From Asterochloris sp. CNOR1 (taxonomy: Eukaryota > Chlorophyta > Trebouxiophyceae > Trebouxiales > Trebouxiaceae), in the NCBI GenBank assembly GCA_963969365.1, contig OZ017757.1, positions 2,046,001-2,110,000 on the forward strand: a DNA stretch of 64,000 nucleotides, written 5' to 3'. Shown here one piece after another: positions 1 through 64,000 of the stretch. Position 1 is the stretch's first letter; each line of letters begins with the position of its first letter. The notes under the pieces were generated by a model. It made no database searches and was not told the origin of the DNA. It saw only the letters and a list, made by a program, of their open reading frames with translations. Both the position numbers and the translations under genes were made by a program.

Positions 1-81
1 CACCTGCAAGTCGCATGGCTCAAGATAAAGACTTTTCTTGAAAATGCATCCGAATGCACTGCTAGCTAGGCGTGTGCCCAC

Positions 82-273
82 CATGTCAGCTCCCTCTGTG
101 TCCCCAACCATCTGAGCAATTGTCTGCAGAAGGGGAAACCAGTTCTGGAAGCAAATGTGCAATATGCAGCCTGACTAATGCCTTGTACACACCTCGCTCA
201 TGCATGCCACCTCATGAGGCACCTCAAAGGTCTGCTTGTCGCTGGACCGCAATGTGATGGTGTCAGAGGCCAT
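82..273 (-). CDS. SKP1: SKP1-like SCF ubiquitin ligase adaptor, N-terminal exons (partial)
   Basis: Two minus-strand exons join in phase. Exon 1 is 273-193 (27 codons, starting MASDTITLRSSDKQTFEV) and exon 2 is 123-82 (14 codons, TIAQMVGDTEGADM), with a GTGTGT donor and CTGCAG acceptor between them and a GTGGGC donor after exon 2. The reading matches the start of SKP1: a beta strand carrying TLRSSD, then FEV, then the 'TI..M' helix. SKP1 links F-box proteins to cullin-1 in SCF ubiquitin ligases. The remainder lies beyond the left edge; I see no further convincing exon in bases 1-81. Elongin C shares the fold, but the TLRSSD.QTFEV wording favours SKP1. Confidence 0.8.
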
Positions 274-633
274 CAGGCCGCCTGAAGGAGAGGGCAGGTG
301 TAATGAGAAGATTTGCCAAAGGTCAGAACAGCATGACTCCTGCCTGCTGCACTGCCAGTACTGAGCCCGTTACTGGATCAGTCTGATGTTTACCTGTGAC
401 AAATGATTGGCTGGTGCAGTTGCTTTCCTGTGTGCCAATGTCTAGACCAGAACATCAGCTGCAACAGATTGCGACAGTCAGATTGGACATATCAGATAGG
501 ACATCGAACACTTCACATTGCCTGTCGGTCTCTGGATTGGGAAACACCACATTCAGCGAGCTTGTGTTTTGGAAACGTCATCAGCAGACCTACATAGAAG
601 GCCTAGACACAGACTTTCAGATTGCATAGTAAC
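274..633. promoter_or_regulatory. Shared intergenic region between SKP1 and PRKRIP1
   Basis: These 360 bases separate the SKP1 start codon on the minus strand from the PRKRIP1 start codon on the plus strand, so both promoters and 5' UTRs must lie here. I see no clear TATA box and no convincing coding exon; the short ORFs inside have no family signature. Confidence 0.5.
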
Positions 634-2036
634 ATGGCCTTGCAGGAATACAAAGCCCCAAGCACAGCCAGTAGCGATGCTGGAGCAATTGTGGCAGTGC
701 GGGGTGCTGAGGAGCTCACACAGGAGGAGTATGACAAGCGCGTGAAGGACGTAAGATCTCTGCTGCACTGTTGCATCTGCAGAGCTGCATGCTCCCTGAT
801 GATGTGGAGTCTGCTGATAAGAAGCCTGATGGAGCCGCTGATGGAGAGCGCTCCTCTGCTATGCACAGGGGTCAGCGGCACTGCAAGCAAAGCAGGGACA
901 GGCTGCTGTCCTTGGTGCGCCCTAGCTGGCCACAGCTCGCCAAGAACCATGCACATTAACCAGTAACCACGCACAAGCATGGGTGCACATAAGTGCTTCT
1001 GCACACTCAAGGCAGGCATCATGCACAAGCCCCAGCCAGCCATCGCCCAAAGCTCCGCAACACACAGGCTCACACCAGCCACTTTTGCGCTGCAGGCTGA
1101 AATTCTGGAGGAGAAGCTGAAATTTATCACAGAGAAGATTCCCACACGCATCATGAACACAGCAGGCTCTAATGCAGGAGCAGGCAGTGGCGAGTTCCAC
1201 ATGTACAGGATGGTGAGGTGCTGCAGCAAGCTTATGCTGCCTTCTGCTCTTGTCAGGTGAATAAAGTTGTGGAAGGCCCAGGTCACGTCTCATGTGCAGC
1301 ATGATGAGACCACCAGCAGGCTCATGCCGCGTCTGGTTGGCAGCAGCTTAGGCTCAAGTTATAGCCAGTCTGTGCCATGGCCACATGCAAAGAATGATGA
1401 GAGCAGCAACACGCTGGTGCAGCATCCATGCTGCGTTTGAACAGCCGCTGCGTCTGCATTGCAGATCAAGCTGCTGCATCTTTGGCTCCTGCCATGCTGC
1501 ACGCAAGCATTGCACACATGCTGGTTGTTGGACACCGTGGCAGCCGCTGCATTTTGCGTTATCAATCAAAACTTGCCCATGCAGGCACGGCGGCGAGAGA
1601 TCATGAGGCAGCAGCGCATAGCAGAAGACGCAGCTGCAGAGCAGGAAATGCAGGAATTTGAGGTGTGCTGCAGTGCAAGATCAGTGCCGTTCAGCAGCAT
1701 CATAGGTTTCCTGGACTATGCTTCAACAGGCGCTGGCCTTTGTCAATGTTGTGCATTAATGGCCTGCAGGAACAGAAAACCAGGCTAATGCAGCAAGATG
1801 AGGAGAGGACAGCAAAGAGGAGGGCAAAGCGGCAAAAACAGAAGGTGCTCTTCTGCCCCGCTGCCGTCAGTTGAAACTGCGTTACAAGAAAGTTTTCTGT
1901 CGAGCACAGACACTGACATACTTGTCTGCAGGCCAAACAGCAGCAGTCCAGAAAAAGTGCCAAAACTGAGGGCCAAACCAAACCCCAAGCTGAATCTGGA
2001 TTGCAGGAGCAGCCTGCTCAGGCAGATCTTGATTGA
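634..2036 (+). CDS. PRKRIP1: PRKRIP1 homologue (DUF1168 family, spliceosome-associated)
   Basis: Five exons, all in phase 0: 634-750, 1096-1212, 1585-1662, 1770-1844 and 1932-2036, giving 163 aa. The start is the ATG at 634 (MALQEYKAP). The diagnostic core is the GEFHMYR motif at the end of exon 2, followed by ARRREIMRQQR and a Glu/Lys-rich helix. It ends in a basic stretch (RTAKRRAKRQKQK) and a Gln-rich tail. This is the layout of PRKR-interacting protein 1 (184 aa in human), a long-helix protein bound to the catalytic spliceosome. All donors and acceptors are canonical GT-AG. Family identity comes from motif memory and is strong; any PKR-related function is animal-specific and is not implied here. 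Confidence 0.87.
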
Positions 2037-2592
2037 TGCCACTCCCTTCCCATGCTGTATAATGCTGCCCCCTGCCTCAAAGTCTGCTGAGCTGTGTCCT
2101 ATGATATAATGAATTCCAAATTAAAGCAAAAGACGATTTTCTATGTCCCTCTTACAATGCTGGCTTGCGTGTTAACAACTCAAATGGTGCCGTGAGTACC
2201 TCACATGCATGGCCCCCCACACCAAGGCTGACCAGCGCCATGCCTGCATTAGCAGGGCGATCGCTGAACTCATGCATCCAGAGGAACATCGAATCAGATT
2301 GAGAAGCAAACTGAGCCTAGGCTGAACTTCTTCATGAATCTGAAGGAGGCAAGAGTGCTGTGAGGTGCTTCAAAGTGAAGATCAGAGGCAGTCTGTGTGT
2401 GTGTTTTGGGACAGCAATTGTTGAAAGTTGCATGTCTTGGCAGGTCACAGGAAAGCACCTATATGGCCAGACTTCGATGGCAGGTGAGGCTGGAGACAGG
2501 CACGTGATGCACTGCACGCAACACAGAGTGGTTGAATAAGAGTACGCCTTCAGGAACTGCTGCAGGCAGATCGGGAGGTGCAGCCTTTGGAC
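2037..2592. other. Intergenic: 3' UTR of PRKRIP1 and 5' region of the next gene
   Basis: There is AT-rich sequence just after the stop (around 2105-2180), as expected for a 3' UTR. An in-frame extension of the next gene upstream of its ATG is possible but has no start codon. Nothing else was recognised. Confidence 0.4.
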
Positions 2593-5151
2593 ATGGCTCT
2601 GCAGCCAGCGGAGCCTCCTGAGCAGCCTCTCCTGCCGCCTGCAGCCTCCCAGCTGACAGACTCTCAGCAGCCAGGCAGCCCTGGCTCCCATGCAGAGCAG
2701 CTGCAGGCTCCCAGAGCAGATGCTGCCCTGCCGGTCCACCAGTATCAGTCGGCAGCAGAGGGAGCACATCAGGGTGCAGCCCCTTATCATTCTTCAATGG
2801 CAGGGTTGGCAGAGCTGACCAGCTCATCGGCCACACCTGCTGATCCACCTGGTCTGCACACAGCAAGGTGTCTAAGTTGCTGTCGACAGCCACTTCCCCC
2901 TGCAGGTGTTGTGCAGTACAGGTATGATGGAGCCACTGGGCTGCTGGTGCCAGAGGGGGCAAAAGCTTCAGATGCTGACAGCATCCAGGCTGGCAGCCGG
3001 CATGCTATGGTCTACATTGAGAATGCAGTCACAGGTAGGATGCGCACCCTGGCAGGCAGGCTGCATGAGATGCACTGCTTTGATGACATCCAAGGTCGAG
3101 ATTAAGCAGGCTTGAAATGAGCAGCAGTGCTGGAGGGACAAGTGGACTTGCAGATGCACTGGTAAAGTGTCAAGCCAGGGCTTGCTCCTCAAGACCAGCA
3201 CAGCTTTCTGTCAGGTACAACTTCCTGTGTCCAGCCGCAGACCTCCCTCTAACGGCACCCCATCATGTTTGTGTCTTTAGGAACCCGCTAAAGTCTGGCC
3301 ACTGCAGCTTGCCTGTCGCACATTGATCCCTGCGCGGCCTGTGCGTGCACGAGGCTCAAGCACCTGCAGCCAAACTTTGAACTCACAGCACTTCTGTCTG
3401 TGCAGGTGTCCCTCCGCACCTGCAGCCGCACCCTTTCCCCTTCAAGCCACTCCCTGCATGGACACATATGTAGCTGTGCATGGGGCAAACTCTCCTCTCA
3501 GCGTTGCTCACCATGTGGTCTGTCGGTGCAGGGGGCTTCCACCGCCTGCAGCCGCAAAGCTCCCTCTTCAAGCCCCTTGATGCGTGGTCGTCCAGGAGGG
3601 CTGTGGCACAACTGGCTGCAACTGGAGGAGCAGGGGCAGCACAGGATGGGGGGCATGGCAGCAGCAATCATCACCTGCTCGGTGAGTTGCCACGGCACCA
3701 GGTCAGCAGCCTCACATCCAGACTGAACGCGGGTTTGCATGCAACTGATGACAGCCAACACTCCTCCTTCTGTCTGCAGGCACGGCTGGTGTGGTCGCAT
3801 TGAGTGAGGTGACGCACTCAGCTGGCGTCGTTTCCCAGGGCCTGGCTGCGCTCGCCCAGGTGTGCCCAGCTTGATGTCGGCTTGCTTAGATGCCCAGTCA
3901 AGGTGATGCGGTGCCATTGCTTGCCTGGCACACCTGCCAGCCTGACAGGAACAAGCTTGGTGTGAACATGTTGAGTGCGGTTGCACATGCAGACCTCTGC
4001 AGAGCGTCGCTGCCAGCATCAGAGAGCACTGCTTTCTGGCAACAGGCCCAGGCGTGCATGATGCTGCAGGGCCTGCTTGCTGGGGTGGCCCTGCTGCACC
4101 TGGCCTTCCTGTGGGCGCCGGGCGGCTGGCAGACCCTGTCAGCCACCTACATGCAGACCTGGGCGACAGCTGCGTACACTCTGCATCAGACGTACTTTGT
4201 GCTGGCGACCCTCTCGCTGGTGTTAGCCTGGTCCAGGTGAGCGCTTCTCTTTGCTTGATTGGGGCAGGGCATCGGTTTGCTTGGAGAGCCTTGCCTCTTA
4301 ATTGTCAGTTGCAGAGCCCATGCAGGTGTATGCTCACTGCGCTGGGTACTGGCCATCAGGGGAGCAGCACTCAGTGTACCTGCTTTGCAGCCAGGTTGTG
4401 CTTCGTGTCTTTAAGCTCGAGGGCATTTTCTAATTTCATGGAGGTGCTGTCGGGGCAGTGCATGGTGGATGGCTGACATGCTGTGAAGGTGTATTGGGGC
4501 TGGGCCCCCGCCATTGGAGGAATGGCAGACGCATCAGCAGCGGGATATTTTGCAGTGAGCCCCTCCCAGCTATGCTAGGTCTGAGCTTGCCTTGATGGGC
4601 CTACATCTTCAAGAGCTTGATGAGCAGACCAGTGTGTGGTTGCTGCAGGCTTTCATCACTGGCAAGGCAAAGCAAGCAGGGCAGTAGTGTTCAGTTGGCT
4701 CTCCCGGCTGCAACAGTCATGCTGCTGCTTGTGACCTTCATCTGCACGGTGAGCAGGCGCATGGTCACCACATGTGCAGTGTTGCATCTCTGTGAGGCAA
4801 GTTGAGGTTGTGCCTACTCAAAGCAGGTTGTCAGCGGCCCCTTCAAAGACAAGCTGCAAGCACAGGTGGCGGTCAGCCAGATACAAGGCCAAGTGGTGCC
4901 CTGGCACTGGGTGGACCTGGCAGCTGCCGTGTGCAGTCTGCTCGCTTGGGCTGCGGTGAGCTGCATGGTGAACTTTGCCTGGTCTCCTCCAGGCAGATGC
5001 CAATGGGCCTGAGGAGACTCATGGTAGATGCAGGTCTGCTATGGCTCATCACCATACACAGGCAAACCCCAGACGACCAGCATCAGAGACACAACTGTGC
5101 AGCTTTGAATCAATACTTCACACTCTGCCTCCTGCTGCCCACATTTGTTGA
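2593..5151 (+). CDS. TMEM237-like four-transmembrane protein
   Basis: Eight exons join in consistent phase: 2593-2851, 2906-3034, 3532-3681, 3780-3859, 4046-4236, 4649-4748, 4827-4955 and 4993-5151, giving 398 aa (human TMEM237 is 408). The N-terminal third is Pro/Ala/Gln-rich and soluble. The C-terminal half holds four hydrophobic spans: MLQGLLAGVALLHLAFLW, QTYFVLATLSLVLAW ending in SR, ATVMLLLVTFICT, and HWVDLAAAVCSLLAWAA. The order and spacing of 'LxGLLAG' and the 'YxxLxLxSxxxAxxR' hairpin, then a third span and a 'PW.WVDL' fourth span, recall TMEM237, a ciliary transition-zone protein. The hydrophobic layout is seen directly; the family call is from remembered sequence and is moderate. 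The exon-1 donor (GTCTGC) is weak, so the 5' end may be incomplete. The acceptor of exon 3 heads a decoy array. Confidence 0.55.
3266..3590 (+). repeat. Tandem acceptor array in the TMEM237-like gene (about 125 bp x 3)
   Basis: Three AG acceptor-like boundaries fall at 3280, 3405 and 3531 (spacing 125 and 126). Each is followed by a related stretch containing CTGCAGC and, in the last two, a CTTCAAGCC block. The last copy runs into the coding exon 3532-3681; the earlier two are intronic by phase. Confidence 0.6.
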
Positions 5152-5563
5152 CAAAGGATCATGCTGTCATGTGTGCCATGCCAGCCTCTTCATACTGCCT
5201 GTGCAATGGTCAATTGTTGGGCAATTCACTGGTTGCCAAGAACCGGGCCTTGTGGCTCCCCATTAATGACATGCATGACATGCAGCACATCTTGAGTCAC
5301 ACTGGTACTGGTTGATTGGAAATTGCATCAGCTTGCCCATGCTGCATTCATTGGGACAGAGCAAGGAGACACCCAGAGCAGGGGCCAGGCACAGCATCAA
5401 GCCCCTTCATGAGTGATCAGTGGCGTCAATGGTGTGCCTAGGACACATTGGGGAGTTTCACAAGCTTTCTGGGTTTGGCGGCATGTATGTGGGCAACTCT
5501 CTCAAAATGCGGCATGTTCAAAAAGGTGTGGACTGTACTCGGAGCGCAACACAAGGCGCCAGC
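5152..5563. other. Intergenic, convergent 3' ends
   Basis: Lies between the stop of the TMEM237-like gene and the stop of CC1 on the opposite strand. Short ORFs are present on both strands without family signature. No clear TGTAA signal was found. Confidence 0.35.
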
Positions 5564-8500
5564 TCACTGCAGCACTTCAAGAGCTGCAAGGTGAGCTGGC
5601 CTGGGCTTCAGCGAGGGAGGGACGGCATGGTCTGGGAAGGACAGATGCTGCTGCAGGCGAGGGATTGCAGGCTGTGCCACCTTCCCGATCAGCACCTGTA
5701 GCAGGTGCTCCTGAGTGCCAAGCTTGTCCAGCAGCTGCTGCCTGCAGACAGCGGTCCATCAGTCATGGTAATGCAACAAGGTGAGAGGTCTGCTGCATGT
5801 TGATGCTCCTGAACCCACCTGCACAGGTGTTGACATTCCTGCACCACAATGGGACTTGCAGCTGCGCAAGGGTGTCACCGCAACACAGCACAGTGCTATG
5901 CAGCCTTCACCTCTGGTGGCTGGTCAGCAGCGGCAGCGGTGCCGGTGTCAACGCATTCGGCTGCACTGGCACCTTGTCTTGTTGTGGTGGAAAGTGCTCG
6001 TGGCCGCTGGGGATGCGCAGCCCTGGGTGCAGCTTGGGAGCCTGTGCCTGCAGTGCGACATATTCCTTTTGTTGTTTAGCCCTGACATGGACTGGGCTAG
6101 TGAGACCTGCTTGCATGCCCTACAGGTGCAGCCATCTAGAGCAGGAGCAGTGCCGGTTGCCGACTGCCAATGAAGGACATGCATTGGCACTGTTCTGAAC
6201 GGAGTGAGGAGGACCCCAATGCATACAGAGTGCAGCTCACCTTCTGTCGCCTGGCTGCCGGCGCCGACCCAGGGCGGCTCGCGTTCCTGCGCTGGGGCAC
6301 TGCTGTGGTTGGTCTACTCATCTGAGGCGGCACCTCTGCACCAGCCAGCATCAGCGCTGCTGCATCTGCTGACAGGCTGCTGACTGGCTGCCCCTGTGTC
6401 TGCGGTTCAGCGCTCCGCCCCAGCTCTGCGACTGCAGCTGCAGAGTCTGGCTGCTGACCCAATTGCGGGTGGGCCAGGCTGCTGGCCGGCTGCCCCTGTG
6501 GCTGCCCTTCAGCAGCTGCCCACAGCTCTGCATTGGCACCTGCCGAGCCTGGCTGCTGGCCTGCCCCGGCACGGGCAGGCCTCCCGGACTGGGCTGCAGC
6601 TGATGCAGGCCTGTGTGTCCTGCGGAAATCCTGCGGGGCCGTAGCACTTCGCAGGTGAGGCCTCGGCTGGCCAGGCTGGCTGAGAGGGTCTAGGAACTGT
6701 TTTGATGATTTTGACAAAGAGCTGGGCTGCTGCCTCACAGCTGCAGGGCTGGACTGCGCTGCAGCCCCCAAGCTGTCCCTGATCCTGATGGTGGGCGGTA
6801 CCTTTCTGAAGGCACCATCACCTGCACATTCACAGGTCTCTTCTGCCAGGCCGGATGTTGGGAGCACTCAGCGCTACACGCAAAGACACTCACTGTTTTT
6901 CACAGCACACTGTGGACTGGGTGTGCATCGTAAGCAGCTGCAGCAGGCTGCACGCTGCTTTGCTGCCCCAATATATTTGCCTGGCCTGCAGAGGCTAAAG
7001 TCTTCCACATGCAATCCCAGCACTCAGTGAGCAACATGACCTGCCAAACCCTCCTCCCCTGTCACTTTCAGCTCCGGTCATGCACCCCAGCTGCTGATGC
7101 TGCAAAATACTCAGCAATTGGACCTCGCACACAGCCCCTAAAGATTCCCTAATAATATGTCACTGCACATGTAACTTCCAGCACTGGGCTCTCCAGGTAC
7201 TGGCACTGCTACTGCTGCACATCCCTCAGCAACTGCTGCAGGACCTCCCAGCCAGCTCCATGCATTCATGCGTCACTGCATCTCTCATCAAACTTTACCT
7301 GCCAGGCCCTCTGCCCCTGTCACTTTAAGCACTGGGTCCTCCAACTGCTGACGCCGCTGCTGCTGCACATCCTTCAGCAGCTCATGCAGTAGGGCCCCCC
7401 AAGCTCCCTGCTGAGCCTGGAACTCTGACAGAGCCTCCTCAGCTGCCACTGCCCGCCGACGCTCCCCTCGCAGCTGCTTCTGCAGAGAGGTCAGAACCTG
7501 CGGAAGACACATGAAGCTGGGTCACTGATGCGCCTGCCACTCAGCCCAGTCTGCGCAGCGTCTGTAGAGAGGTCAAAACCTGCAGAATGCTGAGAGATGC
7601 GTCACTGATACGCCTGCCTCTTGGCGGGCGTGCTCAGCTGCTTCTGCACAGAAGTCGGGACCCGCGGAGCACAGCAGCCTGGCAAAGCCGCCTCTGTGGC
7701 TACCGCCTGCCAATGCCTCCTTGCAGCTGCTTCTGTGAGAGGTCAGACCCCGCAGAGCATGAGCACAAGTGCAGGATCTTGACTGCTGCTGGTGGTTTCC
7801 TTGCAGCTGGAGGGATCTCAGAAACCTGGGCAAGGTGAGTTCGGGTCATTCACTTGCACTGCATGCTGGTGCTCCACCTGCCGCAGCAATATCCACAATT
7901 GCCAACCAGCTAATCGCTCTAAATGAAAGCCAGCCTATGCTCGTCTGAGACCCTGCTTCAGTGGCCAACCACACGCCACTCTGTGTGTGAAGTGCGGCCT
8001 GAGTGGACAGCCACAGACAGTGCATGCTGGCTGGTCGCGGCCTGCGCCACGCAAATGTGTGCTGTGGGCGGCTACACGTGTGCCTGCCAGCACCTCACCT
8101 GCTGGTGCCGGGTCTGCTGCGAGGCATCCTGCCAGGTGCGTGCGCTGAGAGGGCGCTGCTGCCTGGCACGCACAGTCTGGGACCCACTGGAGCCTAGTAC
8201 AGGTTTCTGCTGTGCTAGGGCACTGGCGTCAGGTTCCTTGTGGGTATCTGCAGCACAAGCGCTCACTTGGCACCATGCAGACAGACCTGGGCCCTGAGCA
8301 TGTGCTTGGGGTGACCAGGGAGTGGCAGACGCTGTTGCTGCAATTGCCAGAACCAGTGGCACGCTGCAATGACAATGAAGGGAGGGGCTGACACTCTCTC
8401 TATCTGGTCAGCCTCAGAGGACAATCAGGGATGGTTGTGAAGCCCTCTCCCAAACATTGGTAGCAGCTCCACAAAGCAAGTCTTGCTGCTGCGCAACTCA

Positions 8501-11500
8501 AGTTGGGCTGACATGCCAAGATGTCCTTGACGCCCTGGCGCATCAGCATACATCAGGCAGGGGTCAAATTTCCACAGCACCCGCGACTTTCCCCTCCCTC
8601 AACCAGAGCTGAGCCCGTAGCAGGCAGTCACTAAAGAAGCAAGTGCGCAGTGATGACAGCCTCAATGCCTTGCAGCGCTCCCCTGAGCTCTGCAGCATCC
8701 TGTAGCAGGCAAGCGCCAGTTGTGCCAGTGCACAGTCCCTTCGAACCCAGTGCCAAAACCCCTTCACCTGAGCCCTGCGAGATAACCTGGTCGCGCAGCA
8801 GTAGTGCCTCATGCCGCATTGTGGCCTCCCAGTCCTTCAGCTCCTCACCCACACGCTTCAGGTCAGCCTGCACCCACAGCTGAGGTGCCATGAGCAACAG
8901 AGCTGGGCTGGTCCAGGTCAGGCTAGTTCACACATGCTGCAGTTCCTCGCTCCCAGACCGCAGGTCATCCTGCACCCCACAACTCAGGTGTCATGAGCAA
9001 TGAACCTGGGCTGGCACAGGTAAGGCTAGTTTGCACATGCTGCAGCTCCTCGCACACACGCTGCAGGTCATCTCGCACCCAGAGAATAAGTATCGTGAGC
9101 ACTGGGTGGTGAGTTTACATGCAAAGCTGAAATGCACATGCCTACAGCTCCTCCACCAGGCACTGCAGGTCAGCCCGCTGCTGAGAGCAGTGAGCAGTGC
9201 AGACTGGGCCTGCCAATGCAGGCAGAGCTCCATTGCACGTGCACACAGCTTTTCAATTACAAACAAGTGGTCGGCCTGCAGGCATGGAGTGAGGGCAATG
9301 TAAACCAGCTGCGCCTGCTGAAAGAAGCAGGCTTGGCTGATATCCCTTATGGTATTGAGCCTAGTCAGAGATGCTACTGCTGATTTGAGTCAAGCACTTA
9401 TGCAGCACCTCCCTTGTGTGCTGCAGGTCACTCTGCACTCACCGCCCGACATTGGCTGATGCTGCCCTCAAGAGGCAGCCTGAACACAGTGCGCAGGTAC
9501 ATTGGCGGCTGCACCAACAGCGCCTGCTCAAGCAGGTGCCATGACACACCCGTGGGGGCAGTCCATTCCGCTGCTGCAATGTACTAGGTTAATCTGCGGC
9601 GCCAGTGAAAGTTGAGACCCACCTCCAGTTGGTCGCGTTCCTGCTGCAGCGTGACTGCCTGCTGCACCAGCAGCGCCCTCTCCTGGCGCAGCAGCTCGGC
9701 ATCCCGCCTGCTCTGCTGAGCCTCAGCCAGAGCCTGGCGGGCCTGGGTGTCGGCCGCGGCTGCCACCCCCCGCAGAGTTTCAAGCTCGCTGCGGATGGCC
9801 TGGGTGCGCTGCATCCACTGGCTCTCGTCCTGCAGCAGCCATGCAGCTCACGCTCAGTGCACACAAAACGCCAAAGCCCGCAGAGGGTGGTTTAGATAAC
9901 AGAGTTGATGGCAAGACCATGTTCACATCACACAGGACTTTGCACAGCTTTGCTGCACAACGCAGTGACCTACTCCAGCACGCTTGTCATCATGCAATCT
10001 TTTACAGTCAGCACTTTTTGCAATATGGCAGATGGAATCAGCATCTGCTGCCAGCCTGCAATGCATGCGTGTGGGGTCCATCGCTGCAACAAGGTGCGTG
10101 AAGCCTCTTGACCGTGGCTGCCCCGCAGGTCATCTGCTGCATCTCAATCGTTCTGCCTGCTGCCAAGGCTGCAGCCTATCTTGGAATTGCCAGGCCAGCA
10201 CAGCAGCAAGGTCCTCAAAAAGGGCAACGAGTGGCCCCACATTGGACAGGCACAGGCACCATCTTCACCCCCAGTCAGCAATGTCTGCAGCACCTGTTTT
10301 GGCTGCAGACCAGTACAGTCCTGCTGTACAGCACACTTTGGAACCTTCCACCTTGAGCTTGCCTGTTGCCCCCCATGACCGCTCTCGTGCCCACCGCTGG
10401 CCCCAGGGCCGTCGTACCATATACCCCACTTGAAGGCAATGCTGCTGGCAGTCCGTCTCCATCTCGATCAGACAAGTGCCCAGCATGTGCTGCAGCATGC
10501 ATAGCGCCCCGCAGCCCCAAGCTTCCGCAGGCTTTGTCATGGCAACACCCAGCAGCCCCACCTTGAGCTAGCACCCCTGCTGTCACACAACCTCCACCTC
10601 CACAGCAGTCAGGTGCGTCTGCAGCGCTACGCACCAAACGTGCAGCAGATCATGCAGCTTGCCCATCTGCACCAAGCTCAGCTCTGCTCCCCCCCGCCCT
10701 GCTCCATGAGCCCTGATCGCCACGCCTCTCTCTCTCAACACGGGCAGCATGTGCTGTAGCATGCAGAGCAGATGCCCACCTCAACCTTGGGCAGCAACTC
10801 CTGCTTCTGAGCTGCGACGCAGCAGCATCGCAGGTCCCCACCTGAAGCTTACGCTCGTGCTGGCGCACGACCTCCTTCTCCATTTCCGTCAGTCGAGTGC
10901 GCAGCGTACGCAGCGCACGGATGTCAGCGGGGGACGCCACCTCGTTCTCACGGCGCTCCACCTCGTTCAGCCCCAGCATGACTGCCTGGTACAGGTCCCT
11001 GCATGGGCGAGCAGAGCACTTGAAGCTTGTCGTGCCCTACGCCTTGATGACAAGTGAATTTGAGTGCTCCAACTCCACACAGCAACACAGAGCGCTACAC
11101 TCAGGGCCAGTACAGACTGCCTCTTACAGATCCTTGCAGAGGGACAGAAGCTGTCTTGCTGAGGCGCAGATGCAGGGTTGTCACGCTTTTCAGAGCAACT
11201 TGTCCAGCCCCAGCATGACGGCCTGATACAGGCCCCTGCAGGCAGGTCATGCAGTTTGAGGCTGTCTCACTGGTCACCATGTGCAAGATCCCCAAGGTCC
11301 GTGGGGAGAAGGGTGTCTGAGTGGTGCTGATCAGCTTGATTATCATATCATTCAGGGTTACTGCTGGGGCAGGCCTGAATAACAGATGCGGCAAGTCTGT
11401 TGCGCACTGCACCTCTGATGCTGGATCACACTCAGGTTTTCTTCTACACTAGCAAACAGACCCACGAAGCTTGCCGCGCACTGCACCCCTGATGCTGAAC

Positions 11501-14346
11501 AACACTCAGCACTTCACCCCATAGCACTCACCTCAGATCCAAAGTCGGGAGCGTGCCGACGCCAAAGTGGTATATGGGGCCCAGTGATATATCCAGTCAC
11601 ACCCAGCTCACAGTACTCGCGTGATCTGCTTGACCTGCTGTACCCCGCGCCGTCTCGGATCTGGCCTCCAGTAGGTGGGCAGGCTAGAACAGTGCGCCCC
11701 AGAACTCTGCCAACCCCCACAGGCTCACGAAATTTACTTGGCCTGCTCTGCCTGCCCAGTCTCAGGTGCTGTCAGAAGGTGAGCAGGCTGGAACAGTGCG
11801 CCCCAAAACCCCGCCAAACCCCCAAAAGCTCACGAGATCTGCTTGGCCTGCTGCGCCTGCCCCTTCTCAGATGCCTCCAGGAAGGTGGTAGCATTCTCCC
11901 CCCGCAGGATGGCCACACTGTGCTTCAGCTGGGCCACCTCTGTTTCCAGGGCCCTCTCACGTCTCAGGTAGGAGTCCTGGCGTTTCTGCACACAGATTGC
12001 AGCAGGAGGTCAAGGAGACCGCAGTGTGCCTGGACTTGTCTGCCTTGGTGCGTGTCTTACCAGATGCGCACAACATTTGAGGGGAATGGTGCAGTCAAGC
12101 TTCACGTCCCTCTTACAGCACAGACGAGGGCACCACATGTCTGCCGAGCATGTTCTTGTCCTGCACCGCCTCTGTGACCGGCAGCAAAGCTGCAGCTGGG
12201 GTGTGTCTGTCTCTGGGATGCTCACTTTCCAGGATCTTCAGGTGGGGAGGGCATGCAGCCTCGTGCACGCAGGCAGAAGGCACATGATGCTCAGGTGGGC
12301 TCACTTGAACCTCCTCCTTGAGATTTGCATTGTCCAGCTTCGCCTGCTCCAGCTCGGCTATGCACTCAGCCAGCTCACCCAGGTGCGCCTCATCTGCACC
12401 AGCCAGATTACAGCATGTATTAAGTTCAGCAAGTGGCATGTGCAGCTCTTGCTGGCTCGCTGCAGCCCTCAGGCAGGGCGGCACGGCAGGGGGTCCATGC
12501 TTCCGTCACCTGAAATCCTTGTGCTGATGGAATTTGTCCTGTCAGAGCAGGTGCCAGCCAACCACTCACCCAACACGGCAGACTGTTTCCGGTGCCGTCA
12601 TCAGCCAGCTGCAACGGCCTGGCAGGCTCAGGGCGCCACCTGCAGATCCTCAAGGCGAGGGCTGCCGGGTGCATAGGGCCCATGTCGCTGTGCATAGGAG
12701 TGAACCCACCTTGCATGCGGCGCGTCTTCTCAAAGTAGGCCATGCTGACCGTCCTGGGCAGCGTGGACTGCATCAGTGAACCCTGAGACTGCAGGCCCTG
12801 CTCCGCATGCTTGTCCGCAAATGCCACAGAGCCTGCACACACACACACCCCGGCCAGTGCGGCCGTCCGTCGCTGTCTTAGTAGTGGAGCAGAGCCCCTG
12901 ACTGAAGGCACCACGCAGGCTAGGAAGCACTCAGGCATGCAGACTCTACAGCGGCGGCCTGCCAGGTCTGCCAGCCTCATGCTTTCGTGTGAGCAAGCTG
13001 CAGTCAGCATACAACCAGTTGCTTGTGAGGTCAGGACTGCTGGTCGACACTCATTCTGCACTCCCAGCACCAAGCACCAATTTAAAACTGTTTTGATGCA
13101 GCAAGGGAAATGTTCAGCAAACTTGTGCAGGATCACAGTTGGGTCACAGAGCAGTGCATGGCTGGACTTGGTCACCTGAGCATCAGTCAAGTGAGCAGCG
13201 CCAGGAGGTAGCTGCTGATGGCAAACAACTGCAGAACCACACAAGCAGTAGCCGCAGAGCAATGCACTGCTGCCGTGCTCACCTGAGCAAGGAGTGCGTG
13301 AGCAGCGCAGGGGGCCAAATGCTCACGTCAAACATCTGCAAGACCACAGTGAGCAGCAAAGCAGTGCACTGCTTTGCTGCAGAGTTCACCCCAACACTAG
13401 GTCAGTGAGAAACGCAGGGAGCTGGCTCACAGCAAACATGTCGATAATTGGCGCACAGCGGCAGGGGAGCGCAGTGCTGCAGTAGTTCACCTGAGCGAGA
13501 GGTGAGCGAGCGCGCTAGTGAGGTTGAGCGGTTGCCGCTGAGCTCCCCTACCTCCAGCGCTTCAGGCATGCGCACCCTGCGCGACTGTTTCACGCCATCT
13601 GCACATCAGGAGAGTGCAATCTCTGATGCTGCATATGAGTTCTGCTGTGTGGCAGCCTGAGCAAGGCATTGTTGAGCAGCATTCTACACCCTGAGCAGAC
13701 AAATTCACCACTGCATGTGGTGTCAGATACACATTGGCTGCCACAGAGCAGGTCCTGCACATACTGCTGGATGCTTGTCTTGCCAGCTGCAACTCTGGCT
13801 GTGAGCCCTGCTGCTGCAAGTTCACGCCTGCAATGCTGTGAGTCTGTCAACTGTGGTGACGCGCAAAGACACACAGGGGGCTCACGCATGCACCTGGCTT
13901 TCACAAGCAGGGAGTTCGGGCGTGCAGATTGCCTCATTTAAAGGTGGAGCCTGCTGACCCACCCTCTGCAGGTGAGGCTGCCTGTGACAGGCTGCTGGCC
14001 TTGTGAGTGCCAGTGCGTCGCAGCGTGCCCGGCCGCGTGACAGATCCACCGCGGCTGATGCCTGGGAACTGGCGAGGGGTGTATGGAAGGATGCCTCCAG
14101 AGTTGAGGATTTCAGCCTCCTCTTCAAGCTCAGCTGTCTGTACAGCAATGTGAGCCATTGTTTGACAAGGGTACAAAGCCATCAAATGAGGGGGCATGCA
14201 TGGCCCTCAATGGCACCAGCGGACAGCACCTTATCCATGATCCTCTCCACAAGGCTGTTAACGGTTTTGAAAGCTCTTTCAATCTTTGGCTTGTCGACAT
14301 GCTGGTCAGACCCCTCATCTGCACATTCGCTTTCGTCTTGTCTCAT
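5564..14346 (-). CDS. Long coiled-coil protein CC1, unassigned family
   Basis: Firm minus-strand exons: 14346-14230 (ATG at 14346), 14137-13963, 13598-13552, 12393-12305, 11985-11834, 10985-10842, 9829-9623, 7497-7299, 6821-6241, 6047-5911 and 5741-5564 (stop). Many adjacent pairs join in matching phase, including the last four. Exons 12832-12710 and about 8867-8636 are likely, but their joins are unresolved, so the full protein is not certain. The first exon reads MRQDESECADEG and then KIERAFKTVNSLVERIM. The second carries a basic, Ser/Arg/Gly-rich segment. The middle exons are almost pure heptad coiled coil (for example ALETEVAQLKHSVAILRGEN and LRTRLTEMEKEVVRQHERK). The 193-codon exon 6821-6241 is a low-complexity Ala/Gln/Pro region, and the C-terminus is helical (LLDKLGTQEHLLQVLIGKVA). 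The layout resembles centrosomal or basal-body scaffold proteins, but I cannot name the family. It diverges from the LHCII gene over only 152 bp. Confidence 0.62.
7480..7775 (-). repeat. Tandem acceptor array in CC1 (about 83 bp x 4)
   Basis: Boundaries equivalent to the acceptor of exon 7497-7299 recur at 7579, 7661 and 7748 (spacing 82, 82, 87). Each sits in a stretch like the start of that exon (GAGAGGTCAGAAC next to CTGCGG or CTGCAG). Further degenerate copies of the same exon's 3' end (CTGCC....CCCCTGTCACTTT) lie downstream at about 7040-7270. Confidence 0.65.
8820..9185 (-). repeat. Tandem acceptor array in CC1 (102 bp x 4)
   Basis: The exon boundary at 8867 (reverse-complement GGTGCAG before GCTGACC) recurs at 8969, 9072 and 9174, spacing 102, 103 and 102. 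Each copy keeps the flanking CAGCTCCTC....CTGCAGGTCA block that encodes the start of the exon. Confidence 0.7.
11600..11885 (-). repeat. Tandem donor array in CC1 (about 106 bp x 3)
   Basis: The donor boundary of exon 11985-11834 lies at 11833 (forward GCTCAC next to GAGATCTGCTTGGCCTG). Copies occur at 11728 and 11620 (spacing 105 and 108), repeating GATCTGCTTG.CCTGCT and the adjacent CAGTGCGCCCC.A block. Confidence 0.65.
13178..13500. repeat. About 104 bp imperfect tandem repeat, three units, inside CC1
   Basis: The block GAGCAGCGC..GG..... AACA.CTGCA.. .ACCACA..... CA.TGCACTGCT recurs with a TTCACC or CTCACCTGAG boundary at about 13281, 13385 and 13488. It lies between exons 13598-13552 and 12832-12710, where the phase indicates a missing exon, so one unit may contain that exon. 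Confidence 0.5.
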
Positions 14347-14498
14347 GTTACTGCAGCTCCTCTGGGAATTGAACAGGTGCTTGAGCCAAGAGGGCACAGC
14401 CCGGACCGGGAACTCGACCTATCTTCCCTAAGTGATCAGCAATCTGACAGCAATCCTCGCTGAGTTTCTCGCACCGACAGTCCAGTAAAAGCGACACC
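14347..14498. promoter_or_regulatory. 152 bp head-to-head promoter of CC1 and LHCII
   Basis: Only 152 bases separate the CC1 start codon (14346, minus) from the LHCII start codon (14499, plus), so both 5' UTRs and core promoters are packed here. No obvious TATA box is visible. Confidence 0.6.
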
Positions 14499-16752
14499 AT
14501 GCAGACCTCCCTGATGCAGCGCAGCAGCATGGCCGGCACCGCCCTGAAAAAATCCAGCACGAGCCAGCCTGCTCGGGTGAGTCCGCTGCATCGGATAGTC
14601 TGATGGCCCAGTGGGTGCTGTCCTGTGACTGTCAGCGGGGCATTTGACGCTCTGTGAGCACAGGGTAGATCCAATCTTGCTGAGCAGCGTCAACAACAAG
14701 CCAGATGCCTACTGTTGCCCTGGCTGCCCTGATGTGATGCTCACAGGCACCAGCTTGCAGATTGAGCATGCTCCCAGCAACAAGTCACTCGAACAAATCT
14801 GTGGCCCCCAACAGCAGTGCCAACATTTGACAGCTGACAAGGCTGCCTGCCCCGCAGGTCAGCACAGTAGTGTATGCCCGTGCCACCAAGCAGATCAAGA
14901 AGGCCCCCGCAAAGGCCAAGTCCCAGTTCAAGGGTGCAGCTAAGAAGGTGGCGTCAAAGGCAAAGGGGTCTGTTAGCCAGAAGCCCTCTGGAGCTCAGTT
15001 CTGGTGGGTGCAGGACTGCTCTTTGAGTCAGTAAGCTCAGTCACTCCACACAGGCAGCGCTGACTGTCCCCACCCCTCGTCTGCTGCAGGTATGGCCCTG
15101 ACAGGTAAGGGACGAAGTCGCTATAAACAGCTCAATGTCACCAGGCTCTCTCTGCCCCTGCCCTGATGTTCTTAATTTCACAGAGAAGCCTGCACTCAGC
15201 CATGCTTATGTGTGCCCTGCAGGCCACTGTTCCTAGGTGAGTCCATGGGAGCCAAGCATGTTTTCACCTGCTTGCATATCCATTCTGCTTGCCATATCAC
15301 TTTCCGGCAAGATGCTGCATTCAGCAAGCAGTCCTAATGATGGAAGACCCGCTTGGCAGTCCAATGATGCTCCTGCTTCAAGCTTTGTCTTGATTCTGAC
15401 AGGCAGCTTTACCAGCCCCCCCAGCTACCTGGCTGGTGAGTTCCCTGGTGACTATGGGTGGGACACAGCTGGCCTGTCAGCTGACCCACAGACCTTCGAG
15501 AGGTACCGTGAGATTGAGCTGATCCACGCTCGGTGGGCCATGCTGGGTGCCCTGGGTGAGTGGTCTCGCACACCACATGATTGAGAGACAAAGGACGGGC
15601 TCTGCTAGGCTGGTGCGACTATGTGGGTGGAGCGCAGACATTGGTGCCCCTGTGTGATCGAGCTGACGTCACACATAGTTGGCCATACTGGGGCCCTCTC
15701 AGGATTGCCACAGATGTGCACCAGCAAGTAAAGAAGTGAGAGAGTTGGTCCTGACACCCTGCCCGTGGCCCTTACCCTGAGGCACATCAGACAGCAGCCT
15801 GCTTGCAGCAGTCAGCCACCTGCCTGAGAGCTTGAGGCTGAGTGCTCCAGTTCCTGCTTGACATGTGCAAACTGGCTATGCTACGTTGCTCAGGTCACAG
15901 CTGTTTCCTGCCACAGACACCGCAGGACCGCCAATGCAACGTTTCTCCACTGCATGTGCAGGCTGCGTCGTGCCTGAGCTGCTGAGCCAGACCAAGAACG
16001 TCCCCTGGTTTGAGGCAGGCAAGCATGCAGCAAGCAACCTGCGCTAGGCTCTTCTGCATGTGCTGGCAGCAGGACATGGAAGCACGCTGGCCTGCAATCA
16101 CCCTGCACCACATCGGCTGTGTGTGCTGACAGCATGGTGCTTCTTGCCAGTTCTGCCTTGGGGCTTGCATGCTGCGGGGGCACTCCTCTGGCATCTGTTT
16201 TCTTCCAAAGTCATGCACAGCTTGACCAATACCCTGCTGCACAAATTGCTGCTGGTGGCTGTGCAGCATTATCTGCATGTCTGTTTTGTGCGGCAGGCAC
16301 AGGGCTAACAGATTGTTGTTTCTGCAGGCGCCACCATCTACAGCAAGTCTGGCATCCAGTACCTGGGTGTTCCCGGCCTGATCAATGCAAGGAGCATTGT
16401 TGCTACCCTGCTGACACAGGTGGGGACTGCGAGCTGCAGCGGGCTGTCCAGCAGTCTAGGAAGCTGCCTGCACTGTGGGGCCAGGGTTGAATCTGGCTCC
16501 TGGCAGCACCTCTCGTCTCTCAAACCTGGCTGCATACATGTGCCCCCGATTGCAGAGCTGTCCTCGTTGCACTGGACCCACACCCCCACTGCCTTGCTCT
16601 CTCCTGTTGCCGTGTGTACTCGCTCTGCCACCTCACCCCTGCCCTTTGCTGCACTGCAGGTCATCCTCATGGGCGCCATTGAGGGCTACAGGTACCAGGG
16701 CGGCATCAAGGGCAGCTCTGGCCTGGACAAGCTGCACCCTGGGGGCCAGTGA

Positions 16753-16786
<34 letters not shown>

Positions 16787-17835
16787 CACACTGCAGCCTC
16801 AACCTTCCTGCTGCTAGCATGTTGTCATTCCCGGGCATGTCGAAATCGATGCGCAAGACTGCAGCAGCAGCGGATGCTCTGCACCCTGAACTTCTTGCTG
16901 TCCAAGGCGCGCCTTCTCCTGGATGCCATTTGTGCATGAGTAAAGAGCACCATGTGCAGCGTGCTGTGGGTGCAGTCCGTGCCGCATGCCTGCCAACAAA
17001 GCCTACCCTGGCCGCAGGTATTTCGACCCCCTGGGCCTGGCCGACGACCCAGACAGCTTTGCTGAGCTGAAGGTGAGGCATCCCTGTGTGCACACCGAAG
17101 TCATGCTGTCAAGCCTAGCTGGTGCCCACACGCCTCAAGGGGCACAGCTGCCATGCTGTCACACACGCCTCAGTGCAGCCCTGTGACTGCGTGTCTATGC
17201 ACTACATCCTCGTCTGCAAGCAACAGGCTGATACACCTCGAGTGGTCATGTGCATCAAGATGATGATGTTCCTGCCTGGGCTGACACCCACCCATTCACG
17301 CCGTACAAGCCCATTACTCGTCTGTCCCTTCCCTGCCGTGTAGGTCAAGGAGATCAAGAATGGCCGTCTGGCCATGTTCTCCATGCTTGGCTTCTTCATC
17401 CAGGCCATCGCCACTGGCAAGGGCCCCGTCCAGAACCTGAAGGACGTGAGCTGCCAGCTGCTGGCTGCTGGTGCATTTTCATTGATGTGCAGCTCCTGTC
17501 CTGTGTGCGGATGTTTACGTTGCCACTGTCTGCATTACACGCAGCGCTTCTGAATGACCTCGAAGAGCGCTGTGTTTCAAAGCATTCAGGTGCATCCTTG
17601 ATGGGTTACATGGCGGCTCAATGGATTCTGGCTTTCAACTTCATTCCCTCCCTGCCTGCAGCACCTGTCGGACCCCGCCAACATCAACGGCTTCGCTGGT
17701 GAGTCTTTGCTGATGCTGTGTCTTGTTTGCAGGCCTGTATCTGTGCTTCTTTAGCATCAGCCAGCTGCACTCAATCTGACGGCTTGTGCTGCTGCTGCAG
17801 CGGCCACCAAGTTTGTGCCGAGCAAGGGCTACTGA
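14499..17835 (+). CDS. LHCB: LHCII-type chlorophyll a/b-binding protein
   Basis: Twelve exons in perfect phase: 14499-14576, 14858-15003, 15090-15104, 15223-15236, 15403-15555, 15962-16018, 16328-16419, 16660-16748, 17018-17072, 17344-17445, 17662-17698 and 17801-17835, giving 290 aa. The N-terminus ([20 protein letters not shown]) is a Ser/Ala-rich chloroplast transit peptide. A Lys/Ala-rich segment follows, then the trimerisation motif WYGPDR at residues 75-80. Next come [18 protein letters not shown], the first chlorophyll-binding helix with [13 protein letters not shown], the middle helix with [12 protein letters not shown], and the third helix with [16 protein letters not shown]. The end is FVPSKGY. 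It binds chlorophyll a/b in thylakoids and feeds photosystem II. Whether it is a major LHCBM or a CP26-like minor antenna cannot be settled; the C-terminus looks LHCBM-like. Exons 3 and 4 are 15 and 14 nt microexons, and the intron after exon 6 has a GCAAGC (GC-AG) donor. Confidence 0.97.
16756..16785. repeat. Poly-C tract of 30 bases in an LHCII intron
   Basis: An uninterrupted run of 30 C begins seven bases after the GT of the donor that follows exon 16660-16748. It is pyrimidine in the sense strand and poly-G in the template. Its length in the true genome may differ because such runs sequence poorly. Confidence 0.95.
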
Positions 17836-18243
17836 TCAGTTGAGCTTGCCTCAGTGACGCAACCATTTTTGGCCCATTATTTTGGCCCATAACTTGAGAG
17901 CACTTTCAGTGTAAAGCCAACGCAGGAAGTGACCACCACATCAAACTTGCCAGGGTGAACATTGTTTGCCATGCCAGCTTAGTGGCGTTAATCCTTCAAG
18001 ACGTGTGGAGGAGAGGGTGCCTGGGCCAGAACTTGCTTCCCAATCGTCCACCCAGCACTTAGGATGCTCGGATGTGGCCAGCCCATGCCAAGGATACATC
18101 TGCCAGATCTCCGCAAGTGGTTGGTCGTAATGCTTCCAGCACGTAGTTGGCCTGAGCCCGCTCCTGCCATCAGGGAACTTTTGGCATGCTCTCAGATAGA
18201 AGACAAATGTTGGAGGCTCCATTTCTTCAGAATCATTCCCAGC
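17836..18243. terminator. LHCII 3' UTR with TGTAA polyadenylation signal, then PAP promoter
   Basis: TGTAA, the chlorophyte poly(A) signal, lies at 17910-17914, about 75 bases after the LHCII stop. The rest, up to 18243, must carry the phosphatase promoter and 5' UTR. No TATA box or further exon was recognised. Confidence 0.6.
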
Positions 18244-21200
18244 ATGGGACCCTGTACATGGCTGTGGCTGCCCACAGCCATTTCGCTTCTTGTTCTGGGG
18301 GTTGCAGAGCCTCTCAGGCCCCGTAACTATACAAGGCCACCACCGGCATCTGACTTGGATCTTGATCACATGCGACTTAGGCGCCTGAGAGAGGCCCAGC
18401 AGCCTGAGCAGATTCATCTGGCATTGGCAGGCAAGCTCTGGATGCAGTCATGAAAGAGCATTGAGAAGGTGGCGCCTTACGCGTACACACGCAACACTGG
18501 CTCTGATCTAGCCAAACAGCTGCCCAGAGCCCCTTTGGCCATCATTTGCAGCCTGGAAAACGCATTGGCTCCTGGCTGCAGGGGCAGGGGCCATTGCTAT
18601 TTCTTGGGTCACATGGCCACAGGAGGACATTGCGTACAGGCACCTTTACTCAGGCAGCCAGCCTCAGACGTCGGGGAGTGACCACTGCAGCCAGCTGCGA
18701 CAACTCCCGCTGCGGACTGTCGTGCGTTTTGGCACAGATGCCGCCAGCACAAATCACTGGCTCCAGGCCAAGGGGACGTTCACCTGCTACCATTCAGGTG
18801 CAGCATGCATGGTGGCATCCAGTAGCATGCTGCACAAGCCTTGTTGGGCCTGCCAGCAGGGGCAACCCTTGCACGATGTCGAGGGCTTCAGGCAAAGGCA
18901 TCTTTCCATTGACTCAGCTGTCAGGCTGCCCGCCTGGAGTCGGCAGCAGAACACATTGCTTGGGGGCCTCGTATGGGACCCCTGTGGCAGGCCGGCCAGC
19001 AGGTCAGGAGCACAAGTCAGACCCCTTACGCCACTCATACCTTGGACTTTGACGCCAGCAGGCTGGCAGACTGACTCTTGGCTGCACCGGCAGCTGCAGG
19101 CGGAAGGCAGGGTCCTGTGCCGGGTGTGCAGGGGAACAGGGTTTGTCTGAAAGTGTTGCAGGTGCTGCACCACAGGGGGCGGCAGGGCTTGGCTGCTGGC
19201 TCTCGTGGTGGCTGGCGCTCTGTGTTGACAAGTCAACATCAGCAGTGTACACGGTGCTCCAGGCTTGGACCTCAGAGACAAGAGGCTCACTCTGCTAAGA
19301 TGCGTCCTTGTGTGCTTGTGCAGTTAAGCAGCAATGACTCAGCCCTAGGGCAACCAGGCTGCAGGCCAACACTGATCACAGGCAACTGCACTCTGCGCTG
19401 ATCAGGTTGATCTGTGTGTGTAGAGAATTATCGTCCTCGCTTGCTGCACACAAATGTGCTGGGTCTGGGGAATGAGGGCCTCTTGTAGTGCCAGCGCAGT
19501 GCAGCCTGTTGAGGGTCTCCCCCTTACTGTGTGTAGAGGAGTATCGTTCCGGCGCATTGCACACGGTGGTGCTGGGCCTGGGGGATGAAGGCCCCTTGGA
19601 GGCCAACACCACCTACTTCTACCAGGCCGGGGACATCTCTGACGGTGAAATCTTCAGGTTCACCACGCCGCCTCCGCCAGGCAGCTTCCCTTACAGACTG
19701 GTGAGTGAGGCTTCCACTCTGACCTTCATAGTGCCGGCTGTGCTAGGACCCTGGAACAAGTATCTGGGACCACTGCTGGCTCTCTTAATAGGGCTGGGCG
19801 CCACTTCCTGCTGCTCAGCAGCTGAAGGCGGCAGCTTTGCTGCTCACCCCTGCTCTATCTAGCTGAGCAGGCCAGCTGCTGCCATGCATCAGCACACAGC
19901 TCTCACTCTATGCTCCACTTCACAATGATTGTGGGCGATGTGGTGCAGGGCGTGATCGGGGATCTTGGGCAGACTGACAACTCCATTGACACTCTGGACC
20001 ACATGGCTGCCCAGCAGCCACAGAGCATTCTCAATGTTGGTGAGCTCGCCTCTCAAAGGGTGTCTGCGCCTGCATCGCTTCTCTCACAGCTTAGCGTGTG
20101 CAGCACTTGGGCTGTGCGACACTTCCAAGTGTTTGCCTGTAACATGCGCAAAGCTGTGGCTTGGTTACGTGCTGCAGTCTTGCCGTGTCTGCGTAACACA
20201 TAGACTTACTATGTGAATATCAAAATTCCAGCTCCTTGCAGCATCGCCTGCTCGCCTGCGCACTGCCTTGCTGCTCTGATGGAGTTGTGGCTGCCAGCTT
20301 GCTGCACTGCCCCACATCTGGCTTCTGATGCAGGCGACCTGTCATATGCTGATGGCTACCAGCCCAGGTGGGACAGCTTTGGGCGCCTGATTGAGCCGTC
20401 AGCAGCTCGGGTGCCCTGGCAGGTCATTGAGGGCAATCACGAGGAAGGTGAGGTGCCACGCCTGAGCTGCAGTTGCCTGCCCGCCCTTTGTCATGCCATG
20501 GAGGTGGCCGGGCCCAGGCATCAATTTGAAGGCTGGCTGTAGCCTCAACTGCGCAGCCAGCATTGTCACTCTCATTAAGGCGAAGTCCAGTGTCTGATAG
20601 CAACATATCAATATACATACATAGGCCCAGGAGCCGGCTATGACTTGCATACTGCGTTCCTGTCTGCGGCTGCCCATACAGAATGATGCCATTCATTTCT
20701 GTGGTGGCCTATTGCTCAGCACATGACTGCTAAGTGCTACAGAGAGTAGCAGGCACAACTTGGTGTGCTGTTTCCTGTTCCCTAATCCGAACCAGTCTCC
20801 CCATACATGAAAGGTGGCCATTGCTAACCCATTCTGACCCGGCCACTGCCCTCCCTGCCGGTGAGGTGGTTGCAGGAAAGCACAGCTTTGTGGCAGATGC
20901 AGTGGCTGACCTGTCCTGACCTGGCCATAGCCCCTCTGCCGCAGAAGTGGTGGCATGGCTTTGCAGCGTATGCAGTGGCGCACCCTTCCTGACTTGGCCG
21001 CTGCCTTCTTGCTGCAGAGGTGGTAGCAGGCAAGCACAACTTTGTGGCATATGTAGCGTCTGACTGACTTGTTCTGACCTGGCCACTGCCTCCCTGCTGC
21101 AGAGGTGTTGGCAGGAAAGAACGGCTTTGTGGCATATGAGACGAGGTACTACGTGCCCTCTGCTTTCTCAGCGTCTGGCAGCGCCCTGTACTACTCATAC

Positions 21201-23681
21201 GAGGTGGCTGGGATCCATGTCATCATGCTGGGCTGCTACACAGGTGGGCAGTGCGGTCCTGTCCGCCAGTCTGTTGCTTGACACTCTTTCAAGCACAATT
21301 TCATCCCGGCTGACCCACCTGTTGAGCTGGCGAGCTTGGCTTCTGAGTTGCGTGCAAGATGTTGCAGTGCCAGCCAACGCGGTATGGCCATCCGCAGGCT
21401 GTAAGCCCAGACGGACAGCCTGCATCACAAGCTACAGTGCCCATTTTGGGAGCATGATGATGCCGCTGCAGCAGCATCTTCCGTGCCATTCAGGTGACAA
21501 TCAAATGCTGCCCTGCTGCAGACTTTGACACCGAGTCAGACCAATATGCCTGGCTTCAACGGGATCTGGCCACAGTGGACAGGTCCAGGACGCCGTGGCT
21601 CATTGTGGGCATGCATGCGCCATGGTGAGGGGCTGCACAGCCAAGGAATGCACGCTGCACAGCAGGGCCCTCCTTGTGAGCATGCATGCGCCATGGTGAG
21701 GGGCTGCACAATCAAGCACATGCATTTTGTGCAGCAGGGACGTCTTTCATGCTATAGCGCGAGGCAGTCATGCGTGCTGCACAGCTGGGGGTTCATCCAG
21801 GGTACATACCCGCCCAGGTGAGTGCAGGGTGGCACTGCAGTGGCCTGCTGCATAATGCCATGCCTCCTGCTCATCACAGGGGTTTCAGAGTGTCCCAAAG
21901 CTTTTACAATTGGGGATGCAAGATAGGTGCAATGCCCTTGGAAACGTGCTTCAAGCTGCGCCAGCTGTGCCAGACCCAGTGGGGAAAGCTGCACTAAGTC
22001 GATTTCTGCTTGCTGCACAGGTACAACAGCAATGAGTCCCACAATGGAGAGATGGAGGCCATGATGAAAGCCATGGAGGTGAGCCCTGACGATGCTGCCT
22101 ACCTTGTCCAAAGAAATGTGCTCAATATCAGCATTTCCCGGCCTTGAGGGCTCAACCACATGCACAGCAACTGTTTGCATCCTTTGTGTGCATGGCAAGC
22201 ACTTGCTCTTGCCACATCTGTTATACGCTTATGCCCTGGATAACAAGTACCTCCCCTTCCCCTGCTGTGTTGAGCGGAGGGTGCTGCACTCACGTGACCT
22301 CCCCATGCTATAAAGTGCTGTGACCTGAAATGTAACACCTCCCAGAAGCTTTTGGATGTGCACGCCATCCCGCTTGCACGATGTCAGGCAGCTTTGGAAG
22401 GCACAGAGAGTATTGTGCTGTCTCTGACAGGCACCAGAGAGCGCCGTCCTGCGCCTAACTGGCGCAGCCTGGCTGTGGTGCTGCAGGACCTTCTCTTTCA
22501 GCATGGTGTGGACGTTGTCTTCGCAGGCCATGTTCACGTGAGTTGCCTGAGCAATTGCTGTAGAGTGTGGCTCTGCGTCAGTTTCACTTGCTGCTGTGAT
22601 AATCCTGCATGGGCAGCGTCCTGCAGTGTTGTCAAAAGTTGCCTGCCAGCTACCCAGCATAACATGGTCCTTTCCTCCCTGTTGCAAGACCTTGCCTGTC
22701 AGTGCCACACGCTCTGTCCTGCGCAGTTGCAAAAGCGCCTGAGCCTCTTTGTGTAACACCTGGTCCCGCTTTTGACCAAATATCAGAAGTACATATCTGG
22801 CTTGCTTGACATGGTCTGAATCCCCTCTGCTGCAGGCCTATGAGCGAATGCACAGGGTGTATAGGGGCAGCCGCCACGATTGCGGATCCATTTACATCAA
22901 CATTGGTGAGCGCAGCGCGCGCAGAGGTGCCTGCTGCCAGTAGTGCCTGCTCCTGCAAGAGACACATGGCGGCTATAGAGCCACTCCTGTCTTGAAGGTG
23001 CCTAGACCCCTGGGCAACACCTACTCTGGACCATTCTGCCGTTGGCGGAATGCCACCTGCAGACGCTCTGGATCGGCACTCACCGCGGCGCTGGGCAGCA
23101 ATCAGCTTCACAGGAGCCAAGCCTTCTCTCAACACCTTGAGCAGCCTGCAGGCGGAAGAAACAGGGAAGGGTTGGCTCGTGACCGTCAGCAACCAGCTTC
23201 ACCAGAGTCGAGCATTCCCTCACCAACTCGAGCTGCCTTGCAGACAATGCTCGGACCAAGGAGGGGCTTGCTCGTCACTGTTGGAGACGATAGCTCCACA
23301 GCAGCCAAGCTTACTCAAGCTGCCCTGCAGGCGATGGTGGAAACAAGGGAGGGGCTGGGTTGTGACTGCCAGTAAATCAGCTTCACAGGAGGCGAGCATT
23401 CCCTCATCTGCCCTGCAGGCGATGGTGGGAACAGGGAGGGCCTGGCGCGTGACTATCAGCATCCACAGCCCGCCTGGAGTGCCCTGAGGGAGCCCTCATA
23501 CGGCGCTGGTGTGCTGCACTTCCACAGTTCCACCCACGCCACATGGGAGTGGCACCGGAACCAGGACAACACGTTCGAGGTCGGCGACTCAGTTCAACTC
23601 ATTCGCAACACCACCTGCAAGTCCCCCTTCCCCTTCAGCAGTCTGAGCGGCCGGCATGCAGGCCCTGTGCAGGTTGCTTGA
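18244..23681 (+). CDS. PAP: Secreted purple acid phosphatase (metallophosphoesterase)
   Basis: Eleven exons in consistent phase: 18244-18430, 18582-18797, 19537-19700, 19949-20039, 20334-20447, 21103-21243, 21522-21624, 22021-22078, 22487-22537, 22836-22905 and 23419-23681, giving 485 aa. The start [19 protein letters not shown] is a signal peptide. An N-terminal Fn3-like domain follows ([39 protein letters not shown]). All binuclear metal motifs are present: GDLG (D194), GDLSY (D221, Y224), GNHE (N254, H255), GMHAPW (H336) and AGHVH (H373, H375). The C-terminus has [10 protein letters not shown] and WEWHRNQD. It would hydrolyse phosphate esters in the secretory or extracellular space, typically for phosphate scavenging. 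Intron 1 uses a GCAAGC (GC-AG) donor, and three junctions are tandemly duplicated. Asn-linked glycosylation sites such as NTT are visible. Confidence 0.97.
20790..21150 (+). repeat. Tandem acceptor array before PAP exon 6 (73-85 bp x 4)
   Basis: Exon 6 starts after the AG at 21102. Equivalent positions in upstream copies are 21017, 20944 and 20863 (spacing 85, 73, 81). Each unit repeats the intron end (CTGACC.GGCCACTGCC....CTGC.GCAG) and the first 25-35 bases of the exon (AGGTG.T.GCAGG.AAG..C..CTTTGTGGCA). Two upstream copies keep a usable CAG; the most distal has lost it. Confidence 0.8.
21605..21735 (+). repeat. Duplicated donor after PAP exon 7 (71 bp x 2)
   Basis: The sequence GCATGCATGCGCCATG followed by GTGAGGGGCTGCACA occurs at the true donor (boundary 21624) and again 71 bases downstream (boundary 21695). 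This gives a second, equally strong 5' splice site. Confidence 0.85.
23050..23470 (+). repeat. Tandem acceptor array before the last PAP exon (about 88 bp x 5)
   Basis: CTGCAG-type acceptors end at 23062, 23151, 23243, 23330 and 23418 (spacing 89, 92, 87, 88). Most units continue into a diverged copy of the exon start, which in the real exon encodes [13 protein letters not shown]. Only the fifth continues into the conserved C-terminus, so the first four are intronic decoys. Confidence 0.85.
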
Positions 23682-24039
23682 TCTGTAGTGGCCCTCAGCT
23701 CCTCTAGTATCATGTTGCTTGTACGCAGCCCTTTCTCCACTGTGGATTGTTCACTGGCTTCAGCTGGTGGCTGTGGGTTGTTTCTTGTGGCAATGATGGT
23801 GATCAACCCAGCCCCAGCACAAGCTTGGCCGCATGCATTGATGTTTGACAACAGTACTAATTGCATTGATTTCATAGCAAGCGTTGGGAGGCCCATATCC
23901 CTTCAGACTTCGATTCTTCCTCCAACTCCTCATCATTACACCTCCAGATGCACCACATACCTGCAGTGCAGCATATCACTCAGCGATGAAATAAAGCAGT
24001 TTAGCTGAAATGAACACAAGCCTTGGATGCAACTGCAAC
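23682..24039. terminator. Convergent 3' UTRs of PAP and CSN8
   Basis: Lies between the PAP stop (plus) and CSN8 stop (minus). A minus-strand TGTAA at 23940-23936 lies 100 bases beyond the CSN8 stop. A plus-strand TGTAA (in CTTTTGTAAG, near 24056) falls inside the last CSN8 exon and may serve PAP, in which case the two transcripts overlap. Confidence 0.45.
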
Positions 24040-26393
24040 TCACTCTGTCAGCTTTTGTAAGTGCTGTATTCCTGTGGTAGCATTGTGTTGCTGGGGCTTC
24101 TGGCGAACCTGCATGTATGATGCAACCAGTCACACAGCGTGCTCAATCTGGCAGAGGCGGCTGGAGACACCATGCCAAGCACAGACTCACCTCAAGTAAG
24201 TTTGTGCTTGGGTTGAGGTCCCAGCCTTCTTGTTTGGCCACTGTACAAAGACAAGCATGAATTGGTTACTTCAGTGCAGCAGGCAGGTAAGCAGCATGCT
24301 TGCACAAAGACAGGCACACTTGGGTGCTCTGGCCCATCAGGCAGGTATGTAGCATGTCTTTGTATCCAGCTGCCATCTAAACCTGTTTGCTGGTGCCTGC
24401 TGCACCGCGGCTGCTGCATGTGCGAGGCACAGCCAATTTACCACCAACACCTGTGGTGCTGCAGCCATGCATTTCTTCAGCAGCACCTTGGCCCAGAACA
24501 ACAACGTGAGATTGCCTGCATGGCCCAGACAGAAGGCATCTGCTGGGTCCTGAGAGCAGGCAAGATGCCATCAGGAAGCTACCTGCCAGGTGGCTTTCCT
24601 GCTGCATCTCGTCTGGGCTCATGGCAAGCCCTCCACACAGGCCCACAAGCACCGCTCTGCAACATGATGACATCCAACCTCCCTTGTCTGGGACTTGCAC
24701 CAAGCGGCATACAGTAGCCCCTCAGCAGCGGCCCACAAATACAGCTTGCCCTTGCACACTGACCAGGGGTCAACATGGCTGCTGTCACAAGCAGTGCTTA
24801 ACTTCAAAGTACATCTCACCCTTTGCAGCCTCATCTGGCAGCACAGAAGCGATGCAGGTCCCATTGATCAGGTTATCCTGCATGATCTCATCTTCAAGCA
24901 CGCCCACAATGGCAGCCCTGAATCCGCCTAGCACTGATCAAAGCCACCTCTGCCTTGGCTAGCAGCCAAACCCAGGACTGCAGGGCACAACAGCAGCCAC
25001 CAGCACAGCTCACCCTGCACAGCCGCGTCTGGAGTCATGCCCAGGATGGCAGCCAGCTTGTTGGGCCCGATGTTAGCATAGGCGTGACTCACAAGCTTCA
25101 GGTTGTGCTGCTGCAACTGGCCCGCAATGGCCTTGACCAGAAGCTGGGCCGGGGGGCTCCATGCATGGCTGGCCAGGGCTGCCCATGTGCCCTGCAGCCA
25201 ACGTGAATCTGAGCGACTCAGCAGCTTGCAAGGACTTGCCCAAGCAAGTCGAGTACAGGCGTGGCAGGCCAAGGTGGGCATGAGCGGGCTTGTGCCCTGC
25301 AGCCACGAAGGACGTGAGCGCCTCAGCAGCCCACATGGCAGCAGGCTGCAGGAGCGCGTTGCATAATCGGGCGCCATGCGTAGCTGGCCAGCGCTGCCCA
25401 TGTGCACTGCAGAGTGGAGCATGCCGAGCACAGGACACCAGCCCAAGGCACGCCTGAGGAAGTCAGATCCACACGTGGTGGGCAGGAACTGCTGCTTGCA
25501 TCACAGGCCAAACTTTGGTGTCATGAAGACGCCAGCTGTGTGTGAGACTGTTGGGTGAACACACAATGGCTGAAAGGCAAGCGACCTCCAAGCGTGGCAG
25601 GCTAGTGCTCAGAAGGTGGACTGTGTCACGATGCTGCTGGCTGCTGTGTGTGAAAGAGCTGGGTGCATGGCCTGCTGTGTGTGGGACAGACATCTCCCTC
25701 AGATATCTGTAGCACTCATGCAGGGCAGAGGTGCAGGTCTGCCGTAGGCCCCTTGGGATTGTGCATGCATGTGCAGCAGCCCTGTGCATCAGTAACAGCA
25801 CAGGCTGTAGTCTGATAGCAGCTGATGCTGTCCTGCAGGGCCCACCTGGAAGTCCTGATTCCACATGCACTGCAGCAGGAGGAAAGCTGCCACTGCCTCA
25901 GGGTCCTGCAGGTGCGACAGGACTCTGCTGAGGTCAAGGTTCCATGCGGCAGGAGAGCTGATGCTCAGGTGCGGGAGAGGACAGGTGCCACCAGCAGACC
26001 TGCTTGGCAGGGTCTCCTGATCGCTTCCACAGGAATCGTGCATCGCACCTGCAAGCATGGCTTCTGCTGAGTGGGTTGCAGCAGACAGATGGGGTTCTGT
26101 GTCAGGGCATCACTCACAGGTGATCATTGGAGATGTGGCCCAGCATGTGAAGAGCCATGGGCCATTGCTGGTCCAGCACCCCAGGGTCAGGACTCTGCAA
26201 GGACAACAGGTTGTTGTGATGTGACTCTGCTTATGCAGATGCAACAGCTTGGTCAACATTGAAAAGAATCAACTCTGACCTGCAGCTCTAGTTCATCCAG
26301 CATGGGGGCCACCTCATCAAACTTGCCAGCAGCAAGCTTAACTTGAACCTTATGCTCAGGGAGCATCTGTGCAGCACCGTCTTCGCTTGCCAT
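24040..26393 (-). CDS. CSN8: COP9 signalosome subunit 8
   Basis: Seven minus-strand exons in phase: 26393-26280, 26194-26118, 26048-26000, 25905-25846, 25191-25014, 24240-24191 and 24108-24040, giving 198 aa, the usual CSN8 length. Landmarks are WPMALHMLGHI, the strongly conserved CDARFLWKR, and AVAAFLLLQCMWNQDFQ. A PCI-domain helix HNLKLVSHAYANIGPNKLAAILG follows, then the winged-helix end AKQEGWDLNPSTNLLEV, and finally a C-terminal helix GIQHLQKLTE. CSN8 is a scaffold subunit of the COP9 signalosome, which removes NEDD8 from cullins and so controls SCF ligases. An additional in-frame 108 nt exon may be inserted at the PCI/winged-helix junction (24927-24820). The acceptor of exon 5 heads a decoy array. 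Confidence 0.92.
24820..24927 (-). other. Candidate in-frame cassette exon within CSN8
   Basis: A 108 nt open block with a TAG acceptor and a GTGAGA donor, and with the same phase (1) at both ends as the intron between CSN8 exons 5 and 6. It reads GFRAAIVGVLEDEIMQDNLI and continues to DEAAKG, which looks protein-like. Known CSN8 proteins run directly from the PCI helix to the EGW segment, so inclusion would insert 36 residues at a domain junction without shifting frame. Confidence 0.45.
25160..25435 (-). repeat. Tandem acceptor array in CSN8 (about 107 bp x 3)
   Basis: The acceptor boundary of CSN8 exon 5 (25191) recurs at 25296 and 25406 (spacing 105 and 110). Each is followed on the minus strand by a version of the exon start, GGCACATGGGCAGCCCTGGC. 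Only the copy at 25191 leads into the PCI-domain coding sequence. Confidence 0.78.
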
Positions 26394-27492
26394 TGTCAGA
26401 TCTGCGTTTTGCTATGTTAGTTGCATGGGCCTATGTCACATGTTCATCTTCCAGGTCAATTGGTGCTGTGCTCCCGAGTCGATCTGTTGTGCGATTGATT
26501 GCTGTGCTTCAGACATGCATGAATTTCTCTGCGCATCCTGGGCTGCTGAGCTTTCTTGCAGGGCTACATAATGTTGTCAGCGCCTGCCAGAGTGAAACTG
26601 ATTGGCTGGCTGATACACTGTGATAACTGCCCGCCCGTCTGGCTGCAGGGTGTTTGTCCTGCAGAGGGACTGCAAAGCAAGCCTCTGGCACCCACATCTT
26701 CCTTCAGCATGCGGCTCATTGGCAACACATGCAACCAAATTTGCAGGGTGTGTCGTCACCACAGGGCGCAGAGGCTGGCATACAAGATGGGTGTCCAGTG
26801 GCAGGAAGCAATGAAGCTTGCTCACTTGATGCGTTCCCTGAAGTATGGCCTGCGCAATGGGGCTGGTAATCCAGCTGAGACTCTCACCTCACTGAGGTGC
26901 AAATGACTCCCTGGCAATGGCCTTGCTGACACGCATGAGCTTCACATTTTTCAGGCCACACTTCTCACCTGTGCGGGTGCGATGTCGCAGGACATCTTCA
27001 GGACAGTCCTGCAAATAAAAATTTTGTATCTTTGCCAGATGGTGCCATGCGCACAGGGCACATGAATGCTCGGCACATCCATCGCACGCCATGCTCCACA
27101 CTTTGTTGCCATGACGCGCTGGAGATGTCCTTCTCAAACTGCAACCTCAAGGTGATGAAGTTCCTGATGCCCTCATTGGGCTACATCCATGCCTTTGGCA
27201 AGCTGTAATGCATATGGTAGGGCAGTTAGTTGATGATCCTCACCAAAGTTGGGCAACTGTTGAGTTTGCCAAATTGATGGAATTTGCATGATGCAAAAGC
27301 AGTCTATCAGCCCAAAACCATGGTCATGTCAGTAAGCTGCCTACTATGTTTGTCAGAATCTGGTTTTCAGTAACTGCATTGAGCAGACTTGGTTTGGTGT
27401 CAGGGGATGTCGTTGCAGTCCAGCTGAGCTGAATAAGCAAGAGATTAAATGCCTGCTGAGTGTGTATCCTGATTCCTCGACATATGCCTGCA
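26394..27492. other. Unresolved 1.1 kb between CSN8 and SSU72
   Basis: Contains the CSN8 promoter at its left end and the SSU72 3' UTR at its right. On the minus strand a block at about 27010-26895 has a TTTGCAG acceptor and GTGAGG donor and reads DCPEDVLRHRTRTGEKCGLK and further; I do not recognise it. On the plus strand a short ORF near 27125-27206 ends in a TAA that overlaps a TGTAA. A small unknown gene on either strand is possible, but no complete model could be built. Confidence 0.3.
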
Positions 27493-29617
27493 TCAGTAAA
27501 AGCAGATGGTGTAGACTGGGCAGCGGCCTGTTTCTGCCTCAAAGGTGGCTATGATGGCATCAATGGCCTCCTCCCACTCATCTGCATCTTCACACTGCAA
27601 CAGCCATGGCAACTCAGCATTGAGAAGTCACTGGAGCTGCGCTGTGGTACTTGGGCCGCTAGCGGCAGCAATACAGCTCACACGCAGTAGCCAGGCGCAT
27701 ATGCAGGGGGCTCTGCGCTGCTCAGGCTGACATCATGCTGCCACAAGACATCTGCTGCGACAGGGCTACTGAGTGTGTGTCTCATGTCAGCTCACCATCT
27801 GGCACAGCCTCAGAGCCTGAGGAGCTGCAATGCTTGCCTCAGCGCGGCTGTCCTTCACGTCCTGCACAGCAGCGTAAGACTTGGCACACCTTTCTGTGGG
27901 CTTGACAAGGCAGGCCTCACGAAAAAGAAACAGCAGCGCACTCTACAGGAATGCGGATGCATTGGTTTGAGGTAGCGCTCTGATCGTTCACAGCTGACAC
28001 ACTGTTGGTGTCATCAGCCTGCAGAGCCAAAGAAGACCCTCTCACCATGTTGATCACCAGCAGGGGCTTCATTGAAGTCTGCTCCCGCTGGTTCATGTCT
28101 GCAAAATGCCCTGGCCTGTCAGAACATGAAGTGCACATATGGTGACTACAGGCAGCGCCAGTACCACTGGCACTTGCAGCCAGCATGTAGCTCCAGAGCG
28201 GTTGTAGCCTTGTTGACCAACAGCATCAGAAAGGGTGCTCAGCTCAACCTCACTGCAGTTGCTGTATGTCAAGGCAGGGCGGGAGAAGCAGCCTTATCAT
28301 CACCAGGTGCACACCCACCAGGACTAGAAACAGCAGCAAAGGCCATTCACATCATGGGAGGTCAGCAGCGCACCCTCAACAAGCTGCTCCATCACGCGCT
28401 CCTCAAATGTGAGGGCCACATCAAACTCAGACCTGCACAGACGGCACCAGAACTGAGTAGAGGCAGGTCCTGCATGCGGCATGAGCACTCTGCAGGGCTG
28501 ACAGGCTGCAGGCACACGGCCACCCGCCAGGTCCTGCAGAACCAGACTATGCACACGGCTGTACAGGACAGCGCGTGCTGGGCGGACTCATCGCATTCTT
28601 GTCGTGTCATGGCCCAGTTGCGCCCCCCCAAGAAGGCCAGAGGCCACGGCGTGAGGAAATAGCACAACTCAATGCTAGCAAGTCGGGGCCGCAGCAGCAC
28701 AGCATGTCAGACATACACCTCACTTGTCATCGTGCCACCGCTCAGGCGCCTTTTTGATGCCCATGTTGCGCCGCATCATGGGCAGCAGCCCATTTTGGGT
28801 GTAGGTCTCTGTCGACTTAGCCGTCAAATCGTTGAATATGTCCTCATAGGGAGTGCCAAAGGGGTAGATATTGGGCTGGGAGGCGGTCGGCCCTGGCAGT
28901 TTCACGTGGTTCCCCACACCAAAGCTCTCCACCTGCAGCGACACAAAGCAGTTTGGACGAGCTGCAGCACTGGAAGCTAAGCTTAATGCCCATGGCAACT
29001 GGACGGGGCCGCCCACACACTAGCTTGCCATCTGCAGGGACACAGAGAGGCCAAAGGAGCTGCAGCTCAGAAAGCTCAAGGTGGATGCCCACAACAAAGC
29101 TGTTCACCTGCAGGGATGCAGGAATGTCAACCTTCACTGAGGGTGGCACTCAAGGTTGTGGCGGGGCCTTGCAGCCATGCATGAGAGCACAGAGCCTGTG
29201 TTGGAGCTCCGCTTGCAGGCAAGGCTGAGTGGAACGGGAGATGGTGCTGCTGTCAACTGTGGCCCTGGCAGCTTACCCTCACCACAAGCCCTGACCCCAG
29301 GACGTAGGTGGCTGGGCAAGGCCAAATCGTGAAAAGCAGCTGCAGGACAGGGCTGCCAAGCCCAGGGCTGTCTCTCATCGATGAGATGTTACATTAGATA
29401 GGGTCAGGCTTTGGCTGCAGCCAGGCCGAGAGGAAACACGTGCTTCTGGCCAGGGCCTCACATTGAGGCCCTTCTCCTGCAGCAGGGCGTGAGCCTCCAT
29501 GCTCCGGTTCACATTGCTGGCGCACACCTGCATGGTGTGCAGGCCACATTCAGGGTGGCAAAGGGGTTACATGTATCACGGCCTGGACCTCACCATTGCA
29601 AATCTCAGCTTGGGCAT
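27493..29617 (-). CDS. SSU72: RNA polymerase II CTD phosphatase SSU72
   Basis: Seven minus-strand exons in exact phase: 29617-29594, 29527-29462, 28932-28724, 28432-28374, 28098-28046, 27861-27796 and 27594-27493, giving 192 aa (human SSU72 is 194). The N-terminus MPKLRFAMVCASNVNRSMEA contains the CX5R phosphatase loop (C10 to R16). Further landmarks are VESFGVGNHVKLPGP, ETYTQNGLLPMM, and the C-terminal TGRCPVYTICFY, which matches the family ending. It removes phosphate from Ser5 and Ser7 of the Pol II C-terminal repeat during 3' end processing. The start exon is only 24 nt. All introns are GT-AG. The gene is divergent from the DUF4258-like gene. Confidence 0.97.
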
Positions 29618-29759
29618 GTCTTAGTCACATCTCAGTCTTTGCAGCGTGAGATTCGTTGTCGATGGACCATCCCAGCATGAGGAAATCCTAGCATGAGGTG
29701 TCAACCTAATGAAATCTATGTGCACAAATCAGAAGTCAGAATCCTCCCAGATCACCAAC
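29618..29759. promoter_or_regulatory. 142 bp head-to-head promoter of SSU72 and the DUF4258-like gene
   Basis: Only 142 bases separate the two opposed start codons (29617 minus, 29760 plus). No clear TATA box is visible. Confidence 0.6.
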
Positions 29760-30787
29760 ATGGCGGGTGCATTTCGGGGCAGAAGCAGAGGTCGTGGCGG
29801 CCAGAAGGTAGCAAGGATGCCCAGGCAGCCACGGTCAAAGGGGAAGTCTGGGGACCCCGGCGGTGTGCTGTACACATCTGGTTTTACTTTTTAACACACG
29901 GCACAATCGATAGAGCGCTGCCTCACTGCCAGGTCTTCCACTGCAGGGGGCCTTGGCATCTTCATGGCAGTGGCTGGAGCCATGGTGGCAGCATGTGTGG
30001 GGGCAATGTTTAGAGATCACCGGAAGCAGGCTGCAGACACCAGCATGCTGCACAAGATGCTCAGAAAGCCCATCAATTACACAGAGCATGCCAAATGCCG
30101 CATGGACTGCAGGTGTGCTGCAATCTGCTGCCAAGCAAATGCCAGTCTGCTTTACCTATAGCTTGATGATGGCACATGCGGGTTCAGTTAGGCTTGTTTA
30201 TAGTCTGCATTTAGCAGCGCTGTTCATCCCAGATTGGTGCCTTGACACCATTAAGCTACTGAGGCGCCGCTAACCTGCTGGACTTGCTCATCTACAACAT
30301 GGCTGCATCTTTCAACATGGACCTGCAGGTGCATCTGCCATGGGCTCCTGGGCTGCTAATATGCTGCCGTTCACTTGTTGTAGAGGCTGCAGCATTGCTG
30401 TGCTGCAGATATATCTCAGACGCAGAAGTGCGGGAGTCATTGAAAACTGGCAAAGTCAACAGCAGAAAAAGCAATCGAGAAGCTTTGCCATGCCCCAAGA
30501 TCACAGTGGATGCTGCTGTGGGTCCCAATGGCAAGCACATCCAGAATGTCTTCAACGCATGCCCAGGTAAAACATACTGGCTTCTGAAATTGGACCAACT
30601 GCAGCACCAGCTGGTTTCGTCTGCATCTGACTGGAAGTGCTGGCTTCCTCAGTGCTATTGTGCCGTGCCTACTGTATTCTTAATGCAACAGCAAATGTGA
30701 TGTGTCCTTTCTTCCTTGCCTGCAGGCAGCACCGATGTCATCACTGTGATAGACACAGACACAAATTGGGCCTGTTATTGTCCATGA
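29760..30787 (+). CDS. Small membrane-anchored DUF4258-like protein
   Basis: Four exons in phase: 29760-29862, 29947-30112, 30409-30566 and 30726-30787, giving 162 aa. The N-terminus is Arg/Gly-rich and basic (MAGAFRGRSRGRGGQK). A hydrophobic segment GLGIFMAVAGAMVAACVGAM follows, then a compact domain with TEHAKCRMDCRYISDAEVRE, KITVDAAVGPNGKHIQNVFN and DVITVIDTDTNWACYCP. The order 'HA..RM..R.IS..EV...L....' then a strand-rich '..VVTVI' end is that of the DUF4258 family, whose biochemical role is unknown. The basic leader plus one TM could target a mitochondrion or plastid membrane; that is inference. The first donor (GTGTGC) is weak. Confidence 0.68.
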
Positions 30788-31102
30788 AGTGCAAGGCATG
30801 GTTGCCTAGGCCAGGTCAGCCAAATCACCTTCTGAACCTGCTGACGACTGTGGTGATCCCCAGGACCAGCCAATGCCTCGAGTTCCCTACTGTGCTGGGG
30901 TGCTGTGCTTCAAATTTGCTTTGCTGCAATTTAGCTTGCACCAGCTTTGTCAGCAGCGCAAATACTATGACATGCATTCATTGCAGCAGCTTATTCTGGC
31001 ACACTCTTGGGTGACCTGCACAATTCAACTGCACAACACGTGCTAAGCAGCAGAAAGGGGCAGCAGCATTGCAACAGCAGCGTGGGGCAGCAGGACGAAA
31101 GA
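30788..31102. other. Intergenic, convergent 3' ends
   Basis: 315 bases between the stops of the DUF4258-like gene and PRL1. No coding signal and no clear TGTAA were seen. Confidence 0.4.
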
Positions 31103-34100
31103 TTAGAAACGCCTGATATTCCTGGGTGGGCGGAAATTTATGGGGTGGGAGTGCTCTGAGGCATGCTCGTCTTCCTTCCACAGCTTGATGGTCTTGTCAG
31201 CCTCAGCTGTGAGCAATCGCGAGCCAGTCTGGTCATAGGACATTGCGTACACTCCTGCCTCACTCTCCAGCGAGCCTGGCTGCACCTTGACTGTCTCCTG
31301 CTGGAAGGAGTTTCCACTCCGCCAGTCCCAAAACCTGATCATGGCAGCACACTTTCAGGCTCCCGCACAGCACCACACAAGGTGAGGCAGACTGCAGATA
31401 GTCTTTGACAGGACGTGGCTGCAGGGGACACAGCACAGCCGTGTGCGCGATGCCTGCGGCATTTATGGTTAAGGCCAAGCAGGGGAGAGCACAGGTGCCT
31501 GTGCAGGCTCATGCATGGGGATTGCCGTCTCGGGACTATTACTGTGCCCTGCACAGCACTGGGCAGCCATCGAGCTGTGTGATTTGGACCCAGCTGCCAA
31601 GCATTGCCCGCCCAGCACTTGACTCTTCAGCCAGCAGCCACAACCGAGAGAGCTGGCTCACCAGAGGGATCCGTTGTCCCCCCCTGTTGCCATGACGTCG
31701 TCCTCATTTACTGCCATAGCATTCACAATGGACTTCTGATTCTGGAGGACATTAAATAGAAACTCCCCCTGCAGGCAGGCACAGGCAGCTGTGGTGGGCG
31801 CACAAGCATGGGCAATGGCCGTTTGGACTCATCTTGAGTTGGACAGCAGTGTTGACCTGAAGCTGCAAAGGCAATTGGCTGTATCAGCCGTACAGAGCAG
31901 GTACCAGCATCCTGCACAATCTGTGCCAGCCTTGTGTGGCCCCTGGACACTGAGGCACAGTCGGGGGCTACTGAGAGCCAGGTGAGCACTGCAAAAGAGC
32001 ACACTGCGTCAGCATGGCAGCCGCTCACAGGGCAGTCATGGCAGGTAGCCAGTGTTTCAAGCTAGCTGTGAAACAAAGTGCTTACGTTGCAGTCTTGGCA
32101 GTATACACTTGGCAGGCATTCCGGGCCAGCCCTCACGTCTGGCTGCCCACCACAGTCCACGCAGTAGCAGGCCCACAGAGCAGTCACCTTAAGGTCTACT
32201 GAGGTGCAACCAATGTTATCTAAAGTATACGTTAGATAGATTACTCCCAATTTTGCTTCATCAAACCACTCCAGGCAGGTCTCACCCGCGGCAGTTTGTA
32301 CTTCTTTATGTTGTCTGCGCCAGCTGAGGCAAATGTGTGCTCTGTAGGGTGGAGAGCCATCGAGCGGATGCTCTTCTTGTGGTAGGTCAGCGTGGACATG
32401 CACTTCTTGTGCCGCAGGTCCCACAACTTTATTGTGTGGTCATGGGAACCCGAGATGACCTGCAGAGGGCCAGCGCTGTCTGAGGTGAATGGCCTGAGAG
32501 CAGCTCATGCTGAGCTCAAGAAACATCATGCCAAGACAGTATCGGCCGCAGGAGCAGCACCTAAGCATCAACAGCTCAGAAGACGGTCAGCTGAGCACCA
32601 GCGCTATCCTAGACAGAGCATGTCAACTACCGAGCGATTGCTTGTGCAGCAGGATGCAGGGTATGCAGGGCAGCAGCGCCCAGAACAGGAGCTGGGCTTG
32701 GTCAGCAGGGTGGCAACTCAGACTGACCTGAGGGTCAGTTCCCTGAGACAGCAGAGATGCCACGGAGTCGTCATGGCCAGTGAGCACATGAACATTGACC
32801 TTCGTCCTAATGTCCCACACCCTCACAGAAGAGTCACGTCCTCCCGTCATGAACACGTTGATGGTTGGGTGAAGGGCGAGGCAGAAGACTCCACTGAGAT
32901 GCCCGTGGTAGTTCCTGATGACCTGCACATGCGCAGCATGAATATGCTGTACGGCACGAGACTGGTCGGCACAGCTTTGATGTCTGATGAATCTGCTGCA
33001 ATGATCCTGATCACCTGCACAGGGTAGGGACTACTGCAGTGAGGGAAGGCCTGCAGTATTTACTCTGCAGCCTGGACTGCAAGGTCTGTGAAGGTCCACA
33101 ATCTGCTTTGCAAGGACGAATAAGCTGTTGCATTGCACAGCATCAATCTAGGTGCTGTGAAGACTGCGCAGCTTCCTAGCGGGAGGCTGCTGCATATTTG
33201 GAGGCTAAGACGCAGCTTGCTGCCAGTTGCACCACTGGCGTGTAGCGGAGCCTTTGATATTCCTGGCAGGGTTAGGCTGCCTCTATGTTGCCCAGCATAC
33301 ACAGGCTCTGAATTGGGAACAGCTGCAGGCTTTGCCCACTGCCCAGCAGAGGGCTCAGCTGTGTGTACCTGGGGGGCAATCCAAGGCAGCTTGATTACAC
33401 TGTGGCTGCCCCCGCTCACCTTGTTGGTCTCAAGGTCCCAGCACTTGACCTGCTTGTCCAGGGAGCAACTGAAGAGGTAAGGCATCCGATCGCTCACAGC
33501 CAGCCCAGTGACCTGCAACAATCAGGGTGAGACAGAGTCACGCTGAATGGTGCGAACCCACACTGAGTGGTCCAACCTCAAACTGGTCAACAGCAATGCA
33601 GGTGCACAGCCGACAGCAACCAATAGGGACAAGGGCCACGCAGCCTAAAGCTGCTCAGCCATGAGCTGGCAAAAAGGACTTATGCAGTGGGAGGCACGCT
33701 CAATTGCGACAGTTTCACAATTGACCAGGTCATATGCCTGCCCCATGATATGCCCTGTGAGCCTCACCCTTGGACTATACCACCACACTGACAAGCTAAA
33801 ATCAGCTTCACTATGCATCTCAGTGCAGCTGAGCCGCACCACTGGCCCACCTGCTCAATGTGCCCAGTCAATGTCAGCTTCAGCTGCCCCGATGCCAGGT
33901 CCCAGAACTTGATTGTCCTGTCTCCTGACCCGCTCACGAACCAGGCGTTGGTGGGATCCACCGCCAGCGAGCGCACCGCTCTGAACCATCAATGGAGGGC
34001 GATGAGTGCTGTGGCCTGACGGTGGCGAAATGAGAACAGCAGCATTGAGGCAGCTGCCAGCCAAAGCTGCTCAGCATGCAGGGGGACTCTTGTTGCGGAG

Positions 34101-35947
34101 ATGTAGGGGCCGCTGCGCCAGCCATCACGTGCGCCAGCCATCACGTGCGCCCAGACGGTTTGAGATGAGCATCAGGGGCCACTGCGTACTGTGGTGTGCT
34201 ATGTTGTGGTGAGCTCGTGGTGAAGATCTGCGAGCCCAGGCTGCTCAGGGGCTGGTGCCAGTCCACACAGCTCAGCATGTAGGTTCACAGGGAATCTCAC
34301 ATGGTGTCTGCTGCGCAATGCACAACATGCAGTCCAGAGGGTGGTGAACGTGCCGATGTGATGAGAGCAGTGCCCCACTATAGCCCATCTGCGATGAGAG
34401 GCACACCGTGGCAGTGCATGTACTGCTGGCCTCAGGTGCGCAGTCAGCAATGCATGCTGCCCAATATTTTTGAGAGCCAAAGGTGGACAAAAGCAGCCCT
34501 CACCCGTAGTGGCCTGAGATGACCCTATAATTGCGCCAGGGCGCGTGCCACTTGGGGCGGGGCCACTTGCTGGGCATCCTCCGGGCGACATCTGCTGAGG
34601 GCTCATAAGGCTTTTGGCCCCCTGTGGCAGTGGGCACCAGGGCCTGCTCTGAGCGGGTGCCCAGCACCCCACCCTGGATGCCTCCCTTATAGACAGCCAA
34701 CTGGCCGCTGGTGCCAGGGGCAGCACTGCAGACGGCAGACATACAAGACAGTCAGGCAGGGGCTGCAGGCGATGATCTATACTCCCTCTCTCGCACAGCA
34801 AGTCTCTCTTGCACAGCATGTGAACATGACTTTGCTGAGTGGCAGAGCAGCACAGCAGCAGGCCTGGTGATGTTCTTATTGCCGTATGCACACACATGGA
34901 GCTAACCATGTGGTGCAGCAGCACGCGCTGTGTCGCACAGCAGCAGCGGCAACACTGCTTCGACAAGGGCAGCTGCCTCACAAAGCAAGCCAGCTCATCA
35001 CACCATTCACCTCTGCTCACTGGCCATCGTGTCAATTAGACGTTCCGTGGCACTCTTGCCCTTGGAATTGGCGTTCCCATTGGCGACAGGGGCAGCCATG
35101 GACGCCCCACCAAGCCCCAGCGTGACAACCTGCCCTGACGGCCCCGGTGCCAGCGGCCTCACAGAAGCAGAGGCCGGGTCCTGGTACTTCCTTGCAGCGC
35201 TGTACTCGTCGCGGATTTTGCACGCAATCTTTGCGCGATGCCTGCAGCACAATAGCTGGGCTGACAACAGGAGGAATTTGCAGAACAGGGCTGAACACAG
35301 CAGCACTATGTGCAGTGCTTGCCGCAGTAGAGGCTGAGAGGCACGCAGATGGGGCAAGTCATGCTTGGGCGGAAAACAATGCAGTGTTGCCGCTGCTTCT
35401 TCTGCAAGCAGGCCATCTGTAAATGTCTGCACCAGTAGAGAAAACAGGGGCCAAAAGAAACAGTACAGCAGCTACAAGGTTAGGAACCACTGGCAATAAC
35501 TGCTAGAAGAGAATGGCCAGAGCAGATGATGCTGATGGCAGCGTGACCAGCTCAAGGTATGCAGTATGCCAAGTGGGAGCTGAATCACACAACATGTCAC
35601 AACTCAAAGGAGTGCAGATGGGCAGGCAGACAGGCATGGCAGCGCCCATGCAGAGGGCCTCCACCGCATGGTGGATGTGCAGAGTCCCAACCATGACAGG
35701 CTGCACTCACGCTGCCTCATTCATCTGCGGCCTCTCCCCCCAGTTTCCAGCAAACATGTCGAAGGTTCGCTTGAGGTGTTGCAGAGTGAGTGCCTTGATG
35801 CTCCGCGGCTCCTGCAAGCCACTACGTGAGCTGATGAAGCAACAAGCCAGGCAACCATGCAGCTAGCATGACATGCTGATGTCTCACCACAGGCACCACA
35901 TCCTCTGCTGGCTGCTGGACCTCGGCAGCATGATCTGTCGAGGCCAT
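31103..35947 (-). CDS. PRL1: PRL1/PLRG1/Prp46-type WD40 splicing factor
   Basis: Ten minus-strand exons in exact phase: 35947-35888, 35811-35711, 35241-35011, 34725-34504, 33980-33851, 33512-33420, 32922-32728, 32459-32286, 31768-31662 and 31334-31103, giving 514 aa. The N-terminal region reads [17 protein letters not shown], then a low-complexity Ser/Gly linker, then the invariant [15 protein letters not shown]. Seven WD40 blades follow, including [34 protein letters not shown] and [15 protein letters not shown]. The C-terminus matches the family ending ([14 protein letters not shown]). PRL1 is a core member of the Prp19/NTC complex that activates the spliceosome and in plants also affects stress and sugar signalling. 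All introns are GT-AG. Confidence 0.97.
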
Positions 35948-36050
35948 GCTGCCAGCCTTGCGACACCTCTGCTGCCTATCAGCAAGCCTCTTACTCAAGC
36001 TGTGAGGCAGGCCATGCGTCTGGACACAGCAACACTTAAATCCATAATTT

Positions 36051-36060
36051 CTATAAATAG
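36051..36060. promoter_or_regulatory. TATA-like element upstream of PRL1
   Basis: CTATAAATAG, near-palindromic so usable on either strand, lies about 105 bases upstream of the PRL1 start codon in an otherwise non-coding, locally AT-rich stretch (35948-36376). It is the clearest TATA-like sequence I found in the window. I see nothing else in this gap. Confidence 0.35.
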
Positions 36061-36376
36061 ATGCTCACATGCTGGCAGCCAAGATAGCATGTTAGAGTGC
36101 GAGCTGAAGTGCTATGTTGATGTGAGTTACTACACCAAGTGCAACCAGACAAGTGTTGTAGGGATCTTGTCCAGTCCTGCTGTGTGCATGACTGGCCACT
36201 TCTTAGCCGGTGACATGTGTGAAGGGTGGCCAGATGCCAGCCCAGCGACATGCCTTGACCCTTGCCCCTCTGGTAGCCCTTGGCCTGACTCTGCCATGCC
36301 TGTGCCCATGTCTGGCCCTGTTATGCTTCATGACAGAGGTTCACTTACAGGGGCATCATCTGGACCGGTCATGGGC

Positions 36377-37156
36377 TCAGGTGCTACTGCCTGCCTCAGC
36401 CCTGGGCCTTTTGCCAGGCTGCCCTGGCACATTCACATCTTGCAGGCAGGCACGCAGATGGGTCCTTATGGCATGCTGGTTGTCATAAGCGGGTTGTGCA
36501 GGCAGCTCAACGTCAGGCTGTGCATGGGGTTGCAGCTGCAGGCTATGTGCAACATCATGTTCATCTGGATCAGGAGCATTGTTCATACGGAGATCAGCGT
36601 CCTGCTGGGCCTGTTTTGCAATGTCAAGCATGCACTGCAAGCCTCCAAACTCCTCGATCTCCCTGCGCCCAAAGTCAAGAGCCATCTTGGGAGGGACAGG
36701 CCAGGAGTTTTCCATTGTGATGTCCAGAGAATTTCTGTTGCCTGGCACCACCACCCAGCGCTCCTGCTGATCACCGTTGTGAAGGTAACGGTCATATGCC
36801 AGCTTGTCACAGAGCTCATGGTGGCCCAGTCCCATATACTCCAGGTACACCAGAGCCAGCACCCTTGACAGGGAACAGGTGCTGTTTGGTGGCTGCCTGA
36901 AATTGACTGGTGCTATGAAGTGCGCTGTGCTCTGGTTGTTATAAAATTTGCAGTGGTCCTGATCCCTCATCTCCCGCATGGCCTCGAGGAAGCCAAGGAA
37001 GCATCTGTTCGTCCTGATGGTGAACTCTCTGCAAGGCTCCCTCACGCCATGCTTGACTGTGAAATTGCATGTCCTCATGTCACAGTCTGCTGGGGAGTCT
37101 GGTGCATGCTGTGCTGCTTTCTCAGCAAGCTCCAGTGCCAGGTCCATGGTTGGCAT
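36377..37156 (-). CDS. Unknown intronless ORF (259 aa; up to 325 aa)
   Basis: A single uninterrupted reading frame. I prefer the ATG at 37156 (MPTMDLALELAEKAAQ), in good context next to a second ATG at 37147; the frame is open back to an ATG at 37354. The protein has a Cys/Arg-rich middle (TIRTNRCFLGFLEAMREM), a segment with FYNNQSTAHFIAPVNF, a hydrophobic helix RVLALVYLEYMGLGHHEL, and an acidic-to-basic C-terminus ending in GKRPRAEAGSST, a possible nuclear signal. I do not recognise a family. Lack of introns is striking beside neighbours with 5-15. It could be a retrocopy, a recently acquired gene, or a lineage-specific gene. Confidence 0.45.
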   Translation of the reverse strand: MPTMDLALELAEKAAQHAPDSPADCDMRTCNFTVKHGVREPCREFTIRTNRCFLGFLEAMREMRDQDHCKFYNNQSTAHFIAPVNFRQPPNSTCSLSRVLALVYLEYMGLGHHELCDKLAYDRYLHNGDQQERWVVVPGNRNSLDITMENSWPVPPKMALDFGRREIEEFGGLQCMLDIAKQAQQDADLRMNNAPDPDEHDVAHSLQLQPHAQPDVELPAQPAYDNQHAIRTHLRACLQDVNVPGQPGKRPRAEAGSST

Positions 37157-37491
37157 GGTCAGCCAAGTACTGTGCAAAAGGGCACTTGTTAGTGTCGCAT
37201 TTGTTAGAGGGACCGCCTCAGGCTTGGCAGTCCTGCTGCACACCTTCATCTCATCGGCATGCCCATCATGCACAGCCGTCCCAGCCTCAAATTTGCCTGA
37301 TGAGCATGTCAATGTCAGAATACACTTCCTATCACTTTCCTTCTCTGGTCCCATGGAAGGCCCTGCTGCATGCCCACTTCTTGCTCATCCCAGACTTGTG
37401 GGAGTTGTACATGTGGTAATGATCAGCCTGTTGCACTACTGTCTCTGAACCCAACAGGTGGTGGCGGCAGACTGTAGGACAGCAATCGCAT

Positions 37492-40400
37492 ATGTCAGGC
37501 ACGTCATGCCTCAAGCCCTGCCCACCTGCAGGTCTCACTGCCATGCATGGACGCATGCATGCCCAGCTGCTTCACAAGCCTGCCCTGCCCTGCTCACGGG
37601 CGGCCATCTACCCGGCAGTCGTCCAGCGCTCCACACTTGCGGCCCAGTGTGCCGCGCAGGCAGACCCTGCAGGGCCAGCAGCACCTTCAAAGGATGCGGA
37701 GCATGCTGCCAAGGCTGGGTGGGACCCTGAGGGTCTGTTCTCCAGTGCCAGTCCCCTGCCGCGCCCCTCAGGCGACCTCTTTGCCGCGAGGGCAGCCCGT
37801 AGAGCAGCACAGCAGAAGCAGCAACGGCACGAGGGGGCTCGCCTGCAGGCAGAGCAGGCTCAGCAGGCGGCAGCTGCCGCTGCCGTCCCGCAGGCCGTCA
37901 ACGTCCAGGCTGAGCCGGCAGCTGTCGAGCTGGGCATGGCGCGCAGCGTGGGCGCCCCCCAGGAGCCTGCCAGTAGCGAGAGGCCGATAGTCCCTGGGCC
38001 GCCAGACCAACAGGTGAGTGCTGCAACCTTCAGCAGTTCTGCACCAGCCCTGTCAGGGGCCAGCGCCCATGAAGCTGTGTGGGTGAGGGACTGTATGCAG
38101 GAATCTCATCTGCTCTGGGCCCATGCTGCTCCAGCCTGCCCAAACCAAGCTGCTCCCTTGATTTTCAGCCTGTTCGTAACATAGCAGTGTCCCTAACTGC
38201 CAGCCCTGATGGCAAGACACGGAGACAGACCTGACTCCTCAGCAGCAGTACAAATATGATGCCCAGACGTACCCTGCAAGCCGTCACTTACAGCTTCTGT
38301 CTTGCTCTGCCACAGGTGCCCTCTGGGCTGCAGCGTGAGGCCCTTGCAGCTACCCTAGCCCAAAACTTCATGCCAGTGAATCTGGATCATCCTGGTCTGG
38401 AGCTGCTACACCAGGATCCGCCCATCTTCGCTGTTCATGACTTTCTGTCCCCAGAGCAGTGCGCAGAGTTTATGGAGTCCGCCGCCGCCACTGGTATGCC
38501 CCTTCTGCAGTGACCATGAGCACTTGAGGCTGTGCAGTTGTCAACAGTGCACAGAGTTGATGGAGGCAGCTCCTGCCACAGCTGGCCCCAATCAGGAATG
38601 CTGCAGCACATGAAGGCTGTCCAGGCTGGGTGAGGCAGCCTGCTTCTGGAAGGGCTTCTCTGCCTGCACAGGCCACCCCTGAACCGAAACGCAGTGCTCA
38701 GACAGGGGCTGCTGCCGTTGAAAGCCTTGCTGCCGGGCTGGCTAGAGGATCCACTGTTGGAGAGACGCTCAGTATGGTGCTTGGCCCGATTCACTGTGCA
38801 CAACTGGGACCGAGTCATCTCTGGGCACCTCCTGCGTGTACAGCTGGCATTCTGCAGCTTTAGTCTCTGTGGTATGCTCACCTATCCCTCCTCCATCATG
38901 CACTTCCAAAAACCAATGCCGGAACTGTTGTTCCCTTGTTGTGACATTGACCAAATCCGTCAGCTCCCCCCCTGTGCAGGGCGCATGGCTGCCTCCAAGG
39001 TGGGCAGCGACAACGTGATGGGCTCGGGCAGCGCCCTCAACGAGCGCCGCACCAGCAGCTCCCTCCTGCTGGATGTCACGGTGACCCTCCAGCATGCAAC
39101 CCTGCGCAAGCTGATCAAGGCTGCCCAGGATGCGGCCTGGACGCTGACAGGTAGGCTCCAGGCCCATGCATGTGTTCACATGTGGCTTCGAAGCTGGACA
39201 TCACCGTCACCCTGCAGCATGCACACTGCTGGGAGCCTGAAAAGGGACTGCCCAGTCTGCTTCCTGCTTTGTGAAGTTGGCTGCAGATGTGCCAGAGCGT
39301 CAAGTCAGACCACACATGCTGGGCTGGCCAGTGCTCAACCCTTTCATCCGTGGTCCGTATGCTGTACGAAGCTTGGGGGAGCCGGGCCACGTTGCATGCC
39401 CTGTGCCAGGCGACGTCCCGCTGAGTCACCCCAAGGGGACAAGGCCAGCTCAGCCCCTGTTGTCCCAATGGCTGCTTTTCATCATGGGAACCAGCAACAC
39501 CTTGTCATGCATCAAGCCTTCCACTCGTCACTGTGTGGCCTTCTGCAGGCAGCATTCCTGCTTGGGGCGCCCCTGGCCGCATGCCGTCTGCCGGCCAGTA
39601 CTGCTTCGAGTCGCCTCAGGTGGCCCACTACCAGGCAGCCCAGCACTTCCTGTCTCACGAGGACGCATTCCCGGCAGAGCTGGCCCAGCACAATGGCTTC
39701 CAGCGCCATGCCACCGTCCTCATCTACTTGAACGACGTGGCTGAGGTGGGAGGTGCACCTCATTGATGCAGGCGGCCTGCTGCAGCAATCCAGCTGCGAG
39801 CCATCCCGCTGAGCAACAGATGCAGCATGCAGCGCTGGCTGTGTTGCTGGGGTTTGTCGATGTCAGGCACTCCTGTATCCAGCTGCACTTCACTGCTGAA
39901 CAAGATGAACTGCTGACTACCTTCGTCCAACTGCAGTTCACACTGCTGAGCAAGAGTTGCAGCGTGCAGCGCTGGCTTGACTGCTGTGGCTTTCAAAGGG
40001 AGTTTGGCCCCAGGCACCCTTGCTATGTGCTGGCACTGAGCGGCAGCATGGTTGCTGTGCTGCTCAGGCAGCGTGCAGTGGACGGTCTGCCTCTTTTGAA
40101 GACTGAGGTACTGCAGGCTGCGATGTGTTGCGGCTGTCCCTGCAGGGTGGTGCAACTACTTTCCATCACTTGGGCGTCTCTGTGCAGCCCAGCAGAGGCA
40201 TGGCCCTCTTGTTCTTCCCTGCCCTGGCAGACGGCACACCAGATGCAAGGTGAGGACCTGCATGTGCCCTCTGTGGACTTGAAGCACTGCAGCTTGGTGC
40301 CACCCCTTCTCTGGCATTTCAAGGATTGCAAGCAGCAGAGCTGTGGCACACACCCTGCAGGACCCTCCATTCTGCTGAGGCTGCGGAGGATGGCCACAGC

Positions 40401-40577
40401 AAATGGATCATGCAGCAGTGGATTGCTCGGGGTTGGGGGCAAGCCAGAACGCCTGCCTCTGCGGTCAATCTGGCTAGCACATCGCCTGTGGTGCCCGCCA
40501 AAAGAGCGACCAAGCAGCCCACCCGCAAGCAGCTTAAATCCCAAGGCAAAAAGGCCTCTGGTAGAAAGTCACGCTGA
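37492..40577 (+). CDS. Prolyl 4-hydroxylase (2-oxoglutarate/Fe(II) dioxygenase)
   Basis: Six exons in phase: 37492-38013 (start uncertain; ATGs also at 37543 and 37555), 38316-38493, 38980-39150, 39549-39745, 40146-40249 and 40361-40577, giving up to 462 aa. The N-terminal exon is an Ala/Gln-rich coiled region after a possible targeting peptide. The catalytic P4Hc domain is complete: FAVHDFLSPEQCAEFM, VAHYQAAQHF, the iron ligands H327 and D329 in SHEDAFP, RHATVLIYLNDV, GGATTFHHL, GMALLFFPALADG, the third ligand H394 in RTLHSAE, and the 2-oxoglutarate lysine K405 in HSKWIMQQWI. It would hydroxylate prolines, probably in Hyp-rich cell-wall glycoproteins. An unusual Lys/Arg-rich tail of about 40 residues follows the domain. 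The ends of exons 2 and 3 are duplicated in the following introns. Confidence 0.9.
38440..38590 (+). repeat. Duplicated exon end in P4H (about 90 bp x 2)
   Basis: The last part of exon 38316-38493 (CAGTGCGCAGAGTTTATGGA and on to GCCACTG) recurs as CAGTGCACAGAGTTGATGGA ending GCCACAGCTG near 38583, inside the next intron. A similar copy of exon 38980-39150 (CTGGATGTCACGGTGACCCT) lies 126 bases on, at 39194 (CTGGACATCACCGTCACCCT). Confidence 0.7.
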
Positions 40578-40917
40578 TGCAGCTGGTGCTCTTTGTATCC
40601 TTAGGCGCTGCAACTCTTCAGCTTGACGCCTGCTCTGGCCATTGGCTGCCCCAGTGGTTCTGATGCAAATCTCAGAACCACAATTGGCCTTCCCCTCGCT
40701 TGTGTTTGACTGTTATCTCTATTGCTTTTTTCTGGAAAGTCAACTTGAAGACTGGCATATGCCTGCTGCAACAAAGCAGCAGTATGTTCAAGTCACATTC
40801 AGAACAGTGAAGCAGCGTGTGCGTCAGATGAAGATGTGCAGCAGAGAATGGTGTCATATGAGCTTGAGGGTTCACGTAGCAACGTTTGAAGAGTCAAAAA
40901 GCTGGGCGGGGGAGAGG
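40578..40917. other. Intergenic, convergent 3' ends
   Basis: 340 AT-richer bases between the stops of P4H and CC2. No convincing exon or TGTAA signal was seen. Confidence 0.4.
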
Positions 40918-43900
40918 TCATTGGCGAGCAGCAAAATTGGACTTGGCTGCAGAAGCAAAGTCGGCCATGCGGGAGGCCATCTTTCTGGATGCCGACAGTG
41001 AGGTGGCCAGGGCAACAGCCATGGCAGTGGGCGCCTGCCCCGCAGCTGCATCTGCAGAGCTGGTGCGCCGCACACGCACCCTGCCGGCGGGGCCCATGAG
41101 CTGCTGCTCGTCGGCGTCAGCCGCCTGGATGGTGGCCGGCTCCTCCATGGACAGTGTGGCCTCCAGCCGGCGCAGCATGCCCATGAGCTGGTCTGCAGGG
41201 CGGTCTGCCTGCTCAGCCAGCAACTGCTGCTGGCGCCGCTGCACGTCATGTTGCTGGCTGTGGTGCTGGCGCTGCTGCAGTGCATCTGAGCCGCGCTTGA
41301 TTGTGAAGGAGCCTGCCACAGAGGGCCCTGCCGAGCGCAGCACATAGTGGCCAGGGTCCAGCACGTCTGCCCTTCTGGTGAAGCTGCCCTGGCTCCCCTC
41401 AGCCTGCTGCTGCTGCTGGGCCCCTTGGAGCTGATGCTGGGGTGAGGTGGCGGCTGAGGCAGGTGCCTCCTGGCGCTGCTCCCCACCCAGCTGCCGGCTG
41501 CTGGCGGCAGCAGCAGCAGCAGCAGTGCTGGGTGCCACTGGCTGCTGCAGGGGCCCTGCCAGCTTGGCAGAGGCAGCGCTGCTGCCCTGGTAGCCGGCTG
41601 GCGCGGAAGGGGGGTTAGCCTGGCAGCGTGCGGCGGTGTCAAACTGCCCTCCCGCCCATTCATTGTCTGAGGTAGCCTCCTGCACCTCCTGGCGCTGATG
41701 CTGGGCAAAGGCGGGGCTCAGGCTGGGCTCACGAGACACATGTCTCGAAAAATGATGTCTCAGTGTGCCCAGAGGGACGGTCCCCTCAATGGGGCTGTCC
41801 TGGCTGTGCTGAGCTGGACCAGGTCCCTCATCCAGACCATGCGCACTGCCTGCAGGGAGTGGCAGCAGCCACTGGGCCGATCTGGGCAGACGCGCATTTC
41901 GTACAACCTGCAGCTGGCTTGCCATGTGCACTGCCTGCAGTAGGCGGTAGCACACGGGCACATGTGCACGCCGTGCACGTGCAATGCAGCGCTGTCTCAA
42001 GGTCCCCAGCCTGCTCAGTGGCACATGTGGTGACCTGTGCAACCAACTTTGGACTGTACTGTACTGTACTGTACTGTACTGTACTGTACTGTACTGTACT
42101 GTAACTGTACTTTGTACTGGCTGTAGAATGCCTGACCCTCCTGGCTTGTGGCCCAGCATCTGTACTGGCCCATGAAGCACTCACTGGGCAGCTGCTGAAG
42201 CCATACCCACCATCAGAGCTCCAGGCCTCCCCCTGTGGCCACTGCATCTCCGGACCAGCGTCTGGTGGAAGCTGCGCAAGCCCTTCATCCCCAGGCTGCC
42301 ACTGGCCTGCCGGCTGCTGCTGAGGCACAGCGGCCGTCTGCTGCTCCTGGGGCCCCACATGAAACCCTGACTCATCGGCGGCTCCTGGGCCTTGTGATTG
42401 TGTGGCGTGCTCCTCAGCGCCCCAGTTCCAGGCGTCTACCTTGGCCCTAAACCCCTGCACATAGCGGCAGCGTGCTTGAGTGAAGCAGCACATGGATGCA
42501 GGACCACACAAGGTACCACAGACAAGCAGCTCAAGCGCTGACAGAGCGCAGCGCTGGCACGGCCTGCTGGGCAAGGGCAGTTTGGCTTTTAATGTGATTG
42601 CGCCCCTCACGTGTGCATCACATCTGTCCTGCACGCTGCAGCAGGCCTGTATGCTGTCTGTACACACCTGGGCGCGTACCGTGTCACAGCACAACATAGA
42701 GTGAAACCTGAGCTTGGGCTCACACAGCAAGTGCAGCCCAGCATGGCCTACATCTGTGAGCGCTCCAAGTCCAGTGTTGTACAACATGACCAGCACAAGT
42801 GAGCACTCACCACACGGCGTGGTCGTGCAGGCTGCCGCTCCTGCAGCTCTGCCTCCTGTGCCATCCTCAGCAGCCCCTGAGGGCCAATGCCAGCCTCCCC
42901 AAGGTCAGGGCTGGCAGCAGGGTGCTCCTCCTTGGGGCGCTCCGCTCCAAAGCCCTGCTGGTCCAGCGTGCTGCCCCTGTCAAAGAGAGCACTGCTGGCA
43001 GCGAGACGTGCCTCCCTGAGGCGGCCTGCTGCTGAGCTCTGCTGGTATGATGCAGGGCTGGTGGCAGCAGCAGCTGCGCCAGCAGCAGCAGGAGATGGCC
43101 TGAGTGCTGGAGTCACTGCAGGCTCCTGCTGCTGCTCGGAGCTGTCGAGTACAGCAGGGATGTCAAAGTCTGTGTCGGGACCCTCTTCAAAGGGTGGACA
43201 GGCTGCTATTCCGGCAGACCCTGCAGCACATCACAAAGCTCTCATTGTCGTGATTCCAGGAGGGTGCTGCAGCCTCATGTACTGCTGCAGTGATCTGCAG
43301 CGCGGCAGTCACCAGGCAATTTGGCTGCCCCTGGTGCCAATCCCCGATGCTTTTGCAGCAACAGCTCAAGCAACACAGCACCAGCACTTTGGTTGCACGT
43401 GTTTTGCTGAGGGCCATTGCCTGCAGGCGCGTCTCAGCTGCTGCAGGCGGAAGAACTGTTGAGGGGCCCACCGGAGCAAGGTATCAATGCGAGCCATGCC
43501 TGAAGAAAGCACAGCCAGACGGACTGATGTGCTCTGTCATCTTGTTGTGCTAGCAGCTTATCATGCTGGGCAGGCTCAGGAACACCGCCTCCTGCCACCA
43601 GCTGGTCTGCAACCACTCCTGACAGCAGCGCCCGGAGCTGGATACCCTACACCCTCAGACCCTGGCTCACCTGCTTGGCCCCATCTGGCATCATCCTGCT
43701 CCTGCACCTGCAAAGCAGACCACGCACAGGGTAAGGGCCTGCAGTCACCTGTCACAAGCCGCCACACATCTGCTGAACAGTCAAATGTATGGCGTGAGAG
43801 GCTACCACAGACTGTGGGTTTGCAGTCTGGCCCGACATAGTCTGCAAAGAGATGAGACCGACCTGCGCAGGGGCCGCTCACCACAAGGGCATGGAGACCA

Positions 43901-46900
43901 CACAAGACATTTGAGCGAAAATGGCAGTCCTGGGTCTGCCCTGACGTATAGACATGATCAGCTCGCGTACAAGGCGGCCATTTCAAACACCACCTGCTGC
44001 AGGTCCTCCTCCTGCGCCGACATCCCCGATCGCCACACTGTCAGGGCAGCCCCCTGGGGCTGCCCCTGCTGGGGCTGGCTGCTGCCACCCAGCAGCTGGC
44101 CATACACCAGCTCTGCATCTGCTGACGATATGTACAGAGGGCCGCGCGGTGACGGGAGCACCTCAGCCACCCGCGACTCAGCAGAGTCTGGCGCAGCTGC
44201 ATGCTGAGCATGCAAGTTCCAGTGCTGAGCCTCTGATGGGCTGCAGACAGTGGTCAGCACAGGATTTGGGAGGACAGCTGATGTCGTGTTTGAGGGTTTG
44301 CATGGCGCTGCTGGTAGCCGCCCTACCCTATTGGTGCAGGAAGTAGGTGTGCTTATGCAGCAAAGCTGGCGCTGCTAAATTCAAAAGAAATGCCTGGACA
44401 TCGCTGCCCACTACCACTGTAAAGGCAGGGCTGCCATGCAGAGCAGCAAGCTGACAACCTACACAGCCGGCGGCCGCTGCTTTGCCTGCTCAAACGTGAT
44501 CAGCTGGGGTGCTTGTGCATGACTGCACCTAACGAGATGTCGCAAGGAGTGCAACAACATGCAGCAGACACATGTCAAGAGACGTACCTGCTGACATCCA
44601 CAGCCACACCCCTTCCCACCAAAGGCAACTTGGACTCCTCAGAAGCTGCCTGCTGCTGCAGCTGCTGCTGCTGCAGTGCAGTAGCAGGGCTGTCTCTCCC
44701 ACTATGCTCTGCAGCAGGGGGCTGCTGCCGCTGCGCGTGCATAGCAGCATGGCTGTCTCTCTGACTGTGCTCCGCTGGAGAGGGCTGCTGCTGCTGCCCG
44801 GACTCCTGGGCGTGGGCAGGACTTGCTCGCTGCTCAACCTCAACAGCAGCTGCTGGCTGCTCCCGCCCAGCCTGCTGAGCGTGCACAGGGCTGGCTCCCT
44901 GCGCAATTCCCACTGCAGGCACCCGCTGCTCCTGTCCAGCCTGCTGAGTGCTGAGTGGTCTGGCCATTTGGCTGAAAGCAGCAGAGGCCTGCTGCTCCTG
45001 CACGGTCTGCTCAACTTCCGGCCCAGAGGCCGCCCCAGAAAGTTGCCGATCTTGGCCAGCCTGCCGGATTCTCTGCCTGGAGGTCGCCACAGGTGCCTGC
45101 TGCTGCCGCCCGGCCTGCTGAGCATGGGTGGGGCTGGCTCCCTCCCGGGCAAAGAAGGCTGCTGCCGTGCTGAGCTGGGCCGCCATCTGCAGCGCCTCAG
45201 GTGGGCTAGGAGGGCGGTCCGCCAGCAGCGCGATGGAGCCCTGGGGAGCCCTGCTCAGCAGCCCCACAGGAGGTGCAGCTCCCCCAGCGTCTGCCTTCAT
45301 GCCTGCATGGGCTGCTGCCTGCCCCTGCTGCACCTGAGCAGGGCCGGGGCGCCTGGTCATGCCTGCACCCGTCGGGCTGGCAGGCCTGTGGGCGGCGGCA
45401 GCCGTGGCCTCGCTGAGCTGCCTGCTGCGAACAGTGTGGCTGAAGCGCAGGCTGGGATCTGCAGGCAGCATCATCCTGCAGGTGACTGTGTGATGCTGTG
45501 GACCAAAGTTTGGACAGGCAGCTGCATGTCCAGGGCCCTCACAGACTGATGTGGTGTTGCAGCAGCACGGGTCCCACCAGCCCCTTCTGCAGACTGTGCA
45601 CTGCAGACTGAATGGCTGGTCTGCGGGGTAGCAGGCAGTGTAGCTTTCTAGGAAGGAGAGGTGGAGAATGAAATACATCAGGAAAAAGGAAACAGCAAAG
45701 CTCAGACTAAGCTGTCAGCAGCAGGACAGCGTAAGCAGACAAGGACTGGCAGAGAATGCACTCCAGCTCACCAGTTGTGAGGGGACTGCCTCCAGGTTGC
45801 ACCATCACTGTCAGCCCGTCCAGGCTGCTGACTGTGGTTCCTGGAGCGATCCTGCTGTCCCCTGGCTTCGCCTGCTGTGTGTGCGCGTCCGCTGCTGCAC
45901 TGGTGCTGCCACTTGGGGCAGAGCTCTCTGCACCGTCTGGCACCCCCTGCCTCCTGGGACTCAGCGACCTGAACAGGCAGGCCAGCCTGCTGCATGAGGC
46001 AAGTAGCGGAGGCTGACAGAAAGGCTGCATGGCCCCGGTAGTAGGGCAGGCTGCACTTTTGGCACGTGACATGGCAGTCAAACATGGCAGTCAGCCCCTG
46101 CGCGCATGAGACACAGCACCCACAACTTCTGGGCACCAAGACGCCTTCAATTTGTGGCAGCGGCACATATGGCACCGCCAACTTGTCTTTATACGACACA
46201 AAGAGAGGGCCTTAATGAAGCTTGCCTGGAGAGGTGGGTGGTGGTGCCTGCTAGGTCCAGCCCCAGCCCTGGAGCGGGCTCCATGTACCGAGACAGACTG
46301 CCAGCCCTCCAGGGTCGCCGGGGGCTGACTGAGGCAGCTGGTGCCGCCTCTGCGGTCCTGCCAGGGCTCAGGGACTGCGTCCCGCGGCGACGCGTGCTGC
46401 CAGGCCTGCCTGGCTCAGGCTGGCCATCTGCGCTGCTGTCACCAGCCGGAGGGGGCTGGACATCTGCCTGCCTGTCCCCAGTGCCCTGGCCGGGGAGTGC
46501 AGCAGCCTCAGCAGCTGCCCCTTCTGGCCCAGAGGCAGCACCTGACGCCTGTGCGCCGGCAGGACCCTTGGCCGCAGCGACCCCGCCCTTGCCAGCCCGG
46601 CCGCGACCTGGCCTCCTGGCAGTGGGGCCGAACAGGTTTCGCGCCCATGTCACAGCCAACTTGGTGTCATGCTGCGTCTGAATCCCCTGCGGGCGCCACT
46701 GGTCTGCAGCTGCAGACTCCTCGCTGCCCACCGAGGCGAGCTGGCCCAGCTGCAGTTGCTGCTGAGAGGCTGTGTCGGCTGCTGCAGAGTTGGCATCAGA
46801 CGTCAGGTGGGCTGGCAGGCTGCGGATCCCCCGCAGACTGGCCTGCTGCTGGTTCTGCATCGTGCGGGCGAGATGGGTGGTCTCCAGACGCAGGCGGACC

Positions 46901-49900
46901 ATCTGCACCAGCCACCGGCAGGCTCCCGTCAGACAGGGATGCGACCCAGCACACGGGTCAGTGTGCCTCCACAGTGCAGATACCCATGCCTGCAGCTTGG
47001 TTGCTGGGCGCTGCACATGCAACACAGGGCTGCCTGCAAGAGGTGGGGAAGGACACTGACATGTCAGATGCACAGAGCTGCTCTGTCAGATCCCAGAGCG
47101 ACAGGCCATTCATGTGACCAAGAGCTGCGCGCGCCTGTCTGTGCAGCCCTTGTCCCTTCCATGTTTGGGAAGGTGCCATCGCAGCGCAGTGCCCACGCTC
47201 CTGTGCCTTAGGTGAGCCTGCCAGCCTCCTGCTTAACCCCCTTGGGAAGCTGGTACCATTGTAGTGCCCAAACCACTGTAGCAAGCACCCCTCCTCATGC
47301 TCCAACATGCTCTGCGCAGCCTGATCCTCCTCCCCTTGAAAGCCGCCATTGCAGTGCAGTGTCCCAAACCCCTGTGGGACGCACAGCCCAACCTCGTGCT
47401 CCATTGCGGTCCAGCCCAAGCTCATGCTCCGTTGTGGTCCAGGCAGCCTGCTCACTCCCTTGTGAGAGGTGCCATGACAGCGCACGGCGCAAGCCCCTGT
47501 GGCAAGCAGAGGCCCACCTCGTGCTCCCTGGTGGTCCGGGCAGCCTGCTCCTCCCCCAGCATGCGCTCCAGAGTGGAGTTACGCCGTCGTAGGACCTGCA
47601 TGCGATCCTCCAGCGCAACGTGCTCCTCCTGCACATGGCAGGCAGCAATCTGGTGCTAGACCTAGTGCCACGCAGAGTTTGAGCGTGGGCTCAATAACCT
47701 GTATGGCCAAGTGTGGCAAGCCTCTCTGACAGTTGGCTCGTCCTGCAGGGCAGGAAGCTGCTTGTTTACACAGGTTGCAGAACTGCGCAGGGAGGGCAGA
47801 GGCACAGCAGCGTGTGCTGGGCGGAACAGCCTGCATGGCCCAGGTGGCATGCCTCTCTGGCAGTGGGTGCTTCCTGCAGGGGGTGGCTGGTAGAGCTGGC
47901 AGTGCCATGCAGAGCAGTGAGGGTTGCACGGCAAGTGCTGGACTGAACAGCCTTTGTGGACCAGGTGGCAGTCACTACAGCAGCCAGCTCCTCCTGCAGG
48001 GCGGGGAGCCAGGCCGTGCACCCCCAGGCACAGTGGCACTCTTCGCAGCAGCAGACAGGCAAAACATGACGTGCGCTGTCTGTGTGGTGTCTGTGAGGCG
48101 ACAGCAGTTCAGGCAGCCAGGAGCCGCATGAGCAAGCCAGTTTGCTTCGCCTGTCAGCGCAGGTCCTCGGCTGGACCTGCATTGCAAGGCTCAAGTGAGG
48201 CTACCCAGATGCTGCAGCGGCCCAGGGATGGACACAGTGGCCCCTCCACTCAGCTCCCAAAGACTGCAGAGGGAGCTGTATTGTCCTGTCCAGGAGCTAT
48301 ATTGGCCAAGGTCTGCACAGCAGGGCCTGCCCATGCACTTTTCTTTGTTTTTGGATTGACAGGTATCACATCAGCACAGTGCACAGGCAGCTGGGTGCCC
48401 GTCACGTTGGCAGACCTGGGCCAGGAGCACGGCCTTCTCGCTCTCCGCGTGTTGCATCTGGAGGCCATCAAAACGGCGCTGCAGGGCTGCCAGCCTGTGA
48501 TCGACGTCCACCTTGGCTGCCAGGGCTTCCAGCTTCTGAGCCTGCAACAGGCACAAGGGCAAGCTCGGCAGTGAGGTTTGCCAACAGTAAGTCTGGCAAA
48601 CAGTCGGCAGCTGCACAGTAGGGCAGGCGTGCAGCAAGGACGCGGCAGCCTGGCCAACTGACAGCCCGTGAAGATGCAGCAACGGAGTGTCTTGCAATCC
48701 GGAGTGCATGGCGTGGGGCCCTTTTGGCAACATGCTGCCGCCTAGCGCATGTGCCCGACACAGGTTCCAGCAGTTACAGCTATAACTGGGCATTTGTGAC
48801 CCTTCAGCTGAGACTGCTCCCCCAGTCCCAGTTGCACAGCCTTCCACAGAGCCCGCGAGGCAATTTTGCGCCCTCACCTGCACTGTTGGCAGCTGTCCAT
48901 CCACAGAGCCCACAAGGCAATCTTGTGCCCTCACCTGCACTGTCGGCAACTGTCCGCCCACAATGCCCACAAGGTTATCTTGCGCCCTCACCTGCACTGT
49001 CTGCAGCTGGCTCTGCACCTCTGCCAGTTTATCGGCCTCGGCCTGTGCTGCAGCGGCAGCCTGCCGGGCTGCTGCCTCCATCTGCTGCTTCCTGTCGCTC
49101 AGCGCCTGCTTCAGGGCCTGGTTGCGCAGCCTGGCTTCCTCCAGCAGCCAGTGGCCGTCAGCTTTGCCCTCAGTGTGAGCCTGCACCAGCAAGGGTCCAT
49201 CAGGCAGCAGTCTGGATGGCTGAGCGCGGCACATTCCAGCAGCTGTTGGGACTCAACCTCTCATGCTCAGCCTGAGCCTGCACATGCATGTGACTGCATT
49301 GGCGACATAATGGCTTCACAGCAGAGCCCAGGTCTCGAAGCATCAGCAGGCCGGTCTCTCAGAAGGCTAGCCGCTGAACGGTGTGACAGCGGAGCAGAGC
49401 CTGACTCCAAGGGTCATGACAATGCAATGTTGCCCACAGCATGAGCCTGCAGAAGCGCTTACTCTACGCACAGCAGTTGTGATGGCTGAGGATCATGCTA
49501 CCAACCTTCCATTCTGTCTGCAGAGACAATGAGCTTGTGTAGGGTCCAGGGCTCGGCCCAACCCGCCCATTCCTTGCTTGCTTTGCAGGCAGGTGCCGAT
49601 ACCTAGAGCTCAGCTGCAGCGTGCCACAGTGTCACAGCCTACAGGAGCAAGACGCATGGCAGACATGCTGCAGCGTAAGCATTGGGCCCAATGTATGATG
49701 CGAGCTGCCTCTGAGCCGACAAGCAGTGTGCGCTGCCATTGCCGACTGCCAGTGCCGTGACTCACCGTGTGAAGCTCCCCCTGGTGCCTCTGCTCCTGCG
49801 CAGCCAGGTCCTGGCGAAGTTGCTGCAGCTGGCTGCGCGTCACAGCTGCCTCAGCCTCAGCGCTCTCCAGGCGAGCCGCTTGCTGCCTGACAACCTTGGA

Positions 49901-50209
49901 GAGCTGCACAGCAAAGGGGCGCGCAGGGTCAGAAGTTTGCAGCTCAGCTTCAATAGGCTTGACCAGGAAACACCAGGGCAAGTGGGGCAGCTGGACCAGA
50001 CCAGACAAACCTCCTGCTAGACAGGGCACAGCAGATCGTGGCAGCACTTTTGCCCGTGCCATGTCTATCAGGGAGACAAGCATTGCTTGCAGGAGTGAAG
50101 CATGGCCACAGGAAGCTGACCACAAACGGCGTAACATCATTCTTGTTGGGTTGCACCACTGCATGCATGCACAGACTAGGTGGGATGTTGCGTGCAGCTG
50201 CCAAGTGCG

Positions 50210-50252
<43 letters not shown>

Positions 50253-52316
50253 CCGCAAGTACCTGCCTGCCATCGCGGCTCTGAAACCTACCTCAAAGGC
50301 TTCCAGTGACGATGTGGCCTCGAAATAGAAGCTGGAGCGACTGTTTCCCCTGATCCCACGGTGGCTGCGCCCCCACACCCTAGGGTCTGCAGTGGACTCT
50401 CCCATTGCAGAGCCCCTGCGGCTCAGCGCCCGGCCAGCGCTGTGAGTCCTTCCCGGGGTCAGGGACACTGCTCCCTGCAGCAGCAGCCAACAGCACCTGT
50501 CACCATGTCTAGCTCACATCCACCCTGAGGGTGGCGGACACAGCTCCAGCATCGTCTTGCATGTTAGCTGGCTGCCAGTGAGCACACACCCCTGTCTGGA
50601 ATTTGCCACGGGCACCCAGCCTTGATGACTGCAGCAGCATGATGCCACTCTTCCTTCACTACAGCCCTGCCCCACGCACATGGGAGCCACATCACAGGCG
50701 TATGCTGCTGCAGCGTCAGCACTGCATGGCAAAGGGCTGCACTGGCCTCTGACGAGGAGAGCCCACCTTGGCAGCGGCGATTCTGGGTGACCCTGCCTCC
50801 CCCTGCACCTGCCCCGGCTCCTGGGCCACTGCCCTGGCCTCCTCCAGCAGCCGAGCCACTTTGGGCCCCAGCTGGGGCGCTGCAGCGGCAGCTAACACTG
50901 CCTCCCTGGGCGCTGCCTGCACAGCCGTGGGAGGCTGCCTCTGCGGCTGCGCATGGGCTGCGGCGACAGCTTTGCTGCTCGACACAGAGCGCACTGGCGC
51001 CTGAGGTTTTGCTGGCTGCGCCAACGCCATGTCCTTGTCCCCCTGTAGCACAGCAAGTCAGGGCCATGCCATCCTGCCAAGGACTTGGGCCTATTTTGCG
51101 AGTTCATGAAACAGCAGATGGTGCCATTTTGCCCTTCCTTGCAGCCAGCCACCTCCTGCGTTCAACTGGAAGGCAGCCTGCCAACAAAAAGGCAGCCTGC
51201 CAATCAGAAGGCAGGCAGGGTCTGCCACAGCCTTGGCAGCGAGTACTGGCCCACAGTCCAGGCCCAAACCCCACATGCAGCACGAGTCCCTGCGGTGCAA
51301 CAATATGCATCTGCGGCTTCTCCGGGCTGGCCCAACACCAAGCTCTGGTGCATCCCTGACGCCTTGTGAAATGAAGCTCACATGCTGCTCCTCTAGCCTT
51401 CCGACCCATCCATCCATGTAGGCTTGTGACGCACAGCCAGTGCTTTGCTGTGTGCTGTGAATCCAAAGTCTCCTCAACTGCTCAGTCGGGCGGCCTGTGC
51501 TGGCACCACAGCATCTGCAGCACACTGCATGCAGCACACCCACTCCCCTGCTGACCCGATTGCCCGGCACTGAAGGAGGCTGGAGGTGCCCATGTCATTC
51601 CCTGAAGTGTCAGCCCCTGTGAGAGGCTGGAGTTACCTGTGCACAGGCCTTGAAGGAGGCTGGAGCTCCCTGTGCACCGGGGCTCTTGCCTGCTGCTCCT
51701 CTGATGCCCTGTGCAGCACATGGCAGCCGCAGCCAGCTCCACACCATGTGCAGCATAGCACATGCAGCCTGGCCCCCTGCTGCCCCTATTGCCCAGGCAG
51801 TGACCAAGGCCCCTAGGCAGCCCACCTCCAAAGGTGCCTTGTACTGCTGCTCCCCTGAAGCCTTGTGCCGCACCAGGTGGCCTGTGCTGGCACTGCGTCT
51901 TCGCACCAAATTCCGAGCTCCTCGCCGTGGCGAAGACCCTGTGGGGTCACTAGCCCTCAGCACTTGCTGAGAGGGCCGCACGCCAGCAGCTGCTGCCTTG
52001 CGCATGGCTGTGTAGGTGGCTGTGGCTGAGGGCAGGCCGCTGCCGGACTTGCGCACAGCAGCACCACAGTGTGGGCCTGCCAGGATGCGACCCATGTCGC
52101 TGGGCACATGCAGGGCCTGCAGGCAGCATGGTGAGGCTTTGCATGTCACAATTTGCACCCCTTTGCCAGCAATGCCAGGCCAATGCTGGCCACAGTTTCC
52201 CCCATTGTTGTGAAGTGATTTACCTGAGAGGTTGCGTGAGACAATTTGTTTGTGACGTCTGCCACTTTTGTGTCATGCATGGAGGCCTCCTGCAACAGTT
52301 GCTGGCCTCTGTTCAT
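40918..52316 (-). CDS. Large coiled-coil protein CC2 (about 1,632 aa), unassigned family
   Basis: Sixteen minus-strand exons join in exact phase: 52316-52224, 52116-51826, 51042-50767, 50474-50292, 49903-49766, 49180-48992, 48541-48416, 47628-47518, 46902-46226, 45968-45772, 45458-44588, 44240-43994, 43707-43671, 43220-42811, 42454-42185 and 41700-40918. The first 280 residues are Ser/Arg/Ala-rich and disordered (for example LVRRRSASTGHLVRHKASGE). About 280-470 is heptad coiled coil (QLQQLRQDLAAQEQRHQGEL, EEARLRNQALKQALSDRKQQ). Basic Gly/Ala/Pro sequence follows, then a 290-residue exon of degenerate 20-26 residue repeats built on HAQQAGQEQ, then Gln/Ala-rich sequence and a C-terminus with RVRVRRTSSADAA. 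This suits a scaffold, perhaps of centrosome, cytoskeleton or condensate, but I recognise no domain. The intron after 46226 uses a GCAAGC donor. Confidence 0.7.
42056..42103. repeat. (GTACT)n pentanucleotide microsatellite
   Basis: Nine uninterrupted GTACT units (42056-42100), with degenerate flanks, in the last intron of CC2. Confidence 0.97.
47280..47560 (-). repeat. Tandem donor copies in CC2
   Basis: The donor end of exon 47628-47518 (forward CCCAC next to CTCGTGCTCC, then GGTGGTCC.GGCAGCCTGCTC) has related blocks with boundaries near 47420, 47392 and 47293, some with CTCATGCTCC. The unit is roughly 97-100 bp with an internal partial copy. Confidence 0.55.
47600..48005 (-). repeat. Tandem acceptor array in CC2 (about 120 bp x 4)
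   Basis: The acceptor boundary at 47628 (minus-strand CTGCAG-like before GAGGAGC) recurs at 47742, 47873 and 47993 (spacing 114, 131, 120). Each unit shares a GGTGGCA....CTCTCTG.CAGT....CTCCTGCAGGG core. By phase the exon at 48416 can join 47628 directly, leaving the other three as decoys. Confidence 0.65.
48850..49015 (-). repeat. Tandem donor array in CC2 (57 bp x 3)
   Basis: The donor boundary at 48991 (forward GCCCTCAC next to CTGCACTGT) recurs at 48934 and 48877, each exactly 57 bases apart. The copies keep GTGAGG and the last coding bases (QTVQ) almost unchanged, giving three equally strong competing donors. Confidence 0.88.
50211..50254. repeat. (TGCC)n tetranucleotide microsatellite
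   Basis: Eleven TGCC units in tandem in a CC2 intron, 38 bases from the donor of exon 50474-50292. Confidence 0.97.
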
Positions 52317-52833
52317 TGAGATGATGCCAAACGGCGCGGGATGTCAAAAGTGTCGATGTGCAGCTGAAAGCATGCCAGGACTGCAGGAATCAAGCCCAGG
52401 TCGATTCGCATTGCTTAACGCCATAGTGAAGAAGAAGGAAACAGAAGTGCATACATGATTGTCGCCTCATGACTAAAACAGGACGTCCTATTGTGATTGA
52501 GAGGATTGATGATACATGTGACAATGGCAGGGAAGGGCATACTTGAGAAGGCGCACCTGAAGCTAAGCCTGTCCCGTTCTGCTGGTGGGGGGCAGAAACT
52601 GCAGGTCTTTGGAACTCCTACATGATGCAATCTGTACAGGCCATGATTCTGCCCTTAAGTCCACGTTGCCAAAACCCTCACCCTTAGCTGCCCTTCACTC
52701 TTGTAGGGGATTGCCTGCAAGGACAACCTGCTCTGAACTCCTCGGCCCTGACCCCTTGCATAGCAGTCTCATCTCCAGCTGCATGGGTTCTAATGGGGTT
52801 GAGTGTGTACATCTGTTCATGCCTTAAGCTTCA
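52317..52833. other. Intergenic upstream of CC2
   Basis: 517 bases holding the CC2 promoter and the 3' end of the next minus-strand gene, with no clear TATA box and no convincing ORF. Base composition is more AT-rich than the flanking genes. Confidence 0.4.
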
Positions 52834-53505
52834 TCAGTAGATACAATAAGACAGCGAAGCTGCAGTGGACCAAAATGAGTTCAAGAGGTTCAAATGTCCA
52901 CTGCTCTGCACGAATTCAGCTCTGCATCTAGCTTCATAAAGCACATTGACACTGCCCGGCAATATGAGGGCAAAAATGACGCTTGACACAACTGTAATCC
53001 AGCTGCAGCTGACACTACTGCGCAGCTGCTGGTCTGTCATGAGCAGCATCAAGACGAACATATTCAGGGCATGCAAATAGATGTCTACGGCCAAGCGGCA
53101 GCCAGCAAATGGTACAGCCCACCCATGAAGGGCAAACACAAACACAGGACTGAACACAACAGGGAAGCCCACATGATCGTGAGCTAGAATCACTATGATC
53201 ATGCATGCACTGAGGTCACAAAGAATGTAGCATGCCTTCCCTGCCTCATGAAGGCCCCAGCCAACGCGATACCAGCTCAGCACAGCCGTACACTGATGAC
53301 ATGCGGACATCATGGCGCAGATGACGCCCACCAAACTACATCCAACTGCTCCTTGAGGGGAGCACTTCTGATAGCTGATGGCGAGCCGCAGCATCCAGAC
53401 CACAGCCATCACCACGTTCATTCTCCAGGCAACTCCAGTAGTTGTGCTAGCAAATTGGCTGGCAAAGAGGTTCTCTGTCTCTGGATCTAAGAAGATCAAA
53501 TCCAT
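52834..53505 (-). CDS. Intronless multi-transmembrane ORF (about 223 aa)
   Basis: A single open frame. The ATG at 53505 (MDLIFLDPETENLFASQF) lies just after a CTGCAG, so either it is the start or an exon boundary lies there; the frame is open back to 53637. About five to six hydrophobic helices follow: MNVVMAVVWMLRLAI, LVGVICAMMSACH, ACMIIVILAHDHVGFPVVF, HALNMFVLMLLM, and WITVVSSVIFALILPG. After the last one comes an RCRAEFVQSS segment. This layout recalls the 6-TM modules found in some green-algal membrane proteins, sometimes linked to nucleotide cyclases, but no catalytic domain is present. Identity remains open. Confidence 0.45.
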   Translation of the reverse strand: MDLIFLDPETENLFASQFASTTTGVAWRMNVVMAVVWMLRLAISYQKCSPQGAVGCSLVGVICAMMSACHQCTAVLSWYRVGWGLHEAGKACYILCDLSACMIIVILAHDHVGFPVVFSPVFVFALHGWAVPFAGCRLAVDIYLHALNMFVLMLLMTDQQLRSSVSCSWITVVSSVIFALILPGSVNVLYEARCRAEFVQSSGHLNLLNSFWSTAASLSYCIY

Positions 53506-54152
53506 GCTTGTCCTGCAGCAGAGACCGCAACTGCAGCACTTCTGAACCTGGTGAAGAAGACCTGTCAGTGGCAGACAGGGGTGCAATAGACCACTACTGC
53601 AAAACATGTCAGAGGAACACTCACCAACTAAATGCACAGTTCTTCTCTAATGAGCAACAAGCAGCGCATCAGGCAGCCTGGGGAGATGCTCCTTCTCGAA
53701 GACAGACACTGGCGAACAGGATACTGCAGGTGACCTTCGACGGAGGTGGCAGTCAGCCACAATCAAGGGCACTGGCCATCAATACCACATTCATGACTTT
53801 AAGCTCAATTCCACGAGATCTCCATGATTCGCTTGAATTCTTCTCTGATTAAGCTTTCTTTCCTCAATATGCATTCTGTACATTTGCTGACTTTCCAGCT
53901 TGGAGCAGGTTAATCAGGTCAGCGGTCGAACCCTCTCCTCACGGGCAGAGACTGCCAGGCAGCTCAAATGTACCCAGTTCGGAGCCTGGGAGCTAGGCTC
54001 TGTACTTCCGGAGACCAAGTTTGTATGCAACATCTACTCCATAAGGTCATGCAAAGCATCACCCTCTTTGCCTATTGGTCTAGATCATGCTGAAGTGCAG
54101 CCTGCTTACGCAGTATCTGTCTTGCAGTCCTGGGCAGCTGTTGTTGGGAATT
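53506..54152. other. AT-richer region without a resolved gene
   Basis: An open plus-strand frame at 53508-53852 (115 codons) overlaps the possible 5' end of the minus-strand TM gene and has no family signature. No splice-supported model could be made. Confidence 0.3.
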
Positions 54153-55714
54153 CTACAGGAAGGAGTACTGCAGCAGGCACTGCTCTGGCAATCTATAGCA
54201 GCTCCAATGGTAAAGTGTCATGTTGACTAGGTGCTGGCATTTCATGAGCCCCATTGAAGTGGGACCTGATGACGAACATGGAGACACTGGTTGATACAAG
54301 TCAGGAATGCAAGGGGCTGAAATCATCAAGTTGCTGGAGTCATTGAGTTGCTGCTCAAGTGCAGCACTGGCCAATGTCAATAGCAGGCTGCGTCGACACA
54401 TCATCGAACAGAGGTGCACAGACTGCATGTCACCACATGGCATGCTCAAGGAAGGCATTGAGAACAGTTCTGACAGCTGGCACCGTGCTTGGCACTCCAA
54501 GACAGAGCAGAAGGTGCCTGCATGGCAAGCAGCCAATCTGAGCCAGCTGCGTCTGTGCAGTCTGTGCATACGTACACATGGCTGGCAACCTGCACTTGTC
54601 ATGCAGACTCTCCCGGGGCACCCTTCTGGCCCACAACAACTGAAACCTTCACGCAGGCAGACATCACCCTTTCTGCAGCCCCAGCCCGTGCAGGCTTCTG
54701 CCACTCCTCGCCCACAGCAGCAGATGCCAGTCCTCCAGGGGCCAGGCAGCTCCGACAGCTTACTTTCTGCAGCCTGAGTTGTGCAAGGCCTCTGACAGCC
54801 TTCTGGCACACAGCAGCAGACAGTCATCATTGCGCTTGCCCAGCAGCGTTCTGATGGAGTACTGCGGCTCCCCATCCAGAACGGCGTCAACCCTGCGTAG
54901 ATACGAACAACAAAGCTGTTCTGTTGTCTGATCAGAGTGGCAGCAGCGTTGTCACGGGAGCAGTGCGTTCCTATGTCCTCCGCAGCCTGCGCAGGAGCAA
55001 GCTGCACTGATGCTGCCGTGAGGACAGGCAGCCAGAGCTTGCAGTTGGGCAGAGTGAATGTTCCTGCAGCAGTCTCAAAACAAGCTTGCAGAAGCTGGTT
55101 GGCTGACCTGGACATGCCCTCTTCCAGGGGAACACAGGCGCATTTTTACAACAGAGCTGTACAAGCACTTGCAGACAGGCACCAAACAGCAAGGCTGTAC
55201 AACTGGGAGCGACCTGGGCCTCAAGTAGTCTGGCCAGGATCCACACTCCCCCTGGCCTCAAGCAGTACCACATGGGGGCACCATTGTCATCTTAATCCCT
55301 TCACTTGCACCCGACGCTGTGAGAAGCTTGACAGGCTCTTGTAGAAGGTCAGTGACAAGTACAGCTGGCAATGTCAGCTTGCTGGGAAGATGGCTGCTGA
55401 TTGGCGGCAGTAAGTGCCTGCATGCCTCTGGCAGGGGCCCTATGTGATGCTGACTGCCAAAGCAGGCACAGTCCCTGGCAGTCAGAGCCCACCAAGCAAG
55501 GTTTGCCAACTGGGAGCCTGTCTTGGTCACATGTACTCAGACCGAGGTAGCACACTTGCCTGGCCTCCAGCATGGTGCCAAAGGTGCCCAGCTGCGTGGC
55601 AACGACCATCACGTAGTCCTCATAAGAGCAGACCAGCAGATCTGTGGGCTTGCCCTCCACCTCCACGGTCAGCTGCTTGCTGCTGATGGGGAACCCTCCC
55701 TGCCCATCCTGCAT
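54153..55714 (-). CDS. PSMG3: Proteasome assembly chaperone 3 homologue
   Basis: Three minus-strand exons in exact phase: 55714-55560, 54892-54764 and 54387-54153, giving 172 aa. Exon 1 reads ISSKQLTVEVEGKPTDLLVC and then YVMVVATQLGTFGTMLEAR. Exon 2 has EPQYSIRTLLGKRNDDCLLL and CARRLSEALHNSGC. Exon 3 opens with LLLTLASAALEQQL. This follows PSMG3/PAC3: an N-terminal strand, VVTQ.G..GT, the LLGKRDDPLL.LCARQL helix, then LLL.LALKD. PSMG3 pairs with PSMG4 to guide alpha-ring assembly of the 20S proteasome. The protein is longer than the human one (122 aa), so the last 50 residues may be a read-through beyond an unrecognised donor. Intron 1 has an AG|GCAAGT donor (GC-AG). A decoy of the exon 2 donor lies about 92 bases downstream, near 54672. 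Confidence 0.75.
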
Positions 55715-56373
55715 GTTGGCTGGCAGCGCTTATCATGTACTTGCTGCATCAACTGCAGCACGAGAGGGATATCAGCCCCAGGCAGCAACAAACCTGCATG
55801 GTGACTTCAGCACCCCATCAAACAGACTCAGGACCTGCACATGGCAAAGCAGCTTAAGCTGCTTTCAACATGAGGTTTTGAGCAATGAAACCCAGCTGGC
55901 AGGCACCATACCTGGCGTGGCTTTGAGAGCGGTCACCACTGTGCTTGCCTGTGAGCTGTGCCAGGAGCCAGAAGCAGGCCAGCGTGCCAAGCAGGCCCAC
56001 AGCAACAATCCCTGCTGCTCTGTGCCTGATGAAGACTTTCTTAAAGCGTCTCTGCACACACCAAAGTTTCTGTGATGCCACACGTTGCTGCAGCACAGAT
56101 CATCATCTGTCCTGCCACAGAGACGATGACGACCTGCCATAGTCAGATCACCACCTTCAAATGCCTGATTGCTGCATCTAGAATGGAAGGCTGCTCTTTG
56201 TGGTAGACTGGTAGCATATACTATGCTGCATGGCAAGCAGCTCGATCAGCACGGCCAAGATTGTCAGGCCCAAAGAAGCACCCTAATTGTTGCTATGGCT
56301 CCCTATTCAGACCCGTTGAAGATGAGGCATGCAAATTCGTGCCAGGCTGAATGTGGTGCATGTCTGTGGCGGA
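55715..56373 (-). other. Gap holding a small single-TM ORF (55854-56096)
   Basis: A minus-strand frame of about 80 codons encodes a basic stretch (RRFKKVFIRHRAAG) followed by one hydrophobic helix (IVAVGLLGTLACFWLLAQL) and a short tail to a stop at 55854. It lacks an ATG in frame, so an upstream exon or misreading is possible. The rest should contain the promoter of PSMG3 and the 3' UTR of the PotD-like gene. Confidence 0.3.
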
Positions 56374-59300
56374 TCAAGCATGTTGCAGCAATGACTTGTA
56401 CATGTCTAGCGTCTGAGGATCTAGTGGCAACATGAATTCACTCCTCTGCAGCACTGCATCTGATGGCATGTTCCCGTTCAACAGCTCCGATTCGCTGGCA
56501 CCATGGTCTGCCTGTTGCTTAGGCTGGCTCTGCTCAGGCAAAGTGGCAGGCAACATGAGGGGCGAGGCTCCAATTGTCAATCCCCTTTTGGCCATCACCC
56601 TCTTGGGCTGCAGCCCAAATGCGAGCCAAGTAGGCACCAGGGGGGAGGGGCCTACACCCTCATCACCCCCATTTGCGCCTGCATGCATGGGTCATTCAAA
56701 CACTCAGCCGTGGGGCAACATTTTGGGGGGCCAGACCAGAAACAGCTCAGCCATTCAAAGTAGGCTACAAGCACACCAGTAGCTGCAACTACACCAGCCA
56801 AGCTCAAATGGATCCACGGCATCACAACACTCAAAGATATGTTGGCATTGGCAGTGCTCTAAGCTGGCATCTCTCAACAGCTGGCTATTCGCAGAGTGCA
56901 TGCAGCCACCACACCTGCGGGGACGGCCCAGAGGTCAGCCCACAGGGGCACTCCAGAGGCAGGCGCAGCAACGTCGATGCTGCTGTACCGCGCCGCCAGG
57001 GGTATGAGAGAGCTGGAGTTGCCCACCACAGCCCAGGCATCACTGGCAGACAGGGCCCGAACATGGTCCCTGTCGCTGAACAGCAGCACCTGCAGACGGT
57101 GTCTGCAACTCTCAGGGCATGTCTCAGCTGCAGCCAGTCCAAGAAAAGTCCCCACCATCTGGAGGTCTGTGCCTCTGACCGTTCAGGCCATGCCCAAGCT
57201 CCAGCATGCAAGGCCGCCGGCAGAAGGCTGACGCGTGCAGGGAAGTACAGCCCTGGCCAGCTCACAGCAGGCAGGAAAGGAGGCTCTCCTGGCATGTTGG
57301 CCCCACTGCAAGCCAGTCTCAGCGCTGCAGAGTGCAAGCCATGCATCAGCACTGCAATGGCTGCCACACACCAGCGTAGCTGCTGAGCTGGAGCCCTGAT
57401 GGTCCCCAGCTCAGTCTAGCAGCCTGATCCACTGGGGCACAGCCCCTGCAGGTGTGCAGCCATGCATTGGCCTGCACCTGTCTCCGCAGCTGCTCAACTC
57501 GCTCCCTTAGGTCCCGCAGGCTCAGCCCAGCTGAGTCCACATCCTGGCTGGTCGCGTTCCAGGGCAGGCCCAGCGTGCGCAGCGCAACGGCCACAAACTC
57601 GCGGGGCGAGTCCTGGAACGCAACCTTGCCCTTCAGCCGCGGCTGCAGCAGGTCTGCCCAGTCCTGAATGGGGCGGCCACCCCACCTGCAGTGGCAAGGG
57701 GCCCAGCATCAAGCAGGGACCTGGGTGCATGTCTGGCAAGGAGACATGAGCTGAGAGCCAATTTCATTTCACATGAGCCTGAGCCACAAAGACCCACGAC
57801 GACATGTCTGAGGCGTTACAGATTGCTGTTCTGAACCCATGAGGGGACATGTGCCAGCTGTGATGACACTGCCACTGGCCTGGAACAACACCAAACAAGA
57901 TCTGGTGCCACTTGCTGGGCATCCTTGCTCCCAGGCCTGGCTGGCAGAGGCCTGCCAGTGTATGGCCCCAGCAGCGTGTCACGGCAAGGTGCACCAAGGC
58001 AAGCTCGGCTTGCCTGCTGCCCAGCTTGTCTGGACGGTAGGCCACCAGGGTGCAGCCCCACCGGTAGGGTACAGCCCAGACCTGGCCAGCTGGATCGGAC
58101 TGGCCGCTGCTGTTGCGCGTCACCAGCTGGCGCCACCTGGGATATAAAGCATCCTGCAGCAGAGGCCAGCACCTCTGTCATGAACCACTCTACAACCTGA
58201 TCCGGCAGCCTTGCAGTCGCCATCTAGAGTGCGAGACATCATGCATCACAGTCAAGCGGCCCGCTGAGCTTGGTCCTGCAGCAACTCTTGGCAGCCCTCC
58301 AAAGCACCACCTACTAGGGTACAGAGCGTCCTGCAGCACAATCAGACAGCAACAGGCTCATGCTCTGCCACAGGCACACCGGCTTCAGTAAGCCCTTGGA
58401 ACCCACGCGACATGGCTGCACGCCTTTGCCCAGAAGAGCCACAAATCCCTGCAGTCAGGTGTCTCAAAGTAGCCCCAAGTGTCTCATAATTGCCATCCCC
58501 CGCTATGACGCCATGAATCCGTAGCCGCGCAAATTGCCCGTCAGAGTGAAGCTGACAGACAGCCACCGCAGCATGGTCATCACTTCCTGCAGTTGGCCTC
58601 AGACCTGCCCCCCTCCTATGCAGAGCAGCCCCAACAGGAGATGCAGCAATCGCTGGCTTACCCACCACATGCTGGAGTCCTCCCGCTGAATGGGCTGCAA
58701 GTGGCCGTACTTGATGGCAAACTCCAGCCATGCATCCCCGACAGTTGCCAGATCTGCCCTTCCAATTGCACTGCGGGATCTGCAACAGAGGCAGGCCATC
58801 AGTTACTAGCACCGCTCAAGAGAGCAGGCTCAAGACTGCCTTCATGGTCACACTCAGGGTGCCTCAACGACTGCGCCAAGTGCTTTTGCTCTGGTACTCA
58901 CAGACTTGGGGTCAGGTGCAGGGGCCGTGCACTTTGCCGAGAGGCACGGTGTCACCACGCCAGGCTATTGTGGTGTGCAGGCATGCAGACAACCAGACAC
59001 AGTGAGCCTGCATACAGTAGCGGAGAGCTGAGCATGCCAACCCTCTGTCATACCCACTGTGACTGCTGCAAAGCCGTGCAGAGGAAGCATGCTTGCATGC
59101 AGCACAGTGAGGGCGCTCCTTTGCAGCATGGTCGGCCCATGTCACTGGCAGGTGACTCATGCCTGAGCAGGAAGTAGAGGCGGCATCCACTGTTCATTGC
59201 CATCAGCTCAAACATGTGGCGTGCGGTGCCATGATGCCAACAACAGTCGTGGCGAGACTCAGGAAAGCCTCACGTCACATCCCCCAGCCCCCTGTAGATC

Positions 59301-60320
59301 TCCAACAGCGAGCCCTTCGTCTCGATGCGAAGGGGAGCCTGCTTCCCCAGCGCCTCCTTGAAGTCCGTCATCCACTGCTGGGGCAGGGAGCTCTTCAGAG
59401 CGACGATGCGTGTGCTGATGTTGAACTCCCAGGCCTGCACATCATCGAGGTGGCTCAGACTAACAGCCAGGGCTCTGCAGCACAGCTTGATGTCACCCGT
59501 GGCTGAACCTGATAGGGCAAGGTGGCAAGACTCAAGATGCCCTGAGCGCCCCATATGGGGTCGCCCCGCCTCTTGAGAGTGTCACACGCTGCAAGCAGGC
59601 CTGCAGCTGACTCCCAGGTCTGCAGTCACCAGCCTGGTGTGCTCACTGGTGGGTTTTCAGCATGAGATTGCTCAGTCTGATGAACTTCAACAATCAGCTA
59701 TCAACAAGCGGGGCAGCCACAGGCCTGCACATCAACCTGGCTCCATGCTCTCAACCCAAGGAGGCTCCGTAGAGCAACATGAGCTCAGGAAGGGATCATC
59801 TTGTCTGGACTACTCACGTGGCGGTCTTGGGTGCTGCCCACCTGAGATTCTCAGCAGATTGTGCACGCAATGCAGAATACTCCTTCACTGCTGACCTCAA
59901 GATCTGCTTCCTGGGCATCTGGTCTGAGGATTCGCTTGGCAATGCTGGGAGGCGGCAGCCAGGTTGTTCCTGCATGGGACGAGATCATTGCTCTCATTGA
60001 CAACTTGCAGGTGTACTGGGTGCTGGTGGCATTGTGCAGCAACATGGGATCCTGCCTGTTAAACATGTAGCGACAGCCAGCAGCAGTCTCCGAGTGTAGA
60101 GCTGCCGCATGTGGGGGGTATAGGACATGCTCGGCACATCTGGCTGACTTGAAGTGATGTGATCTGCATCTTGACATTGTGTGCGTCTGCTGCCTACACG
60201 CCCTCTCAATTCAGGCGAAGTGCAGTGGCGTGTAAACTTGTTTGCCAGCAGTGGGTCTGCCATGTCGGCCTCTGAATTTGTACCTGACATATGAGATGAT
60301 CTAGGTTGAGATTTTGCCAT
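56374..60320 (-). CDS. PotD-type (spermidine/putrescine-binding-like) periplasmic-binding fold protein
   Basis: Minus-strand exons: 60320-60056, 59969-59896, 59508-59279, 58779-58662, 58136-58014, 57685-57478, 57089-56915 and 56678-56374. The last four join in exact phase; two or three small exons are still missing (phase gaps at 59.9-59.5, 59.3-58.8 and 58.6-58.1 kb). Landmarks are LATVGDAWLEFAIKYGHLQP, QVWAVPYRWGCTLVAYRPDK, QDWADLLQPRLKGKVAFQDS, SGVPLWADLWAVPA, and a C-terminus with SEFMLPLDPQTLDMYKSLL. These match a plant and algal nuclear family related to bacterial polyamine-binding PotD. Polyamine binding is inferred from the family and has not been shown here. The N-terminus has a basic-hydrophobic stretch (YTRRLLLAVATCLTG) suggesting organelle or membrane targeting. 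The intron after 58014 uses a GCAAGC donor, and that after 60056 may use GCAGGA. Confidence 0.8.
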
Positions 60321-60501
60321 TCATGCTGGTCCTGATCACACAGTGCTGGTCCAGCTTCTTACACGTTGCCCGTTGATCGATCTACACCAGCAGAGACTCA
60401 GGAGTGACTCGCGCCTGCTGGACTTCCGGTGCGCCACTGTGGTCTTTTGGCAATCACAATGGGAACTGGATGCACTTGTCAACCAATCAGGCAATCAGGT
60501 C
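60321..60501. promoter_or_regulatory. Head-to-head intergenic region of the PotD-like and HAP2-like genes
   Basis: About 181 bases lie between the two opposed start codons if both chosen starts are right. No clear TATA box is visible. Confidence 0.4.
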
Positions 60502-63500
60502 ATGCAGCTCCGTCCTTGGGCACTCCTGTTCATACTATTGCAGGTGCGCTGCATTGTAGCTCAGACACCGATCATCAGCACTGGCGTGCAGCAGGCTCAG
60601 CTTGCCATTCAGTTGAATTATACAAGGTGGTCTGGGTTCTTCAGCAGCCAGGTTTCCCTTTCAGCAGGTCTGGCGCACACGCCCGCGCTTCACTCATGCA
60701 CTCAGCAGACTGGCGCTGTGGCAAACGTCCTCTCATGTGCAGGGCAGGTGGTGCTGGATACCAGCCAAGTTCAGTGGGTCCTTCAGCAGGACATCAATGT
60801 CACTGTGGGGCCTGTCAGCAACGCCACAGTCGACCGAAGAGGTGACATGACAAGATTGCTGTATACTTCTGCCAAAATGACCAAATTTGACTGGCGCTCC
60901 AAAACCAGCTCTGCTGAGCTTCAGCATTTACCTGCACAGCCCAATCTGTTGTGCAACAGGGCAATGACTTCTGACACCTCACACAGGTCGGACACGAGCC
61001 TAAAGCTGCCTGCAATGCAGTGTTTGCCGCTACAAGGCCGGCCACCTACGCCAATGCCTATGAGAGTGTGGTTCCAGGGAATCGCAGCGCTGCCGGCGGC
61101 GCTTACTGCTTGGCGCAGAATACCACCACCTCTCTGCAGAACAATGCCACAATCTACACCGGCTACACCGTTGCGGTCAGCAGTAGGGCTTGCTTCAGTC
61201 CACCTGTGCAGCCTTATTGCACTGGAGCCCTTGGCTGCACTGCATGCAGAGTGCTGCTGTGTCAAGTTGTAGCTTTCAGCGGTTTATGTGCGGAAAGCGA
61301 GGGCTCCGCAGAGGACTGGCCGCCACCTGCACTGTGCCCACTCAGCCCAGCCGGCTGGTCAGTGTGTGTAGCCGACAGCTCTGCCTGACTGCCAACCACG
61401 CCTCCTCTGCTGCTGGGCTTGCGCAGGTCCCTGTGGCCACCTATCGCAGCTTTGACCTTGCAGCCAACATCAGTACCAGCGCCAATGGCAGCACAGCCAG
61501 CCAGCAGAGACTGGTTTTTCACCCATGGACCACTGCGCTGCCTGATGGCGCCAGCGCTGCAGCCAATGGAACTGCAGCGGTGACATGGGCGAGCACTGCA
61601 GGAGATGGGTATGGCTGGGTGCCCACCCACAGACTGATGCTGCTGAATGCCAGCGATCAAGGTGCGTCTGTGCAAAGTGAGGGATGAGTGGCGGCCTGGT
61701 GATGTCTGGGGCTGAGACATTACTCTGTCAGTGCTGCCCAGCACTCACAGGATGATGCCTTCCAGAATCCGCAGGAAGGTCCTGCCAAACATCCGCAGGC
61801 AAAGTATACCTGTGGGGTTCATGGAACCGGGCTTGTAGGGCTTGAAGAAAGCTTGCCGCAGTGACATACAGGGTGTTACTGGTCAACAGAAAGCACCAAG
61901 GTGCGCCTGTGCGAGGCACGGGGTCTTGCAGCTGCTTCATCTTCGTAAAGGCTGGCACTTCAAACTGTCAGGGCTGCCCAGCACCCACAAATCAACAGTA
62001 CTCAACGACTTTTACATCTAAGGTGCCCCTCTGGGGACTCTGTGGGTTTGCTCATGGCGCTGATAGAGGTAGCCAGCACCACAGGAGGATGCTGCAGAGT
62101 GATGCTGGTTGCTGCTAGGGACGCGGGTGTGCCCCTGGGAAGCAGGTGTCTGTGGGGCGCTGACGCACTGTGCTGGTCAGAGCGCAAGCACCCACAAGGA
62201 GAGCCCTGCTGTGCCCCAGTGGCGGCAAAATGGCGCACAAGCTTACCAGCTTGCTTCGTGTCAGATGTCCCTCCAGCAGAGCTGCCTGCAGCGGCTTCTA
62301 GTAGCTGGCTGCACAGCAAACGCTACAGCAGAGCTGGACGTACAGCAACATCCTACAGCTGAACTGCCCGGGGCGCTGGCTGCACTTCTCTGACAGCAAA
62401 TGCCAGTACAGCAGAGCTAGCAGGCCCCCTTCTGCCCCTGACCTGCACATGACCGTCTTGGATGCAGGCTTTGTGGTCAACTCGAGCGCAGTGGGCAATG
62501 CATCCAACAGCATTGGCATGACCTCAGCAGCCTGGCAGGGCTGCTTTGCCTGCAACACGCCCCTGGGAACCTGCACAATGATCAGCCAGGGAGGCCCATA
62601 TGACCAGTTTGCAGCCTTCAGGAGCAGCACTGTAGCCTCGCTGACTGCGCTGGCTGGCACCAACTGCAGCTGGATTGGAAATACCTACACGGGTAAGCGA
62701 TGCCGCCTGAAGAGAAGTTGCTGACTGCAGTTTAAAAGAGCTTCAAGCTGCCCGGGTTTGAGCTTTTTGCGGCTGGTACTAGCATCTCAGGCTTGTCCTG
62801 TCACCGAGTGTAGCCCACAGGATAAGTTACATGCCATGAGCACCAGGAAGATGCAAAAGAGAGGCGCAGCAGAAAGTCGCACCTGCGCATGATGAACCCA
62901 GCACAGCTGCTCAAAAGCAGTATGGAGTTGAGCGTACAACATATACTGCCCGGCTGCCGCGGCTGCCAACCAATGTGGAGTCACCAAAGTAGCAGCCTGG
63001 CATGATCAGTCTGACTGTGCTATCCCTTGATGCTGCAGTGATTGGGGGTGGCACCTACCTGACTCAGCAGGTGGCCTGCGACTACACAGCCGCAGTGCTC
63101 AGCGTGCAGCTGCTGCTGAATGCCAGCGTGTTTGGTGTGGCGCCCGCAGTTGCTTCAGCTGCTGTGCTGGCCTCAGGGCAGCAGCCCTGGAGCATGGGCA
63201 GCCTGTCAGGTGGGTGCCGTGCTGGCCCTAAATTCACTGGACGCCTGCGCCAATGGGTCTGGGCGGCCTTGTACAACATTGCGCCTCCCTTGCTGCTGTG
63301 GTCGATAATCTCCATCGGCTGCAGCATGCAGAGCACACTGTGCAAATGCTTGGGCCCGCTAAAAAGGCAAGTCCTGTTGCAGCAGGCAAAACGCATGTTG
63401 CTCACCACCAAGCCCTGTCCACAGCACACCCCTGCACATGCTTGAATCGTGTGCATGAAGATGCCACCACTGGTGGACTGCTGGACAGACATCAGCACCA

Positions 63501-63713
63501 TGTTTGCTGTGCTGCCTGCTGCAGGGGCACTGTACATCAACGTCGAGAACAGCGGCAACGTCCCAAATCAGCTGCAGATTGGCGCCCTGAGCTGCTGCGT
63601 GAACAACGGGACTACCAACCTGTGCGGCTACAGCCAGAACGGCATCGTCGTCAGCGGGCTACAGAACGCAACGCTTGCTGCAGGCGCCAACACCACATTC
63701 CTCTTTAACGTGG
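60502..63713 (+). CDS. Candidate HAP2/GCS1-like gamete fusogen, 3' end beyond window
   Basis: The start at 60502 gives a signal peptide (MQLRPWALLFILLQVRCIVA). Confident exons are 61427-61661, about 62417-62692, 63039-63209 and 63525-63713, in agreeing phase. Probable upstream exons lie at about 60748-60831 (QVVLDTSQVQWVLQQDINVT) and 61035-61188. The ectodomain is rich in Asn-glycosylation sites. The block GYGWVPTHRLMLLNASD, then VVNSSAVGNASNSIGMTSAA, then GCFACNTPLGTC, then an Ig-like ALYINVENSGNVP segment follows the order of the HAP2 domain (IP..-xLL, ECNKIG..Y.AF, C..P.GSC, then the C-terminal Ig-like part). HAP2 is the class II fusogen that merges gamete membranes. The ECN cysteine is not evident, so I keep this moderate; another cysteine-containing surface glycoprotein is possible. 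No TM or stop is reached, so the gene continues past 64000. Confidence 0.5.
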
Positions 63714-64000
63714 GTGAGCCGACACCCTGCAGAAGCACCATGTCTGTCAGTACTGCGCAGGCGATCTGCTGAGATGTGCCTCGTCAGATGTTTGGTGTGC
63801 TTTCCCCTGTCTGGGAGGAGCACTGCTGAGAGGTGCCTGGTGATGCATTTAAATAGATGCAATCCACTCTAAGAGGAGAATTGCGAAGGCATGCCTGGCG
63901 ATGCATGTAGATACAGGTACTACACAATCTCCCGGAGCAACACTGCAGACACGTGCCAGGTCATGTGTGGGGGTGAGGTACTCAGCATGGTCTGAGAGGA

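Follow-up and report, generated by a model that had tools for sequence, protein, structure and literature searches.

Tandem duplications across splice junctions are dense in introns of a green alga and look like harmless leftovers

Introns of the green alga Asterochloris sp. CNOR1 carry direct, side-by-side copies of their own splice junctions, each unit spanning an exon edge together with the adjoining intron edge. The evidence supports reading these arrays as tandem duplications across splice junctions, affecting donors as well as acceptors and occurring both in the 64,000-nt stretch of DNA that was analysed (the window) and outside it. The mutation type is a known one, here dense and tied to long introns. 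The arrays look like harmless leftovers, with no special splice-site system behind them, and we consider it likely that ordinary local tandem duplications, randomly placed in intron-rich genes and decaying neutrally, left them behind. No title or abstract opening among the matches listed from the open-licence literature reports genome-scale junction-spanning arrays in an alga.

Materials and methods

The sample of 326.7 kb consisted of the window and 262.7 kb from the same genome, the latter comprising 200 kb on C1-C3, seven kinase loci, and four 10-kb pieces (C5, C7, C11, and C14), and thus not a full random sample. Locus L001 (contig C19, GC 0.494, with a 713-aa open frame), which is unlike the rest, and loci L033-L037 were excluded from the counts. 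All gene models were predicted ab initio by a hidden Markov model (HMM) seeded from codon-usage open reading frames. Strengthening its intron penalty resulted in fewer micro-exons inside decoys and left 30 exons shorter than 30 nt; internal exons below this length and divisible by 3 were removed ahead of counting. Junction decoys had at least 6 nt aligned on both sides of the junction. For the ten arrays named in a preliminary description of the window, 60 nt around the real junction were aligned to every claimed copy and to 400 random places of the window, the inner copy positions being taken from the spacings given in that description.

Results

Strict copies of their own splice junction were present in 65 of the 563 predicted introns, of which 23 were among the 97 introns of the window and 42 among the 466 outside. 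Arrays of any kind occurred in 104 introns (18%) and occupied 11% of the intron bases. The preliminary description had counted at least a dozen introns in seven genes, which proved an undercount compared with the 23 window introns; these lie in all seven predicted gene chains, on both strands (Table 1). Its statement that both kinds of junction are hit holds for the whole sample, where 84 junction decoys comprised 48 acceptors and 36 donors. The density of strict copies in the window was 2.6 times that outside (Fisher p=0.00016). This higher density is not explained by random placement alone and counts against the explanation preferred here.

Chance origin of the arrays is excluded, since 168 tandem pairs were found in the sample and none in one order-4 Markov shuffle; a simpler scan of the window gave 32 matches, compared to 0, 0, and 0 in three shuffles. 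Assembly artefacts are an unlikely source, because identity lies at 70-85% in 124 of the 168 pairs and is 85% or higher in just 11. The similarity is largely limited to the edges of the neighboring exon. Exon-edge queries scored at least 15 in their own intron in 9.1% of cases for the upstream exon (n=406) and 8.3% for the downstream exon (n=412), versus 0.8% and 0.5% against other introns, while the corresponding values for mid-exon queries (n=222 each) were 1.4% and 0.5% in the own intron versus 0.8% and 0.2% in others. Orientation was direct, with 37 and 34 direct matches and only 0 and 2 matches of inverted exon edges.

Arrays are linked to long introns. Among introns shorter than 300 nt, 9 of 307 held strict junction copies; this rose to 42 of 204 at 300-700 nt and was 14 of 52 above that length. 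The median length of arrayed introns was 478.5 nt versus 251 nt, decreasing to 306.5 nt once the extra copies were subtracted. In 68 of 109 non-exonic clusters, the spacing of the best pair was 60-139 nt.

Among the 25 intronic copies claimed in the ten arrays, 20 outscored all 400 random places, two were marginal (47742, whose score was reached by 4 of 400 places, and 47993, by 1 of 400), and three were unsupported (3280, 23062, and 47873). The array described at 3280-3531 therefore retains one clear copy, at 3405, and the one at 47628-47993, which contains both marginal copies and unsupported 47873, is weak. The array at 7497-7748 is clear; its acceptor lies at 7479/7480 in the gene model, which differs from 7497 by 18 nt and leaves the frame unchanged.

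Table 1. Arrays and copies of splice junctions in the window
Position	Strand	Feature	Unit or spacing (nt)	Gene and remarks
1200..1426	+	array at donor 1212	unit 92	
3393..3587	+	array at acceptor 3531	unit 126	copy 3405 clear, copy 3280 unsupported
7033..7411	-	array at donor 7298	spacings 148/258	
7464..7759	-	array at acceptor 7479	unit 82	acceptor 7497 in the preliminary description
8834..9293	-	array at acceptor 8867	unit 102	genome search: self only
10456..10919	-	copy of donor 10841	spacing 280	
10959..11266	-	copy of acceptor 10998	spacing 237	
11609..11893	-	array at donor 11833	unit 105	
13117..13510	-	array at donor 13490	unit 107	
19415..19605	+	array at acceptor 19536	unit 113	purple acid phosphatase
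20823..21168	+	four-copy array at acceptor 21102	spacings 81/73/85	purple acid phosphatase; genome search: self only
21599..21783	+	array at donor 21624	unit 71	purple acid phosphatase
23096..23465	+	array at acceptor 23418	unit 88	purple acid phosphatase; copy 23062 unsupported
25154..25483	-	array at acceptor 25191	unit 109	CSN8-like
28891..29116	-	array at acceptor 28932	spacings 99/175	
38457..38624	+	array at donor 38493	unit 88	
39068..39286	+	array at donor 39150	unit 125	
41837..42041	-	array at acceptor 41849	unit 78	
47143..48009	-	complex region: copies of acceptors 47371 and 47628 and donor 47517		copies claimed at 47628-47993 weak
48840..49140	-	three-copy array at donor 48991	unit 57	
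51489..51882	-	cluster with copy of donor 51825	spacings 33/154/233	
55111..55580	-	copy of donor 55559	spacing 307	
61629..61989	+	copy of donor 61661	spacing 239	

The claim that only the copy adjoining the exon continues the protein was examined in two genes. In the purple acid phosphatase gene, homology supports the predicted splicing at the exon-adjacent copy; in the CSN8-like gene it is consistent with such splicing. A predicted 12-nt exon at 21018-21029 was rejected as a decoy; the homology alignment has a 4-residue gap there. The decoys are presumably ignored by splicing. Purple acid phosphatase paralogues contained tandem pairs in L034, L035, and L037 and none in L036; in our judgement they are too few and too diverged for dating the window arrays.

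The preferred explanation assumes that local tandem duplications land at random positions of intron-rich genes. Duplications within an exon would mostly be purged unless the frame is kept; the spacing of exon-exon pairs was divisible by 3 in 8 of 9 cases. Those lying within an intron or crossing a single exon-intron boundary would be tolerated, the latter because splicing would still join at the exon-body copy and the extra copy would become intron. The trapped exon edge and decoy splice site would then decay without constraint. Since selection holds the real exon, the similarity of an exon-derived copy would fade from view at about half the rate seen for an intron-intron copy, and junction-spanning arrays would therefore be over-represented among those still visible. 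The net outcome would be longer introns.

Enrichment at junctions, proposed in the preliminary description as a test, was found relative to plain placement and disappeared once detectability was modelled. Junction clusters made up 61 of the 86 junction and intronic clusters (11 mixed and 7 exonic ones set aside), whereas permitted random placement predicts a share of 32%-39%. This raw excess, together with the recurrence of exon edges and not of exon middles, could suggest duplication aimed at splice junctions, for example through breaks that accompany transcription or splicing close to exon edges, with junctions struck more often than expected by chance. The high junction share in the best-identity bin 0.80-0.85 (13 of 15 clusters, 4 other clusters aside) points in the same direction, but the table by best-scoring pair fits the simulation, and among clusters with a best identity of at least 0.85 the share was 4 of 9 (two other clusters aside). 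In simulations of neutral decay with 0.12 indels per substitution, the best-fitting junction share was 0.40, versus 0.39 under random placement, and it was lower with more indels. The enrichment, although clear in the raw counts, therefore needs no targeting after decay and detection are simulated, and we regard targeting as unlikely. The placement fit depends on the indel rate, which counts against the preferred explanation: raising the rate to 0.35 indels per substitution gave a best share of 0.20, the edge of the grid tried, and random placement (0.39) was rejected towards fewer junction events (2dlogL 16.8), the fit being poorer than at 0.12 (logL 164.6 versus 174.4).

Selection for multiplied splice signals, as the preliminary description suggested, would mean that decoy junctions are retained for a function, such as alternative splice sites, splicing brakes, or triggers of mRNA decay. 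About half of the decoys do score in the range of real sites: 17 of 34 donor decoys and 23 of 46 acceptor decoys exceeded the 10th percentile of real sites, with 11.5 and 9.1, respectively, expected from simple random mutation. Their motifs also look better retained than the same motifs in exons (GGT, 20 of 32 versus 18 of 83; CAG, 34 of 44 versus 137 of 234). However, this apparent excess of splice strength and motif retention vanished when the same motifs in intron-intron copies were used as the control and one-lineage decay was allowed for. Decoy AG was kept in 36 of 45 cases (0.80) versus a neutral one-lineage rate of 0.77, GT in 23 of 34 (0.68) versus 0.66, and TGCAG in 23 of 39 (0.59) versus 0.73, and none of the motifs AG, CAG, TGCAG, GT, GGT, and GGTG was retained above this rate. 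The spacings of the 84 junction decoys showed no frame preference (28/23/33 modulo 3, p=0.41), and mismatches between intronic copy and exon were spread over the codon positions (0.247/0.218/0.269), so that neither the frame keeping nor the coding constraint of alternative (mutually exclusive or cassette) exon duplication was found. Moreover, both donors and acceptors are affected. A function of the decoys is thus very unlikely.

Birth of whole introns from duplicated AG-GT segments is a known mechanism, and the arrays do contain exon edges adjoining splice sites, but only 2 of 116 junction mappings of any kind place one splice site at the opposite one. Both lie at a single place (L031, 5561-5645), where an ordinary acceptor decoy contains a 1-nt exon predicted by the gene model. 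Identity between the two boundaries of 557 introns was 0.254, versus 0.258 for shuffled pairs, and no intron reached 0.55. No convincing case of donor and acceptor derived from one duplicated site was thus found among recognisable ones, and old decayed ones may exist; for the arrays seen here this origin is highly improbable. Least probable of all is that the units are introners or other mobile elements inserting at splice sites: they recur in many genes, but unit length varies between genes, the units match their own exon, and a whole-genome search with two window arrays (8834..9293 and 20823..21168) returned only self matches for both, instead of many similar copies dispersed genome-wide.

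Discussion

The active duplication process proposed in the preliminary description is not supported by the identity of the arrays. Best identity was at least 0.85 in 11 of the 109 non-exonic clusters, whereas about 40% would be expected at a constant rate. Given this shortage of young arrays, the process looks old, and the duplication rate was probably higher formerly than now, which would imply a past burst. A further, tentative and rather doubtful extension is that much of the lineage's intron sequence arose in a burst of tandem duplications of approximately 100 bp. Long introns would then consist largely of decayed copies of the exon edges and flanks next to them, and the visible arrays would be the young tail of a much larger, unrecognisable set. 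If true, this would explain concretely why compact algal genomes have long introns.

Under the neutral explanation, neither targeting nor function is needed for duplicated splice junctions to become dense, since tolerance suffices together with the slower fading of similarity on the side of the exon, and studies that take such arrays as evidence of a mechanism should be cautious. The arrays also represent a countable route for intron lengthening and offer splicing biologists many natural tests of how the correct site is chosen among similar ones.

Conspicuously long introns are shared with the core-Reinhardtinia algae, where medians are 198-343 nt and the cause is unknown (Craig et al. 2021, PMC8226300); junction arrays are not described in the available text of that paper. 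Introners, for which green algae are among the lineages named (PMC9860276), likewise affect many introns within one genome; they are dispersed similar elements, whereas the two arrays tested here match their own locus only. Regional tandem duplication with intron sliding in Drosophila (PMC2891723) also alters intron structure through duplication near splice sites. That case was inferred from novel intron positions and proto-splice sites in coding sequence, while in the alga the copies can be seen directly at junctions already in place. The mutation class of Gao and Lynch 2009, as cited in PMC3443670 and PMC4974935, is the same as that of the arrays, but its product there is a new intron one unit long, of which we found no convincing case. 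A single-gene likeness is found in potato, in the RdRp gene (Ma et al. 2016, PMC4974935), for which an 83 bp intronic tandem duplication is also reported. In this gene a tandem duplication over one intron-exon boundary made a new spliced intron, and the duplicated segment, like the units described here, spans one such boundary, carrying the branch site, acceptor, and exon start. Unlike the new intron of potato, the extra copies in the alga appear to have been absorbed into the existing intron, in many old and often multi-copy cases.

Tandem arrays at exon-intron junctions

Banded self-alignment of the window and 262.7 kb of the same genome revealed 168 tandem pairs with a score of at least 22, versus none in one shuffle. 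The pairs formed 114 clusters: 65 junction clusters, spanning a predicted splice junction with the copy inside the same intron, 28 non-exonic, 5 exonic, and 16 of another kind, in which mostly an exon was paired with an intron and the junction was not spanned. An earlier pass over 286.7 kb had given 104 clusters (61 junction, 25 intronic, 11 mixed, and 7 exonic). All arrays of the preliminary description were tested; 20 of its 25 decoys, that is, extra intronic copies of a real junction, were clear and two were marginal, while those at 3280, 23062, and 47873 were unsupported.

Strict junction copies were present in 65 of the 563 predicted introns (23 of 97 in the window and 42 of 466 outside), and 104 introns (18%) carried any array, in the one genome sampled. 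In the window, the proportion of introns with strict copies was 2.6 times the value outside (p = 0.00016), a contrast inflated because the window was picked for this very feature. Density varied between sample blocks, the window among them (p = 0.011).

In a search independent of tandem detection, 40 nt of each exon edge, with the splice-adjacent bases left out, were compared with the adjoining intron. A score of at least 15 was reached by 9.1% and 8.3% of edges in their own intron versus 0.8% and 0.5% when the introns came from other sequences; for mid-exon queries the excess was almost nil (1.4% and 0.5% versus 0.8% and 0.2%). Inverted edges gave 0 and 2 matches versus 37 and 34 direct ones. 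Among the 431 introns between 120 and 1200 nt long, 69 held at least one copied edge. Given the own-intron excess and the scarcity of inverted copies, exon-edge copying is real, direct, and local. It was alike at donors and acceptors, both of which had been described as affected.

Homology in the two genes checked suggests that the exon-adjacent copy carries on the conserved protein, as originally proposed. The phosphatase protein built from exon-adjacent copies aligns with solved purple acid phosphatases over the array-bearing junctions, and the family match of the CSN8-like protein is unbroken across junction 25191. A predicted 12-nt micro-exon inside a phosphatase decoy is probably not real, since it places a 4-residue insertion in the homology alignment.

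Genome and gene models

The genome comprises 56.4 Mb in 21 contigs. Window genes are intron-rich and include, according to Pfam, those for a chlorophyll a/b-binding protein, a purple acid phosphatase, a WD40 protein, and a CSN8-family protein. This content places the host in the green lineage, probably among the algae. The gene finder was trained on this genome alone and gave ab initio predictions; some predicted introns may be intergenic, because adjacent genes are often merged. The median exon was about 135 nt and the median intron about 271 nt, with a donor consensus of the CAG/GTGAGC type and a strict TGCAG/G acceptor. Predicted acceptors in the window and sampled loci were unusually strict in their TGCAG, with T at 0.89, G at 0.95, and C at about 1.0 over positions -5 to -3.

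Features located in the window and in L031, another sampled locus of the genome
Locus	Position	Strand	Feature	Details
Window	6331-6612; 44635-45143		Tandem repeats within predicted exons	Spacings 102; 204, 69, 312, 243, 117
Window	16756-16785		Run of 30 C	Simple repeat
Window	40921-59918	minus	Predicted chain	PF13416 match (bacterial extracellular solute-binding proteins; 2.5e-13) in the N-terminal part
Window	42053-42111		(ACTGT)11.6	Simple repeat
Window	50210-50254		(CTGC)11.2	Simple repeat
L031	5550-5683	minus	Acceptor copy	88% identical, 86 nt away; among younger arrays

Spacings of the exonic repeats are all divisible by three; these repeats parallel the intronic arrays within coding sequence. 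Beyond its PF13416 part, the predicted chain is a long low-complexity protein and probably represents two or more genes fused by the gene finder. The sampled locus on small contig C19 (L001, 43,319 bases), where the best kinase match lies within a 713-aa open frame, has a GC content of 0.494 versus about 0.58 in most other loci, and may be contaminant, organelle, or foreign DNA.

Placement and age of the duplications

If duplications fell at random among placements sparing exons, 32-39% of them would be expected to cross a junction. The observed share among junction and intronic clusters, with mixed and exonic ones set aside, was higher (61 of 86; 38 of 60 outside the window), and 13 of 15 such clusters in the 0.80-0.85 bin of best identity were junction arrays, both of which favor duplication targeted to splice junctions. 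Similarity loss is uneven, however, because selection holds the real exon and the decoy alone changes, whereas intron-intron copies change on both sides. In simulations with up to 0.15 substitutions per site, the junction share among detected arrays was 0.35-0.41; it rose to 0.57 at 0.2 and to 0.8-1.0 between 0.25 and 0.4. When class and identity were fitted jointly (81 exon-involving and 28 non-exonic clusters), the best placement share was 0.40 versus 0.39 under random placement, which argues against targeting. A high indel rate moved the best share to 0.20, the grid edge, making the estimate model-dependent; the fit was worse, and random placement was rejected in the direction of fewer junction events. 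Under these models, neither indel setting calls for targeting, and the suggested phasing to junctions beyond chance holds for the raw share but not for the modelled one.

Only 11 of the 109 clusters other than exonic had a best identity of at least 0.85, whereas a constant rate would predict about 40% (p about 2e-12, with detection rates taken from the decay simulation); the suggestion of an active duplication process is thus not supported. The fitted age spectrum is old, open-ended and poorly constrained at its far end. Since a constant birth rate with loss of young arrays cannot give the observed shape, duplications probably arose more often in the past than now.

Intron length and splice signals

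Introns with arrays had a median length of 478.5 nt versus 251 nt without, or 306.5 nt once the extra copies were removed, an association that may partly run in reverse, because longer introns give arrays more room. Arrays made up 11% of intron bases, and strict junction copies occurred in 24 of 75 introns of 450-700 nt.

Real-to-decoy spacings had no frame preference (28/23/33 modulo 3, p = 0.41), and spacing was divisible by three in eight of nine exon-exon pairs. Mismatches of intronic copies to the exon were nearly even over the three codon positions (0.247, 0.218, and 0.269), indicating no coding constraint in these copies. Decoy signals at first appeared over-retained. The excess disappeared when the control was taken from identical motifs at other places in intron-intron copies, with their decay rescaled to a single lineage: retention versus neutral was 0.80 versus 0.77 for AG, 0.68 versus 0.66 for GT, 0.62 versus 0.56 for GGT, and 0.59 versus 0.73 for TGCAG, none being significantly above the neutral rate. 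Selection for multiplied splice signals, initially suggested as the alternative together with selection for long introns, thus finds no support in retention or spacing.

Comparison with known systems

Introns arising by tandem duplication are well known (PMC3443670, PMC2891723). As for introns newly made from duplicated AGGT, no case was convincing: the geometry was fitted by 2 of 116 mappings, both from a single site in L031, where the gene finder had put a 1-nt exon within the ordinary acceptor decoy, creating a false 85-nt intron. The two boundaries of an intron showed no excess likeness (0.254 versus 0.258 in shuffled pairs; 557 introns). Unlike introners (PMC9860276), the two arrays searched had no other copies in the genome. 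In potato, duplication over an intron-exon boundary has been described (PMC4974935). Among the results listed by searches of the open-licence literature, no title or abstract opening described such arrays at genome scale in an alga, and their density in a compact genome may be new.
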